The position numbers were made by a program, and so were the translations under genes. The notes under the pieces are model-generated. The model worked only from the letters and a program-made list of their open reading frames with translations, was not told the DNA's origin and searched no databases. A stretch of DNA of 64,000 nucleotides, from positions 1 through 64,000 of the forward strand of contig NZ_KZ304955.1 of assembly GCF_002723615.1 (NCBI RefSeq), given 5' to 3'. This document shows, piece after piece, positions 1 to 64,000 of the stretch. Positions within the stretch are counted from its first letter, which is position 1; every line of letters begins with the position of its first letter. The DNA is from Limimaricola cinnabarinus (GTDB taxonomy: Bacteria > Pseudomonadota > Alphaproteobacteria > Rhodobacterales > Rhodobacteraceae).

Positions 1-68
1 TCGCGCAGCGCGGCGTTGTAAGCGGACCAGTTCGTAGTGCGATAGCAGGCAGGCATGGGCTTCGTCAT
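1..68 (-). CDS. IS5-family transposase, N-terminal part (runs off the window start)
   Basis: The reverse strand opens with an ATG at 68 and reads into the window edge. The first 22 residues include YRTTNWSAYNAALR, the N-terminal signature of IS5-family (IS427-like) DDE transposases. The rest lies outside the window, so intactness is unknown. A likely left end of the element, with GTTGTTGCAGAA, lies at about 118-132, just upstream of the gene. The element sits inside the remnant of an IS3-type transposase (133-386). A similar but truncated IS5 N-terminus recurs near 42192. Confidence 0.7.
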   Translation of the reverse strand, partial: MTKPMPACYRTTNWSAYNAALR

Positions 69-132
69 GCCGCCCACCTAAGCGGCTGATCCGCTGTGTG
101 AACCATAAGGCGGGGAGTTCTGCAACAACGCC

Positions 133-386
133 ACCTCGGCCTTGAACAGGCCGATGACGCTTTCTGCGAGCTCCTTGATCCGGGCCTTCTCCGCGCTGGT
201 CGGTCCGGCCTCCTTGCCCGTGTTACGTTGCGCCTGCTTGTACCAGACCCGCAGGCTGTCAGACGAACAGCCCAGCTTCTGAGCCATGTCGCGCACCGCC
301 GCCGATCGGCCGCGGTAACTTTCCAGATGATCCTCGACCATCTGCACTGCCCGCTCGCGAAACTCGGCCGAGTACGAGCCTGTCAT
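133..386 (-). pseudogene. IS3-family transposase relic: orfA fused in frame to an orfB scrap
   Basis: From the ATG at 386 the protein begins MTGSYSAEFRERAVQMV, a helix-turn-helix orfA of the IS3 family, and continues normally to about residue 73 (ARIKEL). It then jumps to AESVIGLFKAEV, which matches the C-terminal part of IS3 orfB (around NALAE-x-GLYKAEV). The middle of the element is therefore gone, and the two ends join in frame at a short ELAE/ALAE-like repeat. Right after KAEV the IS5 end interrupts it. The relic cannot encode an active transposase. Confidence 0.7.
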
Positions 387-413
387 ATGCGTCTTCCTGT
401 CCATAAAGAGCAA

Positions 414-677
414 TCCTTCGAGAGTTCTGCTCTCCGGGCAACCCGGGGCGGTTCAGGGCTTCGGCACGGCATGGCCGCAAGGCCGGGGTGTGGCCTGCTT
501 TTGGGAAACTGGACGGCCGGATCCTGTCCCAGGATCGGGGAGGACCCTAGTCCAACGGTCGGCGCAAGGCTCCGTTTCGCCCGGTGCCCCGCCGCTTGTG
601 CGCAGGGGTCATCACATTGGTGGAACAGCGCCCGGAGGTTGTCGTTGGGGCAGCATCACGGAGAAGGAGGACGAGAG
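414..677. other. Intergenic stretch between IS relic and secreted-protein gene
   Basis: About 260 bases. A short hairpin-like repeat (GATCCTG-tcc-CAGGATC, near 525-541) is visible. No convincing gene or homology was recognised; the open frames crossing it lack a good ribosome binding site and look like shadows. The promoter of the gene at 678 presumably lies here, but no clear -35/-10 pair was picked out. Confidence 0.4.
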
Positions 678-1505
678 ATGACATTTCGTGCTGCAATTGC
701 CCGGTCCACCGCCCTTGCCACGCTGCTGGCGCTTCCCTTGGGGGGGCTGCCCGCCACTGCCCAGCAGGATGACGCATCGCAGGCGCAGACCACGCAGGAA
801 AAGATTGCCCAGGCCGACGCCCCCGACACCGCCGAAACCGACACCGCCCTGACCGAGGGCGCGATGGGCGGCCCCGACGCGGTGGTCGTCACCGTGGGGG
901 ATGCCGAGATCCTCGGCTCCGACGTGATGCGCGCGATCGGCGCATTGCCGCAGCCCATGCGCGCGCAGCCCGCCGAGATGCTGCTGCCGATGGCTCTCCA
1001 GCAACTCGTGCTGCGCGAGCTGATCCTCGACCGGGCGCGCAGCGAGAACCTCGTCGACGATCCAGACTTTGCCGCCATGGCCGATCAGGCCACCGCCGAA
1101 GCCGAGGAGAACGCGCTTGTGCAGTTCTGGCTGCAACGCGAGATGGCGGATGCCACCAGCGATGAGGCCGTGAACACGGCCTATGAACAGATCACCCGAA
1201 ACGCGCAGGGCGAGGTGCCGGCGCTCGAGATGGTGCGCCCGCAGATCGAGCAGGAACTGCAGCGCCGCGAGATGACGCGGATACGCGCCGACCTGCAGGC
1301 GCAGGGGCCCGAAATCACCTTTGCCGGGCAATCGCCGGATGAGGCGGCCTATGACGACGGCTCGTTCTGCACCGCCGATTATGCGCCCGAAGGCGATGCG
1401 ACGCAGCAGGCCGGGTCGGAGTTCGCCGAGATGGATCTCGACGGCGACGGCATGGTCTCGCAGCAGGAATATGCCAAGTGCCGCATGGCTGCCGCCGGGG
1501 AATGA
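678..1505 (+). CDS. Secreted protein with SurA/PpiC-like N-terminal region and C-terminal EF-hand
   Basis: The protein has 275 residues. Start chosen at 678 because GAAGGAGGA lies just upstream and a signal peptide (residues 1 to about 29, ending ATAQ) follows. Residues about 66-210 resemble the N-terminal chaperone part of SurA/PpiC-type periplasmic proteins (VVVTVGDAEILGSDV, then a helical stretch with VLRELILDRA), but no parvulin isomerase domain follows. Residues 253-264 form a textbook EF-hand loop (D253, D255, D257, G258, S261, E264), followed by a Cys. The likely role is a calcium-responsive periplasmic protein; the true function is unknown. It stands alone, closed by a strong hairpin at 1542. 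Confidence 0.75.
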   Translation: MTFRAAIARSTALATLLALPLGGLPATAQQDDASQAQTTQEKIAQADAPDTAETDTALTEGAMGGPDAVVVTVGDAEILGSDVMRAIGALPQPMRAQPAEMLLPMALQQLVLRELILDRARSENLVDDPDFAAMADQATAEAEENALVQFWLQREMADATSDEAVNTAYEQITRNAQGEVPALEMVRPQIEQELQRREMTRIRADLQAQGPEITFAGQSPDEAAYDDGSFCTADYAPEGDATQQAGSEFAEMDLDGDGMVSQQEYAKCRMAAAGE

Positions 1506-1541
1506 CGTCTCGCGGCCCGAAAGGTCGCTGGCCGTGAAGAC

Positions 1542-1574
1542 GCCACGGGGCAGGGCGGTGGCCTGCCCCGTGGC
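1542..1574 (+). terminator. Strong hairpin after the secreted EF-hand gene
   Basis: A perfect 13-bp stem (1542-1554 with 1562-1574, GCCACGGGGCAGG and its complement) closes a 7-base loop and is followed by ATTCTCTTC. It lies 37 bases after the stop of the upstream gene and before ackA, so it probably ends that transcript. The T-run is weak. Confidence 0.65.
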
Positions 1575-1626
1575 ATTCTCTTCGCCCCCCCGCCCGAATG
1601 CGGGCCGGGCCCAACCGGAACATCGT

Positions 1627-2790
1627 ATGACCGGCAGCATCCTTGCCTTCAACATCGGCTCATCCAGCATGAAGTTCGCCGCGTTTTCGCGCGGCTCCGG
1701 CGCGCCCGGCCTGCTGCTGAGAGGCGGTCTCGACGACAGCACCGATGAAGGCGTGGTGCTGCAGGACGAGCAGGGCGCCGACCTGCCGCCGCTCGATCTG
1801 CCACAAGGGCCGAACCGCCGCGACGTGGTGCTTGCGCTCGCAAGGCGGCTGAAGACGGAGTTGCCGGGGCCTCTCACGGTCGGGCACCGGGTCGTGCATG
1901 GCGGCGGGCGCTTTGCGGCGCCGGTCATGCTCGATGCCGAGACGGAAGGTGAGCTGCGCGGCTCCACGCCCTTCGCGCCGCTGCATCAGGGGGCCAATCT
2001 CGACGCGGCGGGCTGGCTGCGCCGCGCGCATCCCGATCTCGTGCAGATCGCCGTGTTCGACGACGCGTTTCATGCCGCCATGCCGGAGGTCGCGCGCCGC
2101 CTGCCGCTGCCCGGCGACGTCGCCCACGGGCTGCGGCGGCACGGGTTTCACGGGCTGTCCTATGCCTCGGTCGCGCGGCAGATGGCGGGGCTGTCGGAGG
2201 CGAGACGCGTGATCGCGGCGCATCTGGCGGGCGGCGCGAGCCTGTGCGCCCTGCTGGATGGCAGGAGCGTCGATACGACGATGGGGCTGACGCCGCTCGA
2301 CGGAATGATGATGGGCACGCGCTCGGGTGCGCTCGATCCCGGGGCGCTGCTCTACCTGATGAAGCGCGACGGACTTGGCGCGGAGGAGATGGAGGAGCTG
2401 CTCTATCGCCGCTCGGGTCTGAAGGGCGTGTTGGGCATCAGCGCGGATCTGCGCGATCTCTTCGCCTCGAAGGACAGGGCGGCCGCGCGGGCGATCGACC
2501 TCTACTGCCATCTGCTCACCCGCCATGTCGGCGCGATGGCGGCCAGCCTCGGCGGTGTCGACGCGCTGGTCTTCACCGGCGGCGCGGGGCAGGGGCAGCC
2601 GGAAATCAGGGCCCGGGTCTGCGAAAGGCTGGGCTGGCTCGGTCTCGCGCTCGACGGGGCCGCCAATGCCCGAAGCGCGATGCTGATCTCGGCACCGGAC
2701 AGCCGGATCGAGGTCCGGGTGCTGCCCGCCGAGGAAGAAGCCGAGATCGCCCGCGCCGTGGAAGACTGTCTGAAAGGGAACGAGAGATGA
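1627..2790 (+). CDS. ackA: Acetate kinase
   Basis: The protein has 387 residues, the usual length. It interconverts acetyl phosphate + ADP and acetate + ATP in the cytoplasm. Family motifs are in order: NIGSSS at residues 9-14, HRVVHGGG at 87-94, [10 protein letters not shown] at about 170-179, the catalytic [18 protein letters not shown] block at about 217-234, and FTGGAGQGQ near the C-terminus. Its stop overlaps the start of the phosphoketolase gene (ATGA), so the two are translationally coupled. Together they turn sugar phosphates into acetyl phosphate and then acetate with ATP gain. The ATG at 1627 fits the N-terminal motif; the longer upstream frame has no family similarity. Confidence 0.95.
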
Positions 2791-5126
2791 GCGACGAGTT
2801 GGATCATGTCGATGCCTGGTGGCGGGCCGCCAACTACCTATCGGCGGCGCAGATCTACCTGCTCGACAACCCGCTGCTGCACGAGCCGCTGCGCCCCGCG
2901 CACATCAAGCCGAGGCTCCTTGGGCATTGGGGGACCTCGCCGGGGCTGAACTTCGTCTATGCCCATCTCAACCGGGTGATCCGGGCACGCGATCTCGAGA
3001 TGATCTTCATCGCCGGGCCCGGCCATGGCGGCCCTGCGGTGCTGGCCAACACTTGGCTCGAAGGCAGCTATGGCGAGACCTATCCCGAGATCGGTTTCGG
3101 CGAGGACGGCCTGCGCCGCTTCGTGCGGCAGTTCTCCTTTCCGGGCGGCGTGCCGAGCCATGCCGCGCCCGAGACGCCGGGCTCGATCCATGAGGGCGGG
3201 GAGCTGGGCTACAGCCTGATGCACGCCCATGGCGCGGCTTTCGACAACCCGGATCTGCACGTGGCCTGCGTGATCGGCGACGGCGAGGCCGAGACCGGGC
3301 CGCTCGCGGCAAGCTGGCCCTCGATCCGCTTCGTCGACGCGGCGCGCGACGGGGCGGTGCTGCCGATCCTGCATCTCAACGGCTACCGGATCGCCGGGCC
3401 GACGGTGATGGGCCGCATGCCGGACGAAGCGCTCGACGCGCTGTTTCGCGGCCATGGCTACGCGCCGGTCTTCGTCTCCGGCGACGATCCGGCGCGGATG
3501 CATGGCGAGATGGCCGCCGCGCTGGATGCGGCCTTCGACCGGATCGCCGCGATCCAGCGCGCGGCGCGGTCGGGGGAGGCCGACCCGGCGGAGACCCCGC
3601 GCTGGCCGCTGATCATCCTGCGCAGCCCCAAGGGCTGGACCGGACCGAAGGAGGTGGACGGCGCGCCGGTCGAGGGCACGCACCGGGCGCATCAGGTGCC
3701 GCTGCCCGGCGTGCGCGAAAACGAGGCGCATCTGCGCCAGCTCGAGGCCTGGCTGCGCAGCTACCGCCCCGAGGAGCTTTTTGCGGATGGCGCGCCGAGC
3801 CCAAAGATCCGGGCGCTCGCGCCTCAAGGCGCGCGGCGCATGGGCGCGCATCCGGCGGCCAATGGTGGAAAGCTCTTGCGCCCGCTCGACCTGCCCGCCC
3901 TGTCGGTGGCGGAGGTCGAGGTGCCGGCCCCCGGCGCGGCGCAGGCCAGCGCCAACCGCGCGCTCGGGGTCTGGCTGCGCGAGCTGATGCGCGCCAACCC
4001 CGACAATTTCCGCCTGTTCGGCCCCGACGAGACGGAGAGCAACAAGCTCGACACCGTGTTCGAGGCAAGCGGGCGCAAGGCCACCGGCGCCGTGATCGAC
4101 AGCGATGCCGACCTCGCCGCCGACGGGCGGGTGATGGAGGTGCTGTCCGAGCATCTGTGCCAGGGCTGGCTTGAAGGGTATCTGCTCACCGGGCGACACG
4201 GGCTGTTCAACAGCTACGAGGCCTTCATCCCTATCGCCGGCTCGATGCTCAACCAGTTTGCCAAATGGCTTCGGGTGAGCCGGGAGCTGCACTGGCGCGC
4301 GCCGCTGGCCTCCTTGAACTACCTGCTGACGTCGCATGTCTGGCGGCAGGACCATAACGGCTTCAGCCATCAGGATCCCGGCTTCCTCGACCATGTCGCC
4401 TCGAAAGGCGCGAAGGTCGCGCGGATCTGGCTGCCCCCGGATGCCAATTCCCTGTTGCAGGTGGCGCGAAGCTGTCTCGAAAGCCGCGACCGGGTGAACG
4501 TCATCGTCTCGGGCAAGCACGAGGAGAGCCAATGGTTGTCGCCCGAGGCGGCGCGCGCGCATTGCGCGGCCGGGATCGGCATCTGGGACTGGGCCTCGGA
4601 CGCGGGTGATCCGGGCGTGGTCATGGCCTGCGCGGGAGATGTGCCGACACAGGAGACCCTCGCCGCCGTCGCCCTCCTGCGCGAGCGGTTGCCGGATCTT
4701 CCCCTGCGCGTGGTGAACGTGGTCGACCTCATGGCCCTGCAGCCGCCACCGCGCAATCCGGACGGGCTGCCGGAAAAGCGATACGACGCGCTGTTCACGA
4801 CAGATCGCCCGGTGATCTTCGCCTTTCACGGCTATCCCGGCCTCGTTCACGAGCTGTCCTGCAAGCGGCGCAACCATGCAAACATCCATGTTCACGGCTA
4901 CCGGGAGAGCGGCACCACCACCACGCCCTTCGACATGGTGGTGCGCAACGGGCTCGACCGGTTTCACCTGACGCTGGCGGCGCTGCGCCGGTCCGGTCGG
5001 AAGGACGGGGCGGCCGAGGCATTGGCCGCGCATTGCCGTGACCGGCTGGCGGCGCATGAGCGCCATATCCGCGAGACGGGCACGGATCTGCCGGAGATCG
5101 ACGCATGGAGATGGCCGGGCGAATGA
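2787..5126 (+). CDS. xfp: Xylulose-5-phosphate/fructose-6-phosphate phosphoketolase
   Basis: The protein has 779 residues, close to the roughly 790 usual for the family. A thiamine-diphosphate enzyme that splits xylulose 5-P (or fructose 6-P) with phosphate into acetyl phosphate and glyceraldehyde 3-P (or erythrose 4-P). Seen in the sequence: [17 protein letters not shown] near residue 50; [11 protein letters not shown] near 75; the ThDP-binding [11 protein letters not shown] near 155; [11 protein letters not shown]; and [17 protein letters not shown]. It overlaps ackA by four bases, consistent with a phosphoketolase-acetate kinase bypass. No terminator was recognised after it. Confidence 0.95.
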
Positions 5127-5560
5127 ACGGGCGGGCGGCACTGCACGAAGGTTGTCACTGCCTGTGCTGCCGCCGACGCGCGAGTGCGATGTGCGGTCGA
5201 TGGGTTGCGAAGCAGCGGGCAGGTGATGGGTGTCGCATGAGGCAGGCAGATAAGAGCGAGCCCAGTGTCACACCGCTCACCAGATCTGGCCGAGCATCTT
5301 CAGAACCGCACCCATGTTGAGCCCGGACCCCGCGCGCAGCCGAACCTCATAGGTTGCGGCCGGCGCCTCGGCTTCGGCCAACACGCGCATGAGCCGCGTC
5401 TCGACCTACGCCGTGAGCAGACGTCGCGCCAGATCCGGCGCGGCAGCGGCGGTCAGGATCTCGGCGCTGGGGGTGATGTCGTCAAGCTCGGCCGCCACCG
5501 CCTTCGACGCGCCGCCAATGCGCCGAAACCTCATCGCCCCAGGCTTCGTTGCCCTGAAAG
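5127..5560. other. Degenerate stretch, no intact gene recognised
   Basis: After xfp there is a roughly 430-base region without an intact gene. On the reverse strand a broken reading frame can be followed between about 5520 and 5275. It includes SKAVAAELDDITPSAEIL and, after an in-frame stop, RVLAEAEAPAATYEVRL and a tail ending KMLGQIW. It looks like the C-terminal remnant of a real protein, but I cannot name the family. It abuts the transposase-like fragment at 5572-5718, so it may be debris captured by IS movement. Confidence 0.35.
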
Positions 5561-5571
5561 GCGAGAGGCAT

Positions 5572-5718
5572 CAGCCGTTGAACGGCCGTCAGCTCGCGCT
5601 TCGCGGAGAAGCGTCTCGTACCGCCGGCCAAGGTCCCGTCGTCGCCGGCTTTATGGGTGCGCGCCGACGAGGCCGGGGCTTCCGTCGCGCCTGGTGTCGT
5701 AATCCTTTTGTCGTCCAT
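5572..5718 (-). pseudogene. Transposase-like fragment (N-terminus only)
   Basis: From the ATG at 5718 the product starts MDDKRITTPGATEAPA and runs to KRELTAVQRLM (about 49 residues). This resembles the N-terminus of small IS3-type orfA proteins common in Rhodobacteraceae; the assignment is from memory of the family and is tentative. It then changes into unrelated sequence. Upstream, toward 5785, lies what may be the element's left end, which cuts the hydroxyproline dehydratase fragment at 5787-5840. Confidence 0.4.
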
Positions 5719-5786
5719 CTCGTACTCCCCTGATCCAGAGAAATGGTGCTACGGACTGTCTCAAGAAACCGTGCCCCAACCCACCC

Positions 5787-5840
5787 GAGTTCTCCCTCGG
5801 CATGTGCCGAAATCACGTGGACGGTCTTGCGGCTGCGCAT
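5787..5840 (-). pseudogene. Truncated trans-3-hydroxyproline dehydratase-like gene (first 18 codons)
   Basis: Sixteen bases after the aconitase X stop, behind the ribosome binding site AAGGAAGGG, an ATG opens [17 protein letters not shown]. This nearly repeats the N-terminus of the intact gene at 27361 ([17 protein letters not shown]). Similarity ends after about 18 codons, where IS-like sequence takes over. It is the stump of a second proline-racemase-family gene that once followed aconitase X in the same operon. Confidence 0.75.
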
Positions 5841-5856
5841 CGGCCCTTCCTTCGTT

Positions 5857-7530
5857 TCAATCGAGCCATGCCGGCGGACCGGCTGGGGCGCGTCCGTTCA
5901 GCGCCGTCTCCACGCAGTCGGAAAGGCTGCCGAAGCGCACGCCGCGGCCCGACAACCCCGGCGCGTAGTGGGCGTATTTGCCTGAATTGGTCATCAGCAC
6001 CCGCGCCGTCGGCGGAAACACCGGCTCGACGATCGAACACCAGCAGATGTCGGGGACGACCCGAACACCCGCCGTCTCGAGCGTCGACAGCGTGCCGCAC
6101 TCCTTGATCGCCTCAAACGTGCCGGGACCCACGGTGACGACGGTCGCGGTCGTCTCAAGGCAGCGCCGCCCATCGAGCAGCTTGGCCACCCGCCGGCATT
6201 CGGCGGCCGAGAAATGAGGGCTGCCGAAGGCGACCAGATCGACCGTCTCTTCGGCCGCGTTGAACTGGTGCCAGACCTGCGCGAGCTCCTTGGCGCCGAC
6301 CTGGAGCCGATCCGCCTCCGGCGCGACATGGGACGCCTCGGGCGTGTGCCCGGCGACGTGCAGCATCGGTGCGGCCGAGCTGGTGCCGAAGGCCGCGCAG
6401 AGCGCCTTCAGGTCGTCCTCGTTCGGCCGCGCATGTTCCAGCCCGGTGAGCAGCGGGATCCGGTCCGGCGACAGTTTGCCGGCGAGATAGCCGAGCATCG
6501 GCCAGAGCGCCTCGTCATGGTCCGGGGGCAGATCGACCGCGATGACGCGGCGCGCGACGCGTTCCGCGTCGAGATAGACGCTGGACAGCGGCGCGCGGCC
6601 GGTCATGGCGATGCACAGGTCGAGAAAATCGGGATGCTTGACGCTGCGCGCGCCGATCACGCTGTTGGCATAGATCACCGCGTTCGACTCGGCCCAGGCG
6701 ATGAACTCTCCCCGCGCCGGCCGGTCGTCGAGCTGATAGGGCGCGCAGGTGAAACTCGGCTGCGCGCCCATCGCCACATAGGCGTCGGCCAGCCGGGCCG
6801 CCGGGCCGCCGAAATCGGGCGCCACGCCCTGGCTTTGCCAATTGCCCCGATCCACCGAGATGGCGTTCATGGTCGTGGGCAGGCGCACCTTCGCCCCCTG
6901 TTCCAGCATCGCCTCGGCGAAGCGCAGATTGGCGGGGCTGGCATAGATGCAGCCGTCGATATGGGCACGGCTCACCCCGACGAGGCTGCGCGCGCCCTGC
7001 ACGAGGGCCATGGTGCAGACCGTTTCCATCGCGAATTGCATGGCCGGGCCTTCGCTACCCTGCAGCATCGCGCGGTCGGTCTCCTCCATCTCCAGCCCGT
7101 CGGGCGCGACCGGATCGAGCCGCAGGCGCAGATCCCCCGCTCGGAGTTGGGTTTCCTCGATCCCGACCCGGCCTTGTCGCGACACCGCGTCATAGCCCAC
7201 CGCATCGAGCCGCAGCACCGGCAGGGACTGGCCGAACATGCGCGAGGCGATCAACGCGCCCAGCGTCAGAATGTCCTCGGAATCCCGAAACACGAGCGCG
7301 GCGGGCGCATGGCCGTTCAGCGCCAGCTCCAACAGCACGCCGCTGCCGGTGCACGAGCCCCGGCTCGTCGGCATCATCACCACCCGGCCCGCGAGGCTTT
7401 CGCCGTGCTGGGGGTGATGTGTGTCGATGATCCGGCCGCTGGCCGGGTCCACCCCGCCCCAGAAGCTCAACCCTTCCGACAGCACGAGCACCGGAGCCTC
7501 GGCCCGGCCCGCGACGATGCAGAGCGTCAT
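5857..7530 (-). CDS. Aconitase X, probable cis-3-hydroxy-L-proline dehydratase (fused small and large domains)
   Basis: The protein has 557 residues and is cytoplasmic. The N-terminal ~140 residues carry the swivelling small domain (DUF126-like) with GRVVMMPTSRGSCTGSGVLLE. The rest is the large DUF521 domain: SRAHIDGCIYASPANL, PTTMNAISVDRGNW, ESNAVIYANSVIGARS, and a C-terminal PDICWCS. Family knowledge: fused bacterial AcnX proteins next to hydroxyproline genes dehydrate cis-3-hydroxy-L-proline to pyrroline-2-carboxylate. The start at 7530 follows GGGAGGAGG. Neighbours are the ABC transporter upstream and the stump of a racemase-family gene downstream, which supports this substrate. The mevalonate-pathway role of archaeal relatives is less likely. 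Confidence 0.85.
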   Translation of the reverse strand: MTLCIVAGRAEAPVLVLSEGLSFWGGVDPASGRIIDTHHPQHGESLAGRVVMMPTSRGSCTGSGVLLELALNGHAPAALVFRDSEDILTLGALIASRMFGQSLPVLRLDAVGYDAVSRQGRVGIEETQLRAGDLRLRLDPVAPDGLEMEETDRAMLQGSEGPAMQFAMETVCTMALVQGARSLVGVSRAHIDGCIYASPANLRFAEAMLEQGAKVRLPTTMNAISVDRGNWQSQGVAPDFGGPAARLADAYVAMGAQPSFTCAPYQLDDRPARGEFIAWAESNAVIYANSVIGARSVKHPDFLDLCIAMTGRAPLSSVYLDAERVARRVIAVDLPPDHDEALWPMLGYLAGKLSPDRIPLLTGLEHARPNEDDLKALCAAFGTSSAAPMLHVAGHTPEASHVAPEADRLQVGAKELAQVWHQFNAAEETVDLVAFGSPHFSAAECRRVAKLLDGRRCLETTATVVTVGPGTFEAIKECGTLSTLETAGVRVVPDICWCSIVEPVFPPTARVLMTNSGKYAHYAPGLSGRGVRFGSLSDCVETALNGRAPAGPPAWLD

Positions 7531-7546
7531 GATGCCTCCTCCCGGA

Positions 7547-7889
7547 TCACGTGACGACGAAGCCATGCGTTCGCCGATGAAGATGGTATTGTAACCGGTC
7601 AGCCGCGCTCAGCCCGCGATGGCGGCCGGCCGGCCAGCTCGGTCCGAGCCTCGATTCGCACCCGGAACAGCGAGCCGATGATGCTTTCGAAAGGGCGCCT
7701 GCTGGATGACCCGCGACGAGGCGAGCGGCAGCACGTCGCTGAAGGCGAAGGCCCCGGCATTGCCCGCGCTCGCGCCTGCCGAACGCCCCCCGGTCGATCA
7801 CGCGGACCTTCAGCCCGCGCGCTTGGGCAGCGAGAGCAATCGACCGGCCCACGACCCCGGCACCGATGAGGACGATTATCCCGTTCCAT
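7547..7889 (-). pseudogene. Deletion chimera: D-amino-acid dehydrogenase N-terminus joined to hydroxyproline epimerase C-terminus
   Basis: Reading the reverse strand from 7889 through frameshifts: a Rossmann start IVLIGAGVVGRSIALAAQARG, then GNAGAFAFSDVLPLAS..IQQAP, which parallels the intact dehydrogenase at 15361 (GNAGAFAFADIIPLAI..KQAP). Immediately after come FESIIGSLFRVRIEA, LTGYNTIFIGE and THGFVVT-stop, which parallel the last 50 residues of the intact epimerase at 13116 (ESIIGSLFKGRVEA, INTIFIDD, AHGFVVT). About 50 codons of one gene and 50 of the other remain, with several frameshifts. It lies between the ABC ATPase gene and aconitase X, and so records a deletion in an older hydroxyproline operon. 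Confidence 0.85.
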
Positions 7890-8611
7890 CAGCGCACGTT
7901 CGACAGGAACTCGCGGGTTTCGGGCCGCTCGGGCGCGCCGAAGATCTGGTCGGGCGCGCCGATCTCGGCCATGACGCCTTTGTGAAAGAACGCGACGCGA
8001 TGCGAGACGTCGCGCGCGAAGTTCATCTCGTGAGTCACGCAGATCATCGTCATGCCCTCCTCGGCCAGCAGCTTGAGCGTATCGAGCACCTCGCCGACCA
8101 GCTGCGGATCGAGCGCGGAGGTCACCTCGTCGAACAGGATGTAGTCGGGCGACATCGCCAGCGCGCGCGCGATCGCCATGCGCTGCTGCTGTCCGCCCGA
8201 CAGGCGGCCGGGATAGACCTTGAGCTTGTCACCAAGCCCGACATGGCCGAGCTGGCGCGCCGCGATTTCCTCGGCCTCGCCACGCGACTTGCCCAACACC
8301 TTGCGCAGCGCCAGGGTCACGTTCTCCAGCACCGTGAGATGCGGAAAGGCGTTGAACTGCTGAAACACGATGCCGATCTTGCGGCGCAGCCGGTTCAGAT
8401 CGGTCGAGGCGGCATGCACCTCGGTACCGTCGACGACGATCCGGCCCGTGTTGATCGGCTCCAGCCCGTTGATGCAGGTCAGCAAGGTCGACTTGCCGGA
8501 GCCGGATCCGCCGATCACGGAGACGACCTCGCCTTTCTCGACGGTCAGGTCGATGCCCTTGAGCACCTCCAGGGCGCCGAAGGATTTATGCACGTTTTCG
8601 ATTTCAATCAT
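7889..8611 (-). CDS. Amino-acid ABC transporter ATP-binding protein (GlnQ/HisP type)
   Basis: The protein has 240 residues. It energises uptake of a polar amino acid through the two permeases encoded upstream. Walker A GGSGSGKST at about residues 34-42, Q-loop VFQQFNAFPH, signature LSGGQQQR, Walker B ILFDEVTSALDP, switch His in VTHEMNFA. It overlaps the preceding permease gene by eight bases. It is the last transporter gene before the broken dehydrogenase/epimerase relic and aconitase X, so the substrate is probably proline or a hydroxyproline (inference from context). Confidence 0.93.
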   Translation of the reverse strand: MIEIENVHKSFGALEVLKGIDLTVEKGEVVSVIGGSGSGKSTLLTCINGLEPINTGRIVVDGTEVHAASTDLNRLRRKIGIVFQQFNAFPHLTVLENVTLALRKVLGKSRGEAEEIAARQLGHVGLGDKLKVYPGRLSGGQQQRMAIARALAMSPDYILFDEVTSALDPQLVGEVLDTLKLLAEEGMTMICVTHEMNFARDVSHRVAFFHKGVMAEIGAPDQIFGAPERPETREFLSNVR

Positions 8612-9257
8612 TCTCTTGCCACCGTCTTTCGAGATGGGCGCCGAAGCGGGCGATGGGAAAGCTCAGCGCGAAATAGATCGCGCCGGCAACGAGCAGGATG
8701 AACATCGGCTCCTGCAACCGCGTCACCAGGATCTGCGAGGCGCGCAGCAACTCGATCAGACCCAGCCAGAGTATCAGGGCGCTGTCCTTCATCACCCCCA
8801 GCGTCAGGCCGATCCAGCTCGGCAGGCCGACGCGCAGCGCCATGGGAAAGACGATCTGCGTCATGTCCTGCCCCCATGTCATGCCCAGCGAGCGAGCCGC
8901 GCGGCGGGTCACCTTGGGCACCGCCTCGATCGCGCCGCGCACGATCTCGGTGCAATAGGCCGATGTATAGAGCGCCAGCACGATGCAGGACGTGACGAAG
9001 GGCGAAATCTGGAACCCGGCGATGGCCTGTAGCGCGTTGGCGAGAATGAGTTGGATCAGCAGCGGCACCGAGCGGAAGATGTCGAGCACGAAGATGAGCG
9101 GCAAGGTGATCCATGGCCTGACCTGGCTGCGGATCACGCCGAACAGAAGGCCCAGAACCGTGCCCCCCGTCACCGCGAATGCCGTGACCGCGAGCGTGAC
9201 CCCCGCCCCTTTCAGCATGAACCAGACGTCGTTGAGAGTGAGGCTGGTGTCGAACAT
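8604..9257 (-). CDS. Amino-acid ABC transporter permease
   Basis: The protein has 217 residues with about five membrane helices, of the His/Glu/Gln/Arg permease family. The EAA-type loop that contacts the ATPase is visible around EAVPKVTRRAARSLGMTWGQDM. It pairs with the permease at 9273-9938, from which it is 15 bases away, and overlaps the ATPase gene. In this family two different permeases form the channel. Substrate as for the operon: a polar amino acid, likely proline/hydroxyproline. Confidence 0.9.
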   Translation of the reverse strand: MFDTSLTLNDVWFMLKGAGVTLAVTAFAVTGGTVLGLLFGVIRSQVRPWITLPLIFVLDIFRSVPLLIQLILANALQAIAGFQISPFVTSCIVLALYTSAYCTEIVRGAIEAVPKVTRRAARSLGMTWGQDMTQIVFPMALRVGLPSWIGLTLGVMKDSALILWLGLIELLRASQILVTRLQEPMFILLVAGAIYFALSFPIARFGAHLERRWQEND

Positions 9258-9272
9258 GTTCTCCCCTCCCCG

Positions 9273-9938
9273 TCAGTAACGGAACATGCGCCATGCGGCG
9301 AGCCGCGACGCCAGCATCACCGCCTTGGCGATGACGTAATAGATCACCGCCGCGAGAGCGAAGAACTCGAAGGTGCGGAAGCTGCGCGCGTTGAGGTCCT
9401 GCGTGACGCCGGCGAGGTCGGTGTTCATCCCTACCGTGACACCGAGCGATGTCATCAGGATTGCCCAGACCGTCTGGTTCATTGTCGGCAGGAAGGAGAT
9501 GCGCAGCATCTGCGGCATGACGATCAGCCGAAACGCCTGGGCCTGTCCCATGCCGAGCGAGCGTCCGGCCCGGATCTGCGTGTCCGGGATCGCGCGCAGC
9601 GCACCGCGGAAGGTCTCGGACAGATAGCCGGCATTGTTGAACGCGATACCGGCGAGCAGCGCGGCAAACGGGCTCAGATAGATCCCGAAGGAGCCGAGTC
9701 CGAAATGCGCCATGTAGATTTGGAACAGCGCCGGCGTGTTGCGGGCTACCTCGACCCAGGCCGTGGCCGGCGCGCGCAGCCAGCGCGAGGCGGAATTGCG
9801 CGCCACCGCAAGGATCACGGCGAACGTCATGCCGATGAGCATCGACAGGACCGCAATCTGCAGTGTGACCAGCGCCCCATCGAGCATCTCCGGCAAGGCG
9901 CGGAAGGCCTGCCGCCACTGAAAGGTATAGTTGAACAT
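9273..9938 (-). CDS. Amino-acid ABC transporter permease
   Basis: The protein has 221 residues and is an inner-membrane protein of the polar-amino-acid permease family. It has an N-terminal helix (ALVTLQIAVLSMLIGMTFAV) and the EAA loop in ALRAIPDTQIRAGRSLGMGQAQAFR. It is the first permease after the binding-protein gene, and a strong hairpin (9965-9997) lies in the gap. Partner of the permease at 8604. Confidence 0.9.
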   Translation of the reverse strand: MFNYTFQWRQAFRALPEMLDGALVTLQIAVLSMLIGMTFAVILAVARNSASRWLRAPATAWVEVARNTPALFQIYMAHFGLGSFGIYLSPFAALLAGIAFNNAGYLSETFRGALRAIPDTQIRAGRSLGMGQAQAFRLIVMPQMLRISFLPTMNQTVWAILMTSLGVTVGMNTDLAGVTQDLNARSFRTFEFFALAAVIYYVIAKAVMLASRLAAWRMFRY

Positions 9939-9964
9939 CGGGCTCTCCGCTCGAAACGGTCAAC

Positions 9965-9997
9965 GGATCGGGGGCACTCGAAGGGCGCCCCCGATCC
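9965..9997 (-). promoter_or_regulatory. Intercistronic hairpin between binding protein and permease
   Basis: A perfect 11-bp stem (GGATCGGGGGC, 9965-9975, with 9987-9997) and an 11-base loop lie four bases beyond the stop of the binding-protein gene. There is no T-run, so it more likely protects the upstream mRNA or attenuates transcription, giving more binding protein than permease. Confidence 0.6.
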
Positions 9998-10000
9998 GGC

Positions 10001-10807
10001 TCAGCGATAGACCTTTTCGATTACCAGGTCGGGCGCCGTGTCGTTGACCCATTTTTCATAGAGTTCCGCATAGCGGCCCGTGCGAACCTGCTGGTTCACG
10101 AAGAGATCGAGATAGTTGAGAAGGCCGTATTCATTACGCAGCGTGATCAGGCCAACATAGTCGACATCATAGGGCGCCTCCCCGGCGATCGTCAGCCCCT
10201 CGAACTTGCCACTTTCAATGATCGAGGACGCCACGGTCGAGGTGACAATGGTGGCATCGATCTGGCCTTGCGACAGGGCTAGGAACACATCGGCCTGGCT
10301 CTGATACGGACGGAAGCTGCCATCCCCCCATTCATCGACATCGGCCTCGAGGGCGATCGCCTCGTAGGTGCCGGCCACCGATCCCACCGTGCGCCCTTCG
10401 AGCGCGTCGAAATCCGAGATGCCCGCATCCTCGCGGGTGAGAACGACGTTGGTGAACGCGAAATAGGGGATGCTGAAGCCCACCGTCTTGGCGCGTTCGA
10501 GCGTATCGGAGGTCGAGGCTACGCCGATATCGGCGCGGCCGGATACCAAGGCCGGGATGCGGTCGGGGAACGGCGTTTCCACGATTTCCGCCTCCACACC
10601 AAGCGCCGCCGCGAGATCATTGCAGTAGTCGACGTCGAAACCGACCGGCTCGTTATTGGCGTCGCGCGAGCCCATCGGCGGGAAGTCCAGCACGACGGCG
10701 CAACGCAGCGTGCCCGATGAGATGATGTCATCGAGCTTGTCCGCTTGAACCGGGCCGGCAACCAGAGCCGCGGCCAGAAGGCCTGCGGGAAAACGGTAGA
10801 ATGTCAT
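10001..10807 (-). CDS. Amino-acid ABC transporter periplasmic binding protein
   Basis: The protein has 268 residues. Signal peptide of about 22 residues (LLAAALVAGPVQA), then a family 3 solute-binding protein: KLDDIISSGTLRCAVVLDFPPMGSRD, GFDVDYCNDLAAALG, ALVSGRADIGVAST and VGSVAGTYEAIALE. First gene of the transporter operon; its upstream region carries the TGTCGACA site at 10924. The start at 10807 was chosen because it gives a clean signal peptide; the frame runs open further upstream but through AT-rich promoter sequence. The ligand is not determined; proline or hydroxyproline is suggested by the neighbours. Confidence 0.9.
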   Translation of the reverse strand: MTFYRFPAGLLAAALVAGPVQADKLDDIISSGTLRCAVVLDFPPMGSRDANNEPVGFDVDYCNDLAAALGVEAEIVETPFPDRIPALVSGRADIGVASTSDTLERAKTVGFSIPYFAFTNVVLTREDAGISDFDALEGRTVGSVAGTYEAIALEADVDEWGDGSFRPYQSQADVFLALSQGQIDATIVTSTVASSIIESGKFEGLTIAGEAPYDVDYVGLITLRNEYGLLNYLDLFVNQQVRTGRYAELYEKWVNDTAPDLVIEKVYR

Positions 10808-10920
10808 TTGATGCTCTCTGCTGGTGGGTAGGTGCCCGTCTGTTGGCGACGAGTCTGGATACAGATAATTACAGATACCAATACAAGTAAAATACAATAT
10901 TTATACATGTAGCAGTTTTT

Positions 10921-10935
10921 TTTTGTCGACATTTT
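10921..10935. promoter_or_regulatory. TGTCGACA operator site A
   Basis: TTTTGTCGACATTTT, centred on the palindrome TGTCGACA (10924-10931), lies about 115 bases upstream of the binding-protein gene. An AT-rich stretch (10858-10920) between them probably holds the promoter. It is one of five such sites in the window, all intergenic and all next to proline/hydroxyproline genes. The IS110 relic begins directly beside it. Confidence 0.6.
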
Positions 10936-11460
10936 CGGGGGTCTTGATGATGATGAGTTGGGTCGCCCCTCCTGACGGCACTTGTGCCACGATGGCCCGG
11001 ATCGGATCAGGAAGGTTGAGCTATGATGAAGGACGTACCAATCATCGGCATCGACTTGGCCAAGCAGGTGTTCCAGCTTCACGGAGCGACCGCCGACAGC
11101 GAAGTCGTCTTTCGAGAGAAGCTGTCGCGCAATCAGTTCGTGGCATTCATGGAGGCACATCCTCCTTGCCGCGTCGCGATGGAGGCGTGCGCCACGGCTC
11201 ACCACTGGGCTCGCACTTTGATGGGTTTCGGCCATGAGGTGCGGCTGACCTTCCGGCTCCCATGCGCCAGATGGCGCGACTTTGTCTGAACCAGATCGCC
11301 GATTTGTCTCGTCGCATCGAGGAGATCGACGCTCAGATATCGGCGGCCAGCCGGCCATCGCGTTTTTCCGCGCGCATGCAGAAGATGCCCGGTGTTGGTC
11401 CCGTGACCGCCATGGCCCCGGCTGCCTTCGCACCACCGATGGAGAGCTTCCGGCGAGGCC
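10936..11460 (+). pseudogene. IS110-family transposase relic (IS1111-like), internally deleted and truncated
   Basis: The coding start is at 11023: IIGIDLAKQVFQLHGA and VAMEACATAHHWARTLMGFGHEVRL, the RuvC-like DEDD domain of IS110 transposases. About 15 residues later the frame shifts and resumes inside the C-terminal Transposase_20 domain (MPGVGPVTAM, FAPPMESFRRGR, up to about 11460). The middle and the end are missing. The left end (CGGGGGTCTTGATGATG, from 10936) closely resembles the left end of the relic at 57667, so both derive from related elements. Confidence 0.75.
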
Positions 11461-11552
11461 GCGCCAATGGCGCCACACCCGCTCCGTTTCTCACGTCAGC
11501 TTTCTCTCACCCGACCCCGCGCAAGCACGTCACCTGCGCGGGGAGTGTGATC

Positions 11553-13064
11553 TTAGGCCCAGACGTTGGGCAGCAGCGCGTTGGGGACGTTCTGGAAGCT
11601 CACGGGGCGCAGGAAGCGGCGGATCGCCATCGTGCCCACCGAGGTGCCCGAGAAGGTGGTCGCAGGGTAGGGGCCGCCATGCACCATGGCATCACCGACT
11701 TCCACACCCGTGGGGAAGCCGTTGACCAGCAGACGCCCGGCCTTGCGTTCCAGAATGCTGACAAGCCGCCTGGCCACGTCGGTGTCGGCGTCGTCCATGT
11801 GCAGGGTGCAGGTCAACTGCCCGGCGAGCTCTTGGGCAAGCTGTTCCATCTCGTCCAGATCGGTGACACGTACGACGATGCCCAACGGCCCGAACACCTC
11901 ATGGGACAGGTCGGGGTTCGCGCGCCAGTCCGCACCGGTGGTCACGAAAAGGGAGGGGGCGGCGGTGCGGCCGTCGCACTGTTTCGACAGGACGCTGCTC
12001 ACGGCACCGGTGGCGACCACGGCATCCCGGCCGCTGCGGTAGGCCTCGGCGATTCCGTCGGTGAGCATGGTTTGGCCTTCGACCTTGTCCAGGGCCTTGG
12101 CGGCGGCCGCGATGAAGGCGTCGGCCTCGGGCCCGTCCAGCATCACGACCACACCGGGGCTGGTGCAGAACTGGCCCACGCCCATGGTCAGCGACCCGGC
12201 CCAGCCTTCGCCCAAGGCGGCGGCGCGGTCGGACATGGCGTTGGGCAGCAGGAACATCGGGTTCACGGAGCCGAGCTCGCCGAAGAAGGGGATCGGCTCG
12301 GGGCGGGCGGCGCAAAGATCATAGAGCGCGCGGCCCCCGCGCAGGGAACCGGTGAAGCCCGCGGCCCGGATCAGGGGATGTTCCACGAGCGCCTTGCCAA
12401 CTTCGAGCGAGCCGCCGTGAACCATCGAGAAAGTGCCCGGATGCAGGTCGCATTTCGCCACGGCGGCGGTGATCGCGTCGGCTACCAGCTCGGCGGTCGC
12501 GGGGTGCGCTTCGTGGCCCTTCACGACCACGGGACAGCCCGCCGCCAGCGCCGAGGCGGTGTCGCCCCCGGCGGTGGAGAAGGCCAGCGGGAAGTTCGAG
12601 GCACCGAAGACCGCGACCGGGCCGATGGGACGCTGGATCAGCTTCAGATCCGGGCGCGGGAGCGGTTCGCGGTCGGGCAGCGCGGTGTCGTGCCGCCGGT
12701 CAAGGTAGTCGCCCTTGCGGATGTGCTCGGCGAACATGCGCAACTGGCCGATGGTGCGGCCGCGCTCACCCTCAAGCCGGGCGGTGGGCAGGCCGGTTTC
12801 GGCGTGGCCCATCTCGGTGATCTCGGCGCCGCGGGCGTCGATCTCGCCGGCGATGGTCTCAAGGAACCGGGCGCGGGTTTCGGAGCCGGTGTTGCCGTAG
12901 TCGACAAACGCCGCGTCAGCCGCGCGTACGGCGCGGTCGATCAGCGCGGAGTTGCCAGCGGCGAAGGACTGGCCCTCACCCGCGATGGGCGAGGAGGTGA
13001 ACCGCGCGTCTGCGTCGACCTGTTCGCCTGCGATCAGGTGTTTGCCGTGGGGCGTATAGGTCAT
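11553..13064 (-). CDS. 2-Ketoglutarate semialdehyde (2,5-dioxovalerate) dehydrogenase
   Basis: The protein has 503 residues, an NAD(P)-dependent aldehyde dehydrogenase of the KGSADH subfamily. It oxidises 2-ketoglutarate semialdehyde to 2-ketoglutarate, the last step of trans-4-hydroxyproline breakdown. Seen: SNFPLAFSTAGGDTASAL with the cofactor Lys in PVVVKGHEAHP, the catalytic Glu in FFGELGSVNP and the catalytic Cys in GVGQFCTSPGVVV. Third gene of the dehydrogenase-epimerase-KGSADH operon (51-base gap after the epimerase). It would take the product of the deaminase encoded at 28620-29558. Confidence 0.92.
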   Translation of the reverse strand: MTYTPHGKHLIAGEQVDADARFTSSPIAGEGQSFAAGNSALIDRAVRAADAAFVDYGNTGSETRARFLETIAGEIDARGAEITEMGHAETGLPTARLEGERGRTIGQLRMFAEHIRKGDYLDRRHDTALPDREPLPRPDLKLIQRPIGPVAVFGASNFPLAFSTAGGDTASALAAGCPVVVKGHEAHPATAELVADAITAAVAKCDLHPGTFSMVHGGSLEVGKALVEHPLIRAAGFTGSLRGGRALYDLCAARPEPIPFFGELGSVNPMFLLPNAMSDRAAALGEGWAGSLTMGVGQFCTSPGVVVMLDGPEADAFIAAAAKALDKVEGQTMLTDGIAEAYRSGRDAVVATGAVSSVLSKQCDGRTAAPSLFVTTGADWRANPDLSHEVFGPLGIVVRVTDLDEMEQLAQELAGQLTCTLHMDDADTDVARRLVSILERKAGRLLVNGFPTGVEVGDAMVHGGPYPATTFSGTSVGTMAIRRFLRPVSFQNVPNALLPNVWA

Positions 13065-13115
13065 GTATCTCTCCTGTTAGGTCGGATTTTCGGGTGGCCC
13101 GGCGGGCCGATCGTC

Positions 13116-14117
13116 TCAGGTCACCACGAAGCCGTGCGCATAGGGGTCACGGTCGTCGATGAAAATGGTGTTGATGCCGGTCTGGCGCGCCCAACCTCCG
13201 ATGGAGGGGATGATCGCATCCCGGTCGCCCACCTTGGCGGCGGCTTCGACGCGCCCCTTGAACAGGCTGCCGATGATGCTTTCGTGGACGAAGTCATCCC
13301 CCACCATCAATGAACCCCGCGCCGCCAGATGCGCCATGCGCGCCGAGGTGCCGGTGCCGCAGGGCGAGCGGTCGATCGCCTTGTCGCCATAAAACACCGC
13401 GTTTCGAGCATGGGCGTCGTCCCGCATCGGCGCGCCGGTCCACAGGATGTGCGACAACCCGTTGATGGCGGGGTTTTCGGGGTGTTCGAACCTGTAGGCG
13501 TCGTTCAGGGCGCGGCGCAACTCGGGGCTGTAGCCCACGAGCTCCCCGGCGGTGTAATCGGCCATGTCGCGGAAATTCTCCTGCGGTTCCACGATGGCAT
13601 AGAAATTGCCGCCATAGGCCACGTCGACGGTCACCTTGCCCAGACCCTCGACCTCGGCCACGAGCCCTTCGGCATAGAGGAAGGCCGGCACATTGGTCAG
13701 GCGGACCTCTTCCACGAAGCGCCCTTCCTGCCGGTATTCGACGGTGACCAGACCGGCGGGCGTGTCAAGCCGCAGCTTGCCCGGCTCCCGCGGGGTGACA
13801 AGACCGTTTTCCAGCGCCATGGTGACGGTGCCAATGGTGCCGTGGCCGCACATGGGCAGGCAGCCCGAAGTTTCGATGAAAAGCACCGCCACGTCGCAAT
13901 CGTCGCGCGTGGGCGGATAGAGGATCGCGCCGGACATCATGTCGTGGCCGCGCGGCTCGAACATCAGGCCCGTGCGGATCCAGTCATAGTCGGCAAGAAA
14001 ATGGGCGCGCTTCTCGATCATGTTGGCGCCCTCAAGACAGGGGCCGCCTCCCGCTACCAGGCGCACGGGGTTGCCACAAGTGTGGCCGTCGAAACAAGAA
14101 AAACTGTGGTTGGTCAT
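13116..14117 (-). CDS. 4-Hydroxyproline 2-epimerase (proline racemase family)
   Basis: The protein has 333 residues, cytoplasmic. It epimerises trans-4-hydroxy-L-proline to cis-4-hydroxy-D-proline. Both catalytic cysteines are present: C90 in MCGHGT and C253 in DRSPCGTGTSARMA, the pair expected for a two-base epimerase rather than a dehydratase. The start overlaps the stop of the dehydrogenase gene by four bases. The product would be oxidised by that dehydrogenase. The operon's upstream region carries a TGTCGACA site (15413). Proline racemase activity is an alternative, but the surrounding pathway favours hydroxyproline. Confidence 0.93.
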   Translation of the reverse strand: MTNHSFSCFDGHTCGNPVRLVAGGGPCLEGANMIEKRAHFLADYDWIRTGLMFEPRGHDMMSGAILYPPTRDDCDVAVLFIETSGCLPMCGHGTIGTVTMALENGLVTPREPGKLRLDTPAGLVTVEYRQEGRFVEEVRLTNVPAFLYAEGLVAEVEGLGKVTVDVAYGGNFYAIVEPQENFRDMADYTAGELVGYSPELRRALNDAYRFEHPENPAINGLSHILWTGAPMRDDAHARNAVFYGDKAIDRSPCGTGTSARMAHLAARGSLMVGDDFVHESIIGSLFKGRVEAAAKVGDRDAIIPSIGGWARQTGINTIFIDDRDPYAHGFVVT

Positions 14118-15361
14118 GGTCTGTCTTTCAGAAAACGCTGTGGCGCGAATGGCGTCAGATCAAGGGCAGGGGGGCGTCCGGCGACCAGATCGGCCACCAG
14201 TTCGGCGGTGCCCGCCGATTGGGTCAGCCCCAGATGCCCATGCCCGAAGGTCAGCACCAGATCGGGGTGGCGCGGGGCCGCGCCGATCACCGGCAGGCTG
14301 TCGGGCATGGAGGGCCGGAACCCCATCCACGTCACGCCGCCCGCGGTGTCGAGCTCGGGCAGGAAATCGCGCGCCTTGTCGAGCAGGATCTGCGCCCGTT
14401 TCATGTTCGGAGGCAGGTCAAGCCCGCCCAGCTCGACCGCGCCGCCGACGCGCAGGCCGTCGCCGATGCGGGTCACGACGAAACCGTGGGACGAGAATGT
14501 CAGATGCGTCCGCAGATCAAAGGCGCTGGCCGGCAATGTGGTGTTGTAGCCGCGCTCGGTCTCTAGCGGCAGCTTGAGGCCAAGGGGCCGCAGCAGGGTG
14601 TTGGACTGCGCCCCGGCGGCCAGCACGACCTTGTCGAACTGCGCCGTACCGTTGTCGTGCGTCACGGTCACGCCCGGCCCGCTGGTGTCGAGCCCGCGCA
14701 CTGCCACTTGCAGGATCTCGCCTCCACCCGCGACCACACGTTCGGCCAGGGTCTTGACCCAAAGCTCCGGATCGGTGGTGTTGAACCAGTCGGGGGTGAA
14801 CACGGCCGAGGTGAACTGCGGATTGAGGCCGGGCTGCACCTCGCGGATTGCCTCGTGCGAGGTGAGGGTTTCAAAGCGGATGCCCGCCGCGGCGCGTTCG
14901 TCCCAGCCGGGTTTGGCGGCGGCAAGTTGGCGCGGGCTGTCGTAAAGCTGAAGCTGGCCCTCGTGACGGATCAGATCATGCATGTCATGGGCTTCGAGCA
15001 CCCGGTCGAGGGCCTGCGCGGAGAGTTGCATCATCGCGGTCTGGGCGTCCCGTGCGGCGGCGTAGCGGTGCGGAGACGAGGCCCCGGCAAACCGCAGCAG
15101 CCACGGCAGGAGTTTCAGCGCATAGGCCGGACGGATCGAAAGCGGGCCCAGAGGATCAAGCAGCCATTTCGGCGCTTGCTTCCAGATGCCCGGGATGGCC
15201 AGCGGGATGATGTCGGCAAAGGCAAAGGCTCCCGCGTTCCCCCGCGACGCACCCTGGGCCACCCCGTCGGGGTCGAATAGGGTGACGTGATGCCCGTCGC
15301 GCATCAGGGCCTGCGCGACGCTGACCCCGATCACTCCTGCACCGACAATCCCTATGCGCAT
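14114..15361 (-). CDS. FAD-dependent D-amino-acid (D-hydroxyproline) dehydrogenase
   Basis: The protein has 415 residues of the DAO/DadA family. N-terminal FAD-binding MRIGIVGAGVIGVSVAQAL and ASRGNAGAFAF; C-terminal GFRPSMPDSLPVIG and FGHGHLGLTQSAGTAELVADL, typical of D-amino-acid dehydrogenases. Likely role: oxidise cis-4-hydroxy-D-proline made by the epimerase to pyrroline-4-hydroxy-2-carboxylate, passing electrons to the respiratory chain. First gene of its operon, divergent from the GntR regulator, with the operator site between. A broken relative of its first 50 codons survives at 7547-7889. Confidence 0.9.
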   Translation of the reverse strand: MRIGIVGAGVIGVSVAQALMRDGHHVTLFDPDGVAQGASRGNAGAFAFADIIPLAIPGIWKQAPKWLLDPLGPLSIRPAYALKLLPWLLRFAGASSPHRYAAARDAQTAMMQLSAQALDRVLEAHDMHDLIRHEGQLQLYDSPRQLAAAKPGWDERAAAGIRFETLTSHEAIREVQPGLNPQFTSAVFTPDWFNTTDPELWVKTLAERVVAGGGEILQVAVRGLDTSGPGVTVTHDNGTAQFDKVVLAAGAQSNTLLRPLGLKLPLETERGYNTTLPASAFDLRTHLTFSSHGFVVTRIGDGLRVGGAVELGGLDLPPNMKRAQILLDKARDFLPELDTAGGVTWMGFRPSMPDSLPVIGAAPRHPDLVLTFGHGHLGLTQSAGTAELVADLVAGRPPALDLTPFAPQRFLKDRP

Positions 15362-15412
15362 GGGCCACCTCTCGTCCTCATTGCCTCATGTCTTATCGGT
15401 CCCGACTCTCTA

Positions 15413-15420
15413 TGTCGACA
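15413..15420. promoter_or_regulatory. TGTCGACA operator site B (divergent promoter)
   Basis: Palindrome TGTCGACA followed by CAAATAATACATTT, between the dehydrogenase operon (start 15361, reverse) and the GntR gene (start 15497, forward). A regulator binding here could control both its own gene and the catabolic operon. Confidence 0.6.
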
Positions 15421-15496
15421 CAAATAATACATTTGGCAATTTCCCATGGGCTCGCATAAAACCGGCAGCGATACTGGTTTTGCACGGGACGGATTG

Positions 15497-16219
15497 ATGA
15501 GCGCAGCGAGTAGCGTGAATGGAGCAAAAAGCAAGCACGGGCGCAAGCGGGGTTCCGGCGTCGCGGTGGTCTATGAGACCCTGCGGCGGGAGATCATTGA
15601 TCTGACGCTGGCACCGGGCAGCCCCATCGACGAAGTGCAGCTTTCCGAACGGTTCGAAATGTCGCGCACCCCCGTGCGCGAGGCTCTGGTGCGGCTGGCG
15701 GCGGAAAACCTGATAACGATCCTGACCAACCGCGCCACGGTCGTCTCGCAGATCGATTTCGTCAACATGCCGGCCTTCTTCGATGCGCTGACGCTAATGT
15801 ACCGTGTCACCACACGGGGGGCGGCGGAAAACCGGACGGAGGCCGATCTTGAAAAGATCCGTAAGCTGCAGGCCGCCTTCGCGCGCAGCGTCGACTCAAG
15901 CGACGCGCTCGAGATGATCTCGACCAACCGCGACTTTCATTATGGCATCGCCGAAGCGGGCCGGAACAAGTATTACATCAACCTGTTCGCCCAGTTGCTC
16001 GATGACGGGTTGCGCATCCTGCGGTTGTATTACTCGTCATTCAATGATGAATTGCCGCGCGAGTACGTAACCGAACATGATGGCCTGATCGACGCGATCG
16101 CGCGGCAGGATGTAGAGGCGGCAGACGCCCTTGCCCTGGCCCATGCGGACCAGATCGTGAAACAAATCCAGTCCTACGTCGCCGCCGACCGTCGCACCAG
16201 TACCGGGCTGGCGCTTTAG
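15497..16219 (+). CDS. GntR-family (FCD subfamily) transcriptional regulator, probable hydroxyproline regulator
   Basis: The protein is 240 residues from the ATG at 15497 (upstream GGGACGGA); an ATG at 15446 would add 17 residues. N-terminal winged helix with the hallmark FEMSRTPVREALVRLAAENLI near residues 50-70, then an all-helical FCD effector domain (ISTNRDFHYGIAEAG..KYYINLF, REYVTEHDGLIDAIARQDVEAADALALAHADQI) with metal-binding-type His residues. It is divergent from the hydroxyproline operon, and TGTCGACA in the shared gap recurs before four other proline/hydroxyproline transcription units. I infer that it represses these in the absence of a Hyp-derived inducer. Confidence 0.88.
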   Translation: MSAASSVNGAKSKHGRKRGSGVAVVYETLRREIIDLTLAPGSPIDEVQLSERFEMSRTPVREALVRLAAENLITILTNRATVVSQIDFVNMPAFFDALTLMYRVTTRGAAENRTEADLEKIRKLQAAFARSVDSSDALEMISTNRDFHYGIAEAGRNKYYINLFAQLLDDGLRILRLYYSSFNDELPREYVTEHDGLIDAIARQDVEAADALALAHADQIVKQIQSYVAADRRTSTGLAL

Positions 16220-16234
16220 AACGCCTGGTGAAAC

Positions 16235-17371
16235 TGAGGTGGTCCCCATTTCCTGGACAAGTTCGCGGCGCTGCTGAGCTTGCCTGTTGATCATGCCGCC
16301 GCTTTCAAGCCGGGGCCCGCATGGGCCTCGGCCGGTGTTCGTCCACCGAGCGCCGTGTGAGGCCGCTCAGTGTTGTAGAAATCGATCCACCTTCCGATAC
16401 CCGCCCGGGCCGCCGAGCCGGTCTCGAACGCGTTCAGATAGGCGCACTCGTATTTCAGGGGCCGCCATAGGCGCTCGATCATGACGTTATCCATCCAGCG
16501 TCCACGGCCGTCCATCGAGATCTTCACCGTTGCGTCCAGCAAAAGCTGGGTGAAGCGCGGGCTGGTGAATTGGCTGCCTTGATCTGAGTTGAAGATCTTC
16601 GGCAGCCCGTGGCGCTGCATCGCGTCCTCCAACGCCTCGATGCAGAACTCGACATCCATCGTGTTTGACAGCCGCCAGGAGAGAACGCGGCGCGTCGCCC
16701 GATCCATGATCGCGACGAGATGAAGAAAGCCCCTTTGCATCGGAATGCAGGTGATATCCGCGCACCAGACCTGGTTCGGTCGGTCGATCACCCTGCCGCG
16801 CAGCAGGTAAGGCCATCTGCGGTGCTCCGGGTGGGGCATGGTGGTGCGTGGCCTCTGGCAGACCGCGCGTCGATCAGCTTCATCAGCGCGAGGTTCAGCG
16901 AGCTCTCCTCCTGTCTCAGCCCATACCAGGCCGAGCGGCTGATGCCGATCAACGCGTATTGTCGACTGACGGCCAAGGCGGGGTGCCGAGGTTCGATCAT
17001 CTCTCGCCTCCGGGCCACGCTCACCGGCCGGAGGCTTTGGCCAAAAAATCGCGCTCGACCACGCGCTGCCCGATCTTCGTGTGAAGTTTCTCGATCTGAC
17101 GCTCCTTCTCGGCGGCGTGCGCTCCGGCCTTGCCAGAGAATTTCCCGGCCATGCCCGCGAGCGCTTGGCGCTTCCAGGCATTGATTGCCGTCTGATGCAC
17201 GCCGTGCTTCGCCACCAGTTCTGCGACCGTCGCCTCACCCCTTATGGCCTCGAAGGCCACCTTCGCCTTGAACTCGGCGCTGTAGTTCTTCCGTTTGCCA
17301 GCCACGCTGTTCGTCCTCGTCATCCTTGGCGACAAGCCTGGCAGTGGGTCAGGATTTCGGGGGCCATCTCA
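16235..17371 (-). mobile_element. Inactive IS3-family insertion sequence with terminal inverted repeats
   Basis: Ends match as imperfect inverted repeats: TGAGGTGGTCCCC at 16235-16247, and TGAGATGGCCCCC read inward from 17371 (11 of 13 identical). Inside on the reverse strand lie orfA (17335-17021; KRKNYSAEFKAKVAFEAIRGE) and orfB. orfB starts normally at 17024 (SVARRREMIEPRH, ISRSAWYGL). It then loses about 35 codons and shifts frame near 16850, and resumes as QRPRTTMPHPEHRRWPYLLRG through WCADITCIPM and NSDQGSQFTSPRF to AALGGRTPAEAHAG. No convincing target duplication was seen. It lies just after the GntR gene. Confidence 0.85.
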
Positions 17372-17464
17372 AAGTCATCATCACTGCGGTCGGACGAAAA
17401 TTCGTCAATATCGCCAACGCTCCATGCAAAGCGCGCAAACCATGGAGCTTTCTAGGCGCCTGAC
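17372..17464 (+). pseudogene. C-terminal tail of an IS110-type transposase
   Basis: Immediately beyond the IS3 end an open frame reads LKVIITAVGRKFVNIANA and KARKPWSFLGA-stop. This is the kind of C-terminal tail found in IS110/IS116 transposases. The rest of that gene is absent, so the IS3 element appears to have landed in it, followed by deletion. The following ~140 bases up to the promoter of the peptide-binding protein show no gene. Confidence 0.5.
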
Positions 17465-17604
17465 GGAAACAGTTGCCAGGTCGACGTACCGGCAAAGCGA
17501 CGAAACCCACTTCAGAACAGAGACTTGGCAAGGGAGCCCGAAGTGGGGCGGCCTGTGCGGCAAGGGGTGCGGGCCAATCGTGATCGCGCCGCCGCCGCGT
17601 CGGG

Positions 17605-17643
17605 TTGACAGAATATGCGTCTCGTATAATCATTGTCGACAAT
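17605..17643 (+). promoter_or_regulatory. Promoter-like region with TGTCGACA operator site C
   Basis: TTGACA (17605-17610) and TATAAT (17625-17630) stand 14 bases apart, closer than the usual 16-18, so the promoter may be weak or activated. Directly after the -10 lies the perfect 12-bp palindrome ATTGTCGACAAT (17632-17643, core 17634-17641). It would overlap the transcription start, a position suited to repression. It serves the oligopeptide transporter operon starting at 17668. Confidence 0.6.
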
Positions 17644-17667
17644 AATAGCATAAAGGGAGAGAATTGT

Positions 17668-19416
17668 ATGATCACGTCTTTCGACGGGGCACGCCGGGCG
17701 GCCTTTGCAAGCACAGCCGTAGCGCTGGTAATGGCCGGGGCGATGCCCGCCTTGGCCCAGGGACAGGATGGCGGCGTTCTGCGCATTCTCGGCTCCGGCG
17801 ATCTGGGCCGGCTGGACCCGATGACCGTCGCCACCGTGATCGACAACAACTTCGTGCGCGCCACGGCTCGCACCCTGATCAGCTACGAAAGCTCGATGGA
17901 CGAAGACGCGCGCATCGCGCCCAAGGCCGACCTTGCGACCGAAGTGCCGGAGCCGTCCAACGACGGGCTGACCTACACCTTCACCCTGCGTGACGGCATC
18001 ACTTGGGACGCGCCCGACGGCGCCCGCCCCATCGTCGCCGAAGATTTCGAACGCGGCCTCAAGCGGACCTGCAACCCCTTGCTCGGCACGCCGTTCCTGA
18101 CCTACTACGTCTCGCTGATCGAAGGCATGGACACGTTCTGTGATGGCTTCGCCGAGGTCGAGCCGACTGTCGGGGCCATGAAGGACTACATCCAGAACAA
18201 CGACATCTCCGGCATCGAGACCCCGGACGAGGACACGGTGGTGTTCAACCTGACCGAAGAGGCCGGCGACTTCATCTACATGCTCTCGCTCTCTGCAGCG
18301 GCGCCTGCGCCGGTCGAGGTTCTGGACTACCTGCCCGACAGCCCCGAATACCGCGAGAACTTCATCTCGTCCGGGCCTTACACATTGGCCGAGAATATCC
18401 CCGACGTGCAGACCCGTCTGGTCCGCAACCCCTCCTGGAATCCTGATAGCGACCCGCTGCGCGCAGGCTACGTCGACGAGATCGAGCTGACCTTCGGGCT
18501 TCAGGCCGATGCGGCGATCCAGCAGATCCAGGCCGGTGACGCCGATATGCTCTACGACATCCTTGTGCCGCCGGCGCTGATCCCGATGTTGCAGGCCACC
18601 GGCGACGACAAGCTGGTCGCGATCTCGACCGGGCGCACGGCCTTCATCTTCATCAACACCAAGTCCTCCAACGCGGACGGGGCACTGGCCGATCTGCGGG
18701 TGCGTCAGGCGCTCAACTATGCGATCAACAAGGCCGCCGTTGTGCAGCAGCTGGGCGGGCCCTTCGTGGCCGCACCCCAGAACGGGATCTTCGGACCCGG
18801 TCTGCTGGGCTATCACGATTTCGACCTCTACCCTTCCGAGGATGCCAAGGGCGATCCCGAAAAGGCCCGCGAACTGTTGGCCGAGGCGGGATATCCCGAC
18901 GGGATCAGCCTGAAGATGCCGTTCCGCAACCTCAACAACGAAAGCGCCATCGCGCAGACGTTGCAGGCGAGCTTCGCCGAGGCCGGTATCGAGATCGAGC
19001 TGATCCCCGTCTCTGCTGCGGACTACTACTCCAAGTATATGACCAACCCGCAGAACACGACCGACGGCGCATGGGACATCGCCCCGGTGAGCTGGTCGCC
19101 CGACTGGGCCGGCGGGGCCGCGCGCTCGGTCTTCCAGCCGCAGTTTAGCTATGACGGCCGGCACCAGACCTACAACTACACCGACTACAACAACGATGAG
19201 GCGAACGCCCGCGCCAAGGAAGCGATCAACGCCACCTCCGTCGAAGAGGCCGCGCGCCTGTGGGGTGAGGTCGATGAGATCGTGATGGCCGACGCACCGG
19301 TGGCGCCGTTCATCTCGCAGAACGTGGTCGTCTATCACAGCGACGCGGTCGAGAATTTCGAGCCCTACGCCCTGGGCGCGAATGGTGACTGGACCAACGT
19401 CTGGCTCGATCGCTGA
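17668..19416 (+). CDS. Peptide ABC transporter substrate-binding protein (SBP family 5)
   Basis: The protein has 582 residues. Signal peptide of about 30 residues ending PALAQ, then the family 5 (DppA/OppA) fold: GSGDLGRLDPMTVATV, EVPEPSNDGLTYTFTLRDGITW, the ADLRVRQALNYAINKAAVV block and ending NWLDR-type C-terminus. Start at 17668 chosen for AAGGGAGA upstream and the signal peptide. First gene of an operon with fused ATPase, two permeases and two proline-specific peptidases, so the ligands are probably Pro/Hyp-rich oligopeptides (inference). Confidence 0.92.
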   Translation: MITSFDGARRAAFASTAVALVMAGAMPALAQGQDGGVLRILGSGDLGRLDPMTVATVIDNNFVRATARTLISYESSMDEDARIAPKADLATEVPEPSNDGLTYTFTLRDGITWDAPDGARPIVAEDFERGLKRTCNPLLGTPFLTYYVSLIEGMDTFCDGFAEVEPTVGAMKDYIQNNDISGIETPDEDTVVFNLTEEAGDFIYMLSLSAAAPAPVEVLDYLPDSPEYRENFISSGPYTLAENIPDVQTRLVRNPSWNPDSDPLRAGYVDEIELTFGLQADAAIQQIQAGDADMLYDILVPPALIPMLQATGDDKLVAISTGRTAFIFINTKSSNADGALADLRVRQALNYAINKAAVVQQLGGPFVAAPQNGIFGPGLLGYHDFDLYPSEDAKGDPEKARELLAEAGYPDGISLKMPFRNLNNESAIAQTLQASFAEAGIEIELIPVSAADYYSKYMTNPQNTTDGAWDIAPVSWSPDWAGGAARSVFQPQFSYDGRHQTYNYTDYNNDEANARAKEAINATSVEEAARLWGEVDEIVMADAPVAPFISQNVVVYHSDAVENFEPYALGANGDWTNVWLDR

Positions 19417-19431
19417 TCTGCGCTGATCGAC

Positions 19432-19464
19432 AGGGGCGCGCCGCAGGCTTTGTGGCGCGCCTCT
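19432..19464 (+). promoter_or_regulatory. Hairpin after the peptide-binding protein gene
   Basis: An 11-bp stem with one G-U pair (AGGGGCGCGCC, 19432-19442, with 19454-19464) is followed by TCTTCTTCTT. It lies between the binding protein and the ATPase gene and could be a leaky terminator or an mRNA-stabilising end, raising the level of binding protein over transporter. Confidence 0.55.
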
Positions 19465-19505
19465 TCTTCTTCCCCCTTCCCTCGAAGCAGCCCCAAGGAC
19501 CCGCC

Positions 19506-21353
19506 ATGCCGTTGATCGAGGCGCGCAACATCTCCATCCGCATTCCCACCGAAGACGGCGTCGTTCATGCGGCCCGCAACCTGTCCTTCACGGTCGAGGC
19601 CGGCAGCCTGTTCGGCATCGCCGGGGAAAGCGGATCGGGCAAGAGCGTCCTGATCCAGGCGATCATGGGGCTGTTGCCGCAGGCGGAGATCGAGGGCGAA
19701 TGCCTGTTTCAGGGGCAGGACCTTCTGGCGATGTCGCAAGAAGAGTTGCGGGCCCTGCGCGGGCGCCAGATCGGCATGGTCTTTCAGGACCCGTTGTCGA
19801 GCCTGCACCCCTACTATAGTATCGGCCGCCAGATCACCGAGGTGATCCACACCCATGAGGACGTGTCGAACGCCGAGGCACGGCGCCGTGCGGCAGAGAT
19901 GCTTGAAAAAGTCGGGATCGTGAATGCCGCCGCACGGCTCGACGATTTCCCGCACCAGTTTTCCGGCGGCATGCGTCAGCGCGTGATGATCGCCATGGCG
20001 CTGATCCTCGAACCGCCGCTGATCTTCGCCGATGAGCCGACGACTGCGCTGGACGTGACCGTGCAGGCGCAGATCATGGAATTGCTCAAGCGGATGTGCG
20101 ACGAGCTTGGCGTGACCATCGTGATGATCACCCACGATCTGGGGCTGCTGTCTTCGGTCGCGGACCGGGTGATGATCCTTTATGCCGGCCACCGGTTGGA
20201 GCTCGGCCCCGCCAGCGCCGTGTTCGGCACGCCGACACATCCCTACACCCAAGGCTTGCTGCTGTCCTCGCCGGGCATTTCCGGCCCGGATGAGCCCTTG
20301 ATGTCGATCCCCGGACGCCCGCCCAGCCTGCTGACCACGCCCCGGGGCTGCATCTTCGCGCCGCGCTGCCCGCAGGTGCAAGAGATTTGCCGCACGCCAC
20401 CGCCGGTGCGCGAATATGCCGACGGTAGCGCGGCACTTTGCCATTTCGAACCCGTGCCCCACGATATGGAGGCGCTGAGCCATGCGCACCGCGCCACCGA
20501 TGCAACCGAGGCCGCTCCGCTGGTGTCGATCCGGGGGCTGACCAAGACCTACCGCATCGCGTCGGGCTTTGCGCGTACCCGTGAATTGCAGGTCATCAAG
20601 GGCATCGATCTGGACGTGATCCGGGGCGAAACGCTGGGTCTCGTGGGAGAATCCGGCTGCGGGAAATCCACCCTTGCGCGGATTGTCGCGGGCCTTGAGC
20701 CCGCCACCGGCGGCGAGGTGGATTTCGACGGCTCGCGCCTGTCCGACGTTTCGGGACGGGAGTGGCGCGAGTTGCGCAAACGGGTGCAGATCGTGTTTCA
20801 GGACCCCTATGGCTCGCTCAACCCGCGCCGCCGCGTGGGCGCGATCATCGGCGCGCCGCTGAAGATTCACGGGCTGGCGCAGGGGGGCGCGCTCAAGGAC
20901 GAAGTACGGAGGCTCATGGGCCTCGTGGGGTTGAACCCGGAACACTACAACCGTTTCCCCAACGAGTTTTCCGGCGGCCAGCGGCAGCGCATCGGCATCG
21001 CACGCGCGCTGGCTCTCAAACCCGATCTGATGATCTTCGACGAACCTGTCTCGGCGCTCGATGTCTCGATCCAGGCGCAGATCCTCAACCTGATCCGCGA
21101 GCTGCAAGAGGAGCTGAACCTCACCAGCCTGTTCATTTCCCACGACCTGACCGTGGTGCGCCACATGTGCGACCGGATCGCGGTGATGAACGGTGGGCGG
21201 ATCATCGAGCTGGAAGAGGCGGGCATGATCTTCGCCGCCCCGCGTAAGGATTACACCCGCACCCTGCTGGCGGCATCCCATGTACCGCCTCGTCCTGCCG
21301 CGCCCGACCATCGAAAGCTGATTGCAACCTTGCCACAACAGGGGGCCGTGTGA
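19506..21353 (+). CDS. Peptide ABC transporter ATP-binding protein, DppD-DppF fusion
   Basis: The protein has 615 residues with two complete nucleotide-binding halves. First half: Walker [10 protein letters not shown], signature FSGGMRQRV, Walker [14 protein letters not shown], and the oligopeptide-type C-terminal Cys motif ([14 protein letters not shown]) at about 280-298. Second half: [31 protein letters not shown]. In classic Dpp/Opp systems these are two separate proteins; fused forms are common in alphaproteobacteria. Start at 19506 after AAGGA. The stop overlaps the start of the next permease (TGATG). Confidence 0.92.
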
Positions 21354-22345
21354 TGGGACAGTTCCAGACCCGCAGCCGGAAAGCCGCCACCGAAGCCCAA
21401 ACCGCCGAGGCCGAGGACGCGCCGGTGGTCGTGCAGCGCTCGTCGGCGTCGCTGACGTTCCGGCGGCTGGCCCACGATCCGGCGAGCGTCATCGCCTTTA
21501 TGTTCATCATCGCGCTGGTGGCCTTTGCCGTGGGCGCGCCGCTGGTCGAAGCCTGGACCGGCCACGGGCCGATCGAGCAATACCGCGAAACCGCCTTGTC
21601 GCCGGTGGGCTTGCCCGTGGGGCCAAACGCCGAGTTCCTGCTGGGCGGGGACCAGCTGGGCCGCGACGTTCTAGTGCGCATCGCTTATGGCGCGCGGGTG
21701 TCGCTGCTGGTGGGTGTGCTTGCCTCGCTTCTGGCGGCGACCATTGGCGTCACCGTGGGCATGCTCGCTGGCTACTTCGGCGGTTGGGTCGACGTGGTGC
21801 TGGGCCGGCTGATGGATCTGGTGATGTCCGTGCCGTTTCTGCTGTGCGCGCTGGCGCTGGTGTCGGTGTTCGGGCCGTCCTTGCCACTGTCGGTCTCGGT
21901 CATCGTGTTCTTCAGCTGGACGACCATCGGCCGTGTGATCCGCGCAGAGACGACATCCCTCGTGCGGCGGGAGTTCGTGCAGGCGAGCCGCTCGCTCGGG
22001 GCGGGGCACGGCTACATCCTGCTGCGGGACATTCTGCCGAACCTCGCGCTCACGATCATCATCTACACGACCATGCTGATCCCGAATGCGATCGTGTTCG
22101 AGGCGACGCTGTCCTATCTGGGGATGGGCATCGTGCCACCGACACCGTCTTGGGGCGGGATGCTGGCCGAGGCGGGCGCGAACTCGATCTATCTGGTGGC
22201 GTGGTGGCTGGTGGTCTTCCCCGGTCTGGCGCTGCTGGCCTCAACGCTGGCGTTCAACATTCTGGGCGACGGGTTGCGCGATGCGCTGGACCCGTCCGCA
22301 CGCGGCCGCGCGGTGCTGCGCAAGAAGAAATTGACGAAGGGATAA
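21353..22345 (+). CDS. Peptide ABC transporter permease (DppC type)
   Basis: The protein has 330 residues. A cytoplasmic N-terminus, then a helix (SVIAFMFIIALVAFAVGAPL), a periplasmic loop with LLGGDQLGRDVLVRIAYGARVSL that is diagnostic of DppC/OppC permeases, and the EAA loop VRREFVQASRSLGAGHGYILLRDILPN. The ATG at 21353 overlaps the ATPase stop; a GTG one codon earlier is possible. It forms the channel with the permease at 22349. Confidence 0.92.
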   Translation: MGQFQTRSRKAATEAQTAEAEDAPVVVQRSSASLTFRRLAHDPASVIAFMFIIALVAFAVGAPLVEAWTGHGPIEQYRETALSPVGLPVGPNAEFLLGGDQLGRDVLVRIAYGARVSLLVGVLASLLAATIGVTVGMLAGYFGGWVDVVLGRLMDLVMSVPFLLCALALVSVFGPSLPLSVSVIVFFSWTTIGRVIRAETTSLVRREFVQASRSLGAGHGYILLRDILPNLALTIIIYTTMLIPNAIVFEATLSYLGMGIVPPTPSWGGMLAEAGANSIYLVAWWLVVFPGLALLASTLAFNILGDGLRDALDPSARGRAVLRKKKLTKG

Positions 22346-22348
22346 GAC

Positions 22349-23302
22349 ATGATTGCGTTTCTTATCAAACGGTTGACCTTCGGTGTGTTCGTTCTGTTGT
22401 CGCTCAGCCTGTTCGTCTTCTTCCTGTTCTTCGTGGCCCCCGGCGATCCGGCCCGCGTTGTGGCGGGCGACAAGGCCCCCGAGGCACAGCTGCAGCAGGT
22501 ACGCGAGAATCTCGGCCTTGATCGGCCCATGCCCGAACAATATCTGCGTTTCGTGACCCGCGCCGCCCAAGGTGATCTGGGCTTTTCCTATCGCAATCGA
22601 CAGCCGGTCACCGATCTGATCATGCGACGGATTCCGGTCACCGTGTCGCTGGTGTTTGGCGGCGTGCTGTTCTGGCTGGCGCTGGGGGTGCCCATCGGCA
22701 TCATCTCGGCGCGCAATCCAGGCACGTGGAAGGACAGGCTGGGGCAGGTCTTCATCCTGCTGGGCCTGTCGTTTCCGACCTTCGTTCTGGGGATGCTGGC
22801 GCTTTATACGCTGTATTTCCTGCCGCGCACCGCAGGTTTCACCCTGTTCCCGCCCGGCGGCTACGCGCCGTTTCTGGAGAACCCCGCCAAATGGGCCTGG
22901 CATCTGGCCCTGCCCTGGACCACGCTGGCGCTGGTCGTGGCGGCGATCTATGCGCGCCTGACGCGGGGCCAGCTTCTGCAGGTGCTCGGCGAGGATTACA
23001 TCCGCACCGCCCGCGCCAAGGGCCTGACCGAACGGCGGGTCGTCTATCGCCACGGGATGCGCGCGACGCTGACGCCGCTGGTCACGCAACTGGGAGCCGA
23101 TATCGCGGTGCTTCTGGGCGGGGTGATCGTCATCGAACAGGTGTTCGGCCTGCAGGGGGTCGGCGCGCTGGCCGTGCAGGCGGTGCAGAACCAGGACCGG
23201 CCGATCATCATCGGCGTGGTCATGCTGGGCGGGCTGTTCATCGTCACAACCAACCTGATCGTTGATCTGCTTTATGCAGCGCTTGATCCGCGGGTCAGGT
23301 AA
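22349..23302 (+). CDS. Peptide ABC transporter permease (DppB type)
   Basis: The protein has 317 residues. The N-terminal FLIKRLTFGVFVLLSLSLFVFFLFF and the following GDPARVVAGDKAPEAQLQQVRENLGLDRP are standard for DppB/OppB. The EAA-type region is GEDYIRTARAKGLTERRVVYRHGMR. It starts three bases after the DppC-type gene. With the fused ATPase and the binding protein it makes a complete importer. Confidence 0.92.
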   Translation: MIAFLIKRLTFGVFVLLSLSLFVFFLFFVAPGDPARVVAGDKAPEAQLQQVRENLGLDRPMPEQYLRFVTRAAQGDLGFSYRNRQPVTDLIMRRIPVTVSLVFGGVLFWLALGVPIGIISARNPGTWKDRLGQVFILLGLSFPTFVLGMLALYTLYFLPRTAGFTLFPPGGYAPFLENPAKWAWHLALPWTTLALVVAAIYARLTRGQLLQVLGEDYIRTARAKGLTERRVVYRHGMRATLTPLVTQLGADIAVLLGGVIVIEQVFGLQGVGALAVQAVQNQDRPIIIGVVMLGGLFIVTTNLIVDLLYAALDPRVR

Positions 23303-23332
23303 ATTTCACTTTCATTACAGGCAGGCAAACCG

Positions 23333-24613
23333 ATGCAACGAATTCCCGGCTATGACACGCGCGACCGGATGGTCGATGTTCGCCTGGACTGGGACAAGCC
23401 CGACGGCCCGACGATCGAGGTCTTCGCGCGTGAGGTGACGGCCCCGGGCCGGATGCAGGAGGATCTGCCGGTGCTGGTGTTCCTGCAAGGCGGGCCGGGG
23501 GGCAAATCCCCGCGACCCAACCGCGGCCCGGCCTGGCTTGATGTGGCCACGAGGCGCCATCGCGTGCTGTTGCTGGACCAGCGCGGCACAGGCCGGTCAA
23601 CCCCGGTGCAGGGCCGTCAGTTCGCCGCCATGGGGGCCGAAGAGGGCGCGGATTACCTGTCGTGCCTGCGGGCAGACAGCGTGGTGAAGGACTGCGAGCA
23701 CATCCGCAAGACGCTGTTTGACGGCAAGCCGTGGTTCACGCTGGGACAAAGTTACGGCGGGTTCTTGACCCTGTCCTATCTGTCCCACGCGCCCGAGGGG
23801 CTGGCGGGCTGTTACGTCACCGGCGGTCTGGCGGGGGTCAAGGCCGATGCAGCGACGATCTATCGCCACACCTATCCCCGCGTGGCCCACAAGAACGCGC
23901 TCTATTTCAACCGCTACCCCGGCGATCGCGCCAAGGTGGACCGCCTCGCCGACCGGCTGGCGCGGGGCGATGTGCGCCTGCCCGATGGGGACGTGCTGAG
24001 CGTGCGGCGGCTGCAATATCTCGGGATGGAGCTGGGCACCGTCGAGGGGTTTGAGACGTTGCACTGGCTGCTGGATGAAGCCTTTGCCGCCGATGGCGAA
24101 GTGTCGGACAGTTTCCTGGGCGCGGTGCGCGGCATGACCGCCTTTGACGACAACCCCCTGTTTGCCGCGATTCACGAAGGGATCTACGGGCAGGGCGGCG
24201 CGCGTACTGGCTGGGCCGCCGAACAGCTGCTGTCCGAATTCCCGGCCTTCGCCGACGACGCCCGCCCGCTGCTGTTCACCGGAGAGATGATCTATCCGTG
24301 GATGTTCGACGACATCCGCGCGCTGCGGCCTTTCAAACCGGCCGCTGAAGCGCTGGCGCAGCGGCCGCTGGATGCGCCGCTTTACGATCATGCCCGTCTG
24401 GCCGAAAACGCGGTTCCGGTCTGGGCGGCGGTCTATGCCGACGACATGTATGTGGACATGAGCCTGTCCATGCAGACCGCCCGTGACGTGGGCAACGTGC
24501 GGGTCTGGCTGACCAACGAATACGAACACAACGGATTGCGTCACACCGGTCGCGTTCTGGAGCATCTCTTTGCGATGGAGGACTCACTCGATGGACATGC
24601 ATACCTTGGTTGA
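23333..24613 (+). CDS. Proline iminopeptidase-like alpha/beta hydrolase (peptidase S33)
   Basis: The protein has 426 residues, cytoplasmic. Removes N-terminal proline (or hydroxyproline) from peptides, by family. Motifs: oxyanion-type LQGGPGGKSP at 51-60, DQRGTGRS at 82-89, nucleophile S140 in GQSYGG, and a C-terminal His in NEYEHNGLRHTG. The S33 proline iminopeptidases of this longer (~430) class share the cap domain seen between. Its end overlaps the aminopeptidase P gene by 23 bases. Location behind a peptide importer and among hydroxyproline genes points to Pro/Hyp peptide degradation. Confidence 0.9.
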   Translation: MQRIPGYDTRDRMVDVRLDWDKPDGPTIEVFAREVTAPGRMQEDLPVLVFLQGGPGGKSPRPNRGPAWLDVATRRHRVLLLDQRGTGRSTPVQGRQFAAMGAEEGADYLSCLRADSVVKDCEHIRKTLFDGKPWFTLGQSYGGFLTLSYLSHAPEGLAGCYVTGGLAGVKADAATIYRHTYPRVAHKNALYFNRYPGDRAKVDRLADRLARGDVRLPDGDVLSVRRLQYLGMELGTVEGFETLHWLLDEAFAADGEVSDSFLGAVRGMTAFDDNPLFAAIHEGIYGQGGARTGWAAEQLLSEFPAFADDARPLLFTGEMIYPWMFDDIRALRPFKPAAEALAQRPLDAPLYDHARLAENAVPVWAAVYADDMYVDMSLSMQTARDVGNVRVWLTNEYEHNGLRHTGRVLEHLFAMEDSLDGHAYLG

Positions 24614-26366
24614 TCACGGCACCCGCCTTGCCGGCCTGCGCGACTGGATCGCGGGGCAGGGGCTGGACGGCGTGATCCTGACCAGCGCCGATGCCTTCCA
24701 AAACGAGGACGCGCCAGAGCATGATCGCGACATTGCCTGGCTCACCGGCTTTACCGGCACGCTCGCCCATGCGCTGGTGATGGCCGAGGGCGCGGTGTTT
24801 CTGGTCGACGGGCGCTACGGCATTCAGGCGACGCAGCAGGTGGACGGGGCCGACTGGACCTTCGGCCACATCCATGACGCGCCGCTGGGGGACTGGCTGC
24901 GTGACCGTGCCGCAGCCCGCAACATCGGCTATGATCCGATGCGGTGGAGCGTGGCGCAGATGGAGAGGCTGCGCGACAAGGCTGGGACGGCGACGCTGAC
25001 ACCCTGCGACGACCCCTTCGATGCAATCTGGAGCGACCGGCCCGCGATGCCGCAAGCTCCGCTGCGCGCGATGCCCGAGGCGGAAGCGGGCCGCAGTGCC
25101 GGCGACAAGCTGCAATGGGTGGCGCAGGCGTTGGACGGGCTTGGCGCCGGGGTCTGGGTCGAAACGCGGCCCGACAACATCGCTTGGCTGTTCAACATGC
25201 GCGGGGGCGACGTGGCGATGAACCCGCTGCCCCTGTCCTTTGCCGCCATCACCGCCGAGGGCGCGGCCCATTGGTTCATCGACCCGTTCAAGTGCAAGGA
25301 CATCCGGCCCGAAGGTGTGATCCTCCACCCCATCGAGGTCTTTATTCCCTGGCTGAAGGATCAGACCGTGGCCTGCGCCTTCGACCCCGCCTTCACGCCG
25401 GACGCGGTCGAACAGGCCTTGGGTGAGAGCCGTCATGCGAAGGGCCTCGTGACCATCGAAAAGGCGCTGAAGACCCGGGCGGAACTCGACGGGTTCCGCC
25501 GGGCGCATCTGGACGACGCCGTGGCCATGGCGCATTTCGGCCACTGGCTGTCAGAGGTGATGCGCGGGGAGGACCGGCCGGATGAATCCGCTGCCGCCGC
25601 CCAGCTCGAAAGCTTCCGCGCCCGATCGGACGCGTATCAGGAGCCGAGCTTTGTCACCATCGCCGCGACCGGCGGCAATGCGGCGATGTGCCATTACCAC
25701 CCGCCTGCACAGGGCTCGGCCCGCCTGTCGCGCGACGCCGTCTTCCTGTGCGATTCCGGCGGTCAATACGCCGGCGGCACCACCGATGTGACGCGGACCT
25801 ATGCCTTCGCCCCGGTGGGCGACGAGGTGCGCCGCATCGCCACGGCGGTCCTGCGCGGGTTCATCGCCCTGTCGCGGGCGCAATTCCCCGACGGGACGAT
25901 GCCGCACCAGATCGACGCGCTGGCACGGGCGCCGCTGTGGGACATGGGGCTGGATTACGATCACGGCACCGGTCACAACGTCGGTCACAATCTACTGGTG
26001 CATGAACACCCCCACCGGATCGGACAAAAACCCAACCCGTTCCCGCTTCGATCGGGCCATGTTCTGACCCTCGAACCGGGGTTCTACGAGGCGGACGTCT
26101 GGGGCATTCGCGTGGAAAATCAGGTCGAAGTGGTCGCACGGGATGCGGGCTTTATCGGATTCGATCCGATGACGCTGGTGCCGATTGACCTCGGTCTTTA
26201 TGACCTCGACGCCCTGGACGCCGGAGAGCGGGGCTGGATCGACAGCTATCACGCGCGGGTGCGTGAGGCTGTTGCACCGCTCCTGTCCGGAGCGGTGCGG
26301 GACTGGTTGATCGCGGCGACGGCACCCCTGGATCAGCGCGCGCCCCAGCTGTCCGAGAGCCGGTAG
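24591..26366 (+). CDS. Xaa-Pro aminopeptidase (aminopeptidase P, three-domain form)
   Basis: The protein has 591 residues. Releases the N-terminal residue from peptides with proline in the second position. Two creatinase-like N-terminal domains precede a pita-bread M24 domain with metal ligands in [19 protein letters not shown] (two Asp), [16 protein letters not shown] (His), LTLEPGFYE (Glu) and [10 protein letters not shown] (Glu). The length matches the eukaryote-like APP1 form rather than the shorter PepP. The start at 24591 (GAGGA upstream) lies within the end of the iminopeptidase gene, so the two are coupled. The last 34 bases overlap tail-to-tail with the gene at 26333. Confidence 0.93.
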
Positions 26367-27361
26367 CCGCGCGGCCAGGGATCATCGGGATCCAGCATGT
26401 GCTGATGGGTCCCGGTGATCCAGCCCCGGCCCGAGATTTCGGGGCGAATGCCGGTCCGGTCGCCGATTTTCGCATCGCCCAGGATACGGCCCGAAAAGGT
26501 CGAGCCGATCAGCGATTCCGCCGTTAGCCTGTCGTCCGGCCCCATTTTCCCCCGCGCCGACAAAAGCGCCATACGCGCCGAGAGCGCCGTGCCCGTGGGG
26601 GAGCGGTCAACCTTGCCGGGGCGGATCGCCACCGCCTGACGGCTGCGCATTCCGTTCTCGTCGTGGCCCATCGGACCGGCGAACAGGCAGAAGGAATAGT
26701 GGTTCCAGTCCGGGTTCGTCGGGTGGCGGAAGGGCAGGGCCTTGGTTGCGGCCTCGGTGATCTTCACGCCCATGCGGGCAATCTTGTGCGCCTCATCCTC
26801 GACCAGCGACAGGCCAAGCGCTTCGGCGTCCACGACCACGAAGCTGTCTCCGCCATAGGCGGTGTCGACGGTCAGCGTGCCGATGCCCTCGACCTCGAGC
26901 GTGGCATCCAGCCGGTCTGCATAGCTGGGCAGGTTCTCGACAAAGATGCGCTGCGCCTTGCCGCCGGAACATTCCGCGCGGACCTGAACCAGACCGCCCG
27001 GCGCTTCGAGCACCATTTCCGTCACCGGCTCCTGCATCGGCACCAGCCCGCTGTCGAGCAGCACAGTGGAGACGCAGATGCTGTTGGAGCCGGACATCGG
27101 CGGCGTGTCCTCGGGTTCCATGATGATAAAAGCCGCATCGGCGCGGGGGTCCTTGGGCGGCACCAGAAGGTTCACGTGCCGGAAGACACCGCCGCGCGGT
27201 TCATTGAGGACGAAGTCGCGCAGCGTGCCGTCCCGTTCGATCCGGCGGGATTGCTCCCAGATCGTGTCACCGGGTGGCGGGGCCACGCCGCCGACGATGA
27301 CATCGCCGACTTCGCCTTCCGCATGGGCGGATATGATATGAACGATCTTGCTGCTGCGCAT
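26333..27361 (-). CDS. Probable trans-3-hydroxy-L-proline dehydratase (proline racemase family)
   Basis: The protein has 342 residues. Proline-racemase fold, but both catalytic cysteines are replaced: S90 in PMSGSN and T256 in [14 protein letters not shown]. Known family rule: Thr at the second position marks dehydratases, which make pyrroline-2-carboxylate from trans-3-hydroxy-L-proline, whereas Cys-Cys enzymes racemise or epimerise. The product would be reduced by the enzyme encoded divergently at 27528. The shared upstream gap carries the TGTCGACA site at 27442. The Ser at the first position is a departure from the usual Cys, so activity should not be taken for granted. Confidence 0.85.
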
Positions 27362-27441
27362 GGGTCCTCCGACTAAAGCCCGCGGACCGGCAAGGTCGTG
27401 CCAGTCCTGTCGAACAGGACCCTAGGATGGGGCCCGGATGT

Positions 27442-27449
27442 TGTCGACA
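27442..27449. promoter_or_regulatory. TGTCGACA operator site D (divergent promoter)
   Basis: TTGTCGACATAAAAAATACT stands between the dehydratase-like gene (start 27361, reverse) and the reductase gene (start 27528, forward). The palindrome is followed by the same kind of A-rich, AATAC-containing tail as site B. It could control both directions. Confidence 0.6.
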
Positions 27450-27527
27450 TAAAAAATACTAGCTTGCTGAATGACCCCCGCCCGCCTATCCAGTTCACGA
27501 AGTATCCCAAGGGTAAAGGAGGGTCGG

Positions 27528-28565
27528 ATGTCTCATGAGTTGGTTTCGGTCGAGGCGTTGACCGAGCGGGTCGAAGCGATTTTCGTCACGGGCGGGTTTT
27601 CGGCGGATCACGCGGCCGCCCTTGGCCGGGCGATCGTCGCGGGAGAGCGGGACGGGTGCAAGTCCCACGGCATCTACCGCATCGCGGGCTGTCTGCGTAC
27701 GCTGGAAGCGGGCAAGGTCGTGCCCGACGCCGATCCGGAGGTGGCAGAACCGGACGGGGTCATCATTCGGGTGGACGCCAAGGGCGGGTTTTCGAACCTT
27801 GCGTTCGCGCGCGGGCTCCCGGTGCTGGCCGAGCAGGCGCGCAAAAGCGGTTTGGCCGCGCTGGTGATCAACGACTGCGTGCATTTCGCGGCGCTCTGGC
27901 CCGAGATCGAGGACATCACCGCCGAAGGGCTGGCAGGGATGGCCATGTGCCCCAGCTACGCCACCGTCGCGCCGGTCGGCGGCACCGAGCCCTTGCTCGG
28001 CACGAACCCCTTCGCCTTCGGCTGGCCGCGCGAGGGCAAGAGCCCTTACGTTTTCGACTTCGCCACCAGCGTCGTCGCCCGGGGCGAGATCGAGCTTTAT
28101 CGCCGCGCCGGCAATCCCCTGCCCGAGGGCTGGGCGTTGGACGCCGACGGCCAGCCCACCACCAGCCCCGAAGCCGCACTGGACGGGGCGATGCTGCCCT
28201 TCGGCGGGCACAAGGGGTCGGCGATCTCGACGATGATCGAATTGCTGGCAGGCGCATTGATCGGGGATTTCACCTCGGACAAGGCGCTGGAGTGGCTCGG
28301 CACGACGACGATCGCCCCCCGCCATGGTGAGCTTGTCCTCGCCTTCGATCCCGAGCGTTTCGCAGGGGGCCGCGCCGATCCGCGCGCGACGGCAGAAGCC
28401 TTTATCGGCGCGATCGAAGGGCAGGGCGCGCGCCTGCCCGGCCAGCGCCGTTTCGCCGCCCGGGCCGAAGCCCTGCGCGACGGGATTCCCCTGACCAAGG
28501 CCGAGCTGGACGAACTCGACCGGCTGGAAAAAGAAGGCGCGGCTCGAGCGGCCACGCCTCGTTGA
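27528..28565 (+). CDS. Ldh-family oxidoreductase, probable delta-1-pyrroline-2-carboxylate reductase
   Basis: The protein has 345 residues of the malate/L-lactate/ureidoglycolate dehydrogenase fold. The catalytic His lies in KSHGIYR, and FGGHKGSAISTMIELLAG is the C-terminal family signature. Context: it is divergent from a hydroxyproline dehydratase-type gene whose product is pyrroline-2-carboxylate, and relatives in hydroxyproline loci reduce this to L-proline with NAD(P)H. Start at 27528 after AAAGGAGGG; an upstream ATG lacks a binding site. It ends in a clear terminator at 28591. Other 2-ketoacid substrates cannot be excluded. Confidence 0.88.
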   Translation: MSHELVSVEALTERVEAIFVTGGFSADHAAALGRAIVAGERDGCKSHGIYRIAGCLRTLEAGKVVPDADPEVAEPDGVIIRVDAKGGFSNLAFARGLPVLAEQARKSGLAALVINDCVHFAALWPEIEDITAEGLAGMAMCPSYATVAPVGGTEPLLGTNPFAFGWPREGKSPYVFDFATSVVARGEIELYRRAGNPLPEGWALDADGQPTTSPEAALDGAMLPFGGHKGSAISTMIELLAGALIGDFTSDKALEWLGTTTIAPRHGELVLAFDPERFAGGRADPRATAEAFIGAIEGQGARLPGQRRFAARAEALRDGIPLTKAELDELDRLEKEGAARAATPR

Positions 28566-28588
28566 TCGTTTCCTGAACAAGATCGGAC

Positions 28589-28615
28589 CAGACACCCGCA
28601 GGGGTGTCCGGTTTT
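28589..28615 (+). terminator. Rho-independent terminator after the reductase gene
   Basis: Stem GACACCC (28591-28597) with GGGTGTC (28602-28608), loop GCAG, extended by C/G pairs and followed by GGTTTT. It sits between two convergent genes and probably ends the forward transcript. Confidence 0.75.
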
Positions 28616-28619
28616 CGCA

Positions 28620-29558
28620 TCAGGCCGCTTTGGACCACTCGGCATACCACGTCTTGAACAGGTCATACTGGACGTCGGCAAAGGCGCGCTGCGCATCGCT
28701 CAGCTCATCGGTCTCATTGAAGTGCAGGCGGTATTCCTCGTTCCCGCCGCGCACCATCAGGTGCTTGTAGTAGAGCACGAGGTCGCCTTCCTCGTCGAAC
28801 TTGGACAAGACATAAAGCGCCTGCTCAAGCTCTTGCGCGCGGCGGCGGGCGTCCACGTCACCCTTGGCGGCTTTCTGCGACAGCTCGACCAGATGCAGCA
28901 CTTCCTTGGGCAGCACATTGCCGATCCCGGTGATCGCACCAGTCGCGCCGCAATTGACGAAGCCGTGGAACACGGTGGTGTCGACGCCGACCATCAGCGT
29001 CACGTCGGGGTTGCCGCTCGAGATATGCTCGGCCGCATAGGTGAGGGCCGCCTTGCCGCCGAATTCCTTGAAACCAACGAGGTTCGGGTGCTCGCTCTTG
29101 AGGGCAAAGAACAGGTCCGCGCCGGTGGAGAAGCCGTAGTGGGGCGAGTTGTAGATCACCGCTGGCAGGTCGGGGGCGGCAGACAGGATCGCCTTGAAGT
29201 GCGCCTTTTGTGCAGGGATCGACGCGCCGCGCGACATCACGCGGGGAATCAGCATCAGACCGGCCGCGCCGACGCGGGCGGCGTGGGCGGCGTGTTCGGC
29301 GGCAATCCTGGTGTTCACGGCACCGGTGCCGACGACAACCTTGAGGCCCGCCTTCACCAGGGCTTCCACGCCCTGCATGCGTTGCTCGTCGGTCAGCAGG
29401 GGCCAGTCGCCCATGGAGCCGCAATAGACGACAGCGGACATGCCTGCATTTACAAGCTCACGCCCCTTGCGGACGAGCGCATCGAAATCGGGGGTGCGAT
29501 CCTCTCTGCAAGGGGTCATCAGTGCTGGCATGGTGCCAGTGAAAACAGCATTGTCCAT
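28620..29558 (-). CDS. Probable pyrroline-4-hydroxy-2-carboxylate deaminase (DHDPS family)
   Basis: The protein has 312 residues, a class I Schiff-base (beta/alpha)8 lyase. Predicted Schiff-base K164 in VGFKEFGG and the Tyr Y136 in AVIYNSPHYG are in the expected places. Within hydroxyproline clusters this DHDPS subfamily deaminates delta-1-pyrroline-4-hydroxy-2-carboxylate to 2-ketoglutarate semialdehyde. That is the step missing between the dehydrogenase at 14114 and the KGSA dehydrogenase at 11553. Start after AAGGA; its upstream region holds TGTCGACA site E. Confidence 0.87.
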   Translation of the reverse strand: MDNAVFTGTMPALMTPCREDRTPDFDALVRKGRELVNAGMSAVVYCGSMGDWPLLTDEQRMQGVEALVKAGLKVVVGTGAVNTRIAAEHAAHAARVGAAGLMLIPRVMSRGASIPAQKAHFKAILSAAPDLPAVIYNSPHYGFSTGADLFFALKSEHPNLVGFKEFGGKAALTYAAEHISSGNPDVTLMVGVDTTVFHGFVNCGATGAITGIGNVLPKEVLHLVELSQKAAKGDVDARRRAQELEQALYVLSKFDEEGDLVLYYKHLMVRGGNEEYRLHFNETDELSDAQRAFADVQYDLFKTWYAEWSKAA

Positions 29559-29658
29559 CCGTCATTCCTTTATTCTACGGCATCGCCTCAATAATCCGTC
29601 CCCGTTTACGGGGCCACGGCATCGGGTTCCGGCTTACATAAGCCTGTTGCATACTCAA

Positions 29659-29666
29659 TGTCGACA
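29659..29666. promoter_or_regulatory. TGTCGACA operator site E
   Basis: AATGTCGACAAAAAAAT, about 100 bases upstream of the deaminase gene. It lies between that gene and the decayed efflux-pump relic, which appears unrelated. Confidence 0.55.
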
Positions 29667-29686
29667 AAAAAATCGGACAGAGTATT

Positions 29687-31060
29687 TTATCTGTGCGCGG
29701 CTGCGGTGTTGATGCGCCCGGGGTTGGGTCTCGGATCATCCTCGTGAATCTCCCGCGTGCGGGCGGCCAGCAGCAGATGGACCAGCGGCCCGAGCACCGC
29801 CGACACGAGAGAGGTCTTCACGAAATCGCCGCGCATCGCCTCGACCGGGGCATTGCCGTTCATTCCCATGACCGACATCAGCACGGCGACGGTCAGGATC
29901 AGCATGCCCGCCATCGCGCCGGTTTGCAGCACCATCCGGAAGCCGAAGAAACAGGTCGGCCACATCGCCCCCACATGGACCACGGGCATCGGGCGCAACT
30001 GTTCGACGCACCACGTCATGACATGGACAAGCAGGATCATCACCACCGGCGCTGCGAGCATCCGCGCCGGGCTGAACGTCCCGCGCTGCGCCACGATCAG
30101 CCCCACGGGCAAGGCGGCAAGGATCGGCGGTAGCGCCGGGTTGAGGATCGGGATCGTCGCAAAGGTCAGCGCCAGACGCACCGCGTACAGCGGATCCTCG
30201 GAGAGAACGGAGCGCGGGGTGACATACATTGCGGCGGCCTGGGCGATCGGGTTGCCGGTGCCGCTGCCATAGTCGACCGCATGCACCTTGCCGCCGACGC
30301 GCACGGCGTCGGACAAGTTCTCCATCCCGCCGGCCGGCTCGATCCGCACGGGGATCTGCCACGCCGGTTCGAACCGGCGGTTCGCGGTCTGGTTCACCAC
30401 CAGACCGCCCTGGGCATTGCGGCCCGGATTGATGCCCCAGGCGATGCTCTCGACCCGCCCCTCGAGGATCCGCCCCGGCAGCGCGTCGAACAGAAGATGC
30501 GCAGGCTCGCCCGGATCGACCTGCTGCAACGGGTTCTCGCGCAGATCCACCGTGATCCAGGCGGCGCCGGAGTCGATGAAGGTCAGGGCGGGTTTCCCGC
30601 CGCCGATATACTGCCCCTCCGACAGGGTGACATTGGTGACCACGCCCAGATGCGGCGCGCGCATGATGGTCGAGGCCAGATCATACTGCGCGCGCTCCAA
30701 CTGCGCCTGCGCCGCGACCAGAGACGCGCTTGACGCGCTGATATTCTGCGCTGTCGTGGGAAGGTTGGCTTCGGCCTGTGCCGGAACAAGCTCGAGGGGG
30801 CGGGGGCCGAGTTCGAACAGCACGTCGCCCGCTTCGACCACCGCGTCGTCGGCCACCACCACCCGGGTGATTTCGCCGGGCAGGCGGGCGGCGATCTGCA
30901 CCACATGGGCCGAGACGATTTCCCGCGATGTGGCGGGCGCCATCGGTCGCTGAGCGCATGGATCGCGATCAGCACAAGCAGCAGAAGGACGACCACAAGG
31001 GCGATCTTGCCCGCCGGATTGCTGGCTGGCGTCTCGACGGGGTTGACGGTGTCGGGGCCT
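29687..31060 (-). pseudogene. Decayed efflux pump: HlyD-type membrane fusion protein fused to DUF2955-like membrane protein
   Basis: An N-terminal membrane anchor (VETPASNPAGKIALVVVLLLLVLIAIHALSDR in pieces, about 31050-30950) is followed by a frameshift near 30943. The HlyD/EmrA-like body continues: SREIVSAHVVQIAARLPGEI, NISASSASLVAAQAQLERAQ, MRAPHLGVVTNV. Most of its coiled coil is deleted. At about 30229 it runs in frame into YVTPRSVLSEDPLYAVRLALTFA, the start of a DUF2955-type inner-membrane protein, which ends prematurely near 29687. Normally these are two separate genes. The frameshift and losses make function unlikely. Confidence 0.65.
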
Positions 31061-31105
31061 GGGGGCGGCGGCGGCCTTGCTGTCCGGGGCGCGCGTTCAA
31101 GGGGA

Positions 31106-31255
31106 ATGTCCCGCGCCGCCGAGGAAGATGTGCGCCACGCGGTCGCCTGCGCCAAGGCCGAACGCCGGAAGGCCGAAAATGCGGCAGCCTTGGAAAGCTC
31201 CAACTCCTACGTCGAAGCCCACGACGCGCCCTTGGCGCGGTTCCGCCCGTTCTGA
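31106..31255 (+). pseudogene. CcdA-type antitoxin, C-terminal part only
   Basis: The frame ending at 31255 reads SRAAEEDVRHAVACAKAERR then KAENAAALESSNSYVEAHD and ends ARFRPF. This matches the toxin-binding C-terminal half of CcdA-family antitoxins (typically ..ENAAALESSNAWVEAHGLPLAKHRPF). The DNA-binding ribbon-helix-helix N-terminus is missing and the fragment abuts the efflux-pump relic. The stop overlaps the ccdB start (TGATG), the normal ccdAB arrangement. Confidence 0.7.
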
Positions 31256-31425
31256 TGACGCGGTTCGATGTATTCGCCAATCCGGTGCTCCAGGTGGAGG
31301 GCGAGCCGGTCGTCTCGGTCGCACAATTCATCGCCGCCGTGCCCGTCACGATCCTCAGCCAGCCGGTCGCCCGTTTCGACGCGGCGCCTGAGGCCATCAC
31401 CTATGCTTTGGACATGCTGACCTGA
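31255..31425 (+). pseudogene. CcdB-type toxin, internally deleted
   Basis: The product is 56 residues against roughly 100 in intact CcdB. It begins MTRFDVFANP (the family N-terminus) and jumps directly to VLQVEGEPVVSVAQFIAAVP then ALDMLT. It lacks about 45 residues of the middle beta-sheet. Loss of the core makes gyrase poisoning unlikely. Confidence 0.7.
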
Positions 31426-31582
31426 GGCTTCTAGCGGCCGAACAGCGAGAAATGGGGCTGAAATCGCTTTGCGGTCCTGCTGAACCGGCAAGCGGAACAT
31501 CCTGCCCCTGGTGTTGTGCAAATGTGGTCCGCTCAACGCAGTCATCGGCGTTGACTATGTGGCGAAGGAAGGAATGGACCAA

Positions 31583-31606
31583 GGCACGCCAAGGGAATGG
31601 CGTGCC
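31583..31606 (-). terminator. Hairpin after the hydantoinase B gene
   Basis: Perfect 8-bp stem GGCACGCC (31583-31590) with GGCGTGCC (31599-31606) and an 8-base loop, eight bases past the stop of the gene at 31614. It probably ends the long hydantoinase/transporter transcript; no strong T-run follows. Confidence 0.5.
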
Positions 31607-31613
31607 CCGGGGC

Positions 31614-33281
31614 TTAACCCTGGTGGCCGTAAACCTCACGCGCGCGCTCTGGCGTCAGGTATTCGTCACGGATGTCCCGCGCGAGGTCTTCGGCGCTGCG
31701 TTTCGCCGGGTCCCCGAAGCCACCGCCGTTGCCGGTCACGACGCGGATCACATCGTCGGTGTTCACTTCGACATTGGTCGCAAAAGCATGGCGTTCGGAG
31801 CTGCCATCGGTGCGCAGAACCTCGACGTAGTTGCACGAGCCATCACGCCCGCCATTGACACCCCACGGCGGAATGCGCGAGCGGGTGTAGCCCACCGACA
31901 GGAAATTGTTGTCGGCCCGGACGCGGTAATGCACGTCGATCCCTTTTCCGCCCCGCCATTGGCCCTCACCTCCCAGTTCGGGGTTGAGCGCGACCTGATC
32001 CACGGTCAGCCCATAGCGAGCTTCGGCCACTTCTGCGGGGCAGTTGAAGGTTTCGCCATGGAACCCCGAGAACTGGCCGGAGGGACCGTCGTTCCCCTGC
32101 CAGGCCCCCCAGCCGCCGACCTGGGGTTCGACGATGGTGTAATGCCGCCCGGTGTCCGGGTGGGGGCCGCCCACTACGGTGCCGCAGATCGACGCGAAGT
32201 TGCCCGCGGGCACGACGCCGGGAAAATGGTGGGCCAGGGCACGCAGCAGCATGTCGAAGAGCCGGATCTCGACCTCGGAATAATAGCCCAAGGCCCCGGG
32301 TTCCTGAACGTGGAAGATGGTGCCTGGCGTGGTCTTGACCGTGAGCGGGCGGAAAAAGCCACCATTGCCCGGCGCGTCCGGATCGGTGAAGGACTTGAAC
32401 GCCAGTTGCACGGCAATCTCGGTTCCCTCGCGCGAGGAGTTGGAAGAGCCGGCCTGTGCCGGATTGTCCGTGAGATCGACAAGAAATTCATCCTTGCTGA
32501 TGGTGATCTCGACCTTGTGGATCTGGCCCGAGTCCTGCTCTTCCTCGAAGCTGTAGGTGCCTTCAGGCAGTGTCTTGAGCGCGGCGCGGGCGCGGGTTTC
32601 GCCGAAGTCCATGAAATCGGCAATCGCGGCTTCGAAGATATCGGTGCCGTATTTTTCAATGATCTCGAGGACGCGACGTTCGCCGATCCGCAAGCCCGCG
32701 ATGCCGGCCCAAAGATCCCCCCGCAGGTAATCGGGCAGCCGCGTGTTGACATAAAGAATGTCAAACACCGCCTTGTTTTCCTCGCCCCTGTCGAACAGCT
32801 TCACTGCCGGAATGCGCACGCCTTCCTGGAAGATTTCGGTGGCATCCGACGACATGGACCCCGGCACCATGCCGCCCACGTCGTTCCAGTGGGCGATATT
32901 GGCGACCCAAGCGACCAGACGACCTTCGGAGAAGACCGGAGAGGCCAGAACCATATCGTTGAGATGGCTGACGCCGCCGTAATAGGGATCGTTGGTTGCA
33001 AAAAGGTCACCGGGGCGGATGTCGTCCAGCGGAAACTTCTGCAGGATGCCGTGGATTGCCTTGTCGAGAACGCCGATGAACGCGGGAATGCCCGCCCCCG
33101 AGGCCGCGATTTCGCCCTTGGCATCTAGGATCGACGTCGAAAGGTCGAGCACCTCGTAGATGATCGCGCTCATCGAGGTTTTCACCTGGGCGACGAACAT
33201 CTCGTCTGCCACGGCCTGAATTCCGTTCTGGATGATGTCGAAGGTGACGGGATCATGGGTGAACGTATCTTGCTTTGTCAT
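31614..33281 (-). CDS. hyuB: Hydantoinase B / oxoprolinase-type subunit
   Basis: The protein has 555 residues of the HyuB family, partner of HyuA in ATP-dependent opening of hydantoin-like or 5-oxoproline rings. Typical blocks: THDPVTFDIIQNGIQAVADEMF at the N-terminus, DIRPGDLFATNDPYYGGVSHLND, HWNDVGGMVPGS, and the C-terminal GGEGQWRGGKGID and TGNGGGFGDP. It starts three bases after hyuA. The ring substrate of this operon is not known; N-methylhydantoin, hydantoin and oxoproline are candidates from the family. Confidence 0.92.
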   Translation of the reverse strand: MTKQDTFTHDPVTFDIIQNGIQAVADEMFVAQVKTSMSAIIYEVLDLSTSILDAKGEIAASGAGIPAFIGVLDKAIHGILQKFPLDDIRPGDLFATNDPYYGGVSHLNDMVLASPVFSEGRLVAWVANIAHWNDVGGMVPGSMSSDATEIFQEGVRIPAVKLFDRGEENKAVFDILYVNTRLPDYLRGDLWAGIAGLRIGERRVLEIIEKYGTDIFEAAIADFMDFGETRARAALKTLPEGTYSFEEEQDSGQIHKVEITISKDEFLVDLTDNPAQAGSSNSSREGTEIAVQLAFKSFTDPDAPGNGGFFRPLTVKTTPGTIFHVQEPGALGYYSEVEIRLFDMLLRALAHHFPGVVPAGNFASICGTVVGGPHPDTGRHYTIVEPQVGGWGAWQGNDGPSGQFSGFHGETFNCPAEVAEARYGLTVDQVALNPELGGEGQWRGGKGIDVHYRVRADNNFLSVGYTRSRIPPWGVNGGRDGSCNYVEVLRTDGSSERHAFATNVEVNTDDVIRVVTGNGGGFGDPAKRSAEDLARDIRDEYLTPERAREVYGHQG

Positions 33282-33284
33282 GGG

Positions 33285-35354
33285 TCAGCTCCGCGTTTCG
33301 ATATGGATGTTGCCGAAATCGTCGATCGACACGGTGTTGCCGGGGTGGACCACCACCGTCGTGCCGGGATCTTCGATGATGGCCGGGCCTGCAAAGGTCA
33401 TGCCGGGTTCAAGCTTCTCGCCGTTGTAGATGGTGGCGACATGAGTGCCCTCGGTGGCATAGTCGACCTCACGCTCGCCCTTCATCGCATCGGCCAGGGC
33501 AGCGCCGCTTTTGGGAAGGGGCACGATTTCCAGTTTGCCGACCTCGCTTGCGGCGATCAGATGGATGCCGGTGATCTCGACGGCCGCGTCCAGCGTGTAG
33601 GTGTATTCGCGTTTGTAACGGACGTGGAACTCGGCAACCATTTTCTGCAACGTCTCGACGGTCACCGGGCCGGCCGGGATCGGAACCTCGACGCCGAATT
33701 CCTGGTTCTGGTAGCGGCAGCGGATCAGCGGTGACAGCTGCACGGCATCCCGCGCCACTCCTTCGCGCCCCAGCTCTTCGCGGGCCAGCTCCATCGTGTG
33801 ATGCAGCAGGCTATCCAGAGCTTCATGGTCGTCGGCGTCCTGAAGCTTGGTCACGAAATAATCGCGCCGCAGGTCCGACATCATCATGCCCCACGCCGAG
33901 AAGACGGGCGCGCCGCGGGGCACGACCACCTTCTTGACGCCCAGTTCCTGGCCCAAGGCCACACCGTGCATCGGTCCGCCGCCGCCAAAGACGACAAGGG
34001 TGAAGTCGCGCGGGTCATAGCCGCGGTTCACGGAGACGAGCTTGAGCGCGTTGACCATGTTGGAGTTGGCGATGCGCACGATGCCGCGCGCGGCTTCGGC
34101 GGGGCTGACGCCAAGCTCGCCGGAAAGTTTCTCGAAACCTCTTTCCATAGCGGCCATGTCCGCTTCGACGGTGCCCCCGCAGAAGTAGTCCTTGTTGATC
34201 CGGCCAAGGGCAAGGTTCGCGTCCGTCGTTGTCACGTTCTCGCCGCCGCGCCCGTATGAGGCCGGCCCGGGCGAGGCGCCGGCGGATTGCGGACCCACGT
34301 GCATCTTGCCGAAATCATCCACCCAAGCGATCGAACCGCCCCCGTTGCCGATCTCGACCAGGTCGACCACCGGCACCATGATCGGATAGCCGGCGGACTT
34401 GCCGTTGCGCTCGATCCAGTAGTCGGTCTTGATCTTGACCTGATGCTTTTCGATAAGCGAGCATTTCGCCGTGGTGCCGCCGATATCCAGCGCCAGAATG
34501 TTCGGCTCTCCGATGATGCGGCCCAGCTCTGCCGCGCCCCAGAAGCCCGAGGCCGGACCGCTTTCGACCATGGTGATTGGCACCGCTTTCGTCGCCTCGA
34601 GCGAGTCAACGCCGCAGTTGGACTGCATGATATAAAGCCGGCCCTTGTAGCCTCCTTCGGTCAGCCCGGTTTCGAGCTTCTCAAGATAGCGCTGCGCCTT
34701 GGGCTGGACGAAGGCCGACAGGATCGTGGTGTTGGTGCGCTCATACTCGCGCCACTCGCGGGTGATCTGGTGCGAGGCGACCACCGCGACCTCGGGCCAG
34801 CGCTTTGCCACCTCCTGGGCAAGGGCTTCTTCATGGGCGGTGTTGGTATAGGCGTGCAGCAGGCAGATGGCGACCGCCTCGATCCCTTCGGCGCGGAACA
34901 GATCAAGGGTTTCATCCAGCCCGTCGAATGACAGGGGCGTGACCTCGTTGCCTTGATAATCCATGCGGCCGACGATCTCGCGCCGCAGGTAACGTGGCAC
35001 GAAGGGCGTGGGCTTCTTGTACATCAGGTTGAAGAAGTCGGGCCGGTTGCCACGTCCGATTTCCAGTACGTCGCGGAAGCCCCTGGTGGTGATCAGGCCG
35101 ACCTTGGCACCCTTGCGCTCGGTTAGCGCGTTAATCACGACGGTGGTGCCGTGGGTGAACATGTCGACCGCATCGACATCGACCGCGCCCCGCTCGAGCA
35201 CGTTGAGGACGCCCTGCTCGAAGTTCGGCGGCGTGGTGTCGGATTTCGCGGTGCGCACGGTCTGCACGCCGGTCAAGGTGTCGGTTTCGAAATAGACCAG
35301 ATCGGTAAAGGTTCCGCCGACGTCGGTCGACACACGGGTGACGGTATTGTCCAT
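33285..35354 (-). CDS. hyuA: Hydantoinase A / oxoprolinase-type subunit (ATP-binding)
   Basis: The protein has 689 residues, HyuA family with an acetate-kinase-like ATP fold. N-terminal phosphate loop VSTDVGGTFTDLVYF, then MFTHGTTVVINALTERKGAKVGLITTRGF in the usual order, ALDIGGTTAKCSLI, and VFGGGGPMHGVALGQELG near residue 470. Start at 35354 (AAGG upstream); the upstream frame overlaps the hairpin region. Acts with HyuB. The preceding ABC transporter genes suggest that the ring compound is imported from outside. Confidence 0.92.
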   Translation of the reverse strand: MDNTVTRVSTDVGGTFTDLVYFETDTLTGVQTVRTAKSDTTPPNFEQGVLNVLERGAVDVDAVDMFTHGTTVVINALTERKGAKVGLITTRGFRDVLEIGRGNRPDFFNLMYKKPTPFVPRYLRREIVGRMDYQGNEVTPLSFDGLDETLDLFRAEGIEAVAICLLHAYTNTAHEEALAQEVAKRWPEVAVVASHQITREWREYERTNTTILSAFVQPKAQRYLEKLETGLTEGGYKGRLYIMQSNCGVDSLEATKAVPITMVESGPASGFWGAAELGRIIGEPNILALDIGGTTAKCSLIEKHQVKIKTDYWIERNGKSAGYPIMVPVVDLVEIGNGGGSIAWVDDFGKMHVGPQSAGASPGPASYGRGGENVTTTDANLALGRINKDYFCGGTVEADMAAMERGFEKLSGELGVSPAEAARGIVRIANSNMVNALKLVSVNRGYDPRDFTLVVFGGGGPMHGVALGQELGVKKVVVPRGAPVFSAWGMMMSDLRRDYFVTKLQDADDHEALDSLLHHTMELAREELGREGVARDAVQLSPLIRCRYQNQEFGVEVPIPAGPVTVETLQKMVAEFHVRYKREYTYTLDAAVEITGIHLIAASEVGKLEIVPLPKSGAALADAMKGEREVDYATEGTHVATIYNGEKLEPGMTFAGPAIIEDPGTTVVVHPGNTVSIDDFGNIHIETRS

Positions 35355-35384
35355 TTTGTGACCTTCTTGTTCAGAGTGATGGGA

Positions 35385-35408
35385 CCGGATGCGGCGCACC
35401 GCATCCGG
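35385..35408 (-). promoter_or_regulatory. Intercistronic hairpin before hyuA
   Basis: Perfect 10-bp stem CCGGATGCGG (35385-35394) with 35399-35408 and a CGCA tetraloop, in the 76-base gap between permease and hyuA. No T-run; likely attenuates or stabilises part of the operon mRNA. Confidence 0.6.
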
Positions 35409-35430
35409 GATTGTGTGGCACCGTCCGGGA

Positions 35431-36408
35431 TCAGCGGCTGCGCGAGGCCGAGGCCGCAAGGGCCACGGCCACGACGATGATCACGCCGGTCGTCAGATCC
35501 TTGAAGAACGGATTGACGTTGAGGATGTTGAACCCGTTGCCAATCAGCGCGATCAGCAGCACGCCCGACACCGACCGCCAGACCGCGCCCGAGCCGCCCA
35601 TGATCGATGTGCCCCCTAGGATCACCGCCGCGATGGCCTCGAGCTCGAGCCCCATGCCGGCCTGCGGTTCCGCCATGGAAATGCGCGACACGGCAATGAC
35701 ACCGGCAAGGCCCGCCGCCCCGCCCGACAGGCAGAACGTCATGATCTTGATCAGATTGGTGCGGATGCCCGAGAGCAGCGCCGCCTCTTCGTTGCCGCCC
35801 ACGGCAAAGACCTTGCGCCCGAACGTCGTGCGGTTGAGCAGGAACATCATCAGAAGCATGAAGAGGACAAGGACGATGACGGCCACGTTGACCATGCCGA
35901 TCCGCTCCCGTCCCAGCCATGAGAATTCGGCGATCCGCACGGGGATCAAGGCGCCCCCGGTGATCAGGATGGCCACGCCGCGATAAACAAGGCTGGTGGC
36001 CAAGGTGACCAGAAAGGAATGCACGCCAAAGCCGGTGATGATAAGGCCGTTGATGGCCCCAAGTCCCAGCCCGATCACGGGCCCGGCGAGGATCGCCAGA
36101 TAGGGATCGACGTTGATCGCGATATAGCCGGCCGACACCGAGGCCACGCCGAAGATCGCGCCGGTGGACAGATCGAAGCCGCCACCGATGATCACAAGCG
36201 TCAGGGCGCAGGCGATGATCGCCAGCGGTGCGGATTGATTGAGGATGTTGAGCAGGTTGCGCGCTGTGAAGAAGCTGTCCGAGGCGAAGCTCAACCCGAT
36301 GAGCAGCGCAACGATGATGATCAGCACTCCGTATTGCTGGGCGAATTGTCCGACGCTTGCGCGGGTGATCTTCGGGTCTGGCTTGTCTGTCAAATAGGTG
36401 TCGGTCAT
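35431..36408 (-). CDS. Ribose-type ABC transporter permease
   Basis: The protein has 325 residues of the BPD_transp_2 family (RbsC/XylH type) with about 8-10 membrane segments. Signature SAPLAIIACALTLVIIGGGFDLSTGAIFG near residue 65-90 and LEAIAAVILGGTSIMGGSG near 255. Overlaps the ATPase gene by four bases. In carbohydrate-uptake-2 systems one permease homodimer suffices. The adjacent hydantoinase genes suggest that the cargo is a nitrogen ring compound or nucleoside-like molecule rather than a sugar. Confidence 0.92.
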   Translation of the reverse strand: MTDTYLTDKPDPKITRASVGQFAQQYGVLIIIVALLIGLSFASDSFFTARNLLNILNQSAPLAIIACALTLVIIGGGFDLSTGAIFGVASVSAGYIAINVDPYLAILAGPVIGLGLGAINGLIITGFGVHSFLVTLATSLVYRGVAILITGGALIPVRIAEFSWLGRERIGMVNVAVIVLVLFMLLMMFLLNRTTFGRKVFAVGGNEEAALLSGIRTNLIKIMTFCLSGGAAGLAGVIAVSRISMAEPQAGMGLELEAIAAVILGGTSIMGGSGAVWRSVSGVLLIALIGNGFNILNVNPFFKDLTTGVIIVVAVALAASASRSR

Positions 36409-37940
36409 GCGATGATTCTCTCTGGGCTTGACGGGTCCGCGCCTTGTTCGTGAAATATTCGGTTCAGCGCCTCATCGACGTTCAGATCGGCGCAGGAGGC
36501 TTCGGCAAAAATGCGGCCTCCGCTCATGAGGTAGCCGCGGTGTGACAGGTTGATGACTTCCTCGATCTCGGAAGAGATCAGCAAGATCGCCGTGCCCGCC
36601 TCCGCCATCTCGACGATGAATTCGTGAATGCGCTGTCGTGCGCCGATGTCGACGCCGCGGCTCGGCTCGTCGAGGATGAGGAGCCGGGGTGTCTCGACCG
36701 CCCATTTCGACAGCAGAACCTTTTGCTGGTTGCCGCCCGAGTAGAACGCCACATCCCCGTCGACGCGCCGGGGGACAATGCCGAAATGATCGATCATCCG
36801 TTCCACCCGCGCCCGTTCGCGGCGCGGATTCAGCACACCGTAGCGCGAGATCTTGTCCAGCGAGGCAAGGCTGACATTGGGACGGGTCGTCTGGGTCAGG
36901 ACGAGCCCCTGTTTGCGCCGGTCCTCGGGAACAAGGGCCAGGCCCTGCTGCACGGCCTTGTTGATCGTCAGGCGATCCTGATCCTGTCCATCAAGCAGAT
37001 AGGAGCCCGAGGTGATCCGGTCGGCGCCGAAAAGGACGCGCCCGATCTCGCTGCGGCCGGACCCGACAAGTCCGATCAGCCCGACAATCTCACCGGGGCG
37101 GATCGTGAGCGATACGCCGTCAAGGCCCGTGTCGCTGCAAACCTCCTTCAGCTCCACCAGTGGCGGCACTGCGGCAGCGGGCGCGGCGGGCAGGGCCGGC
37201 CACGAGATCTCGGAGGCCTGTCCGAGCATCGAGTCGACCAGGGACTGCTTGGTCTCTCCGGCCATGGAATCCGTGTGGATCACCCGGCCGTCGCGCATGA
37301 CGGTGACCCGGTCACAGTTGGCAATGATATGATCCAGAAAGTGGCTGACATAGATGATGGTCTTGCCGCGGGCTTTGAGCCGCGCGATCAGCGCGTGCAG
37401 GCGCTCCGCTTCGTCCTCGGTCAGCGACGACGTCGGCTCGTCCATGATGATGATCCGCGCCTCGCGCGCGACGGCGCGCATGATTTCGACCTTCTGGCGC
37501 TCGGCGATGCGCAGCCGCGCGACCTTGGCATGGGGGTCGAGCCCGAACTGGCAGGTTTCCTCAAGCGCACGGAACCGCGCGAGGTCGCCTTGAACCAGAA
37601 CGCCCGCATACTGGCTTTCAAGGCCGAGAAAGACGTTCTGCAAGACGGTCAGTTCGGGCACCAGCTGCAATTCCTGATGGATCATCGCGACGCCGCGTTG
37701 CAGCGCATCGCGGGGTGAAAAGCGGCTTACGGTTTCGCCGTTGATCTCGACCGTGCCTTCATCGGCGGCATAATACCCGCCGATGATCTTCCCCACGCTC
37801 GATTTTCCGGCCCCGTTCTCGCCCACCAGCGCGTGAACCGATCCTTGCAGAAAATCGATCGAGATGTCGTTGAGGATGCGGGTCTTGCCGAAGCTCTTGG
37901 CCACGCCGCGCATCCGTACTGCGATTTCTGTGTCCGTCAT
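36405..37940 (-). CDS. Ribose-type ABC transporter ATP-binding protein (two domains)
   Basis: The protein has 511 residues, RbsA/MglA family. First half: Walker A GENGAGKSS, Walker B IIIMDEPTSSL, signature-like LRIAERQKVEI. Second half: degenerate Walker A GLVGSGRSE, YSGGNQQKVLLSKW and LLILDEPSRGVDIGA, as normal for this class. Start at 37940 chosen by alignment of the N-terminus and because it follows the binding-protein gene by 61 bases containing a hairpin. Energises the permease encoded next. Confidence 0.93.
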   Translation of the reverse strand: MTDTEIAVRMRGVAKSFGKTRILNDISIDFLQGSVHALVGENGAGKSSVGKIIGGYYAADEGTVEINGETVSRFSPRDALQRGVAMIHQELQLVPELTVLQNVFLGLESQYAGVLVQGDLARFRALEETCQFGLDPHAKVARLRIAERQKVEIMRAVAREARIIIMDEPTSSLTEDEAERLHALIARLKARGKTIIYVSHFLDHIIANCDRVTVMRDGRVIHTDSMAGETKQSLVDSMLGQASEISWPALPAAPAAAVPPLVELKEVCSDTGLDGVSLTIRPGEIVGLIGLVGSGRSEIGRVLFGADRITSGSYLLDGQDQDRLTINKAVQQGLALVPEDRRKQGLVLTQTTRPNVSLASLDKISRYGVLNPRRERARVERMIDHFGIVPRRVDGDVAFYSGGNQQKVLLSKWAVETPRLLILDEPSRGVDIGARQRIHEFIVEMAEAGTAILLISSEIEEVINLSHRGYLMSGGRIFAEASCADLNVDEALNRIFHEQGADPSSPERIIA

Positions 37941-37959
37941 GCCGGCCCCTCCCTTTGGG

Positions 37960-37991
37960 TCGACCGGCCCGCACCGTGGCAGGCCGGTCGA
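37960..37991 (-). promoter_or_regulatory. Hairpin between binding protein and ATPase
   Basis: Perfect 10-bp stem TCGACCGGCC (37960-37969) with 37982-37991, 12-base loop, in the gap between the solute-binding gene and the ATPase gene. Same placement as the hairpins after the two other binding-protein genes in this window (9965 and 19432). Confidence 0.6.
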
Positions 37992-38001
37992 TGCGGTCGT
38001 C

Positions 38002-38994
38002 TCAGCCCTGCCACTCGGCTTCGAACTCGGGGTTCTCGAGCAGCCACTCATGGGTCACGATCGCAGGCACGTCCCCCAGCGTGGACTCGTCGATCCAGGG
38101 CTCGACCTCTTCGCCGGTAACCGAGGCCACGAGAGCGTGGAGTGCCGCTTCGCCGATGGAGCGGGGCAGCATGGCGATGGTCGAATCCCACTGGCCCGCG
38201 CGGATGGCATCGGTCGCAATCTGGTTCAGGCCGCCGCCGGTCACGTAGATCTCTTCCAGATCCAGCCCGGCATCGAGGATCGCGATCTCTGCCCCCATGA
38301 GGTGCTGATCCGCATTGGACAGCAGGACGTCCAGATCCGGGTTCGCCTGCAGGATGTCCTGCATCGCGTTGAGCGAGGTGTCAGGGCTGTAGTTGCCTTC
38401 GCCGGTTGCGACGATTTCGATGTTGTCATGGGCGCCCAGAACGCTCTGGTAGGCCTCATACCGCACATTGTCGAAGGGGAAGACGAGCTGCCCGATCAGG
38501 ATGACAACCTTGCAGGGGTCGCGGTCCTCGCAGAACTCGACGACCTCTTCCGCCTGTTTGGTCGCGCCGATTGCGGGGTCCGAGGCCACGGTGGTCACCA
38601 AGCCCTCGACCTGTGGCTGCATGTTCGACAGGTCCGGGCCGATGGGGAACAGCGTGGCGGCAACCTTGACCCCTGCGGCGGTCGCCTCTTCCAGTGCGGT
38701 TGCGATGCCGACCGTGTCGTTCGGCGTCACGACCATTCCGTCAAACCTTCCACCGGCGACAAGGTCCTCGACCTGCGTAAACTGGACCGGAGCGGAAAAT
38801 TCACCGTCGAAGATCTCGACGGAGACATTGTCATACTCGGCCGCGGCACGCTGGATGCCGTCATAGATCGACTGGTTGAAACCGTTCTGGCTGGACGAGG
38901 CAAGATAGGCGATCGAAATCTGATCGTCTTGCGCAAGCGCCGCCACCGGCGATAGGGCCGTGGTGAGGGCCGCGAGTTTCATGATATTCTTCAA
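38002..38994 (-). CDS. Ribose-type ABC transporter periplasmic binding protein
   Basis: The protein has 330 residues. Signal peptide about 1-21 (cleavage after PVAALAQ), then Peripla_BP_4 fold: ISIAYLASSSQNGFNQSIYDGIQRAA, DLVAGGRFDGMVVTPNDTVGIATALEEA, NPDLDVLLSNADQHLMGAE. It is the transporter's high-affinity receptor; the ligand is unknown. It follows the GAF-like gene and precedes the ATPase gene. Confidence 0.9.
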   Translation of the reverse strand: MKNIMKLAALTTALSPVAALAQDDQISIAYLASSSQNGFNQSIYDGIQRAAAEYDNVSVEIFDGEFSAPVQFTQVEDLVAGGRFDGMVVTPNDTVGIATALEEATAAGVKVAATLFPIGPDLSNMQPQVEGLVTTVASDPAIGATKQAEEVVEFCEDRDPCKVVILIGQLVFPFDNVRYEAYQSVLGAHDNIEIVATGEGNYSPDTSLNAMQDILQANPDLDVLLSNADQHLMGAEIAILDAGLDLEEIYVTGGGLNQIATDAIRAGQWDSTIAMLPRSIGEAALHALVASVTGEEVEPWIDESTLGDVPAIVTHEWLLENPEFEAEWQG

Positions 38995-39039
38995 TGGTTT
39001 GATCTCCTTGTTGGTGGTTGGTGATTTCGGTTTCGAGGG

Positions 39040-39582
39040 TCAGGCGCGCTCCATCACGGCGTCGGCCTCGGGAACTGACGCGGTGAGCGTCTCGTCGCGC
39101 GCGGTGAGAAGGAAACACAGGGTGACAATCGGCTGCCACGCCAGCGCCGCGGCAATCTTCTCGCCGGTGAAATGTCCGGCCGGTGCGAGCATGTTGATCG
39201 TGCCGATCACCTTGCCATCGACAACGGCGGGCAGGTTCATGTTGCTTTCGAAGCCAAGCGCTTGGATCTTGCGCCAGTCGAAGAACACCTCGGCGATCTG
39301 CTCGATCCGGCTGGTGACGAAGGGCTGGGCATTCTCCAGAACGGTCGTGAAGAACAGGTTCCGGTCGATCTGCTTGTAGTTGCCGACGGGATAGGCCTCG
39401 GAGTTGTCGGAATGGATCCGGCGGCTGCGCATGTTCTCAAGGTCGAAGATCGACGCGCTGGTGAGCTTCGAGCCCACGTCGCGGTTGAGGCCGCGGACCA
39501 CATATCGCAACAGCGCCCGTGCGCTCTCCGGCCCGGCCAGAAGGGTCTGAATATGGCTCATGTCATAGGGCAGGGCGGTCAT
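39040..39582 (-). CDS. GAF-domain-like protein
   Basis: The protein has 180 residues, with no signal peptide. The pattern LGFESNMNLPAVVDGKVIGTINMLAPAGHFT near residues 117-150 fits the ligand-binding GAF fold, and the rest is compatible with a single GAF domain. Start at 39582 overlaps the amidohydrolase stop by four bases. There is no attached output domain. It could sense the pathway substrate, or act as an enzyme-like or allosteric partner. Its place between an amidohydrolase and the transporter is unusual. Confidence 0.7.
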   Translation of the reverse strand: MTALPYDMSHIQTLLAGPESARALLRYVVRGLNRDVGSKLTSASIFDLENMRSRRIHSDNSEAYPVGNYKQIDRNLFFTTVLENAQPFVTSRIEQIAEVFFDWRKIQALGFESNMNLPAVVDGKVIGTINMLAPAGHFTGEKIAAALAWQPIVTLCFLLTARDETLTASVPEADAVMERA

Positions 39583-40817
39583 GCGGCGGCCTTCTTTGGA
39601 AATTGGCGGGCCATACGCCCGGATTTGATCACGCAGGTTAGGTGATGTTCGGGTCTGCCAAGGATGGTGACATCGTCGAACGGATCGCCGTCGATCACGA
39701 TCATGTCGGCGCGGGCCCCGGCGGCAATGACGCCGATTTCCCCTTCCTGCTGGCACAGGCGGGCGGCGATGCGGGTCGCGCTGTCGATGATCTCTGCCGG
39801 AGTCAGGACACGGGCCAGAAGGTCGAATTCCATGCCGCCATATTTGCGCAGCTCGCCCAGAAGATCGGTGCCAAAGGCCATCGGCAGGCCGGCGTCGCGC
39901 ATGATCCCCAGGCTTTCGATGCCTGCGTCGCGGACGACGTCGATCTTCGCCTGAGACGCGGCATCAAGGCCAAGCGCGGCCCCCTCCACCTTGAGCCCCT
40001 CATAGGCGACAAGCGTCGGCACGGCGATGCAGCCGGCCTCGGCGGCCCGCCGGGCGGTTTCGGGCCGGATCAGATTGCAATGCTCCAGCGAATGAACGCC
40101 CAGATCGACGCAGCGTCGGATCGCGTCGTCGTGATAGACATGGGCGGCGACGTAGGTGTTGGCGTTACGGGCTTCTTCGACCATCGCGCGAATTTCGGCA
40201 TCCGAATACTGCAGCGCATCGATCGGATCGTTCGGAGAGGAGACCCCGCCATTGGCCATCACCTTGATGAACTTGGCCCCCTCCTTGAGCATCTTGCGGC
40301 AGGTGCGGCGGACCTCATCCACGCCATCAACCAGAACCCCCATGTTGCCCAGCCGCCAGCCAAGCGCGTCTGGGCGCACGTCGCTGCGCGCGCGCAGGTC
40401 CGTGTGGCCGCCGGTCATCGACAGGCCTTTGCCGCAGATGACCAGATCCGGGCCGTCGATGTGCCCTTCTTGCACGGCGCGCACCAGTCCCAGATCAGCG
40501 CCACCAAGATCGCGGACCGTGGTAAAGCCCTGATCCAGCTTCTCGCGCATGATCGCGCCGGCCCGGAACGCCGCAAGCGAGTCCGGCGCGATGGCGTTGT
40601 CCCAAAGGTTCAGACTGTGGGCCACCACATGAAAATGCGCGTCGATCAGACCGGGCATCAACGTCTTGCCCGCAATATCGTAGGGGGTCGCGGCGGCGGG
40701 GGCGGGCACGCCGACGGAAGCGATCCGATCTCCCTCGACAACGACGGTCGTCGGTTCCGTCAGCCTCCCGGTTTCAAGGTCGGGAAGACGGGCATTGATA
40801 AAGGCGGTGGCGGTCAT
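39579..40817 (-). CDS. Metal-dependent amidohydrolase (imidazolonepropionase/prolidase-like)
   Basis: The protein has 412 residues of the amidohydrolase superfamily. Metal and active-site motifs in order: HFHV (near 63-66), FIKVMANGGV with the likely bridging Lys, AAHVYHD, HSLEHC and FGTDLL. The set resembles imidazolonepropionase-like amidohydrolases that hydrolyse Xaa-Pro dipeptides or cyclic amides. In this operon it may open or trim a product of the hydantoinase, or supply its substrate. First structural gene after the regulator; the start at 40817 follows a weak ribosome binding site. Confidence 0.85.
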   Translation of the reverse strand: MTATAFINARLPDLETGRLTEPTTVVVEGDRIASVGVPAPAAATPYDIAGKTLMPGLIDAHFHVVAHSLNLWDNAIAPDSLAAFRAGAIMREKLDQGFTTVRDLGGADLGLVRAVQEGHIDGPDLVICGKGLSMTGGHTDLRARSDVRPDALGWRLGNMGVLVDGVDEVRRTCRKMLKEGAKFIKVMANGGVSSPNDPIDALQYSDAEIRAMVEEARNANTYVAAHVYHDDAIRRCVDLGVHSLEHCNLIRPETARRAAEAGCIAVPTLVAYEGLKVEGAALGLDAASQAKIDVVRDAGIESLGIMRDAGLPMAFGTDLLGELRKYGGMEFDLLARVLTPAEIIDSATRIAARLCQQEGEIGVIAAGARADMIVIDGDPFDDVTILGRPEHHLTCVIKSGRMARQFPKKAAA

Positions 40818-40858
40818 CGGAGCTACTTTGCTTGAAAGGAAAGGGCACGAGGGCGGGG

Positions 40859-41611
40859 TCAGGTCGGAAGCGGGTGGCCGAGGTCGAGCGCCGAGGTCGA
40901 AAGATCGACCGCGTCGGCCGCCACGGGCACGAGGGAGTGTTGAATGATCTGCAGGATGTCCGCGATCTGCTCGCCGACGATCCGGTTGCAGGCTGCGGTG
41001 TCCTTGACGTCGATCGCGGCGAAAAGGTCGCGGTGCAGATCGGCCTGCCGGTGCAGGTCCGCGGCAGAGGCATAGGGAAAATAGAGCAGCAGCATCGTCC
41101 GCCGCCCGGCATCGAGACATTGCAGGTAGTAGCGGGCAAGAAAGAAGTTCTTCGCCAGATCGGCATAGCCGCGCTGGAGCTGCAGCAGGGCCAGCGCGGT
41201 GTCGAGCTCGCTTGCGTGGCCAATGGTATCGGTCAACGCCCGGACCCGGTCCTGCATCATCGGCGTGTCGACTGGGATTTCGGCCCGGCTGAGGTGCTGT
41301 GACAAGGCGCGACCAAGGATCAACCAGGTGTCGAGCATCTCGCGCAGCTGGTGCATGGTGAGCGGCTCGACAATGCAGGAGCGGTTCGGCAACACCTTCA
41401 CGAGGCGCTCTCCGGACAGCATCAGGATCGCTTCGCGCACCGGGGTCCGGGACAGTTCGAACGATTTTGCAATCGCGGTTTCATCAAGCGCGCTGCCCGG
41501 TTCGCGCTTCAATGTAAGGATCTCTTCGCGCAGCGCCTGATAGACCGTCACGGCGCCGCGCTTGCGCGTTCCGCTGGTCGGGCCTGTCGTGCTCTCGCCC
41601 TTTTTCGTCAC
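40859..41611 (-). CDS. GntR-family (FCD) transcriptional regulator
   Basis: The protein is 250 residues from a GTG at 41611 that has GGGAGG upstream; an ATG at 41671 would add 20 residues but lacks a binding site. Winged-helix motif FELSRTPVREAILMLSGERLVKV followed by a helical FCD-type ligand domain. Lies at the head of the amidohydrolase-transporter-hydantoinase operon, 41 bases upstream, and probably controls it. The upstream AT-rich stretch (41645-41700, with ATTGTATAATATTTGAAT) is a likely promoter and operator. No TGTCGACA site is present, so it is a different regulon from the hydroxyproline one. Confidence 0.87.
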   Translation of the reverse strand: MTKKGESTTGPTSGTRKRGAVTVYQALREEILTLKREPGSALDETAIAKSFELSRTPVREAILMLSGERLVKVLPNRSCIVEPLTMHQLREMLDTWLILGRALSQHLSRAEIPVDTPMMQDRVRALTDTIGHASELDTALALLQLQRGYADLAKNFFLARYYLQCLDAGRRTMLLLYFPYASAADLHRQADLHRDLFAAIDVKDTAACNRIVGEQIADILQIIQHSLVPVAADAVDLSTSALDLGHPLPT

Positions 41612-42137
41612 CTGCCACACCTCCCTTGCGCCGCCGATTCGCAAGCATCGTAGCCGGGATAAAGTTTGCATAACAAGATTGTATAATATTTGAATTCAGG
41701 CAGAATCGATAGTTGCGTGCGGGCGGGGCTACCGGACGCATTCGGTCGGCCACGGCAGACGGGGGCGGCTCGAGGGCGGAAAGCGCGAAGTGGAGGGCCG
41801 CTCATGCGGAGTGTGGGGCAAGGGCGCAGGGGTGCTTCTTTGGGGTGCAGCCCAGTTCATCCGTGGCGTGAAGCGCCCTCAAATGCGCCATGGCCGGCCG
41901 CCCTGCTTACCCTACCGGCCTGCATGCGCAGCGCCAAAGGGTTGCGGGCCGTTGCCGGGCGCGGACATGGCGCGGAGGCCGCTGAAGGGTCACCGCGCCC
42001 TTCTGCATTTAACGTCGCGGGCGAGGTTGCGACTCGGCCGGCGCCGCAATCGCAGCGCAATGCCGACTGAACGGCGCAAACTGGCTTCCCGAACCCCTGT
42101 CGCCGGTACGCGCCGTCATTCGCACGAAGAAAGAGGC
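41612..42137. other. Long intergenic region, no gene recognised
   Basis: About 525 bases. The first 90 are AT-rich and probably carry the promoter of the GntR gene. The rest is GC-rich; frames crossing it on both strands have no recognisable motif or good ribosome binding site. An IS5 relic follows. Confidence 0.4.
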
Positions 42138-42445
42138 ATGAAACCTGTTGCGCATATCGATGAGCGCGTGCTGACGGTTGGCTCGGGGAGCATGCCGAAG
42201 CCTTCCCCGATCGGCTACCGCACGACGAACTGGTCCGGCTACGATGCGGCGGGGCGCAAGCGCGGCCCGCTGTCGGTCTGGTTCGATCCCGAGATGGTCA
42301 GGCAGGCCGGCAAGACCGGCAAACGTGGCCGATCCGAGACCTTTTCGGACGCTGCGATCCAGACATGCCTCACCCTGAAAGTGCTTTTCGGTCTGTCCCT
42401 TCGGCAGACGGTCGGGCTGGTTGAAAGCCTGATCCCAGATGGCGG
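42138..42445 (+). pseudogene. IS5-family transposase relic (N-terminal ~80 residues)
   Basis: From the ATG at 42192: MPKPSPIGYRTTNWSGYDAA, then SVWFDPEM, FSDAAIQTCLTLKVLFGLSLRQTVGLVESL. This is the first third of an IS5/IS427-type transposase, including the start of the DDE-associated region. After LVESLIP the sequence becomes unrelated, so the gene is cut. A plausible element end with CCTGTTGCGCATATC lies at about 42143. It ends just before dps. Confidence 0.75.
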
Positions 42446-42545
42446 GCCCGACGGCGAGTATGGGCCGAGCGCGTGCCCTGCGGGCCCTTCCGACACGGAG
42501 AACGACGCCCTCGGGGCGCCGCTCGACCGCCTTGGTCGCCGGTTA

Positions 42546-43016
42546 TCAGCCGAGGTGCGCGCGCAGCATCCAGGCAAATTTCTCATGGGTCCGCCCGCGT
42601 TCGATGGCGAGATCCTCGGTCAAAGTATCACCGTGATTGGCTGCGAGTTCGCCAAGACCCCCCAGCGTAGCAGCAATGGTCTCCTGCGCTTTCATCAGAA
42701 TGTCGACCATTTCGCGATCGCTTTGGTGGCCGTCATGCTCTTCTACCTTTGATCGCGCGAGCATGCCGGCAAGTTTGCCCTCGGCATGCTCGTTCAGGGC
42801 GCGGATACGCTCGGCAAGATCGTCCTGCGCCTGAAAGTGATCCTCGTAGATCTCCTGGAACAGACGATGGAGTTCACCGAAAGCCATGCCGGTGACGTTC
42901 CAGTGGAAGTTCTGGGCGAGCATGGTGGTGACCGCGGTCTCGGCCACGCTCTGGTTCAGCGCCTCGGCGATCTCCTTCCGAGCGTCGGGGCTCAACTCGA
43001 TGGCAGGCTGTGTCAT
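42546..43016 (-). CDS. dps: DNA-binding ferritin-like protein Dps
   Basis: The protein has 156 residues, forming a dodecameric shell that oxidises and stores iron and protects DNA. The ferroxidase site residues are visible: LAQNFHWNVTG (His), LHRLFQEIYEDHFQAQDDLAERIRAL (Asp/Glu ligands). Start overlaps the stop of the unknown gene at 43013 by four bases (ATGA), so they are co-translated. Next to an iron-import operon on the opposite strand, which fits iron homeostasis. Confidence 0.92.
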   Translation of the reverse strand: MTQPAIELSPDARKEIAEALNQSVAETAVTTMLAQNFHWNVTGMAFGELHRLFQEIYEDHFQAQDDLAERIRALNEHAEGKLAGMLARSKVEEHDGHQSDREMVDILMKAQETIAATLGGLGELAANHGDTLTEDLAIERGRTHEKFAWMLRAHLG

Positions 43017-43555
43017 GACGCAATCCTTTCCAGCTTCGGGGATGCCGGATCATCTGTCGCGTCCGCCAAGCGTGTCAACGCGTCACTATCGGACGCGACA
43101 CGAGCGACCAGGTGAACCAGAGACCGTCGGACCTGCGCTGGCACGCGGCTGTGCAACAGGAATGTGGCGCTGGTCAGGTCGTCGTCGCGCAGAGCGGCGA
43201 TCAGGCGCAGCAGCCAGCTTTCGTCGAAGGACAGCGCTCGAGCGGTCGGTCGGTAAAAGCGGGGGGAGCGGCCGAGCGTTTCACCCAACGTCCGGATCAA
43301 AGCATCGAGCACGGTTTCCGGCGGAATGTCCCGCCGAGTGCCAACCATGGCGCAGGCCTGCGCCAGTTCGATCCGGCTCCGCGACCGGCAACGCAGTGCG
43401 GACAGGCGTATCCGGGCAAGCAGCTGCCGGTCCTTGGACTCCCATGAAGCTCGCTGGTCGCTGTCAGGGACGACGCGAGGGTCGGAGGCGGCGAGGAACA
43501 TAGTTTCATCCAGGTTCAGTGTCGGTCGAGCATCTTGTTTCCCGAAGATGCCCAT
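43013..43555 (-). CDS. Conserved-looking hypothetical protein upstream of dps
   Basis: The protein has 180 residues; family not recognised. Arg-rich and mostly helical in appearance, no signal peptide or membrane segment. Two segments look structured: SRIELAQACAMVGTRRDIPP and SFDESWLLRLIAALRDDDLTSATFLL. The helical repeat-like pattern with paired Leu/Ala and Asp recalls HEAT-like or DUF2336-type proteins, but this is only an impression. It is translationally coupled to dps and divergent from the iron ABC operon. Confidence 0.65.
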   Translation of the reverse strand: MGIFGKQDARPTLNLDETMFLAASDPRVVPDSDQRASWESKDRQLLARIRLSALRCRSRSRIELAQACAMVGTRRDIPPETVLDALIRTLGETLGRSPRFYRPTARALSFDESWLLRLIAALRDDDLTSATFLLHSRVPAQVRRSLVHLVARVASDSDALTRLADATDDPASPKLERIAS

Positions 43556-43699
43556 CGGGCATCACGTCGAAAAAGGGGATGGATAGACATCGGCGTCTGT
43601 CGCTCCTTCATCCGGCTCCCTCATACCCGACCAATATTGTCAGTCAACTTGTTTAATCCGACAGATTTGCTTAGGCATGAGTCGCAACAGAGGCAGAGT

Positions 43700-44557
43700 A
43701 TGACCAGACACGACAATTCAGACGCCTCCGAAGAGAGCGCTGCACCTCGGCTTCGTGTGGCGGGTGTCTCGGTCGGCTATGGGGACGCGCCGATCGTCCG
43801 CGGCGTCTCGCTTGAGGTGCCGGACGGTGCCCTGACCGTGCTGATCGGGCCGAACGGCTCCGGCAAATCCACGCTCATGAAGGCAATGGCCCGTGTCCTG
43901 CCTGTCAGCAGCGGGGAAATCCGGCTCGATGGCCGTCCCATCGGGGCCATGCCGACGCGCGAGGTCGCCAAGCAACTTGCCCTGCTGCCGCAGGGACCGA
44001 TCGCCCCGGAGGGGCTGCGCGTGCGCGAGTTGGTGGCGCAGGGGCGCTTTCCGCACCAGTCGCTTCTGCGGCAATGGTCACGCCGGGACGCCGAGGCCGT
44101 CGATGCCGCGATGCGGGCCGCGGATGTGATCCAGTTCGCCGATCGGCCCCTGTCGGACCTTTCGGGCGGCCAACGCCAGCGCTGCTGGATCGCCATGGTT
44201 CTTGCGCAGGAAACGGGCATCCTGCTGCTGGACGAACCGACGACCTTCCTCGACCTCAAGGTGCAGGTCGAGCTGATGCGCCTGCTGCGGCGCATCGCGA
44301 AGGAGGAAGGGCGCAGCCTGGTCGTCGTCCTGCACGAGCTCAACGTCGCGGCCGCTTTCGCCGATCATCTCGTCATGATGAAAGAGGGCCGCATCCGCGC
44401 CGAGGGCTCCGTGGAGCGCGTCTTTACCGCCGAGACCCTGCGGGAGGTCTTCGGCTTTGAGGCGAACGTGCTGCGTGATCCCGCGAGCGGCCGGCCGGTC
44501 TGCGTGCCGATCGTCGGCCCCGTCGAGGCCCCCCTGCCCTGGATGGCTGCGCAATGA
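43700..44557 (+). CDS. Iron-siderophore/haem-type ABC transporter ATP-binding protein (FecE type)
   Basis: The protein has 285 residues. Walker A GPNGSGKST near residue 50, Q-loop LLPQGPIAPEGLRV, signature LSGGQRQRC, Walker B GILLLDEPTTFLDL, switch His in VVLHELNVAAAF. Start at 43700 chosen because the N-terminus then matches the family; a longer frame upstream lacks similarity. Overlaps the first permease gene (ATGA). The upstream AT-rich gap (43630-43680) probably holds an iron-responsive promoter; I could not define a Fur/RirA/Irr box. Confidence 0.92.
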   Translation: MTRHDNSDASEESAAPRLRVAGVSVGYGDAPIVRGVSLEVPDGALTVLIGPNGSGKSTLMKAMARVLPVSSGEIRLDGRPIGAMPTREVAKQLALLPQGPIAPEGLRVRELVAQGRFPHQSLLRQWSRRDAEAVDAAMRAADVIQFADRPLSDLSGGQRQRCWIAMVLAQETGILLLDEPTTFLDLKVQVELMRLLRRIAKEEGRSLVVVLHELNVAAAFADHLVMMKEGRIRAEGSVERVFTAETLREVFGFEANVLRDPASGRPVCVPIVGPVEAPLPWMAAQ

Positions 44558-45564
44558 CGGCGCGTCCGGGCCACCCGACGCCCCGCCGCACCGTCCTTGT
44601 GCCGCTGCTGGCCCTCGCCGCGCTCGCGTTTGTCCTTGCATGGCACATCTCGGTCGGGGCCAGGCCCATTCCTCTCGCGGTCGTGGCCGAGGCGCTGCTG
44701 TCTTACGATGCCTCGGTCTTCGAGCACGTGGTGATCGTCGATCTGCGCCTGCCGCGCGCGCTTCTGGCGGCGATGGTCGGCGCCGCGCTCGCGGTGTCGG
44801 GCGCGCTCATGCAGGGCGTGACGCGCAACCCGCTGGCCGATCCGGGCATCCTCGGGCTGCTGATCGGCGCCTCCTTTGCGGTGGTGCTCGTCGTGGGGGT
44901 GTTCGATCTTGCCGCGCCCGCCCTGATCCCGCTCGTCGCGGCCCTCGGGGCGGTCACTGCCGCCGCGGCCGTGTGGGGCATCGCCTCGGCCGCGCCGGGC
45001 GGGGCGATGCCGCTTACCCTGGTGCTTTCGGGCGCGGCGATCACGGCCTTTCTCGCCGCACTCGTGACCATCGCCAACCTGCTCGACGAGCAGAGCTTCG
45101 AACAGCTGCGGGTCTGGATGACCGGATCGCTCGCGGGCGCGCAAGGCGGCGTCATTCGCTGGGTCTTGCCCTGGTTCGGCGTCGGTCTCGCCGTCGCCTT
45201 CGCCATCGCGCGGCAGATCACCGCGCTCGCGATGGGCGAAGAGACGGCCCTGGGGCTGGGAATGAATGTCGGGCGGCTGAAAGCGCTCGCTTTGTTCGCC
45301 GTGGTGGCGCTGACCGCCGCCGCCGTGGCCATGGCCGGACCGATGGGTTTCGTGGGTCTGGTGGTGCCCCATGCCGTGCGTCTGCTCGCGGGACAGGACT
45401 ACCGCCGGATCGTGCCCTGGTCGGCCATTGCCGGAGCCGGCTATCTCCTCGTCGTGGATGTGGCCGCGCGGATGGTTCTGGCCCCGGTCGAGATCTCGAC
45501 CGGCCTCGTCACCGCCCTGCTCGGCGCGCCGATCTTCGTCTGGCTGGTGAGGGCACGGCTGTGA
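44554..45564 (+). CDS. FecCD-family iron transporter permease
   Basis: The protein has 336 residues and about ten membrane helices. Signatures: LRLPRALLAAMVGAALAVSGALMQGVTRNPLADPGILG near residues 63-103 and AMAGPMGFVGLVVPHAVRLL near 255. Pairs with the next permease in a FecCD/BtuC-type heterodimer. Overlaps both neighbouring genes by four bases. Confidence 0.93.
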   Translation: MTARPGHPTPRRTVLVPLLALAALAFVLAWHISVGARPIPLAVVAEALLSYDASVFEHVVIVDLRLPRALLAAMVGAALAVSGALMQGVTRNPLADPGILGLLIGASFAVVLVVGVFDLAAPALIPLVAALGAVTAAAAVWGIASAAPGGAMPLTLVLSGAAITAFLAALVTIANLLDEQSFEQLRVWMTGSLAGAQGGVIRWVLPWFGVGLAVAFAIARQITALAMGEETALGLGMNVGRLKALALFAVVALTAAAVAMAGPMGFVGLVVPHAVRLLAGQDYRRIVPWSAIAGAGYLLVVDVAARMVLAPVEISTGLVTALLGAPIFVWLVRARL

Positions 45565-46610
45565 GCGCGGGGCTTCTCGTCCGGCTCGACGGGCCGGTCA
45601 CCTATGCCCTGCCGATCCGGGCCATGGGCGTGCTGGCGGCTTTGCTGGGCATGATCTGTGCCCTTCTGCTCGGCAGCCTGATGGCGGGCAGCTATCCGCT
45701 CGATGCGGGCGATGTCCTCGCGACCCTCGCCGGTCGGGCGCCGTCGGAAATGGCGCAGACGGTAGTCTGGCAATTTCGCTTTCCGCGCGGTCTCGCCGCG
45801 CTCGCCGCCGGAGCTCTGCTGGCCCTTTCGGGCGCGACGCTTCAGAACGTCACGCGCAATCCGCTGGCCGATCCCTCGCTGGTCGGGGTGAGCCAGGGCG
45901 CGGGGCTTGCCGTCGTCGCGGCGGTCGTGGCCTGGCCCGAACTGCCGCAGGCGATGCGACCCGTGCTTGCCTTTGGCGGCGCACTCGCGGTGGCCGCGCT
46001 GATCCAGGGGATCGCCATGCGAAGATCGGGTGGCGCGACGATGCGCTTCATCCTGACCGGTATCGGCGTCGCGGCCTTCATCTCCGCGCTGACCTCGGCC
46101 TTTCTGACCTACGGGCAGATCGACCGCGCGCTTTCGGCCCTTGGCTGGCTTGCGGGGTCCGTTCACGCCGCGGGCTGGAGCGAAGTGGCGGTTCTGGGCG
46201 GCGTGTTTCTTTGCCTCGCGCCCGCGCTGGTCGCGGCGTCCCGCCCGATGGCGGCGATGCGCATGGGGCCGGAGATGGCGGTGGGCCTCGGGCTGCGGGT
46301 CGACCGGACCCGAATGGCGCTCGTCACGCTGTCCGTGGCCCTCGCCGCGGCGGCCGTGGCGATGGTCGGGCCGATCGGCTTCGTCGGCCTCGTCGCACCG
46401 CATCTGGCCCACCGGCTGGCGCGGTCCGGCGTCGGGCTGCACCTCGCCCTTTCGGCGGCGGCCGGGGCGCTTCTCGTGGGCGCGGCGGATCTTGCCGGCC
46501 GCATTGTCTTCGCCCCCGTCCAGATCCCGGCAGGTCTCGTGACGGCCCTCATCGGCGTGCCGCTCTTCGTGTGGCTCCTTCTGCGCAGCCAAACGAGGGC
46601 AAGCTTATGA
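45561..46610 (+). CDS. FecCD-family iron transporter permease
   Basis: The protein is 349 residues from a GTG at 45561 that overlaps the preceding stop. Signatures FRFPRGLAALAAGALLALSGATLQNVTRNPLADPSLVG and AMVGPIGFVGLVAPHLAHRLA mirror those of the first permease. Second half of the membrane channel. The GTG start gives the same coupling as the other junctions in this operon. Confidence 0.93.
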   Translation: MSAGLLVRLDGPVTYALPIRAMGVLAALLGMICALLLGSLMAGSYPLDAGDVLATLAGRAPSEMAQTVVWQFRFPRGLAALAAGALLALSGATLQNVTRNPLADPSLVGVSQGAGLAVVAAVVAWPELPQAMRPVLAFGGALAVAALIQGIAMRRSGGATMRFILTGIGVAAFISALTSAFLTYGQIDRALSALGWLAGSVHAAGWSEVAVLGGVFLCLAPALVAASRPMAAMRMGPEMAVGLGLRVDRTRMALVTLSVALAAAAVAMVGPIGFVGLVAPHLAHRLARSGVGLHLALSAAAGALLVGAADLAGRIVFAPVQIPAGLVTALIGVPLFVWLLLRSQTRASL

Positions 46611-47488
46611 CAACCATGATGCGACAGGGCCCTGCCGGGTCCCGATCCCGAAACGCCGCGACGCAGGTCCATCCCGCCTGCCCCGATGTCGCGACATGGG
46701 CGGCGCGCCTGCCCCGGCTGCGCGATGCCTATTCGGCCCATCTGCATGCCGGCACCACGCCCCGAGAGGCCCTTCGCCTCGACGCGCCGGACACGGGCCT
46801 CGTGGAGGCATGGCTCACCGCCGAGGCACAGGCGCAGAAGGGCGCCGACGACAAGCTTGCCGCGGCCTATCTGCTGGGCCGGATCGCCTTCGCCGTCTGC
46901 GAGGTGCTCGCCGCCCTTGCGCTGGAGGGCCTGCAACCCGCGCGTCTCGCCCCCGATGCGGTGGCGCTGACCGGCCGCCGCGCCCTGTGGCATCTCGATG
47001 GGCAAAGCGGCGAAGGCCGCGCCTATGACATCGTGCTTGCCGAGGCCCGTCTCGTGCCTTGCAGCGCGCCCTCCGCGGTGCTGGGTGCGGCGCTGCCCGA
47101 ACTCTTCGCGCCACTCGTCCGGCATCTCGTCCCTCGCTCGGGCCTGTCGCGGGGGGCGCTGTGGCGGCTCGTCGGCGATGCCCTGTCGGGCGCGCTCCTG
47201 TTGCAGGGCAAGCATGCCGGGCGAGCGGAGGAGGCCATGGAGATCGCCGATGCGGTCCTGCGCGATCGCGAGAGCCCGCTCCATTCCCGCCAGACCGGCT
47301 TCTTCCGGATCGATCTGCCCGAACGGCCCGATATCGCCGAATGGTTCAGGGCACGGGGCGGCTGCTGCCGCTACTACACGACCGAGGGCGGCGCATATTG
47401 TTCGACCTGCGTCCTGCGCGATTCCAAAAGCCGCGAAGCGCTGCTGCGCGCCCATCTGCGCCGCAAGCACGGGCTGGAGGAGACGTGA
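46607..47488 (+). CDS. FhuF-like [2Fe-2S] siderophore-iron reductase
   Basis: The protein has 293 residues, cytoplasmic. The C-terminal cysteine motif C253-C254-x10-C265-x2-C268 (CCRYYTTEGGAYCSTC) is the hallmark of the FhuF family, whose [2Fe-2S] cluster reduces ferric siderophore iron. The N-terminal part is more diverged. Overlaps the second permease by four bases, so it is made together with the importer. The likely job is to release iron from the imported chelate. Confidence 0.87.
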   Translation: MTTMMRQGPAGSRSRNAATQVHPACPDVATWAARLPRLRDAYSAHLHAGTTPREALRLDAPDTGLVEAWLTAEAQAQKGADDKLAAAYLLGRIAFAVCEVLAALALEGLQPARLAPDAVALTGRRALWHLDGQSGEGRAYDIVLAEARLVPCSAPSAVLGAALPELFAPLVRHLVPRSGLSRGALWRLVGDALSGALLLQGKHAGRAEEAMEIADAVLRDRESPLHSRQTGFFRIDLPERPDIAEWFRARGGCCRYYTTEGGAYCSTCVLRDSKSREALLRAHLRRKHGLEET

Positions 47489-47639
47489 CGGCTTCTCCCC
47501 ATCGAGACGGCCGCGCCCCCTCGCCCAGGCGGGCGCAAGACCAGCCACAATGCCCTCTCATGCCCAGATCCCGGCCTGTCGCCGCCGCGCGTGCCACCGG
47601 CCGGGCCCGAAACCCGATCCAGAAAACCCGGAGAAGACC

Positions 47640-48599
47640 ATGCTTCGCCTGACGACAGCCATGTCCACCCTCATCGGCCTTGCAGGGCCGGTATTCGCGC
47701 AAGAATACCCCCTGACCATCGAGCACAAGTTCGGAACGACGCTGATCGAGGAGGCGCCCGAGCGCGTGGCCTCGCTCGACTATGCCGGGGCCGACGATCT
47801 GCTGGCGCTCGGCGTCCAGCCCGTGACCATCCGGCACTGGTATGGCGACTATCCCCGCTCGGTCTGGCCCTGGGCCGAGCCGCTGCTCGAAGGCACCCCG
47901 ACGATCCTGCGCGGCCAGATCGATTTCGAAGCGGTCGCCGCCGCCGAGCCCGAGGTGATCGTTGCCCTGTGGTCCGGCATCACGGTCGAGGAATACGAGC
48001 GGCTGAGCCTGATCGCGCCGGTTGTCGCGGTCCCGGACGGTGTCGGCGATTACGCCCTCCCATGGGACGAGCGTGCGCGCCTGACCGGCCAGGCCGTCGG
48101 CCGCGAGGCGGAGGCCGAGGCCCGGATCGAGGCAATCGAGGCCGAACTGGAGGCCGCCGCCGAGGCCCATCCCGACTGGACCGGCAAGACCGCCGCCGTC
48201 GCCCATATGTGGAACGGCGATCTGGGCGCCTACACCTCGAACGACGTGCGCCCGCAGCTGCTCGCCGAGCTCGGTTTCGAGACGCCGCAGGCGATCGATG
48301 ATCTGATCGTCGGCAACGAATTCGCGGTCAACTTTTCCCCCGAGGATCTTTCGCCGATCGACACCGATCTTCTCGTCTGGCTACCCGAGGAGGGAAACAG
48401 ACAGCCGATCCTCGGCCTGCCCGCCCGCCAGTTCCTCGATGTCACCCAAGAGGGCGGCGAGGTCTTTCTCGACGAGGAGTTGATTGGCGCGTTCTCGCAC
48501 GCATCGCTCCTGTCGATCCCCTACGCCATGGAGCGGTTTGTCCCGCTGATCGAGACCGCTCTTGATGGTGGCCCCGCGGCACCCGCCGATGCGAACTGA
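47640..48599 (+). CDS. Iron-siderophore ABC transporter substrate-binding protein
   Basis: The protein has 319 residues. Short signal peptide (cleavage after PVFAQ), then a TroA/FecB fold: ITIEHKFGTTLIEEAPERVASL, DDLLALGVQPV, IDFEAVAAAEPEVIVALWS, and a long connecting helix rich in Glu/Ala (residues about 160-180). First of two binding proteins in the operon; 151 bases after the FhuF-like gene. Confidence 0.87.
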   Translation: MLRLTTAMSTLIGLAGPVFAQEYPLTIEHKFGTTLIEEAPERVASLDYAGADDLLALGVQPVTIRHWYGDYPRSVWPWAEPLLEGTPTILRGQIDFEAVAAAEPEVIVALWSGITVEEYERLSLIAPVVAVPDGVGDYALPWDERARLTGQAVGREAEAEARIEAIEAELEAAAEAHPDWTGKTAAVAHMWNGDLGAYTSNDVRPQLLAELGFETPQAIDDLIVGNEFAVNFSPEDLSPIDTDLLVWLPEEGNRQPILGLPARQFLDVTQEGGEVFLDEELIGAFSHASLLSIPYAMERFVPLIETALDGGPAAPADAN

Positions 48600-48621
48600 G
48601 CATGCGACAAGGAGAGTTTTC

Positions 48622-49581
48622 ATGAAGCATCTCGCCACCATGGCCCTGATCGCGGCAACAGCCCCTGCGGTCGCGCAAGGAGCCCGCACCGTCATCGACG
48701 ACACCGGAGCCGAAGTCACCTTGCCCGCCAATCCGCAGCGGATCGTGTCGCTGCATGACACCTCGCTGACGGTCGCCCTGCTGGAACTGGGAATGGAGCC
48801 GGTCGGCTCGCATGGCCGGACCCGCGCGGACGGCACACCCTATATCCGCTCCTCCGCCACGGCGACCGGAACGGATTTCGACAACTCAGGGATCGCTTTC
48901 GTCGGCAACCTGCCCGCCGATGAGGAGCGCGTGGCCGCGGCCGATCCCGACCTGATCGTGACGACGAGTTGGCAGACGGCCGATGTGGACCGACTGCGCC
49001 AGATCGCCCCGACCTATGTCTTCGACATCGCGACGGCGGATGATTTCGATGTCTACGCCAGGCTGGCCGAGATCACCGGCCGCGATGATCGGTTGGCCGC
49101 GCTCGAAGCGCGCTATGAGGCTCAGCTCGACCTGATCCGCAGCCAGGTCGACACGGAGGCCCTGCGGGTCGCGGTCATCCAGGGTCATGAGGGCGAGCTG
49201 CTGGTCTGGAACACCTATGGCACGCTCGGAAAGGTCCTGCGGGACGCAGGCTTCCAGTTCCCGGAGATCGTCGACGCCATCGAGGGCAACCAGCGACAGA
49301 GCTTTTCCGCCGAGATGCTGCCGCGGTTCGACGTGGACATGATCTTCGTCACCTACCGCGCCGACCGCGGCGAAACGGTGGCCGATGCCAAAGCCGCGCT
49401 GGAGAGCGTTCTGCCGTCGTGGTGCGATGCGCTGCATGCCTGTCGCGAGAACCAAGTGGTCTACCTGCCGCGCTCGCTGGCCTCGACTTCGACCTATGAC
49501 GCGGCCAGCACGCTTGCCTATACCGTTCTGAGCCATGTGGACGGGCGCGATTTGACAGTGATGCCGGATCAACCTCGGTAA
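48622..49581 (+). CDS. Second iron-siderophore ABC transporter substrate-binding protein
   Basis: The protein has 319 residues. Signal peptide about 1-18, then ARTVIDDTGAEVTLPANPQRIVSL, the standard start of FecB/FepB-like proteins, LLELGMEPVGS, VAAADPDLIVTTSW. Start after AAGGAGAG, 22 bases past the first binding-protein gene. The two share fold but little sequence, so they may feed different chelates to the same channel. Two hairpins follow the stop. Confidence 0.88.
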   Translation: MKHLATMALIAATAPAVAQGARTVIDDTGAEVTLPANPQRIVSLHDTSLTVALLELGMEPVGSHGRTRADGTPYIRSSATATGTDFDNSGIAFVGNLPADEERVAAADPDLIVTTSWQTADVDRLRQIAPTYVFDIATADDFDVYARLAEITGRDDRLAALEARYEAQLDLIRSQVDTEALRVAVIQGHEGELLVWNTYGTLGKVLRDAGFQFPEIVDAIEGNQRQSFSAEMLPRFDVDMIFVTYRADRGETVADAKAALESVLPSWCDALHACRENQVVYLPRSLASTSTYDAASTLAYTVLSHVDGRDLTVMPDQPR

Positions 49582-49657
49582 CGGGCAAAAGGCGCTACCC
49601 GGGAAGCGGACGTCGCAGCATGAAGAGGAGGCGCAGCTCAGAGCAGGAGCGGCATCG

Positions 49658-49709
49658 AGGGTTGACTACCTCAACCCTGGCCATGCTGGGCATGACCCAC
49701 CCAGCATGG
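49658..49709 (+). terminator. Two tandem perfect hairpins after the iron operon
   Basis: First: AGGGTTGA (49658-49665) with 49671-49678, 5-base loop. Second: CCATGCTGGG (49681-49690) with 49700-49709, 9-base loop, followed by TTCTGTCC. Both stems are perfect and two bases apart. Possibly a bidirectional terminator between the iron and thiamine operons, or ends of a small repeat. Confidence 0.5.
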
Positions 49710-49921
49710 TTCTGTCCGCTTCAGTTCCTGTCCGATAACCCTTCTGTTATCCGCCACAGAAGCGACAGGTCGAACCGCCTGCCACAGCCCACCTCATCCG
49801 ACCGCATGATTGCAGCAGCAGTTCGAGCCCGCAAAACCGGGGCTAGCCACACATGATGCAACCGCCCCCGGCTGTCAGGCGCGGTATCAGCGAGCGGCAG
49901 GGGCAGGCAGGATCGCCTCTC
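49710..49921. other. Intergenic stretch without recognised gene
   Basis: The reverse frame continues from the transposase stump at 49922-50011 into unrelated sequence ending at 49721. I recognise nothing else. Confidence 0.35.
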
Positions 49922-50011
49922 CTCGACCGCGAAGGCCAGCATCTCGCGGACCAGATCTCCAACAGTCTGCTTTTTTACCCGTTCGAGCAGAGCCATTCTC
50001 TCGTCAGTCAT
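49922..50011 (-). pseudogene. IS256-family transposase stump
   Basis: From the ATG at 50011: TDERMALLERVKKQTVGDLVREMLAFAVE, about 30 residues resembling the N-terminus of IS256 (mutator-type) transposases. The frame then continues with unrelated residues to 49721. The rest of the element is absent. It lies immediately after the thiX stop, with the same direction of reading. Confidence 0.5.
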
Positions 50012-50069
50012 CGGCCGCTGCGCGAGCAGACTGGCCGAAGCCACCATGACGAAGCAGGATCCCTGCCTG

Positions 50070-50801
50070 TCAGCGTTCCCATAGCCTTCGGCAAGCCGCA
50101 TCAACGGCGGCATGAAGCAGAAGCGTCAGGACCGCGAGAACGATCAGTGCGGCGAACATCAGATCGATCTTCGCGCGGCCATTCGCCAGCAGCATCAGGT
50201 AACCCAGCCCCCGGGACGCGCCCACCCACTCGCCGATGATCGCGCCGATGGGGGCATAGACGGCGGCGAGGCGCAGACCTGAGGCGAAGCCGGGCAGGGC
50301 GGCCGGCACCCTGACGCGCCACAGGACGCGCGCAGGGGTGGCGTTCATGACGCGGGCAAGCTCGAGCCAGGCAGGTGGGGTGCGCATCAGCGCGTCGAAG
50401 AATGCGGAAGTGACGGGAAAGTAGATGATGAGTAGCGCCATTGCGACCTTGGACCAGAGCCCGTAGCCCAGCCAGAGCGTCAGGATCGGCGCCAATGCGA
50501 AGACCGGCACGGCTTGGCTGAAGACCAGCATCGGGCGCAGGATCGAGCGGGCGAGCGGTGAGGCGGTGAGCAGGATCGCCGACGCGAAGCCGAGGACCGC
50601 GCCGAGCCCGAGCCCGAGCAGGACCTCGAGCGCCGTGATCAGCGCATGCTCTGCGATCAGCGCCCGGCTGGACCACAGGGTCGCGAAGACCAGGCCCGGG
50701 CCGGGCAGGATGAAACGGGGCAATTCGGCCAGCGTGACGAGCGCCTGCCAGAGCAGAAGAGCCGTAAGCGCGACGCCGCCGATGCGGGCGGCCCGTCTCA
50801 T
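50070..50801 (-). CDS. thiX: Thiamine-pyrimidine precursor ABC transporter permease
   Basis: The protein has 243 residues of the SsuC/TauC-type permease family with about six helices. EAA loop ELARVMNATPARVLWRVRVPAALPG, and GEWVGASRGLGYLM near the C-terminus. It is the last gene of the TPP-controlled operon and overlaps thiZ by four bases. With ThiY and ThiZ it imports formylaminopyrimidine-type thiamine breakdown products (family knowledge). Confidence 0.9.
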   Translation of the reverse strand: MRRAARIGGVALTALLLWQALVTLAELPRFILPGPGLVFATLWSSRALIAEHALITALEVLLGLGLGAVLGFASAILLTASPLARSILRPMLVFSQAVPVFALAPILTLWLGYGLWSKVAMALLIIYFPVTSAFFDALMRTPPAWLELARVMNATPARVLWRVRVPAALPGFASGLRLAAVYAPIGAIIGEWVGASRGLGYLMLLANGRAKIDLMFAALIVLAVLTLLLHAAVDAACRRLWER

Positions 50802-51523
50802 CGGGTGTCCATCAGCAGCCGCAGCAGGCGACCTTGGAAGGCGAGCGTGCCCGGCGCGTCGTAGAGGCGGGGCGTCGAGGCCTCCGGCGGAGGGAAAGAG
50901 GCGATGCCGGCTCGCGTCATCAGCAGGATGGTCTGTCCCAACCGGGCGGCCTCGGCGGCGTCGTGGGTGACATGCAGGACCGTGCGGCCGGCCAGCAGCT
51001 CGGTCGCCAGATCCTGCATCTGGGCTCGCGACCGAGCGTCGAGCGCCGAGAAGGGTTCGTCCAGCAGCACGACAGGGCGATCCTCCATCAGTGTCCGGGC
51101 GAGCGCCACCCGCTGCCGCTGCCCGCCGGACAGGGCGTGCGGGCGCTTGTCGGCATGCTCGGACAGCCCGACACGCCCCAGAATTTCGCGCGCCCGGTCC
51201 CGCCCTGGCGATGTGCCCCTCAGGCGGGCGCCGAGGGTGACATTGGCGGTCGCGTCCAGCCAGGGCATCAGCAGATCGCTTTGCCCCATAAGGGCGACCC
51301 GGCCGTCCAGTCGCACCCCATCCTCGGCCACCGCCTCGCCGTCAAAGGCGATCCCGTCGCCAAGTCCGGCGAACAGTCGCAGCACCGTCGACTTGCCGAC
51401 GCCCGAAGGGCCGAGCAGGCAGGTCCACTCCCCGGCGGGCGCCCTGAGGGACAGCGGGCCGAAGATCGGCGCAGCGCCGATCTTCGCACGGCCGGACAGG
51501 CGCAGCGCGGGCGCATCGCTCAT
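50798..51523 (-). CDS. thiZ: Thiamine-pyrimidine precursor ABC transporter ATP-binding protein
   Basis: The protein has 241 residues. Walker A GPSGVGKST, signature LSGGQRQRVALARTL, Walker B VVLLDEPFSALDARSR, switch His in VTHDAAEAARLG. Overlaps tenA and thiX by four bases each. Its genomic place identifies it as ThiZ rather than a nitrate/taurine ATPase of the same family. Confidence 0.9.
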   Translation of the reverse strand: MSDAPALRLSGRAKIGAAPIFGPLSLRAPAGEWTCLLGPSGVGKSTVLRLFAGLGDGIAFDGEAVAEDGVRLDGRVALMGQSDLLMPWLDATANVTLGARLRGTSPGRDRAREILGRVGLSEHADKRPHALSGGQRQRVALARTLMEDRPVVLLDEPFSALDARSRAQMQDLATELLAGRTVLHVTHDAAEAARLGQTILLMTRAGIASFPPPEASTPRLYDAPGTLAFQGRLLRLLMDTR

Positions 51524-52191
51524 CCGGCCAGACCCATGCTCCAGAAGCCGATTTCGAGCCGCGTCGCCGTCTCGAAGCGGTCCCGGAGGCGAGGCCAGCG
51601 GGGGCTCTCTTGGGGTGCGGGTCCGAGGCGGCGGGCGACCGCCGTGTCAATCAGCGTGCCGACGTTGCGGCAGGTGCGCTGGTAGTCCTCTCCGGCATAG
51701 GTCGCGATCCAGTCAGCAAAAGGCGTCTCGCCCGCCTCTTTCGCCAGCCGCGCCCCGATCTCGCCATAGCCCAGCACGCACGGCGCGAGGGCCGCCATCA
51801 GGTCGAGGAAATCGCCCGAATGGCCCGCATCGAGCACATAGCGGGTATACGCGATGTTCTGCGGCGCCTCGCTTGCTGCGAAGAGCTGCGTTTCCGGGAT
51901 GCCCTCCGCGGCGCAGGTCTCAATATGCAGGCGCATCTCGTCATGCATCAGGGCGTGGACGGTTGCGGCACAGGCGCGCATTTCGTCCAGCGTCTCGGCC
52001 TTGGTCACGGCCAGCGCCCATGCGCGAGAGAAGTGGATGAGAAAGAGGTAGTCCTGCACGAGGTAGCGCAGGAAAGCCTCACGCGGGAGCGTGCCGTCCC
52101 TCATCCCCTCGACGAAGGCATGGCGGGTATAGTCTCGCCATGCCCCACCAGCCGCGGACCGCCACAGCGGGAAAATCTCGCCGTAGCTCAT
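51520..52191 (-). CDS. tenA: TenA, aminopyrimidine aminohydrolase (thiaminase II)
   Basis: The protein has 223 residues, all-helical. Motifs HAFVEGMRDGTLPREAFLRYLVQDYLFLIHFSRAWALA near residues 24-60, with the conserved Asp and Tyr; a YAGEDYQRTCR C-terminal helix with the catalytic Glu. Hydrolyses aminopyrimidine from degraded thiamine to HMP. Located between the binding-protein and ATPase genes of the FAMP-type transporter, which is the salvage arrangement. Confidence 0.93.
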   Translation of the reverse strand: MSYGEIFPLWRSAAGGAWRDYTRHAFVEGMRDGTLPREAFLRYLVQDYLFLIHFSRAWALAVTKAETLDEMRACAATVHALMHDEMRLHIETCAAEGIPETQLFAASEAPQNIAYTRYVLDAGHSGDFLDLMAALAPCVLGYGEIGARLAKEAGETPFADWIATYAGEDYQRTCRNVGTLIDTAVARRLGPAPQESPRWPRLRDRFETATRLEIGFWSMGLAG

Positions 52192-53123
52192 TGCGCCCCC
52201 AGATCGACTGCGAGGGTGGCGACAGGGCGCGCCCCCTGAACCAGCCCGGCCTCGTTCAGGAAGCTCTCGAAGCGGGCATATCGGCCCTCGTCCAGTGCTT
52301 CGGGACGCAGGGCGAAGCGCGGGATCGTGTCGGCCCAGGCCCGCTCGTTCAGCTCGTCCTGCAATTCGGCAAACGCGCCCGAGAAGATATCCCAGCTCTC
52401 CTGAGGGTAATTGACGATGAACTGCGTGGCCTTCTCCGTCGCGGCAAGAAAGCGGCTGATCTTGTCCGTATCCATCGTCTCGGGGTTGGCAATGTAAATC
52501 AGTTCGTCATATGTCGGCACGCCCTGTTCCTCGGGGTAGAAGCAGCGGCCGGGGACGCCCTCGATCTCCATCTGGTTGAGTTCGAAATTGCGGAAGGCGC
52601 CGATGACGGCATCGACCTGCCCTGACATGAGCGCGGGCGAGAGGGACCAGTTGACGTTGACCGGCTCGACATCCGCGGTCCCAAGTCCCGCCTGGCCCAG
52701 CATCGCCGACAACAACGCCTCCTCGAAGCCCGAGACGGAGAACCCGACCTTGCGGCCCTCCAGATCCGCAATCTCGTCAATCGGCCCGTCCTCCAGCACC
52801 AGCAGGCAGTTGAGCGGCGTTGCGACCAGCGTTCCCACGCGGACAAGCGGCATTCCCTCGGCCACCTGAAGGTGCAGTTGCGGCTGGTAGGAGATGGCGA
52901 GCTCGGCGCGCCCGGCGGCGGCCATCTTGGGCGGATCGGCGGGATCGGCGGGAGCGATCACTTCGACCTTCAGCCCGGCATCGGCAAAGTAGCCCTGCTC
53001 CTGCGCGATGATGATGGGTCCGTGGTCGGGGTTCACGAACCAGTCGAGCACGACTGTCATCTCGTCTTGCGCCACGGCGGGTGTGGCGGCGAGCAGGGCG
53101 AGGGTGGTCAGTCTGCCTATCAT
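52188..53123 (-). CDS. thiY: Thiamine-pyrimidine precursor binding protein
   Basis: The protein has 311 residues. Signal peptide about 1-18, then an NMT1/THI5-like domain: [35 protein letters not shown], a hallmark start of ThiY-like pyrimidine-binding proteins. Start at 53123 overlaps the thiF stop (ATGA). Binds N-formyl-4-amino-5-aminomethyl-2-methylpyrimidine in characterised relatives. Confidence 0.9.
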
Positions 53124-54103
53124 GGGGTCTCTCCGGTTGGGTCGCCCAGGGCGACGAGGTAAATCTCTCCGTTCCAGACGCCGGCGAGCCGCTCGGCCGC
53201 AGCCCAAGAGCGCAGGCCCGAGCGGCAGCAGAGCACCGCGCGCTGGCCGGCAGCAGGAACGGGTCCGTCCGGCCCGAAAGCCGTGACGGGCAGGCGGCGG
53301 GCCGAGGGGCGCACCAGCGGCGCCTCCGTTTCGGCCCGCAGGTCGATGAGGAAATCCGTCTCGGCGATCTCTGACGGGGCGAGAAACCGGGGCCGACGGG
53401 CCGGCTCGGCCGCGCCGTGGAAGCAAAAGCCGCCGAAACGGAAACTCCTCGCATCGAAGGTGACGAGCTGGCCCAGCGGGGAGGGTTGAAGCCCGGTGAG
53501 CAGCGCCAGCGTCACCTGTGCCTGAAGCGCGCCGATGACGCCGACCACCGGCCCGAGCACGCCATCCTCGGCGCAGGACCCGAGACGCTGCGGCAGGTCG
53601 GGAAAGACCGCCCGCAGACTCGGGGCGCCGCCGCAGAAGGCGCCCACATAGCCTTCCAGCCCGATGACAGAGGCGCTGACCAGCGGCCGGCTGGCGGCCT
53701 GGCAGGTATCGGACAGGATGTAGCTTGCCGCAAAGCTGTCGGCGCAGTCGAGGACCAGGTCGGTATCTTGGCGCAACGCGTCGGCGTTGCCGGGATCAAG
53801 TGCCGCGACGACGGGCTCGACATGGATCGCGGGGTTGAGCGCTGCGACGGCCCCGGCCGCCGCCTCGGCCTTGGGCCGTCCGATATCGGTCTCGCGGAAC
53901 AGCGTCTGGCGATGAAGATTGGTCACCTCCACCCGGTCGGGATCTACAAGCCGGATGCGACCGACGCCTGCGCCGCCCAGATATTGCAGCACCGGCGCCG
54001 CAAGCCCGCCCGCCCCCACGACAAGCACATGCGCCTCTTGCAGCCGAGCCTGCCCCTCCTGCCCGAATTCGGGCACGGCGATCTGACGGGCGTAGCGGGT
54101 CAT
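53120..54103 (-). CDS. thiF: ThiF-type adenylyltransferase with C-terminal rhodanese-like domain
   Basis: The protein has 327 residues. Adenylates and helps thiolate ThiS. ATP-binding [29 protein letters not shown], arginine-rich [27 protein letters not shown]. The C-terminal ~90 residues look rhodanese-like with a possible persulfide Cys in [11 protein letters not shown]. Oddity: the zinc-binding CxxC pairs of typical ThiF/MoeB are not seen ([14 protein letters not shown] stands where CYRCLFP is expected). Start at 54103. Confidence 0.9.
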
Positions 54104-54696
54104 CGCGTTGCCTCGATCCATTCACGCAGGCGGCCTTCGGAATCGTCGTTCAAGGTGATGTCGGTGACGGCAGAGACGATATCGGCCCCTGCCTCGAATG
54201 CATGTGTCGCGCGCTCGGGCGTCATCCCGCCGATGGCGACAAGGGGCAGGTCGCCCACCAAGCGTTTCCACTCGGTCACGCGCTCCAGGCCCTGCTGCTC
54301 CCACTTCATCTTCTTGAGGATCGTGGGATGGACCGGGCCGAGTGCCACGTAATCGGGTGAGAGCGAAAGCGCGCGGTCGAGTTCCGCGTGATCGTGAGTG
54401 CTGATGCCCAGCTTCAGGCAGGCCCGCCGGATCGCGGGCAGATCGGCGGTGTCCAGATCCTCCTGTCCCAGATGCACCCAGTCGCATCCCTCGTCGATGG
54501 CGATCCGCCAGTGATCGTTCACCACGAGCACTGCCCCTTGCGACCGGCACAGGGCCTGCGCCCGCGCCACCACCGACCGCAATTCGGGCTCGGGAATGTC
54601 CTTGATGCGAAGCTGCACCAGCGTCACGCCGAGGGGCAGCATGCGCTCAAGCCATTCGACGCCGTCGAAGATCGGATAGAAGCGGTCGAGTTTCAT
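54100..54696 (-). CDS. thiE: Thiamine phosphate synthase
   Basis: The protein has 198 residues, a TIM barrel. Couples HMP-PP with the thiazole phosphate. LVQLRIKD near residue 27, [23 protein letters not shown] near 78-100, [23 protein letters not shown] and [28 protein letters not shown] are the usual substrate-binding blocks. Overlaps thiG and thiF by four bases each. Confidence 0.93.
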
Positions 54697-55463
54697 TCCA
54701 GAAACGCCTTTCCGACGACGGGGGTCGAGGGCGCTGCCATGTCGCGCGGCTCCATCGGGTCGGCCTGAAAGGCGAGGCGTCCCGCTTCGACGGCGCGGGC
54801 AAAGCCCTCGGCCATCGCCGCCGGATCCCCTGCCTTCGCGACGGCGGTGTTCAGCAGAACCGCGTCATAGCCCATCTCCATCGCCGTCGCCGCCTGGCTG
54901 GGCAGGCCGAGCCCCGCGTCGACGACCATCGGCACGTCCGGGAATTGCGCCCTGAGCGTGCGCAGCCCGTAGACGTTCGTCAGCCCCAGTCCGGTGCCGA
55001 TCGGCGCGCCCCAGGGCATCAGCACCTCGCAGCCGACCGAGAGGAGGCGATCGGCCAGCACCACATCCTCGGTGGTGTAGGGAAACACGCAAAACCCGTC
55101 TTCCGTCAGAATGCGCGCGGCTTCGACCAGACCGAAGGGGTCGGGTTGGAGCGTGTCGGCATGGCCGATCACCTCGAGCTTGATCCAGGAGGTGTCGAAC
55201 AGCTCGCGCGCCATCTGCGCCGTCGTTACGGCCTCGCGGACCGAATGGCATCCCGCGGTATTGGGCAGGAGCGTCACGCCCAGATCGCGCACCAGTTCCC
55301 AGAACGCGGCACCGGCCCGCTCTCCGCCGGCCTCGCGCCGGACAGAGACGGTGGCGATGCCGGCGCCGGAGCGACGAAAGGCGTCTGCCAGCACGGCAGG
55401 CGACGGATACTGCGCCGTGCCCAGCATCAGGCGCGAGCCGATCTCGGTTTCGTAGAGCCGCAT
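54693..55463 (-). CDS. thiG: Thiazole synthase
   Basis: The protein has 256 residues. Builds the thiazole phosphate from DXP, dehydroglycine and ThiS thiocarboxylate. Schiff-base Lys in WIKLEVIGD-like segment ([16 protein letters not shown] near residue 95), [15 protein letters not shown] and [12 protein letters not shown] are diagnostic. One base after the thiS stop. Dehydroglycine would come from ThiO (glycine oxidase) encoded upstream. Confidence 0.95.
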
Positions 55464-55464
55464 C

Positions 55465-55662
55465 TCAACCCCCCTGCCGTGGCGTGACGATCTCGAGCCG
55501 GTCTCCGGGGGACAGGACCGTCATCCCGCGCGCCGTTGCCGGCACGAAGTTTTCATTGATGGCGGTGGCGACTTTCGCCCCGCCGTAGCCAAGCTCGTCC
55601 AGCACCGCAGCGAGCGTGTCGGCCCGCACCTCGGTTGCGGTTCCGTTAATCGTGATCTTCAT
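55465..55662 (-). CDS. thiS: Sulfur carrier protein ThiS
   Basis: The protein has 65 residues, ubiquitin-like. Ends in the required Gly-Gly (PRQGG), the site of adenylation and thiocarboxylation; AVLDELGY and [15 protein letters not shown] are family typical. The start at 55662 lies inside the end of thiO (17-base overlap). Confidence 0.95.
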
Positions 55663-56623
55663 GCCAGAACTCCGGTTTGGTGCCTTCGCAGGCGGCCTCC
55701 ACCGCCATTCGTGCCAGGGCGGGCCCGAGCAGGAAGCCGTGGCGAAAGAGGCCATTGACGTGGATCGTCTGGCCCTGCCTGCAAAGGCGGGGCAGGTTGT
55801 CGGGAAAGGCGGGGCGGGCATCGACGCCGATTTCCACAAGCTCTGCCTCGCCGAAGGCCGGGTGCAGGGCATAGGCGGCCGAAAGCAGTTCGAGGACCGA
55901 GCGGACACTACGGTGGCGGTCGTCGCTCTCGATCTGGGTCGCGCCAAGCATGAACAGCCCCTCCGCGCGCGGGACGACGTAGAGCGGGAAGCGCGGATGG
56001 AGCAGCCGGACGGGACGTGACAGCCGGATGTCGGCGCTGCGCAGGATTGCCATCTCGCCCTTTACCCCGCGTAGGTCGGGCAGCATGTCCCGTGCCGCCA
56101 GCCCGCGGCAGTCGAATGTCAGGCCATCGGGGTGGCCAGGCTCTGCGACGAAGGCAACGCCGTTCCGTTCCAGGCGGTCGCGCAGATGCGCAAGCGCCGC
56201 TCGCGGAGCGAGATGCGCCTCCCCCGGCACGTGCAGCGCGCGGTCGAAGCGGCCGATGAGGTCCGGCTCCAGCGCGGCAAGGCCCTCGGCATCGAGACGC
56301 TTGTGCCTCTCCGTGCGCCGCGCGAACCGATCAAGTTCCCGCCGGTCGCGGCCGAGTGCCACGACAATAGTCCCGCGGCGGTCGACCGCCGCCCCCTGCC
56401 GTTCCCACCAACCGGCCGCCTCCTGACCCAGCCGAACCACCGGCTCCTCTGCCGCCTCGCCTTCGCAGAACGGGGCCAGCATCCCCCCGGCCCACCACGA
56501 GCAGCCATGCGGGCCTGGCCGGGGCGCGGGGTCGAAGACCGTTACCTCGCAGCCCCGAGCGACCAGTTCCGCCGCCACGCAAAGCCCGGCGACGCCAGCC
56601 CCGAGAACGCGCGCCTGCCTCAT
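55646..56623 (-). CDS. thiO: Glycine oxidase ThiO
   Basis: The protein has 325 residues, FAD-dependent DAO family. N-terminal VLGAGVAGLCVAAELVARGCEVTVFD, SWWAGGMLAPFCEGE, DCRGLAARD, and C-terminal HVNGLFRHGFLLGPALA. Oxidises glycine to the imine used by ThiG, the aerobic alternative to ThiH. Start at 56623 overlaps the thiD stop by four bases. Confidence 0.93.
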   Translation of the reverse strand: MRQARVLGAGVAGLCVAAELVARGCEVTVFDPAPRPGPHGCSWWAGGMLAPFCEGEAAEEPVVRLGQEAAGWWERQGAAVDRRGTIVVALGRDRRELDRFARRTERHKRLDAEGLAALEPDLIGRFDRALHVPGEAHLAPRAALAHLRDRLERNGVAFVAEPGHPDGLTFDCRGLAARDMLPDLRGVKGEMAILRSADIRLSRPVRLLHPRFPLYVVPRAEGLFMLGATQIESDDRHRSVRSVLELLSAAYALHPAFGEAELVEIGVDARPAFPDNLPRLCRQGQTIHVNGLFRHGFLLGPALARMAVEAACEGTKPEFWHEDHD

Positions 56624-57423
56624 GTCCAAGCCTCGTGGAAGTGATGCACGGGGCCGTGACCCTTGCCGATCCCAAGCCTGTCGGCCGCGCGGATCGCGCC
56701 GTGCAGCCAGGCCTGCGCCCGACCGACCGCCGCCTCGACGTCGGTTCCCTTCGCCAACTCGGCCGCGATGGCCGACGAAAGGCTGCATCCCGTGCCGTGG
56801 GTATTGCGTGTCGCCAATCGCGACTGCTCCAGCGCGACGACGTTGGAAGTTGTCACCAGCCAGTCGATGCAGCTTTCAGTTTCGGCATGGCCGCCCTTCA
56901 TCACGACGGCCCGTGCGCCCAACTCAAGCAGTGCCCGGCCTTGCGCGATCGTCTCCTCGGCGGTCCGGGCCTGTGTACGGCCCAGCAGGCGCGCGGCCTC
57001 GGGCAGGTTCGGCGTCAGCACGTCGGCGCGGGGCAGCAGCCTGTGGATCAACGCATCTTCGGCGGTTTCGGTCAACAGAGGGTCCCCCGACTTCGCGACC
57101 ATCACCGGATCGAGCACGACGGGCCCGCGATAGCCCTTGATGGCCGCAGCGACTGCGACGGCGATCTCTGGCGAAGCCAGCATCCCGATCTTGATGGCCT
57201 GCGGCGGAATGTCGTCCAGCACGGCAGCGATCTGGCCCGAGACGACGGCGGGCGAGACCGCCTCGACGGCAAAGACACCGCGGGTGTTCTGCGCGGTGAT
57301 CGCGGTGATCGCGCTGGTGCCGTAAATCCCGAGGGCCGAGAAAGTCTTCAAATCGGCCTGTATGCCCGCGCCTCCGCCGCTGTCGGAGCCGGCGATGGTC
57401 AGTGCAGATCGATGTGGCATCAA
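56620..57423 (-). CDS. thiD: Hydroxymethylpyrimidine/phosphomethylpyrimidine kinase
   Basis: The protein has 267 residues, ribokinase-like. Phosphorylates HMP twice to HMP-PP. N-terminal ALTIAGSDSGGGAGIQADLKTFSALG, anion hole and catalytic Asp in THGTGCSLSSAIAAELAKG. First gene behind the TPP riboswitch. As there is no thiC in this operon, its HMP must come from salvage (ThiXYZ, TenA) or a gene elsewhere. Confidence 0.94.
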   Translation of the reverse strand: MMPHRSALTIAGSDSGGGAGIQADLKTFSALGIYGTSAITAITAQNTRGVFAVEAVSPAVVSGQIAAVLDDIPPQAIKIGMLASPEIAVAVAAAIKGYRGPVVLDPVMVAKSGDPLLTETAEDALIHRLLPRADVLTPNLPEAARLLGRTQARTAEETIAQGRALLELGARAVVMKGGHAETESCIDWLVTTSNVVALEQSRLATRNTHGTGCSLSSAIAAELAKGTDVEAAVGRAQAWLHGAIRAADRLGIGKGHGPVHHFHEAWT

Positions 57424-57489
57424 CGCTTACTCCTCCGGCGAGGGGAGGAGGGAGGAAAGGCGGCCACGGTCGCGCACGCCGATTCCTGC

Positions 57490-57578
57490 TCCGTTTCCTA
57501 CGCCGGTATTGCCCGGTTCAGGTTCAATGGGTTGGCTCACGCCTCTCAGCCCCAGACGGGGCACCCCAACGGATTTGG
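57490..57578 (-). promoter_or_regulatory. TPP riboswitch (THI box)
   Basis: On the reverse strand the leader reads GGGGTGCCCC, then GGGGCTGAGAGG, then ACCCATTGAACCTGAACCGG, then GCAATACCGGCGTAGGAAAC. These are the conserved blocks of the thiamine pyrophosphate riboswitch in the correct order. It ends about 65 bases before thiD, leaving room for sequestration of the ribosome binding site. It would shut off the whole ten-gene operon when TPP is plentiful. Confidence 0.93.
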
Positions 57579-57616
57579 TGAGGGCTTAGCAGGCAGTCAG
57601 CCGAACTACAACATGC

Positions 57617-57640
57617 CGGGGCCTTGTTGCGCAAATTTCC
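57617..57640. repeat. IS5-type terminal end, orphaned
   Basis: GGGGCCTTGTTGCGCAAATTTC resembles the terminal inverted repeats of IS5/IS427 elements and the ends near 118-132 and 42143. No transposase sequence is attached here, so only the end survives. Confidence 0.4.
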
Positions 57641-57666
57641 TGCTGACCGGACTTCCCCTTTCCCCG

Positions 57667-57990
57667 GGGGCGTTGATGATGTGACCGCCCCCCGACGGCA
57701 TCGGTGTGCCAAGATGGGTCTGCAACAATCCACATTGGAAGACGGCCATGTCGGAAGACACCATATTTTGTCTCGATCATTCCGCCTTCATCGGGCGAAG
57801 AACCTGTTTCAGGTACATGGAGCTGATGGTTCCGGCCGCGCGGTCCTCCGTGAGAAGCTGCACCGGGTCCGGGTTCTGTCCGTCTTCAGCCAGGTGCCGA
57901 CCTGCCTCGTCGTCATGGAAGCTTGGACCGGTGCCTGCGGTCAGGTGAACTCCGATGGTTTTATCGTTCTCAGCTCAGCCGCCGGAAACG
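57667..57990 (+). pseudogene. IS110-family transposase relic (IS1111-like), frameshifted
   Basis: Start MSEDTIFCLD at 57748, then after a frameshift FQVHGADGSGRAVLREKLHR and FSQVPTCLVVMEAWTGACG. This is the first ~85 residues of the IS110 DEDD domain. The left end (CGGGGGCGTTGATGATG, from 57667) and the leader parallel the relic at 10936. Everything after about 57925 is lost, and about 140 unassigned bases follow before the iolG stop. Confidence 0.7.
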
Positions 57991-58058
57991 CTTGGCCGAA
58001 ACCTCCGGTTTCGGACGGTCGCGTTCTCTGGCGGCAGAGCACAGGCAGGTGCGGCCCC

Positions 58059-59048
58059 TCAGTCGAGCCGCACCATGCGCCCCTCGCGCCAGGACAGGTC
58101 GGCCGCGTCGGCCAGAAGCTGCGCGCGCAGCCCGTCCGCGAGGCTCGGGGAAATCGCGCGCCCCTGCGCCACGCAATCCACGAAATGCCGCATCTCGGCG
58201 GCATAGGCCGCGGCGTAGCGTTCGAGGAAGAAGTCCTGCGCGGGCGCGCGCGTGAAACCCTGCGGCCCGGCCATCTCGACCGTGTCGCGCAGCATGTTGT
58301 CGGCGCGCAGCATCGCCTTGGCGCCATGCACCTCGATCCGCTGGTCGTAGCCATAGCTCGCGCGGCGCGAGTTGGAGATCTGGCAGATCCGGCCCGAGGC
58401 TGTGGTCAGCGTCACCGCCGCCGTGTCGGCATCGCCCATCGCGCCGATCTCGGGATCGACCAGCGCCGCGCCGACGGCATAGACCGTTACCGGCTCCTCG
58501 CCCAGCAGGAAGCGCGCCATGTCGAGATCGTGGATCATCATGTCCCGAAAGATGCCGCCCGAGCCTTCGATATAGGCGGGCGGCGGCGGGCTGGGGTCGC
58601 GCGACAGGATCGTCACCATCTCCACCGCGCCGATCTCATCCGCCGCGATGCGCGCGCCGATGGCGGCGAAGTTCGGATCGAAGCGGCGGTTGAAGGCGGT
58701 CATGAAGGGCACGCCCGCCGCCTCGACCGCCGCCATACAGGCGCGGATGCGCTCGGCCGAAAGATCCACCGGCTTTTCGCACAGGATCGCCTTGCCCGCG
58801 CGGGCGGCGGCGTGGATCAGGTCGTAATGCGTATGGGTCGGCGTGCCGATCACCACCGCATCGACGCCTGCATCCGCGATCAGCGCCTCGGCATCCATCG
58901 CCCGTGCGCCGCAGCTTTCGGCCAGCGCCTGCGCCGCCTCCGGCATGGCATCGGCCACGGCGGCAACGCGCGCGCCCTCCATCGCGGCCAGCGAGGCGGC
59001 ATGGACCCGGCCGATGCGGCCGCAGCCCAAAATCCCGACATTCAGCAT
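58059..59048 (-). CDS. iolG: Inositol 2-dehydrogenase (Gfo/Idh/MocA family)
   Basis: The protein has 329 residues. Oxidises myo-inositol to 2-keto-myo-inositol with NAD. N-terminal Rossmann VGILGCGRIGRVHAASL, active-site Lys in LCEKPVDLS, FNRRFDPNFAAI, and the catalytic DMMIHDLDMARFLLG (Asp and His). Start at 59048 after GGGAG, one base past the aldolase stop. Last gene of the iol operon. Confidence 0.93.
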   Translation of the reverse strand: MLNVGILGCGRIGRVHAASLAAMEGARVAAVADAMPEAAQALAESCGARAMDAEALIADAGVDAVVIGTPTHTHYDLIHAAARAGKAILCEKPVDLSAERIRACMAAVEAAGVPFMTAFNRRFDPNFAAIGARIAADEIGAVEMVTILSRDPSPPPPAYIEGSGGIFRDMMIHDLDMARFLLGEEPVTVYAVGAALVDPEIGAMGDADTAAVTLTTASGRICQISNSRRASYGYDQRIEVHGAKAMLRADNMLRDTVEMAGPQGFTRAPAQDFFLERYAAAYAAEMRHFVDCVAQGRAISPSLADGLRAQLLADAADLSWREGRMVRLD

Positions 59049-59049
59049 C

Positions 59050-59880
59050 TCATGCTCCCTTGAAATCACGCAGCACGCGCCGCGTGGCGGCGACGAGCGG
59101 CTCGTGCAGTTGCGACAGGATCACCACCCGGTCGAAGCTCTCGGCATCGCGCGCCAGCGCCTCGCGCAGCTCGCGCCCGAACACCATGCGCAGCTCGGTG
59201 CCGATGTTGAACTTGGCGATGCGCGAGTGGCGCGCCAGCGCCCGGCGCTGCGCCGCGGGCACGCCCGAGCCGCCATGGATCACCAGGGGCACCTCGCACA
59301 GCGCCTCGATCTCGCGGATGCGGGCCTCGTCGAGCCCGCCCTCGCCGCCGCGCTGCAGATGCGTGTTGCCGACCGAGATCGCCATGGCATCGACGGATGT
59401 TTCGCGCGCGAAACATGCGGCCTCCTCCGGGTCCGTCCCGGCCGAGCCCTCGCCGCCCGCATAGCCGACAAAGCCGATCTCGCCCTCGCAGGAGACGCCG
59501 GCCTCATGCGCCATGCGCGCGATGGCGGCGGTCTGCGCGATGTTCTCCTCGAGCGGCAGGCGCGAGCCGTCGAACATCACCGAGGTGAAGCCCGCCGCGA
59601 TCGCCGCGCGGCATTCTTCTTCGGTGTAGCCATGGTCGAGATGCGCCACCACCGGCACCGAGGTCGTCTCGGCTAGATGGCGGAACATCGCGCCCAGCAC
59701 GGGCAGCGGCGTGTGCTTGCGGCAGGACGGCCCGGCCTGAAGGATCACCGGCACACCCTCGGCCTCGGCGGCGGCGACATAGGCGCGCATGTCCTCCCAG
59801 CCCAGCGTGACGAGACCGGCCACGGCGTGGCCGTTTCGCAGCGCGGGCTGCAGGACGTCGGAAAGCGTGGCGAGGGTCAT
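59050..59880 (-). CDS. iolJ: Class II aldolase, probable 6-phospho-5-dehydro-2-deoxy-D-gluconate aldolase
   Basis: The protein has 276 residues of the fructose-bisphosphate aldolase class II family. Zinc ligands in VVAHLDHGYTEEECRAAI and LVIHGGSGVP, substrate loop AISVGNTHL. In inositol operons this family splits the phosphorylated ring-opened acid into DHAP and malonate semialdehyde. Between iolB (4-base overlap) and iolG, which supports the IolJ role over glycolytic aldolase. Confidence 0.86.
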   Translation of the reverse strand: MTLATLSDVLQPALRNGHAVAGLVTLGWEDMRAYVAAAEAEGVPVILQAGPSCRKHTPLPVLGAMFRHLAETTSVPVVAHLDHGYTEEECRAAIAAGFTSVMFDGSRLPLEENIAQTAAIARMAHEAGVSCEGEIGFVGYAGGEGSAGTDPEEAACFARETSVDAMAISVGNTHLQRGGEGGLDEARIREIEALCEVPLVIHGGSGVPAAQRRALARHSRIAKFNIGTELRMVFGRELREALARDAESFDRVVILSQLHEPLVAATRRVLRDFKGA

Positions 59881-60734
59881 TTGAACTTGGCCACCATGTC
59901 CATGATCCCGGGGATCGTGTGCAGCTGCTCGGCATGGGTCGGCTGGAAATACTGCTTGAGGCTGCGCTGGCTCAGACCGCCGAGGATGGTGAAGTAGTAC
60001 ATCTCGTAGCCCGGCAGCACCGCGCAGGGATGATAGCCCTTGTCGATCAGGATCGTGGAGCCGTTCACGATGTGATAGGCGTCGCCCGGCTCGTTGTCCT
60101 CGCGCTGGAGCATCTGCAGCCCCGAGCCGTAATCGGGGCGGAAGCGGAAATTGTAGGTCTCGTCGTGGCGGGTCTCGATCATCTCGCCATCCTCGCCGCG
60201 CCGGTCGGTGTCGTGCTTGTGGCTGGGAAAGCCCGACCAGCCGCCCTGCCCCACGGTGTAAAGCTCGCTCACCAGCAGGCGGCCCACCTTGTCATGCTGC
60301 TTGGCGCCGAGGATGTGCTTGATCTTGCGATGCGTCTTGGTGTCGTCGGAGCCGTATTGCACCACGTCGAGCTCGGCCTCGCGCACGTCGAAGGGCTCGA
60401 GCACCCGGTCGTATTTCGCGCCCGCGATGAAGACCTCCGTGGCCTCGCTGCGGCAGGTGATGCGGGCCTGCGCGCCGACGGGAACATAGACGCCCTCGGG
60501 CTCGCCATCCCAGACATCGACGCCGCGGCGACCGAGCTTTTCGAAGCCCATGCCCTCGACATCGACATCGACGGTGCCGGTCGCGGGCACGATGCAGGTC
60601 TCGTAGCCCGGCACGGCATAGTCGAAGCTTTCGCCCTGCTTCAGCTTGACGATGTTGAAATAGTTGAGCGGCACCAGATCGTGCTCGGCATCGACGATGG
60701 GCTGGTTGCGGTTGTCATGGGGTGCGATGTGCAT
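59877..60734 (-). CDS. iolB: 5-Deoxy-glucuronate isomerase
   Basis: The protein has 285 residues, a bicupin. Converts 5-deoxy-glucuronate to 5-dehydro-2-deoxy-gluconate. Metal-site blocks GQGGWSGFPSHKHDT and the C-terminal LIDKGYHPCAVLPGYEMYYF. Eleven bases after iolC. Confidence 0.95.
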   Translation of the reverse strand: MHIAPHDNRNQPIVDAEHDLVPLNYFNIVKLKQGESFDYAVPGYETCIVPATGTVDVDVEGMGFEKLGRRGVDVWDGEPEGVYVPVGAQARITCRSEATEVFIAGAKYDRVLEPFDVREAELDVVQYGSDDTKTHRKIKHILGAKQHDKVGRLLVSELYTVGQGGWSGFPSHKHDTDRRGEDGEMIETRHDETYNFRFRPDYGSGLQMLQREDNEPGDAYHIVNGSTILIDKGYHPCAVLPGYEMYYFTILGGLSQRSLKQYFQPTHAEQLHTIPGIMDMVAKFK

Positions 60735-60745
60735 GGGATGTCCTT

Positions 60746-61717
60746 TCAGCCTTGCGTGGGGCCGGAATGGGTGTCGAGAAAGGCCTTGAGTTCGGCCTTG
60801 TCGGGCATGGCGGGGGCGCAGCCGGGCTTGGCCACGACGATCGAGGCGCAGGCCGAGCCGCGCAGCACCGCCTCGCGCAAGGGGCGGCCTTCGGTGAGGC
60901 TCGCGATCAGCCCGGCCATGAAGCTGTCGCCCGCGCCGGTGGGTTTGAGCGCGTCCACCTCGTAGATGCCGGTGCGCAGCTCCTCGCCGCCCGCGAAGGT
61001 CACCGCGCCCTCGTGGCCCATCTTGTAGACCACGAGATCGGCCGCCTTCGAGAGCGCGCGGGCATGGGCGAAGCCCTTGTCGATCCCGCCCGCCATGAAG
61101 CCGAATTCCTCGTCATTGCCGACGATCACGTCCGACAGGCTGCCCGCGCGAGACAGCACCTCGGCGGCGACCTGCGGCGAGGGCCAGCTGTAGGGGCGGT
61201 AATCCACGTCGAAGATCACCGGCAGCCCGGCCGCGCGCGCCAGTTCGAAGGCGCGGAAGGCAGCCGCGCGCGAGGGTTCGGCGGCAAAGACCGTGCCGGC
61301 GGTGATCACCGCGTCGAAAGCGGTGTAATCCACCGCCTCGACATCCGCGAGCTCCATGCGGAAATCGGCGGCATTGTTGCGGTAGATGACGCTCTGGTGC
61401 TCGTCGACGCGCGCCTCGACGAGGGCGAGCGAGGTGCGCTCCTCGCCCCGCACCCGGCGCACATGGCGGCGGTCGATGCCGTAGGCGTCGAGCTGGTCCT
61501 CGCAATACCAGCCCACCGCGTCGTCCGACACGCAGGTCACCAGCGAGGCGCTGCAGCCGAGCTTCACCAGACCGGCGGCGATATTGGCCGAGCTGCCGCC
61601 CATCGAGACCATCATCTCGCGCGCCGCGCGGGTGCGGGTGCCGGGCGGCGTCGGTGTGAGATCCATGCCGACCCGGCCGATCACCAGAAAGCGGCGTCCC
61701 TTCAATCTCTCCAGCAT
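60746..61717 (-). CDS. iolC: 5-Dehydro-2-deoxygluconokinase
   Basis: The protein has 323 residues of the PfkB sugar-kinase family: LVIGRVGMDLTP at the N-terminus, MGGSSANIAAGLVKLG, and the catalytic DALKPTGAGDSFMAGL near residue 270. Unlike many alphaproteobacterial IolC proteins it has no fused C-terminal DUF2090 domain. Start overlaps the iolD stop by one base (TGATG). Confidence 0.93.
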   Translation of the reverse strand: MLERLKGRRFLVIGRVGMDLTPTPPGTRTRAAREMMVSMGGSSANIAAGLVKLGCSASLVTCVSDDAVGWYCEDQLDAYGIDRRHVRRVRGEERTSLALVEARVDEHQSVIYRNNAADFRMELADVEAVDYTAFDAVITAGTVFAAEPSRAAAFRAFELARAAGLPVIFDVDYRPYSWPSPQVAAEVLSRAGSLSDVIVGNDEEFGFMAGGIDKGFAHARALSKAADLVVYKMGHEGAVTFAGGEELRTGIYEVDALKPTGAGDSFMAGLIASLTEGRPLREAVLRGSACASIVVAKPGCAPAMPDKAELKAFLDTHSGPTQG

Positions 61718-63585
61718 CACACCCCCCGCCTCTGGCGGGAGCGGCCCCGTTCCTGGTTTTCGTGGCCCGCGCGGACCTTGTCGTTCGTCGTGACCTCCGG
61801 CGTGCCGACCTCCCACCAGGCGTGGCCCTGCGCGGTCCAGCCGTCATAGGCATCGACCTTCATGACGATGACCTGGCTGCGATCGGATGCCTGCGCACGG
61901 CGGAACGCCTCGCCCAGCTCGGCCGGGTTTTCGACCGTCACCGCCTCGGCGCCCTGCGCCCTCGCATGGGCCTCGAAATCGACGGCGAAGGGCTCGGGGA
62001 TGGTCGGACAATCGGCGAGCAGGTTGTTGAAGCTCTCATTGCCGGTGTTGTTCTGCAGCTTGTTGATGACCGCGAAACCGCCATTGTCGAGCACCAGCAC
62101 GATCAGCTTTTTTCGGCTCAGAACAGAGGAGTAGAGATCGCTGTTCATCATCATGTAGGAGCCGTCGCCGATGAAGACGATGGTGTCGCGCTCGGGCTCG
62201 CGCTGCTCCTGGGCGATCCGCGCGCCCCAGGCGCCCGAGATCTCGTAGCCCATGCAGGAAAAGCCGAACTCGACATCGACCGTGCCGATATCCAGCGTGC
62301 GCCAGTTCGCGGTGACCTCGGCCGGAAGCCCGCCTGCCGCCGCCACGATCCGGTCGCGCTCGTGGCACAGCTCGTTCACCACGCCGATCGCCTGCGCGTA
62401 GGAGTTGGGGCCATTGCCGGGCTTCACGTTCCGGGCCACGTAGGCGTCCCAGTCGCGCCGCTCGGCCTGTGCCTCTTCCACCCATTCGGCGGGGGCGGCG
62501 TAATCGAGCCCCCGCCCCAGCGCCTCCAGCGACCGCTTCGCATCGCCCACGACGGGCAGCGCGCGGTGTTTGCCCGCATCGTGCCGTGCGGCGTTGATCG
62601 CCACGATCTGCGCGCCTGCGTCGAAGGCGGTCCAGGAGCCGGTGGTGAAATCCTGAAGCCGCGTGCCGACCGCGAGGATCACATCCGCCTTTTGCGCGAT
62701 GGCATTGGCGCTGTCGGAGCCGGTGACGCCGATGGGGCCGATGTTGAACGGGTGGTCCGCCAGAAGGTTCGCCCGCCCCGCGATGGTCTCGACCACCGGG
62801 ATGCGATGCGCCTCGGCAAAGGCGGCAAGGTCTTCGGCCGCGCGGGAATACTGCACGCCGCCGCCGGCGATGATCATCGGGCGCTTTGCCGCAAGCAATG
62901 CCGCGCGCGCATCCGCGATCTCGGCCTCGTCGGGGGCGATGCGGCGGATGCGGTGGATCTTCTTCTCGAACAGCTCTTGGGGGAAATCCCAGGCCCAACC
63001 CTGCACGTCCTGCGGCAGGCCGATGAAGGCCGGGCCGCAATCGGCCGGATCGAGCATCGTGGCCAGCGCGGCGGGCAGCGACTGGATCACCTGCGCGGGG
63101 TGGGTGATCCGGTCCCAGTAGCGCACCACCGGCTTGAAGGCATCGTTCACGCCGAAGGTCGGGTCGCCGTAATTCTCCATCTGCTGCAGCACCGGGTCGG
63201 GTAGCCGGGTGAGGAAGCCGTCGCCGCACAGCATCAGCATCGGCAACCGGTTGGCATGCGCAAGGCCCGCGGCGGTGAGCAGGTTCATCGTGCCGGGACC
63301 GGCGCTGGCGGTGCAGAACATGAAGCGCTGGCGCAGCCACTGCTTGGCGTAACCGGCGGCGGCAAAGCCCATGCCCTGTTCGTTCTGGCCCCGATACAGC
63401 GGCAGCTCCTCCTGCATGCCGTGCAGCGCCTCGCCGAGGCAGGTGACGTTGCCATGGCCGAAGATGCCGAATCCGCCACCGCAGACGCGCAGCTCCTCCC
63501 CGTCGATCTCGATATACTGGCTGGCCAGCCAGCGGATGATGGCCTGTGCCGTGGTCAGGCGGATGGTGCCTTGTATCGACGTCAT
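61717..63585 (-). CDS. iolD: 3D-(3,5/4)-trihydroxycyclohexane-1,2-dione hydrolase
   Basis: The protein has 622 residues, a ThDP-dependent hydrolase of the acetolactate-synthase fold that opens the inositol-derived ring. GIFGHGNVTCLGEALHG with the N-terminal catalytic region, YRGQNEQGMGFAAAGYAKQ, and the ThDP motif FIGDGSYMMMNSDLYSSVLSRKKLIVLVLDNGG. First gene of the operon, directly downstream of the palindromic operator. iolE, which makes its substrate, is not in the window. Confidence 0.95.
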   Translation of the reverse strand: MTSIQGTIRLTTAQAIIRWLASQYIEIDGEELRVCGGGFGIFGHGNVTCLGEALHGMQEELPLYRGQNEQGMGFAAAGYAKQWLRQRFMFCTASAGPGTMNLLTAAGLAHANRLPMLMLCGDGFLTRLPDPVLQQMENYGDPTFGVNDAFKPVVRYWDRITHPAQVIQSLPAALATMLDPADCGPAFIGLPQDVQGWAWDFPQELFEKKIHRIRRIAPDEAEIADARAALLAAKRPMIIAGGGVQYSRAAEDLAAFAEAHRIPVVETIAGRANLLADHPFNIGPIGVTGSDSANAIAQKADVILAVGTRLQDFTTGSWTAFDAGAQIVAINAARHDAGKHRALPVVGDAKRSLEALGRGLDYAAPAEWVEEAQAERRDWDAYVARNVKPGNGPNSYAQAIGVVNELCHERDRIVAAAGGLPAEVTANWRTLDIGTVDVEFGFSCMGYEISGAWGARIAQEQREPERDTIVFIGDGSYMMMNSDLYSSVLSRKKLIVLVLDNGGFAVINKLQNNTGNESFNNLLADCPTIPEPFAVDFEAHARAQGAEAVTVENPAELGEAFRRAQASDRSQVIVMKVDAYDGWTAQGHAWWEVGTPEVTTNDKVRAGHENQERGRSRQRRGV

Positions 63586-63675
63586 TCGTGCGAATCCTCC
63601 CTGGAAAATTCCGGCCCCTGTATTTCCGATCCCTGCCGAAATCATGCTTGCGAGATATCTAGACCTACGATACAT

Positions 63676-63697
63676 CTTTTGCAACCGGTTGCAAAAG
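63676..63697. promoter_or_regulatory. 22-bp perfect palindromic operator of the inositol genes
   Basis: CTTTTGCAACC followed by its exact reverse complement, in the gap between iolD (reverse) and the Gfo/Idh gene (forward). The TTGCAAnCGnTTGCAA-like core is the kind of site bound by LacI-family repressors. It lies 91 bases from the iolD start and about 24 from the forward start. Confidence 0.8.
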
Positions 63698-63720
63698 CAA
63701 AAAGCATGGGGAGGGCGATG

Positions 63721-64000
63721 ATGGCACGGATCGGGATCGGCATTCTGGGCGGCGGCTACATGGGCAAGGCGCATGCGGTGGCCATGTCGTCGGTCGGCGC
63801 GATCTTCGACACCGCGCTCAAGCCCCGGCTCGAGATGGTCTGCGCGACCAGCCCTGAGAGCGCCGAGCGCTACCGCGCCGCCTACGGCTTCGAGCGCGGC
63901 ACCGATGATTGGCGCGCGCTGGTCGATGATCCGAAGGTCGAGGCCGTGGTGATCGCCACGCCGCAGGAAACCCACCGCGAGATCGCCGAGGCCGCCTTTG
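63721..64000 (+). CDS. Gfo/Idh/MocA-family oxidoreductase (cut by window end)
   Basis: The first 93 residues are visible: ARIGIGILGGGYMGKAHAVAMSSVG, the Rossmann NAD-binding start, and VVIATPQETHREIAEAAF. Divergent from the iol operon and sharing its operator, so probably a second inositol or inositol-isomer dehydrogenase. An ATG three bases earlier (63718) is possible; GGGGAGGG lies upstream. Confidence 0.88.
   Translation, partial: MARIGIGILGGGYMGKAHAVAMSSVGAIFDTALKPRLEMVCATSPESAERYRAAYGFERGTDDWRALVDDPKVEAVVIATPQETHREIAEAAF

Follow-up and report, generated by a model that had tools for sequence, protein, structure and literature searches.

Gene units and palindromes of the locus

The window, by which we mean the whole 64-kb stretch of DNA that was analysed, carries five copies of the palindrome TGTCGACA, at 10924, 15413, 17634, 27442 and 29659, each lying within a 20-base candidate operator. 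The scores given with these operators refer to a matrix derived from other genomes, described in the next section. Operator 1 (10918..10937; exact core, score 18.6) is located 5' of an amino-acid/hydroxyproline ABC importer on the minus strand, and is known from the window genome only. The periplasmic binding protein of the importer (10001..10807, minus strand) remains below the cut-off of TIGR01096 and is 67-76% identical to its hyp-cluster counterparts. Its ATPase and two permeases are encoded at 7889..9938 on the same strand; the ATPase and one permease give family-level matches, and both permeases match PF00528. Downstream of the importer genes lies a cis-3-hydroxyproline dehydratase gene (AcnX; 5857..7566, minus strand; NF051439, 892 bits against a cut-off of 700), which probably shares the importer operon.

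Operator 2 (15407..15426, score 21.0) is placed between a catabolic operon and the divergent hypR gene. The operon comprises, all on the minus strand, an FAD-dependent D-amino-acid dehydrogenase, by context a candidate D-hydroxyproline dehydrogenase (14114..15361; PF01266, NCBIfam below cut-off), a 4-hydroxyproline epimerase (13116..14117; NF010578, 602 bits, cut-off 376), and an aldehyde dehydrogenase (11553..13064; PF00171, no NCBIfam cut-off passed) that is assigned to the alpha-ketoglutarate semialdehyde type by context and is 61-67% identical to copies in other hyp loci. hypR (15497..16219, plus strand) encodes a GntR/FCD regulator, in which the GntR DNA-binding domain (PF00392) and the FCD domain (PF07729) are both matched.

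A transposase gene separates hypR from the peptide importer operon, which is preceded by operator 3 (17628..17647, score 23.9) about 30 bp 5' of dppA. The peptide ABC importer, composed of a binding protein, a two-domain ATPase and two permeases (17668..23302, plus strand), is followed on the same strand by an alpha/beta hydrolase, a candidate prolyl peptidase by context (23333..24613; PF00561, no NCBIfam match), and an M24 aminopeptidase P family peptidase (24570..26366; PF00557, PF16189, PF16188 and PF01321). Immediately 5' of operator 3 is a promoter-like site, TTGACA-17-AATCAT (17605-17633; a consensus hit only), and the position of the operator directly 3' of such a site is as expected for a repressor.

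Operator 4 (27436..27455, score 18.1) lies between the divergent genes of a trans-3-hydroxyproline dehydratase (26333..27361, minus strand; NF047722, 613 bits, cut-off 550) and an Ldh_2 family protein, a candidate pyrroline-2-carboxylate reductase (27528..28565, plus strand; PF02615, matched on the longer ORF), 63-71% identical copies of which occur in 12 HypR-bearing loci. Operator 5 (29653..29672, score 23.1) is about 100 bp 5' of hypD, which encodes a pyrroline-4-hydroxy-2-carboxylate deaminase of the DHDPS family (28620..29558, minus strand; PF00701) that is 75% identical to the deaminase of the S. meliloti hyp cluster. DHDPS-family deaminases are named in passages of PMC4113996, which also associate pyrroline-2-carboxylate reductases in neighbourhoods of this kind with the malate/lactate dehydrogenase 2 superfamily. 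Excerpts of PMC5343134 list hypY, hypS and hypX as further members of HypR regulons, and we infer that the trans-3 dehydratase, Ldh_2 and aconitase X genes of the window correspond to these three.

All five palindromes are intergenic, each before the gene named for it in an earlier note on this DNA, once the start codons are placed at ATG 10807 for the importer binding protein, ATG 15497 for GntR, ATG 17668 for DppA and ATG 27528 for Ldh_2. We judge the longer ORFs that begin at 15446, 17605 and 27471, and one that ends at 10897, to be extensions to earlier start codons; the start at 15446 has no in-frame counterpart in the close relative Thalassorhabdomicrobium marinisediminis.

The extended motif in the window and in the genome

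An exact count confirms that these are the only copies of TGTCGACA in the window. About one copy or fewer had been expected by the earlier note in 64 kb, and 100 dinucleotide shuffles of the window indeed give a mean of 0.81 copies and a maximum of 3. The bare 8-mer is nevertheless a common word, present in 76 copies in the whole 3.80-Mb genome. Positions are known for 75 of these, and flanking stretches were taken for 70 copies outside the window. By a crude GC3-based ORF caller, 67 of the 70 (among the matches listed) fall within predicted ORFs, so that intergenic placement, 5/5 in the window versus 3/70 among the matches listed elsewhere, differs with a Fisher p of 3.2e-6.

To train the 20-base matrix, 25 sites with an exact core were taken from the neighbourhood of the GntR ortholog; they come from 20 of the 24 other HypR loci (orthologs in other genomes being defined by a match at E 1e-60), and the window was excluded. 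One locus (L084) was left out with an exact copy beyond the distance limits and three (L094, L100 and L103) with no exact copy. The core of the matrix is exact by construction. In a scan of the window the five sites rank on top, at 18.1-23.9, followed by a next-best score of 11.3, and 20 simulated sequences of 64 kb reach no more than 16.1. The 70 exact copies outside the window, among the matches listed, all score lower than the five sites, the best of them reaching 17.3 within a predicted ORF. An AT-flanked TGTNNACA pattern, which we fitted to the five sites themselves, occurs at 8 genomic places including those five. Imperfect cores were covered genome-wide by sampling only.

The A/T-rich extended palindrome, rather than the bare 8-mer, therefore sets the five sites apart: a genome-wide search with the 8-mer alone returns many intragenic copies, an outcome that the earlier note had named as refuting its proposal, whereas the extended motif singles out the five. 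The A-rich tail that the earlier note had described is real, and represents one half of a symmetric A/T-rich flank seen in relatives.

HypR and its predicted sites in other genomes

A close deaminase homolog is found in 68 of the 292 genomes of the order, the window genome included. The promoter set examined here consists of 69 deaminase copies from 67 other genomes, i.e. the 68 listed and a copy beside hypR in G264, with HypR presence taken as a match at E 1e-60 and the upstream region as about 300 bases. Where HypR is present (24 genomes), TGTCGACA stands upstream of the deaminase in 21 of 25 copies, versus 1 of 44 where none was found (43 genomes; Fisher p 9.5e-13), and a matrix score of at least 12 is reached in 22 of 25 versus 0 of 44; the matrix comes partly from these loci, and the core word was taken from the window. 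The copies with HypR and without the exact core are those of G247, G170 and G284 and the second copy of G264. G247 carries the variant TGTGCACA with a score of 20.5, and in G284 the site stands before the dehydrogenase instead of the deaminase. Such hypD promoters with and without the site, tracking the presence of HypR, make up a clean natural experiment.

The sites of the other units are distributed differently. T. marinisediminis retains the counterparts of the sites at 15413, 17634, 27442 and 29659, in aligned stretches that are 80-91% identical overall; of the promoter-like site at operator 3, the TTGACA part alone is clearly retained. This genome has no transposase gene at the locus, and its hypR and peptide operon are about 200 bases apart, implying that an insertion parts hypR from operator 3 in the window, with the operator still present. 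No importer genes were found in the T. marinisediminis stretches L017, L128 and L129. Throughout the HypR loci of relatives (n=25) the core is almost confined to hypR and hypD, with 20/23 at hypD; upstream of the importer it occurs in 0/12 cases, of the dehydrogenase in 1/17 and of the trans-3 dehydratase in 0/7, and it was mostly absent when looked for in relatives in front of the aldehyde dehydrogenase gene as well as the importer and dehydrogenase genes. Conservation in orthologous loci accordingly holds for the hypR and hypD sites, and for four of the five in T. marinisediminis, but in other relatives it hardly extends to the importer, dehydrogenase and trans-3 sites. The wide spread of sites is therefore a lineage feature: the predicted control of the importer, dehydrogenase and trans-3 units is drawn from two genomes, and that of the importer from the window genome alone.

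Several of those importer, dehydrogenase and trans-3 genes do sit inside operons in relatives, however, and downstream units may be transcribed together with others or be under some other control. In relatives, TTGTATAC-like sequences take the place of the core upstream of some importer and aldehyde dehydrogenase genes.

Relatives of the peptide-binding protein were absent from the 291 other genomes of the order at E 1e-120, and 13 were obtained from plasmid records at E 1e-80, eight of whose loci were read. Matrix sites precede the gene in four of the eight: those of Martelella, of two Devosia and of Rhizobium sp. ACO-34A. In the Rhizobium the peptide operon adjoins hypR and hypD. No site was found before the gene in Shinella, Sinorhizobium sp. 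RAC02, Arthrobacter or a distant (39%) gene of Aminobacter.

High-scoring sites were also seen away from hyp genes: 22.5 in T. marinisediminis (L130), 20.7 in Pelagibacterium (L135) and 19.9 in Devosia (L141 and L143), with 11 stretches around listed sites read for T. marinisediminis and Pelagibacterium. Contig C4 of T. marinisediminis, which includes L130, bears a group of exact copies in or near genes, two of which match TniB and TniQ; the 22.5 site is flanked by the 3' ends of the TniQ gene and an alcohol dehydrogenase gene, so that it is no obvious promoter site.

These distributions allow a narrower reading, in which HypR governs only the deaminase and hypR, and the importer, peptide and trans-3 sites are weak or idle. 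The near-exclusive retention of the core at hypR and hypD in relatives would fit it, as would the fact that the sites at 10924 and 27442 have the lowest scores of the five and that the importer site comes from one genome. We nevertheless consider this reading unlikely: apart from the hypD site, T. marinisediminis retains three of the other four, even the weakest of the five outscores the other exact copies among the matches listed, and dpp-linked sites recur in other genera.

The earlier note had proposed the GntR protein at 15497 as the binder. It shares 63% identity with the regulator in the hyp cluster of S. meliloti 1021 pSymB, which we take as the published hypR because of its place in that cluster, the record having no gene table. 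When the S. meliloti regulator was compared, one way, with the 11 FCD loci of this genome, the window GntR was best at 261 bits and the next reached 73.6. By sequence, then, the window GntR is an ortholog of HypR. Strong palindromes are found beside the hypR ortholog in S. meliloti pSymB (21.2 and 33.1) and Paracoccus denitrificans (31.7). A GT/AC spacing of 2 nt is stated for the HypR group in a section of PMC4494728, and the window core, GT-CG-AC, matches this GT-N2-AC spacing. The orthology, together with the palindrome at orthologs and before the deaminase gene, supports the proposed protein as the predicted binder.

A different FCD/GntR protein, encoded elsewhere, might bind the five sites instead, given that FCD operators look alike, with the TKGT/ACMA boxes described in the same section of PMC4494728, and that the genome has 11 FCD genes. 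This is very improbable, however, as the stretches of about 3.4 kb around the ten other FCD-type GntR genes contain no palindrome site, their best score being 10.8 versus 23.9 and 21.0 at the HypR locus, and as the hypD site follows HypR across genomes and the sites adjoin hypR orthologs; another FCD regulator was thus rejected as the more likely binder. Chance clustering of a frequent genomic 8-mer, for which only the genome-wide abundance of the word speaks, is practically eliminated by the shuffles, the matrix ranking, the mostly intragenic and uniformly lower-scoring 70 other copies (among the matches listed) and the conservation of the sites in relatives.

A probable HypR regulon with a peptide branch

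Regulator orthology, the palindrome and the hypD site that tracks HypR therefore point to a HypR regulon, with candidate operators (sites 15413 and 29659) that precede hypD, hypR and the operon of dehydrogenase, epimerase and aldehyde dehydrogenase. From the sites observed, their conservation and their co-occurrence with the regulator, we regard it as highly probable that HypR, an FCD-type GntR repressor with its gene at 15497-16219, uses the five palindromes as operators for five units. As to scope, the earlier note had proposed a proline/hydroxyproline regulon under one regulator. Sites do lie before free amino-acid import, the trans-4 route, peptide import with peptidases, the trans-3 route and the deaminase, but their wide spread is limited to this lineage. 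The "proline" part derives from the peptidases and the candidate pyrroline-2-carboxylate reductase, because 70 of the 71 other exact copies, those listed, score lower.

The mechanism is a prediction as regards binding, repression and the effector, and so are the operon limits and the functions given to several enzymes. A HypR dimer would bind the GT-CG-AC core with its A/T-rich flanks, overlapping the promoters of the five units or next to them. The first unit would be the hydroxyproline importer, to which the cis-3-hydroxyproline dehydratase probably belongs, and the second the trans-4-route operon of D-hydroxyproline dehydrogenase, epimerase and aldehyde dehydrogenase plus hypR itself. The peptide importer and peptidases would form the third, the dehydratase and reductase of the trans-3-hydroxyproline route the fourth, and the deaminase the fifth. 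The FCD domain may bind hydroxyproline or an early product, which by analogy with S. meliloti would be D-hydroxyproline, and HypR would then be released. Peptides and free hydroxyproline would then be imported, cut, and converted to 2-oxoglutarate or proline.

The HypR regulon of S. meliloti was described by White et al. 2012, as cited in PMC5343134, portions of which give repression with hydroxyproline as inducer. According to portions of PMC6608401, D-hydroxyproline or a later product is the likeliest effector there, and the 2012 work included no DNA-binding test. The present system resembles that of S. meliloti in its orthologous regulator, in the same palindrome adjoining hypR, and in homologous importer, dehydrogenase, epimerase, deaminase, aldehyde dehydrogenase, dehydratase and Ldh_2 genes. 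It differs in that sites scoring at least 9 in the 40-kb pSymB stretch flank hypR only, whereas five operators serve five units here, the peptide importer and peptidases included. Gammaproteobacterial HypR regulons are likewise reported, in portions of PMC5343134, to include predicted prolyl peptidases and a proline di/tripeptide permease; the permease there is named PdtP, whereas the present alphaproteobacterium has an ABC peptide importer. In Streptomyces coelicolor, HypR belongs to the FadR subfamily and represses hydroxyproline genes together with a putative collagenase gene, but the motif given in portions of PMC6608401, CTNTGC(A/C)ATGTCAC, is unlike the window palindrome.

In the paper searches we found neither a HypR operator with the sequence TGTCGACA nor a peptide branch of the HypR regulon in alphaproteobacteria; the motif may well be recorded in RegPrecise or in supplements. 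The HypR regulon is thus of a known kind, and its less usual parts are the alphaproteobacterial ABC peptide branch and a reach in which the importer, the hydroxyproline routes and the peptide importer with aminopeptidase P have separate candidate operators. The palindrome offers a precise, testable candidate operator for alphaproteobacterial HypR, and the regulon, extended to the ABC importer and peptidases, makes their substrates predictable as proline- or hydroxyproline-containing peptides. We would give about even chances to a broader proposal, that in this alphaproteobacterial lineage a whole collagen-like peptide economy has come under HypR as its master switch, from ABC peptide import and prolyl peptidases to the routes for three hydroxyproline isomers, each dispersed unit having its own operator, and that the peptide module came under HypR independently of the gammaproteobacterial cases. 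The dpp-linked sites of Martelella, Devosia and Rhizobium hint that this may have happened more than once.

A transposase gene and a candidate fragment near predicted HypR sites

Between hypR, the gene of the GntR/FCD regulator (15497-16219, + strand), and the operon of the peptide ABC importer and peptidases (from 17668, + strand) lies a transposase gene at 16291-17238, which carries the Pfam domains rve and rve_3 of the integrase core and which we label IS3-like. In T. marinisediminis, by comparison, only ~200 bases separate hypR from the peptide operon. A short ORF at 11023-11289, adjoining the predicted HypR operator at 10918-10937, has no match in a Pfam search; its sequence reads like a fragment of an IS110-type transposase, for which it is a candidate.

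Related palindromes and upstream sequences

In the relatives, high-scoring copies of the HypR-type palindrome also occur with no recognised hydroxyproline gene adjoining, namely in T. marinisediminis (stretch L130, 12055), Pelagibacterium xiamenense (L135, 8415) and Devosia (L141, 8745; L143, 8762). TTGTATAC-like sequences precede importer or aldehyde dehydrogenase genes in relatives (L125, 13410-13440; L110, 7448; L115, 7487), and are possibly a variant of the HypR core or the site of another regulator. Some upstream regions of hypD, the pyrroline-4-hydroxy-2-carboxylate deaminase gene, that lack a HypR site have a TGTGGATTTTGTAT-like stretch in common (L182, L188 and L195), found also in L165, which might serve as the site of a different regulator.

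Hydantoinase/oxoprolinase region

The hydantoinase/oxoprolinase A and B genes and the adjoining Peripla_BP_4/BPD_transp_2 ABC importer occupy 31614-38994 of the window. Homologs of these genes, 80-85% identical, are located near hypR in P. xiamenense (L016).
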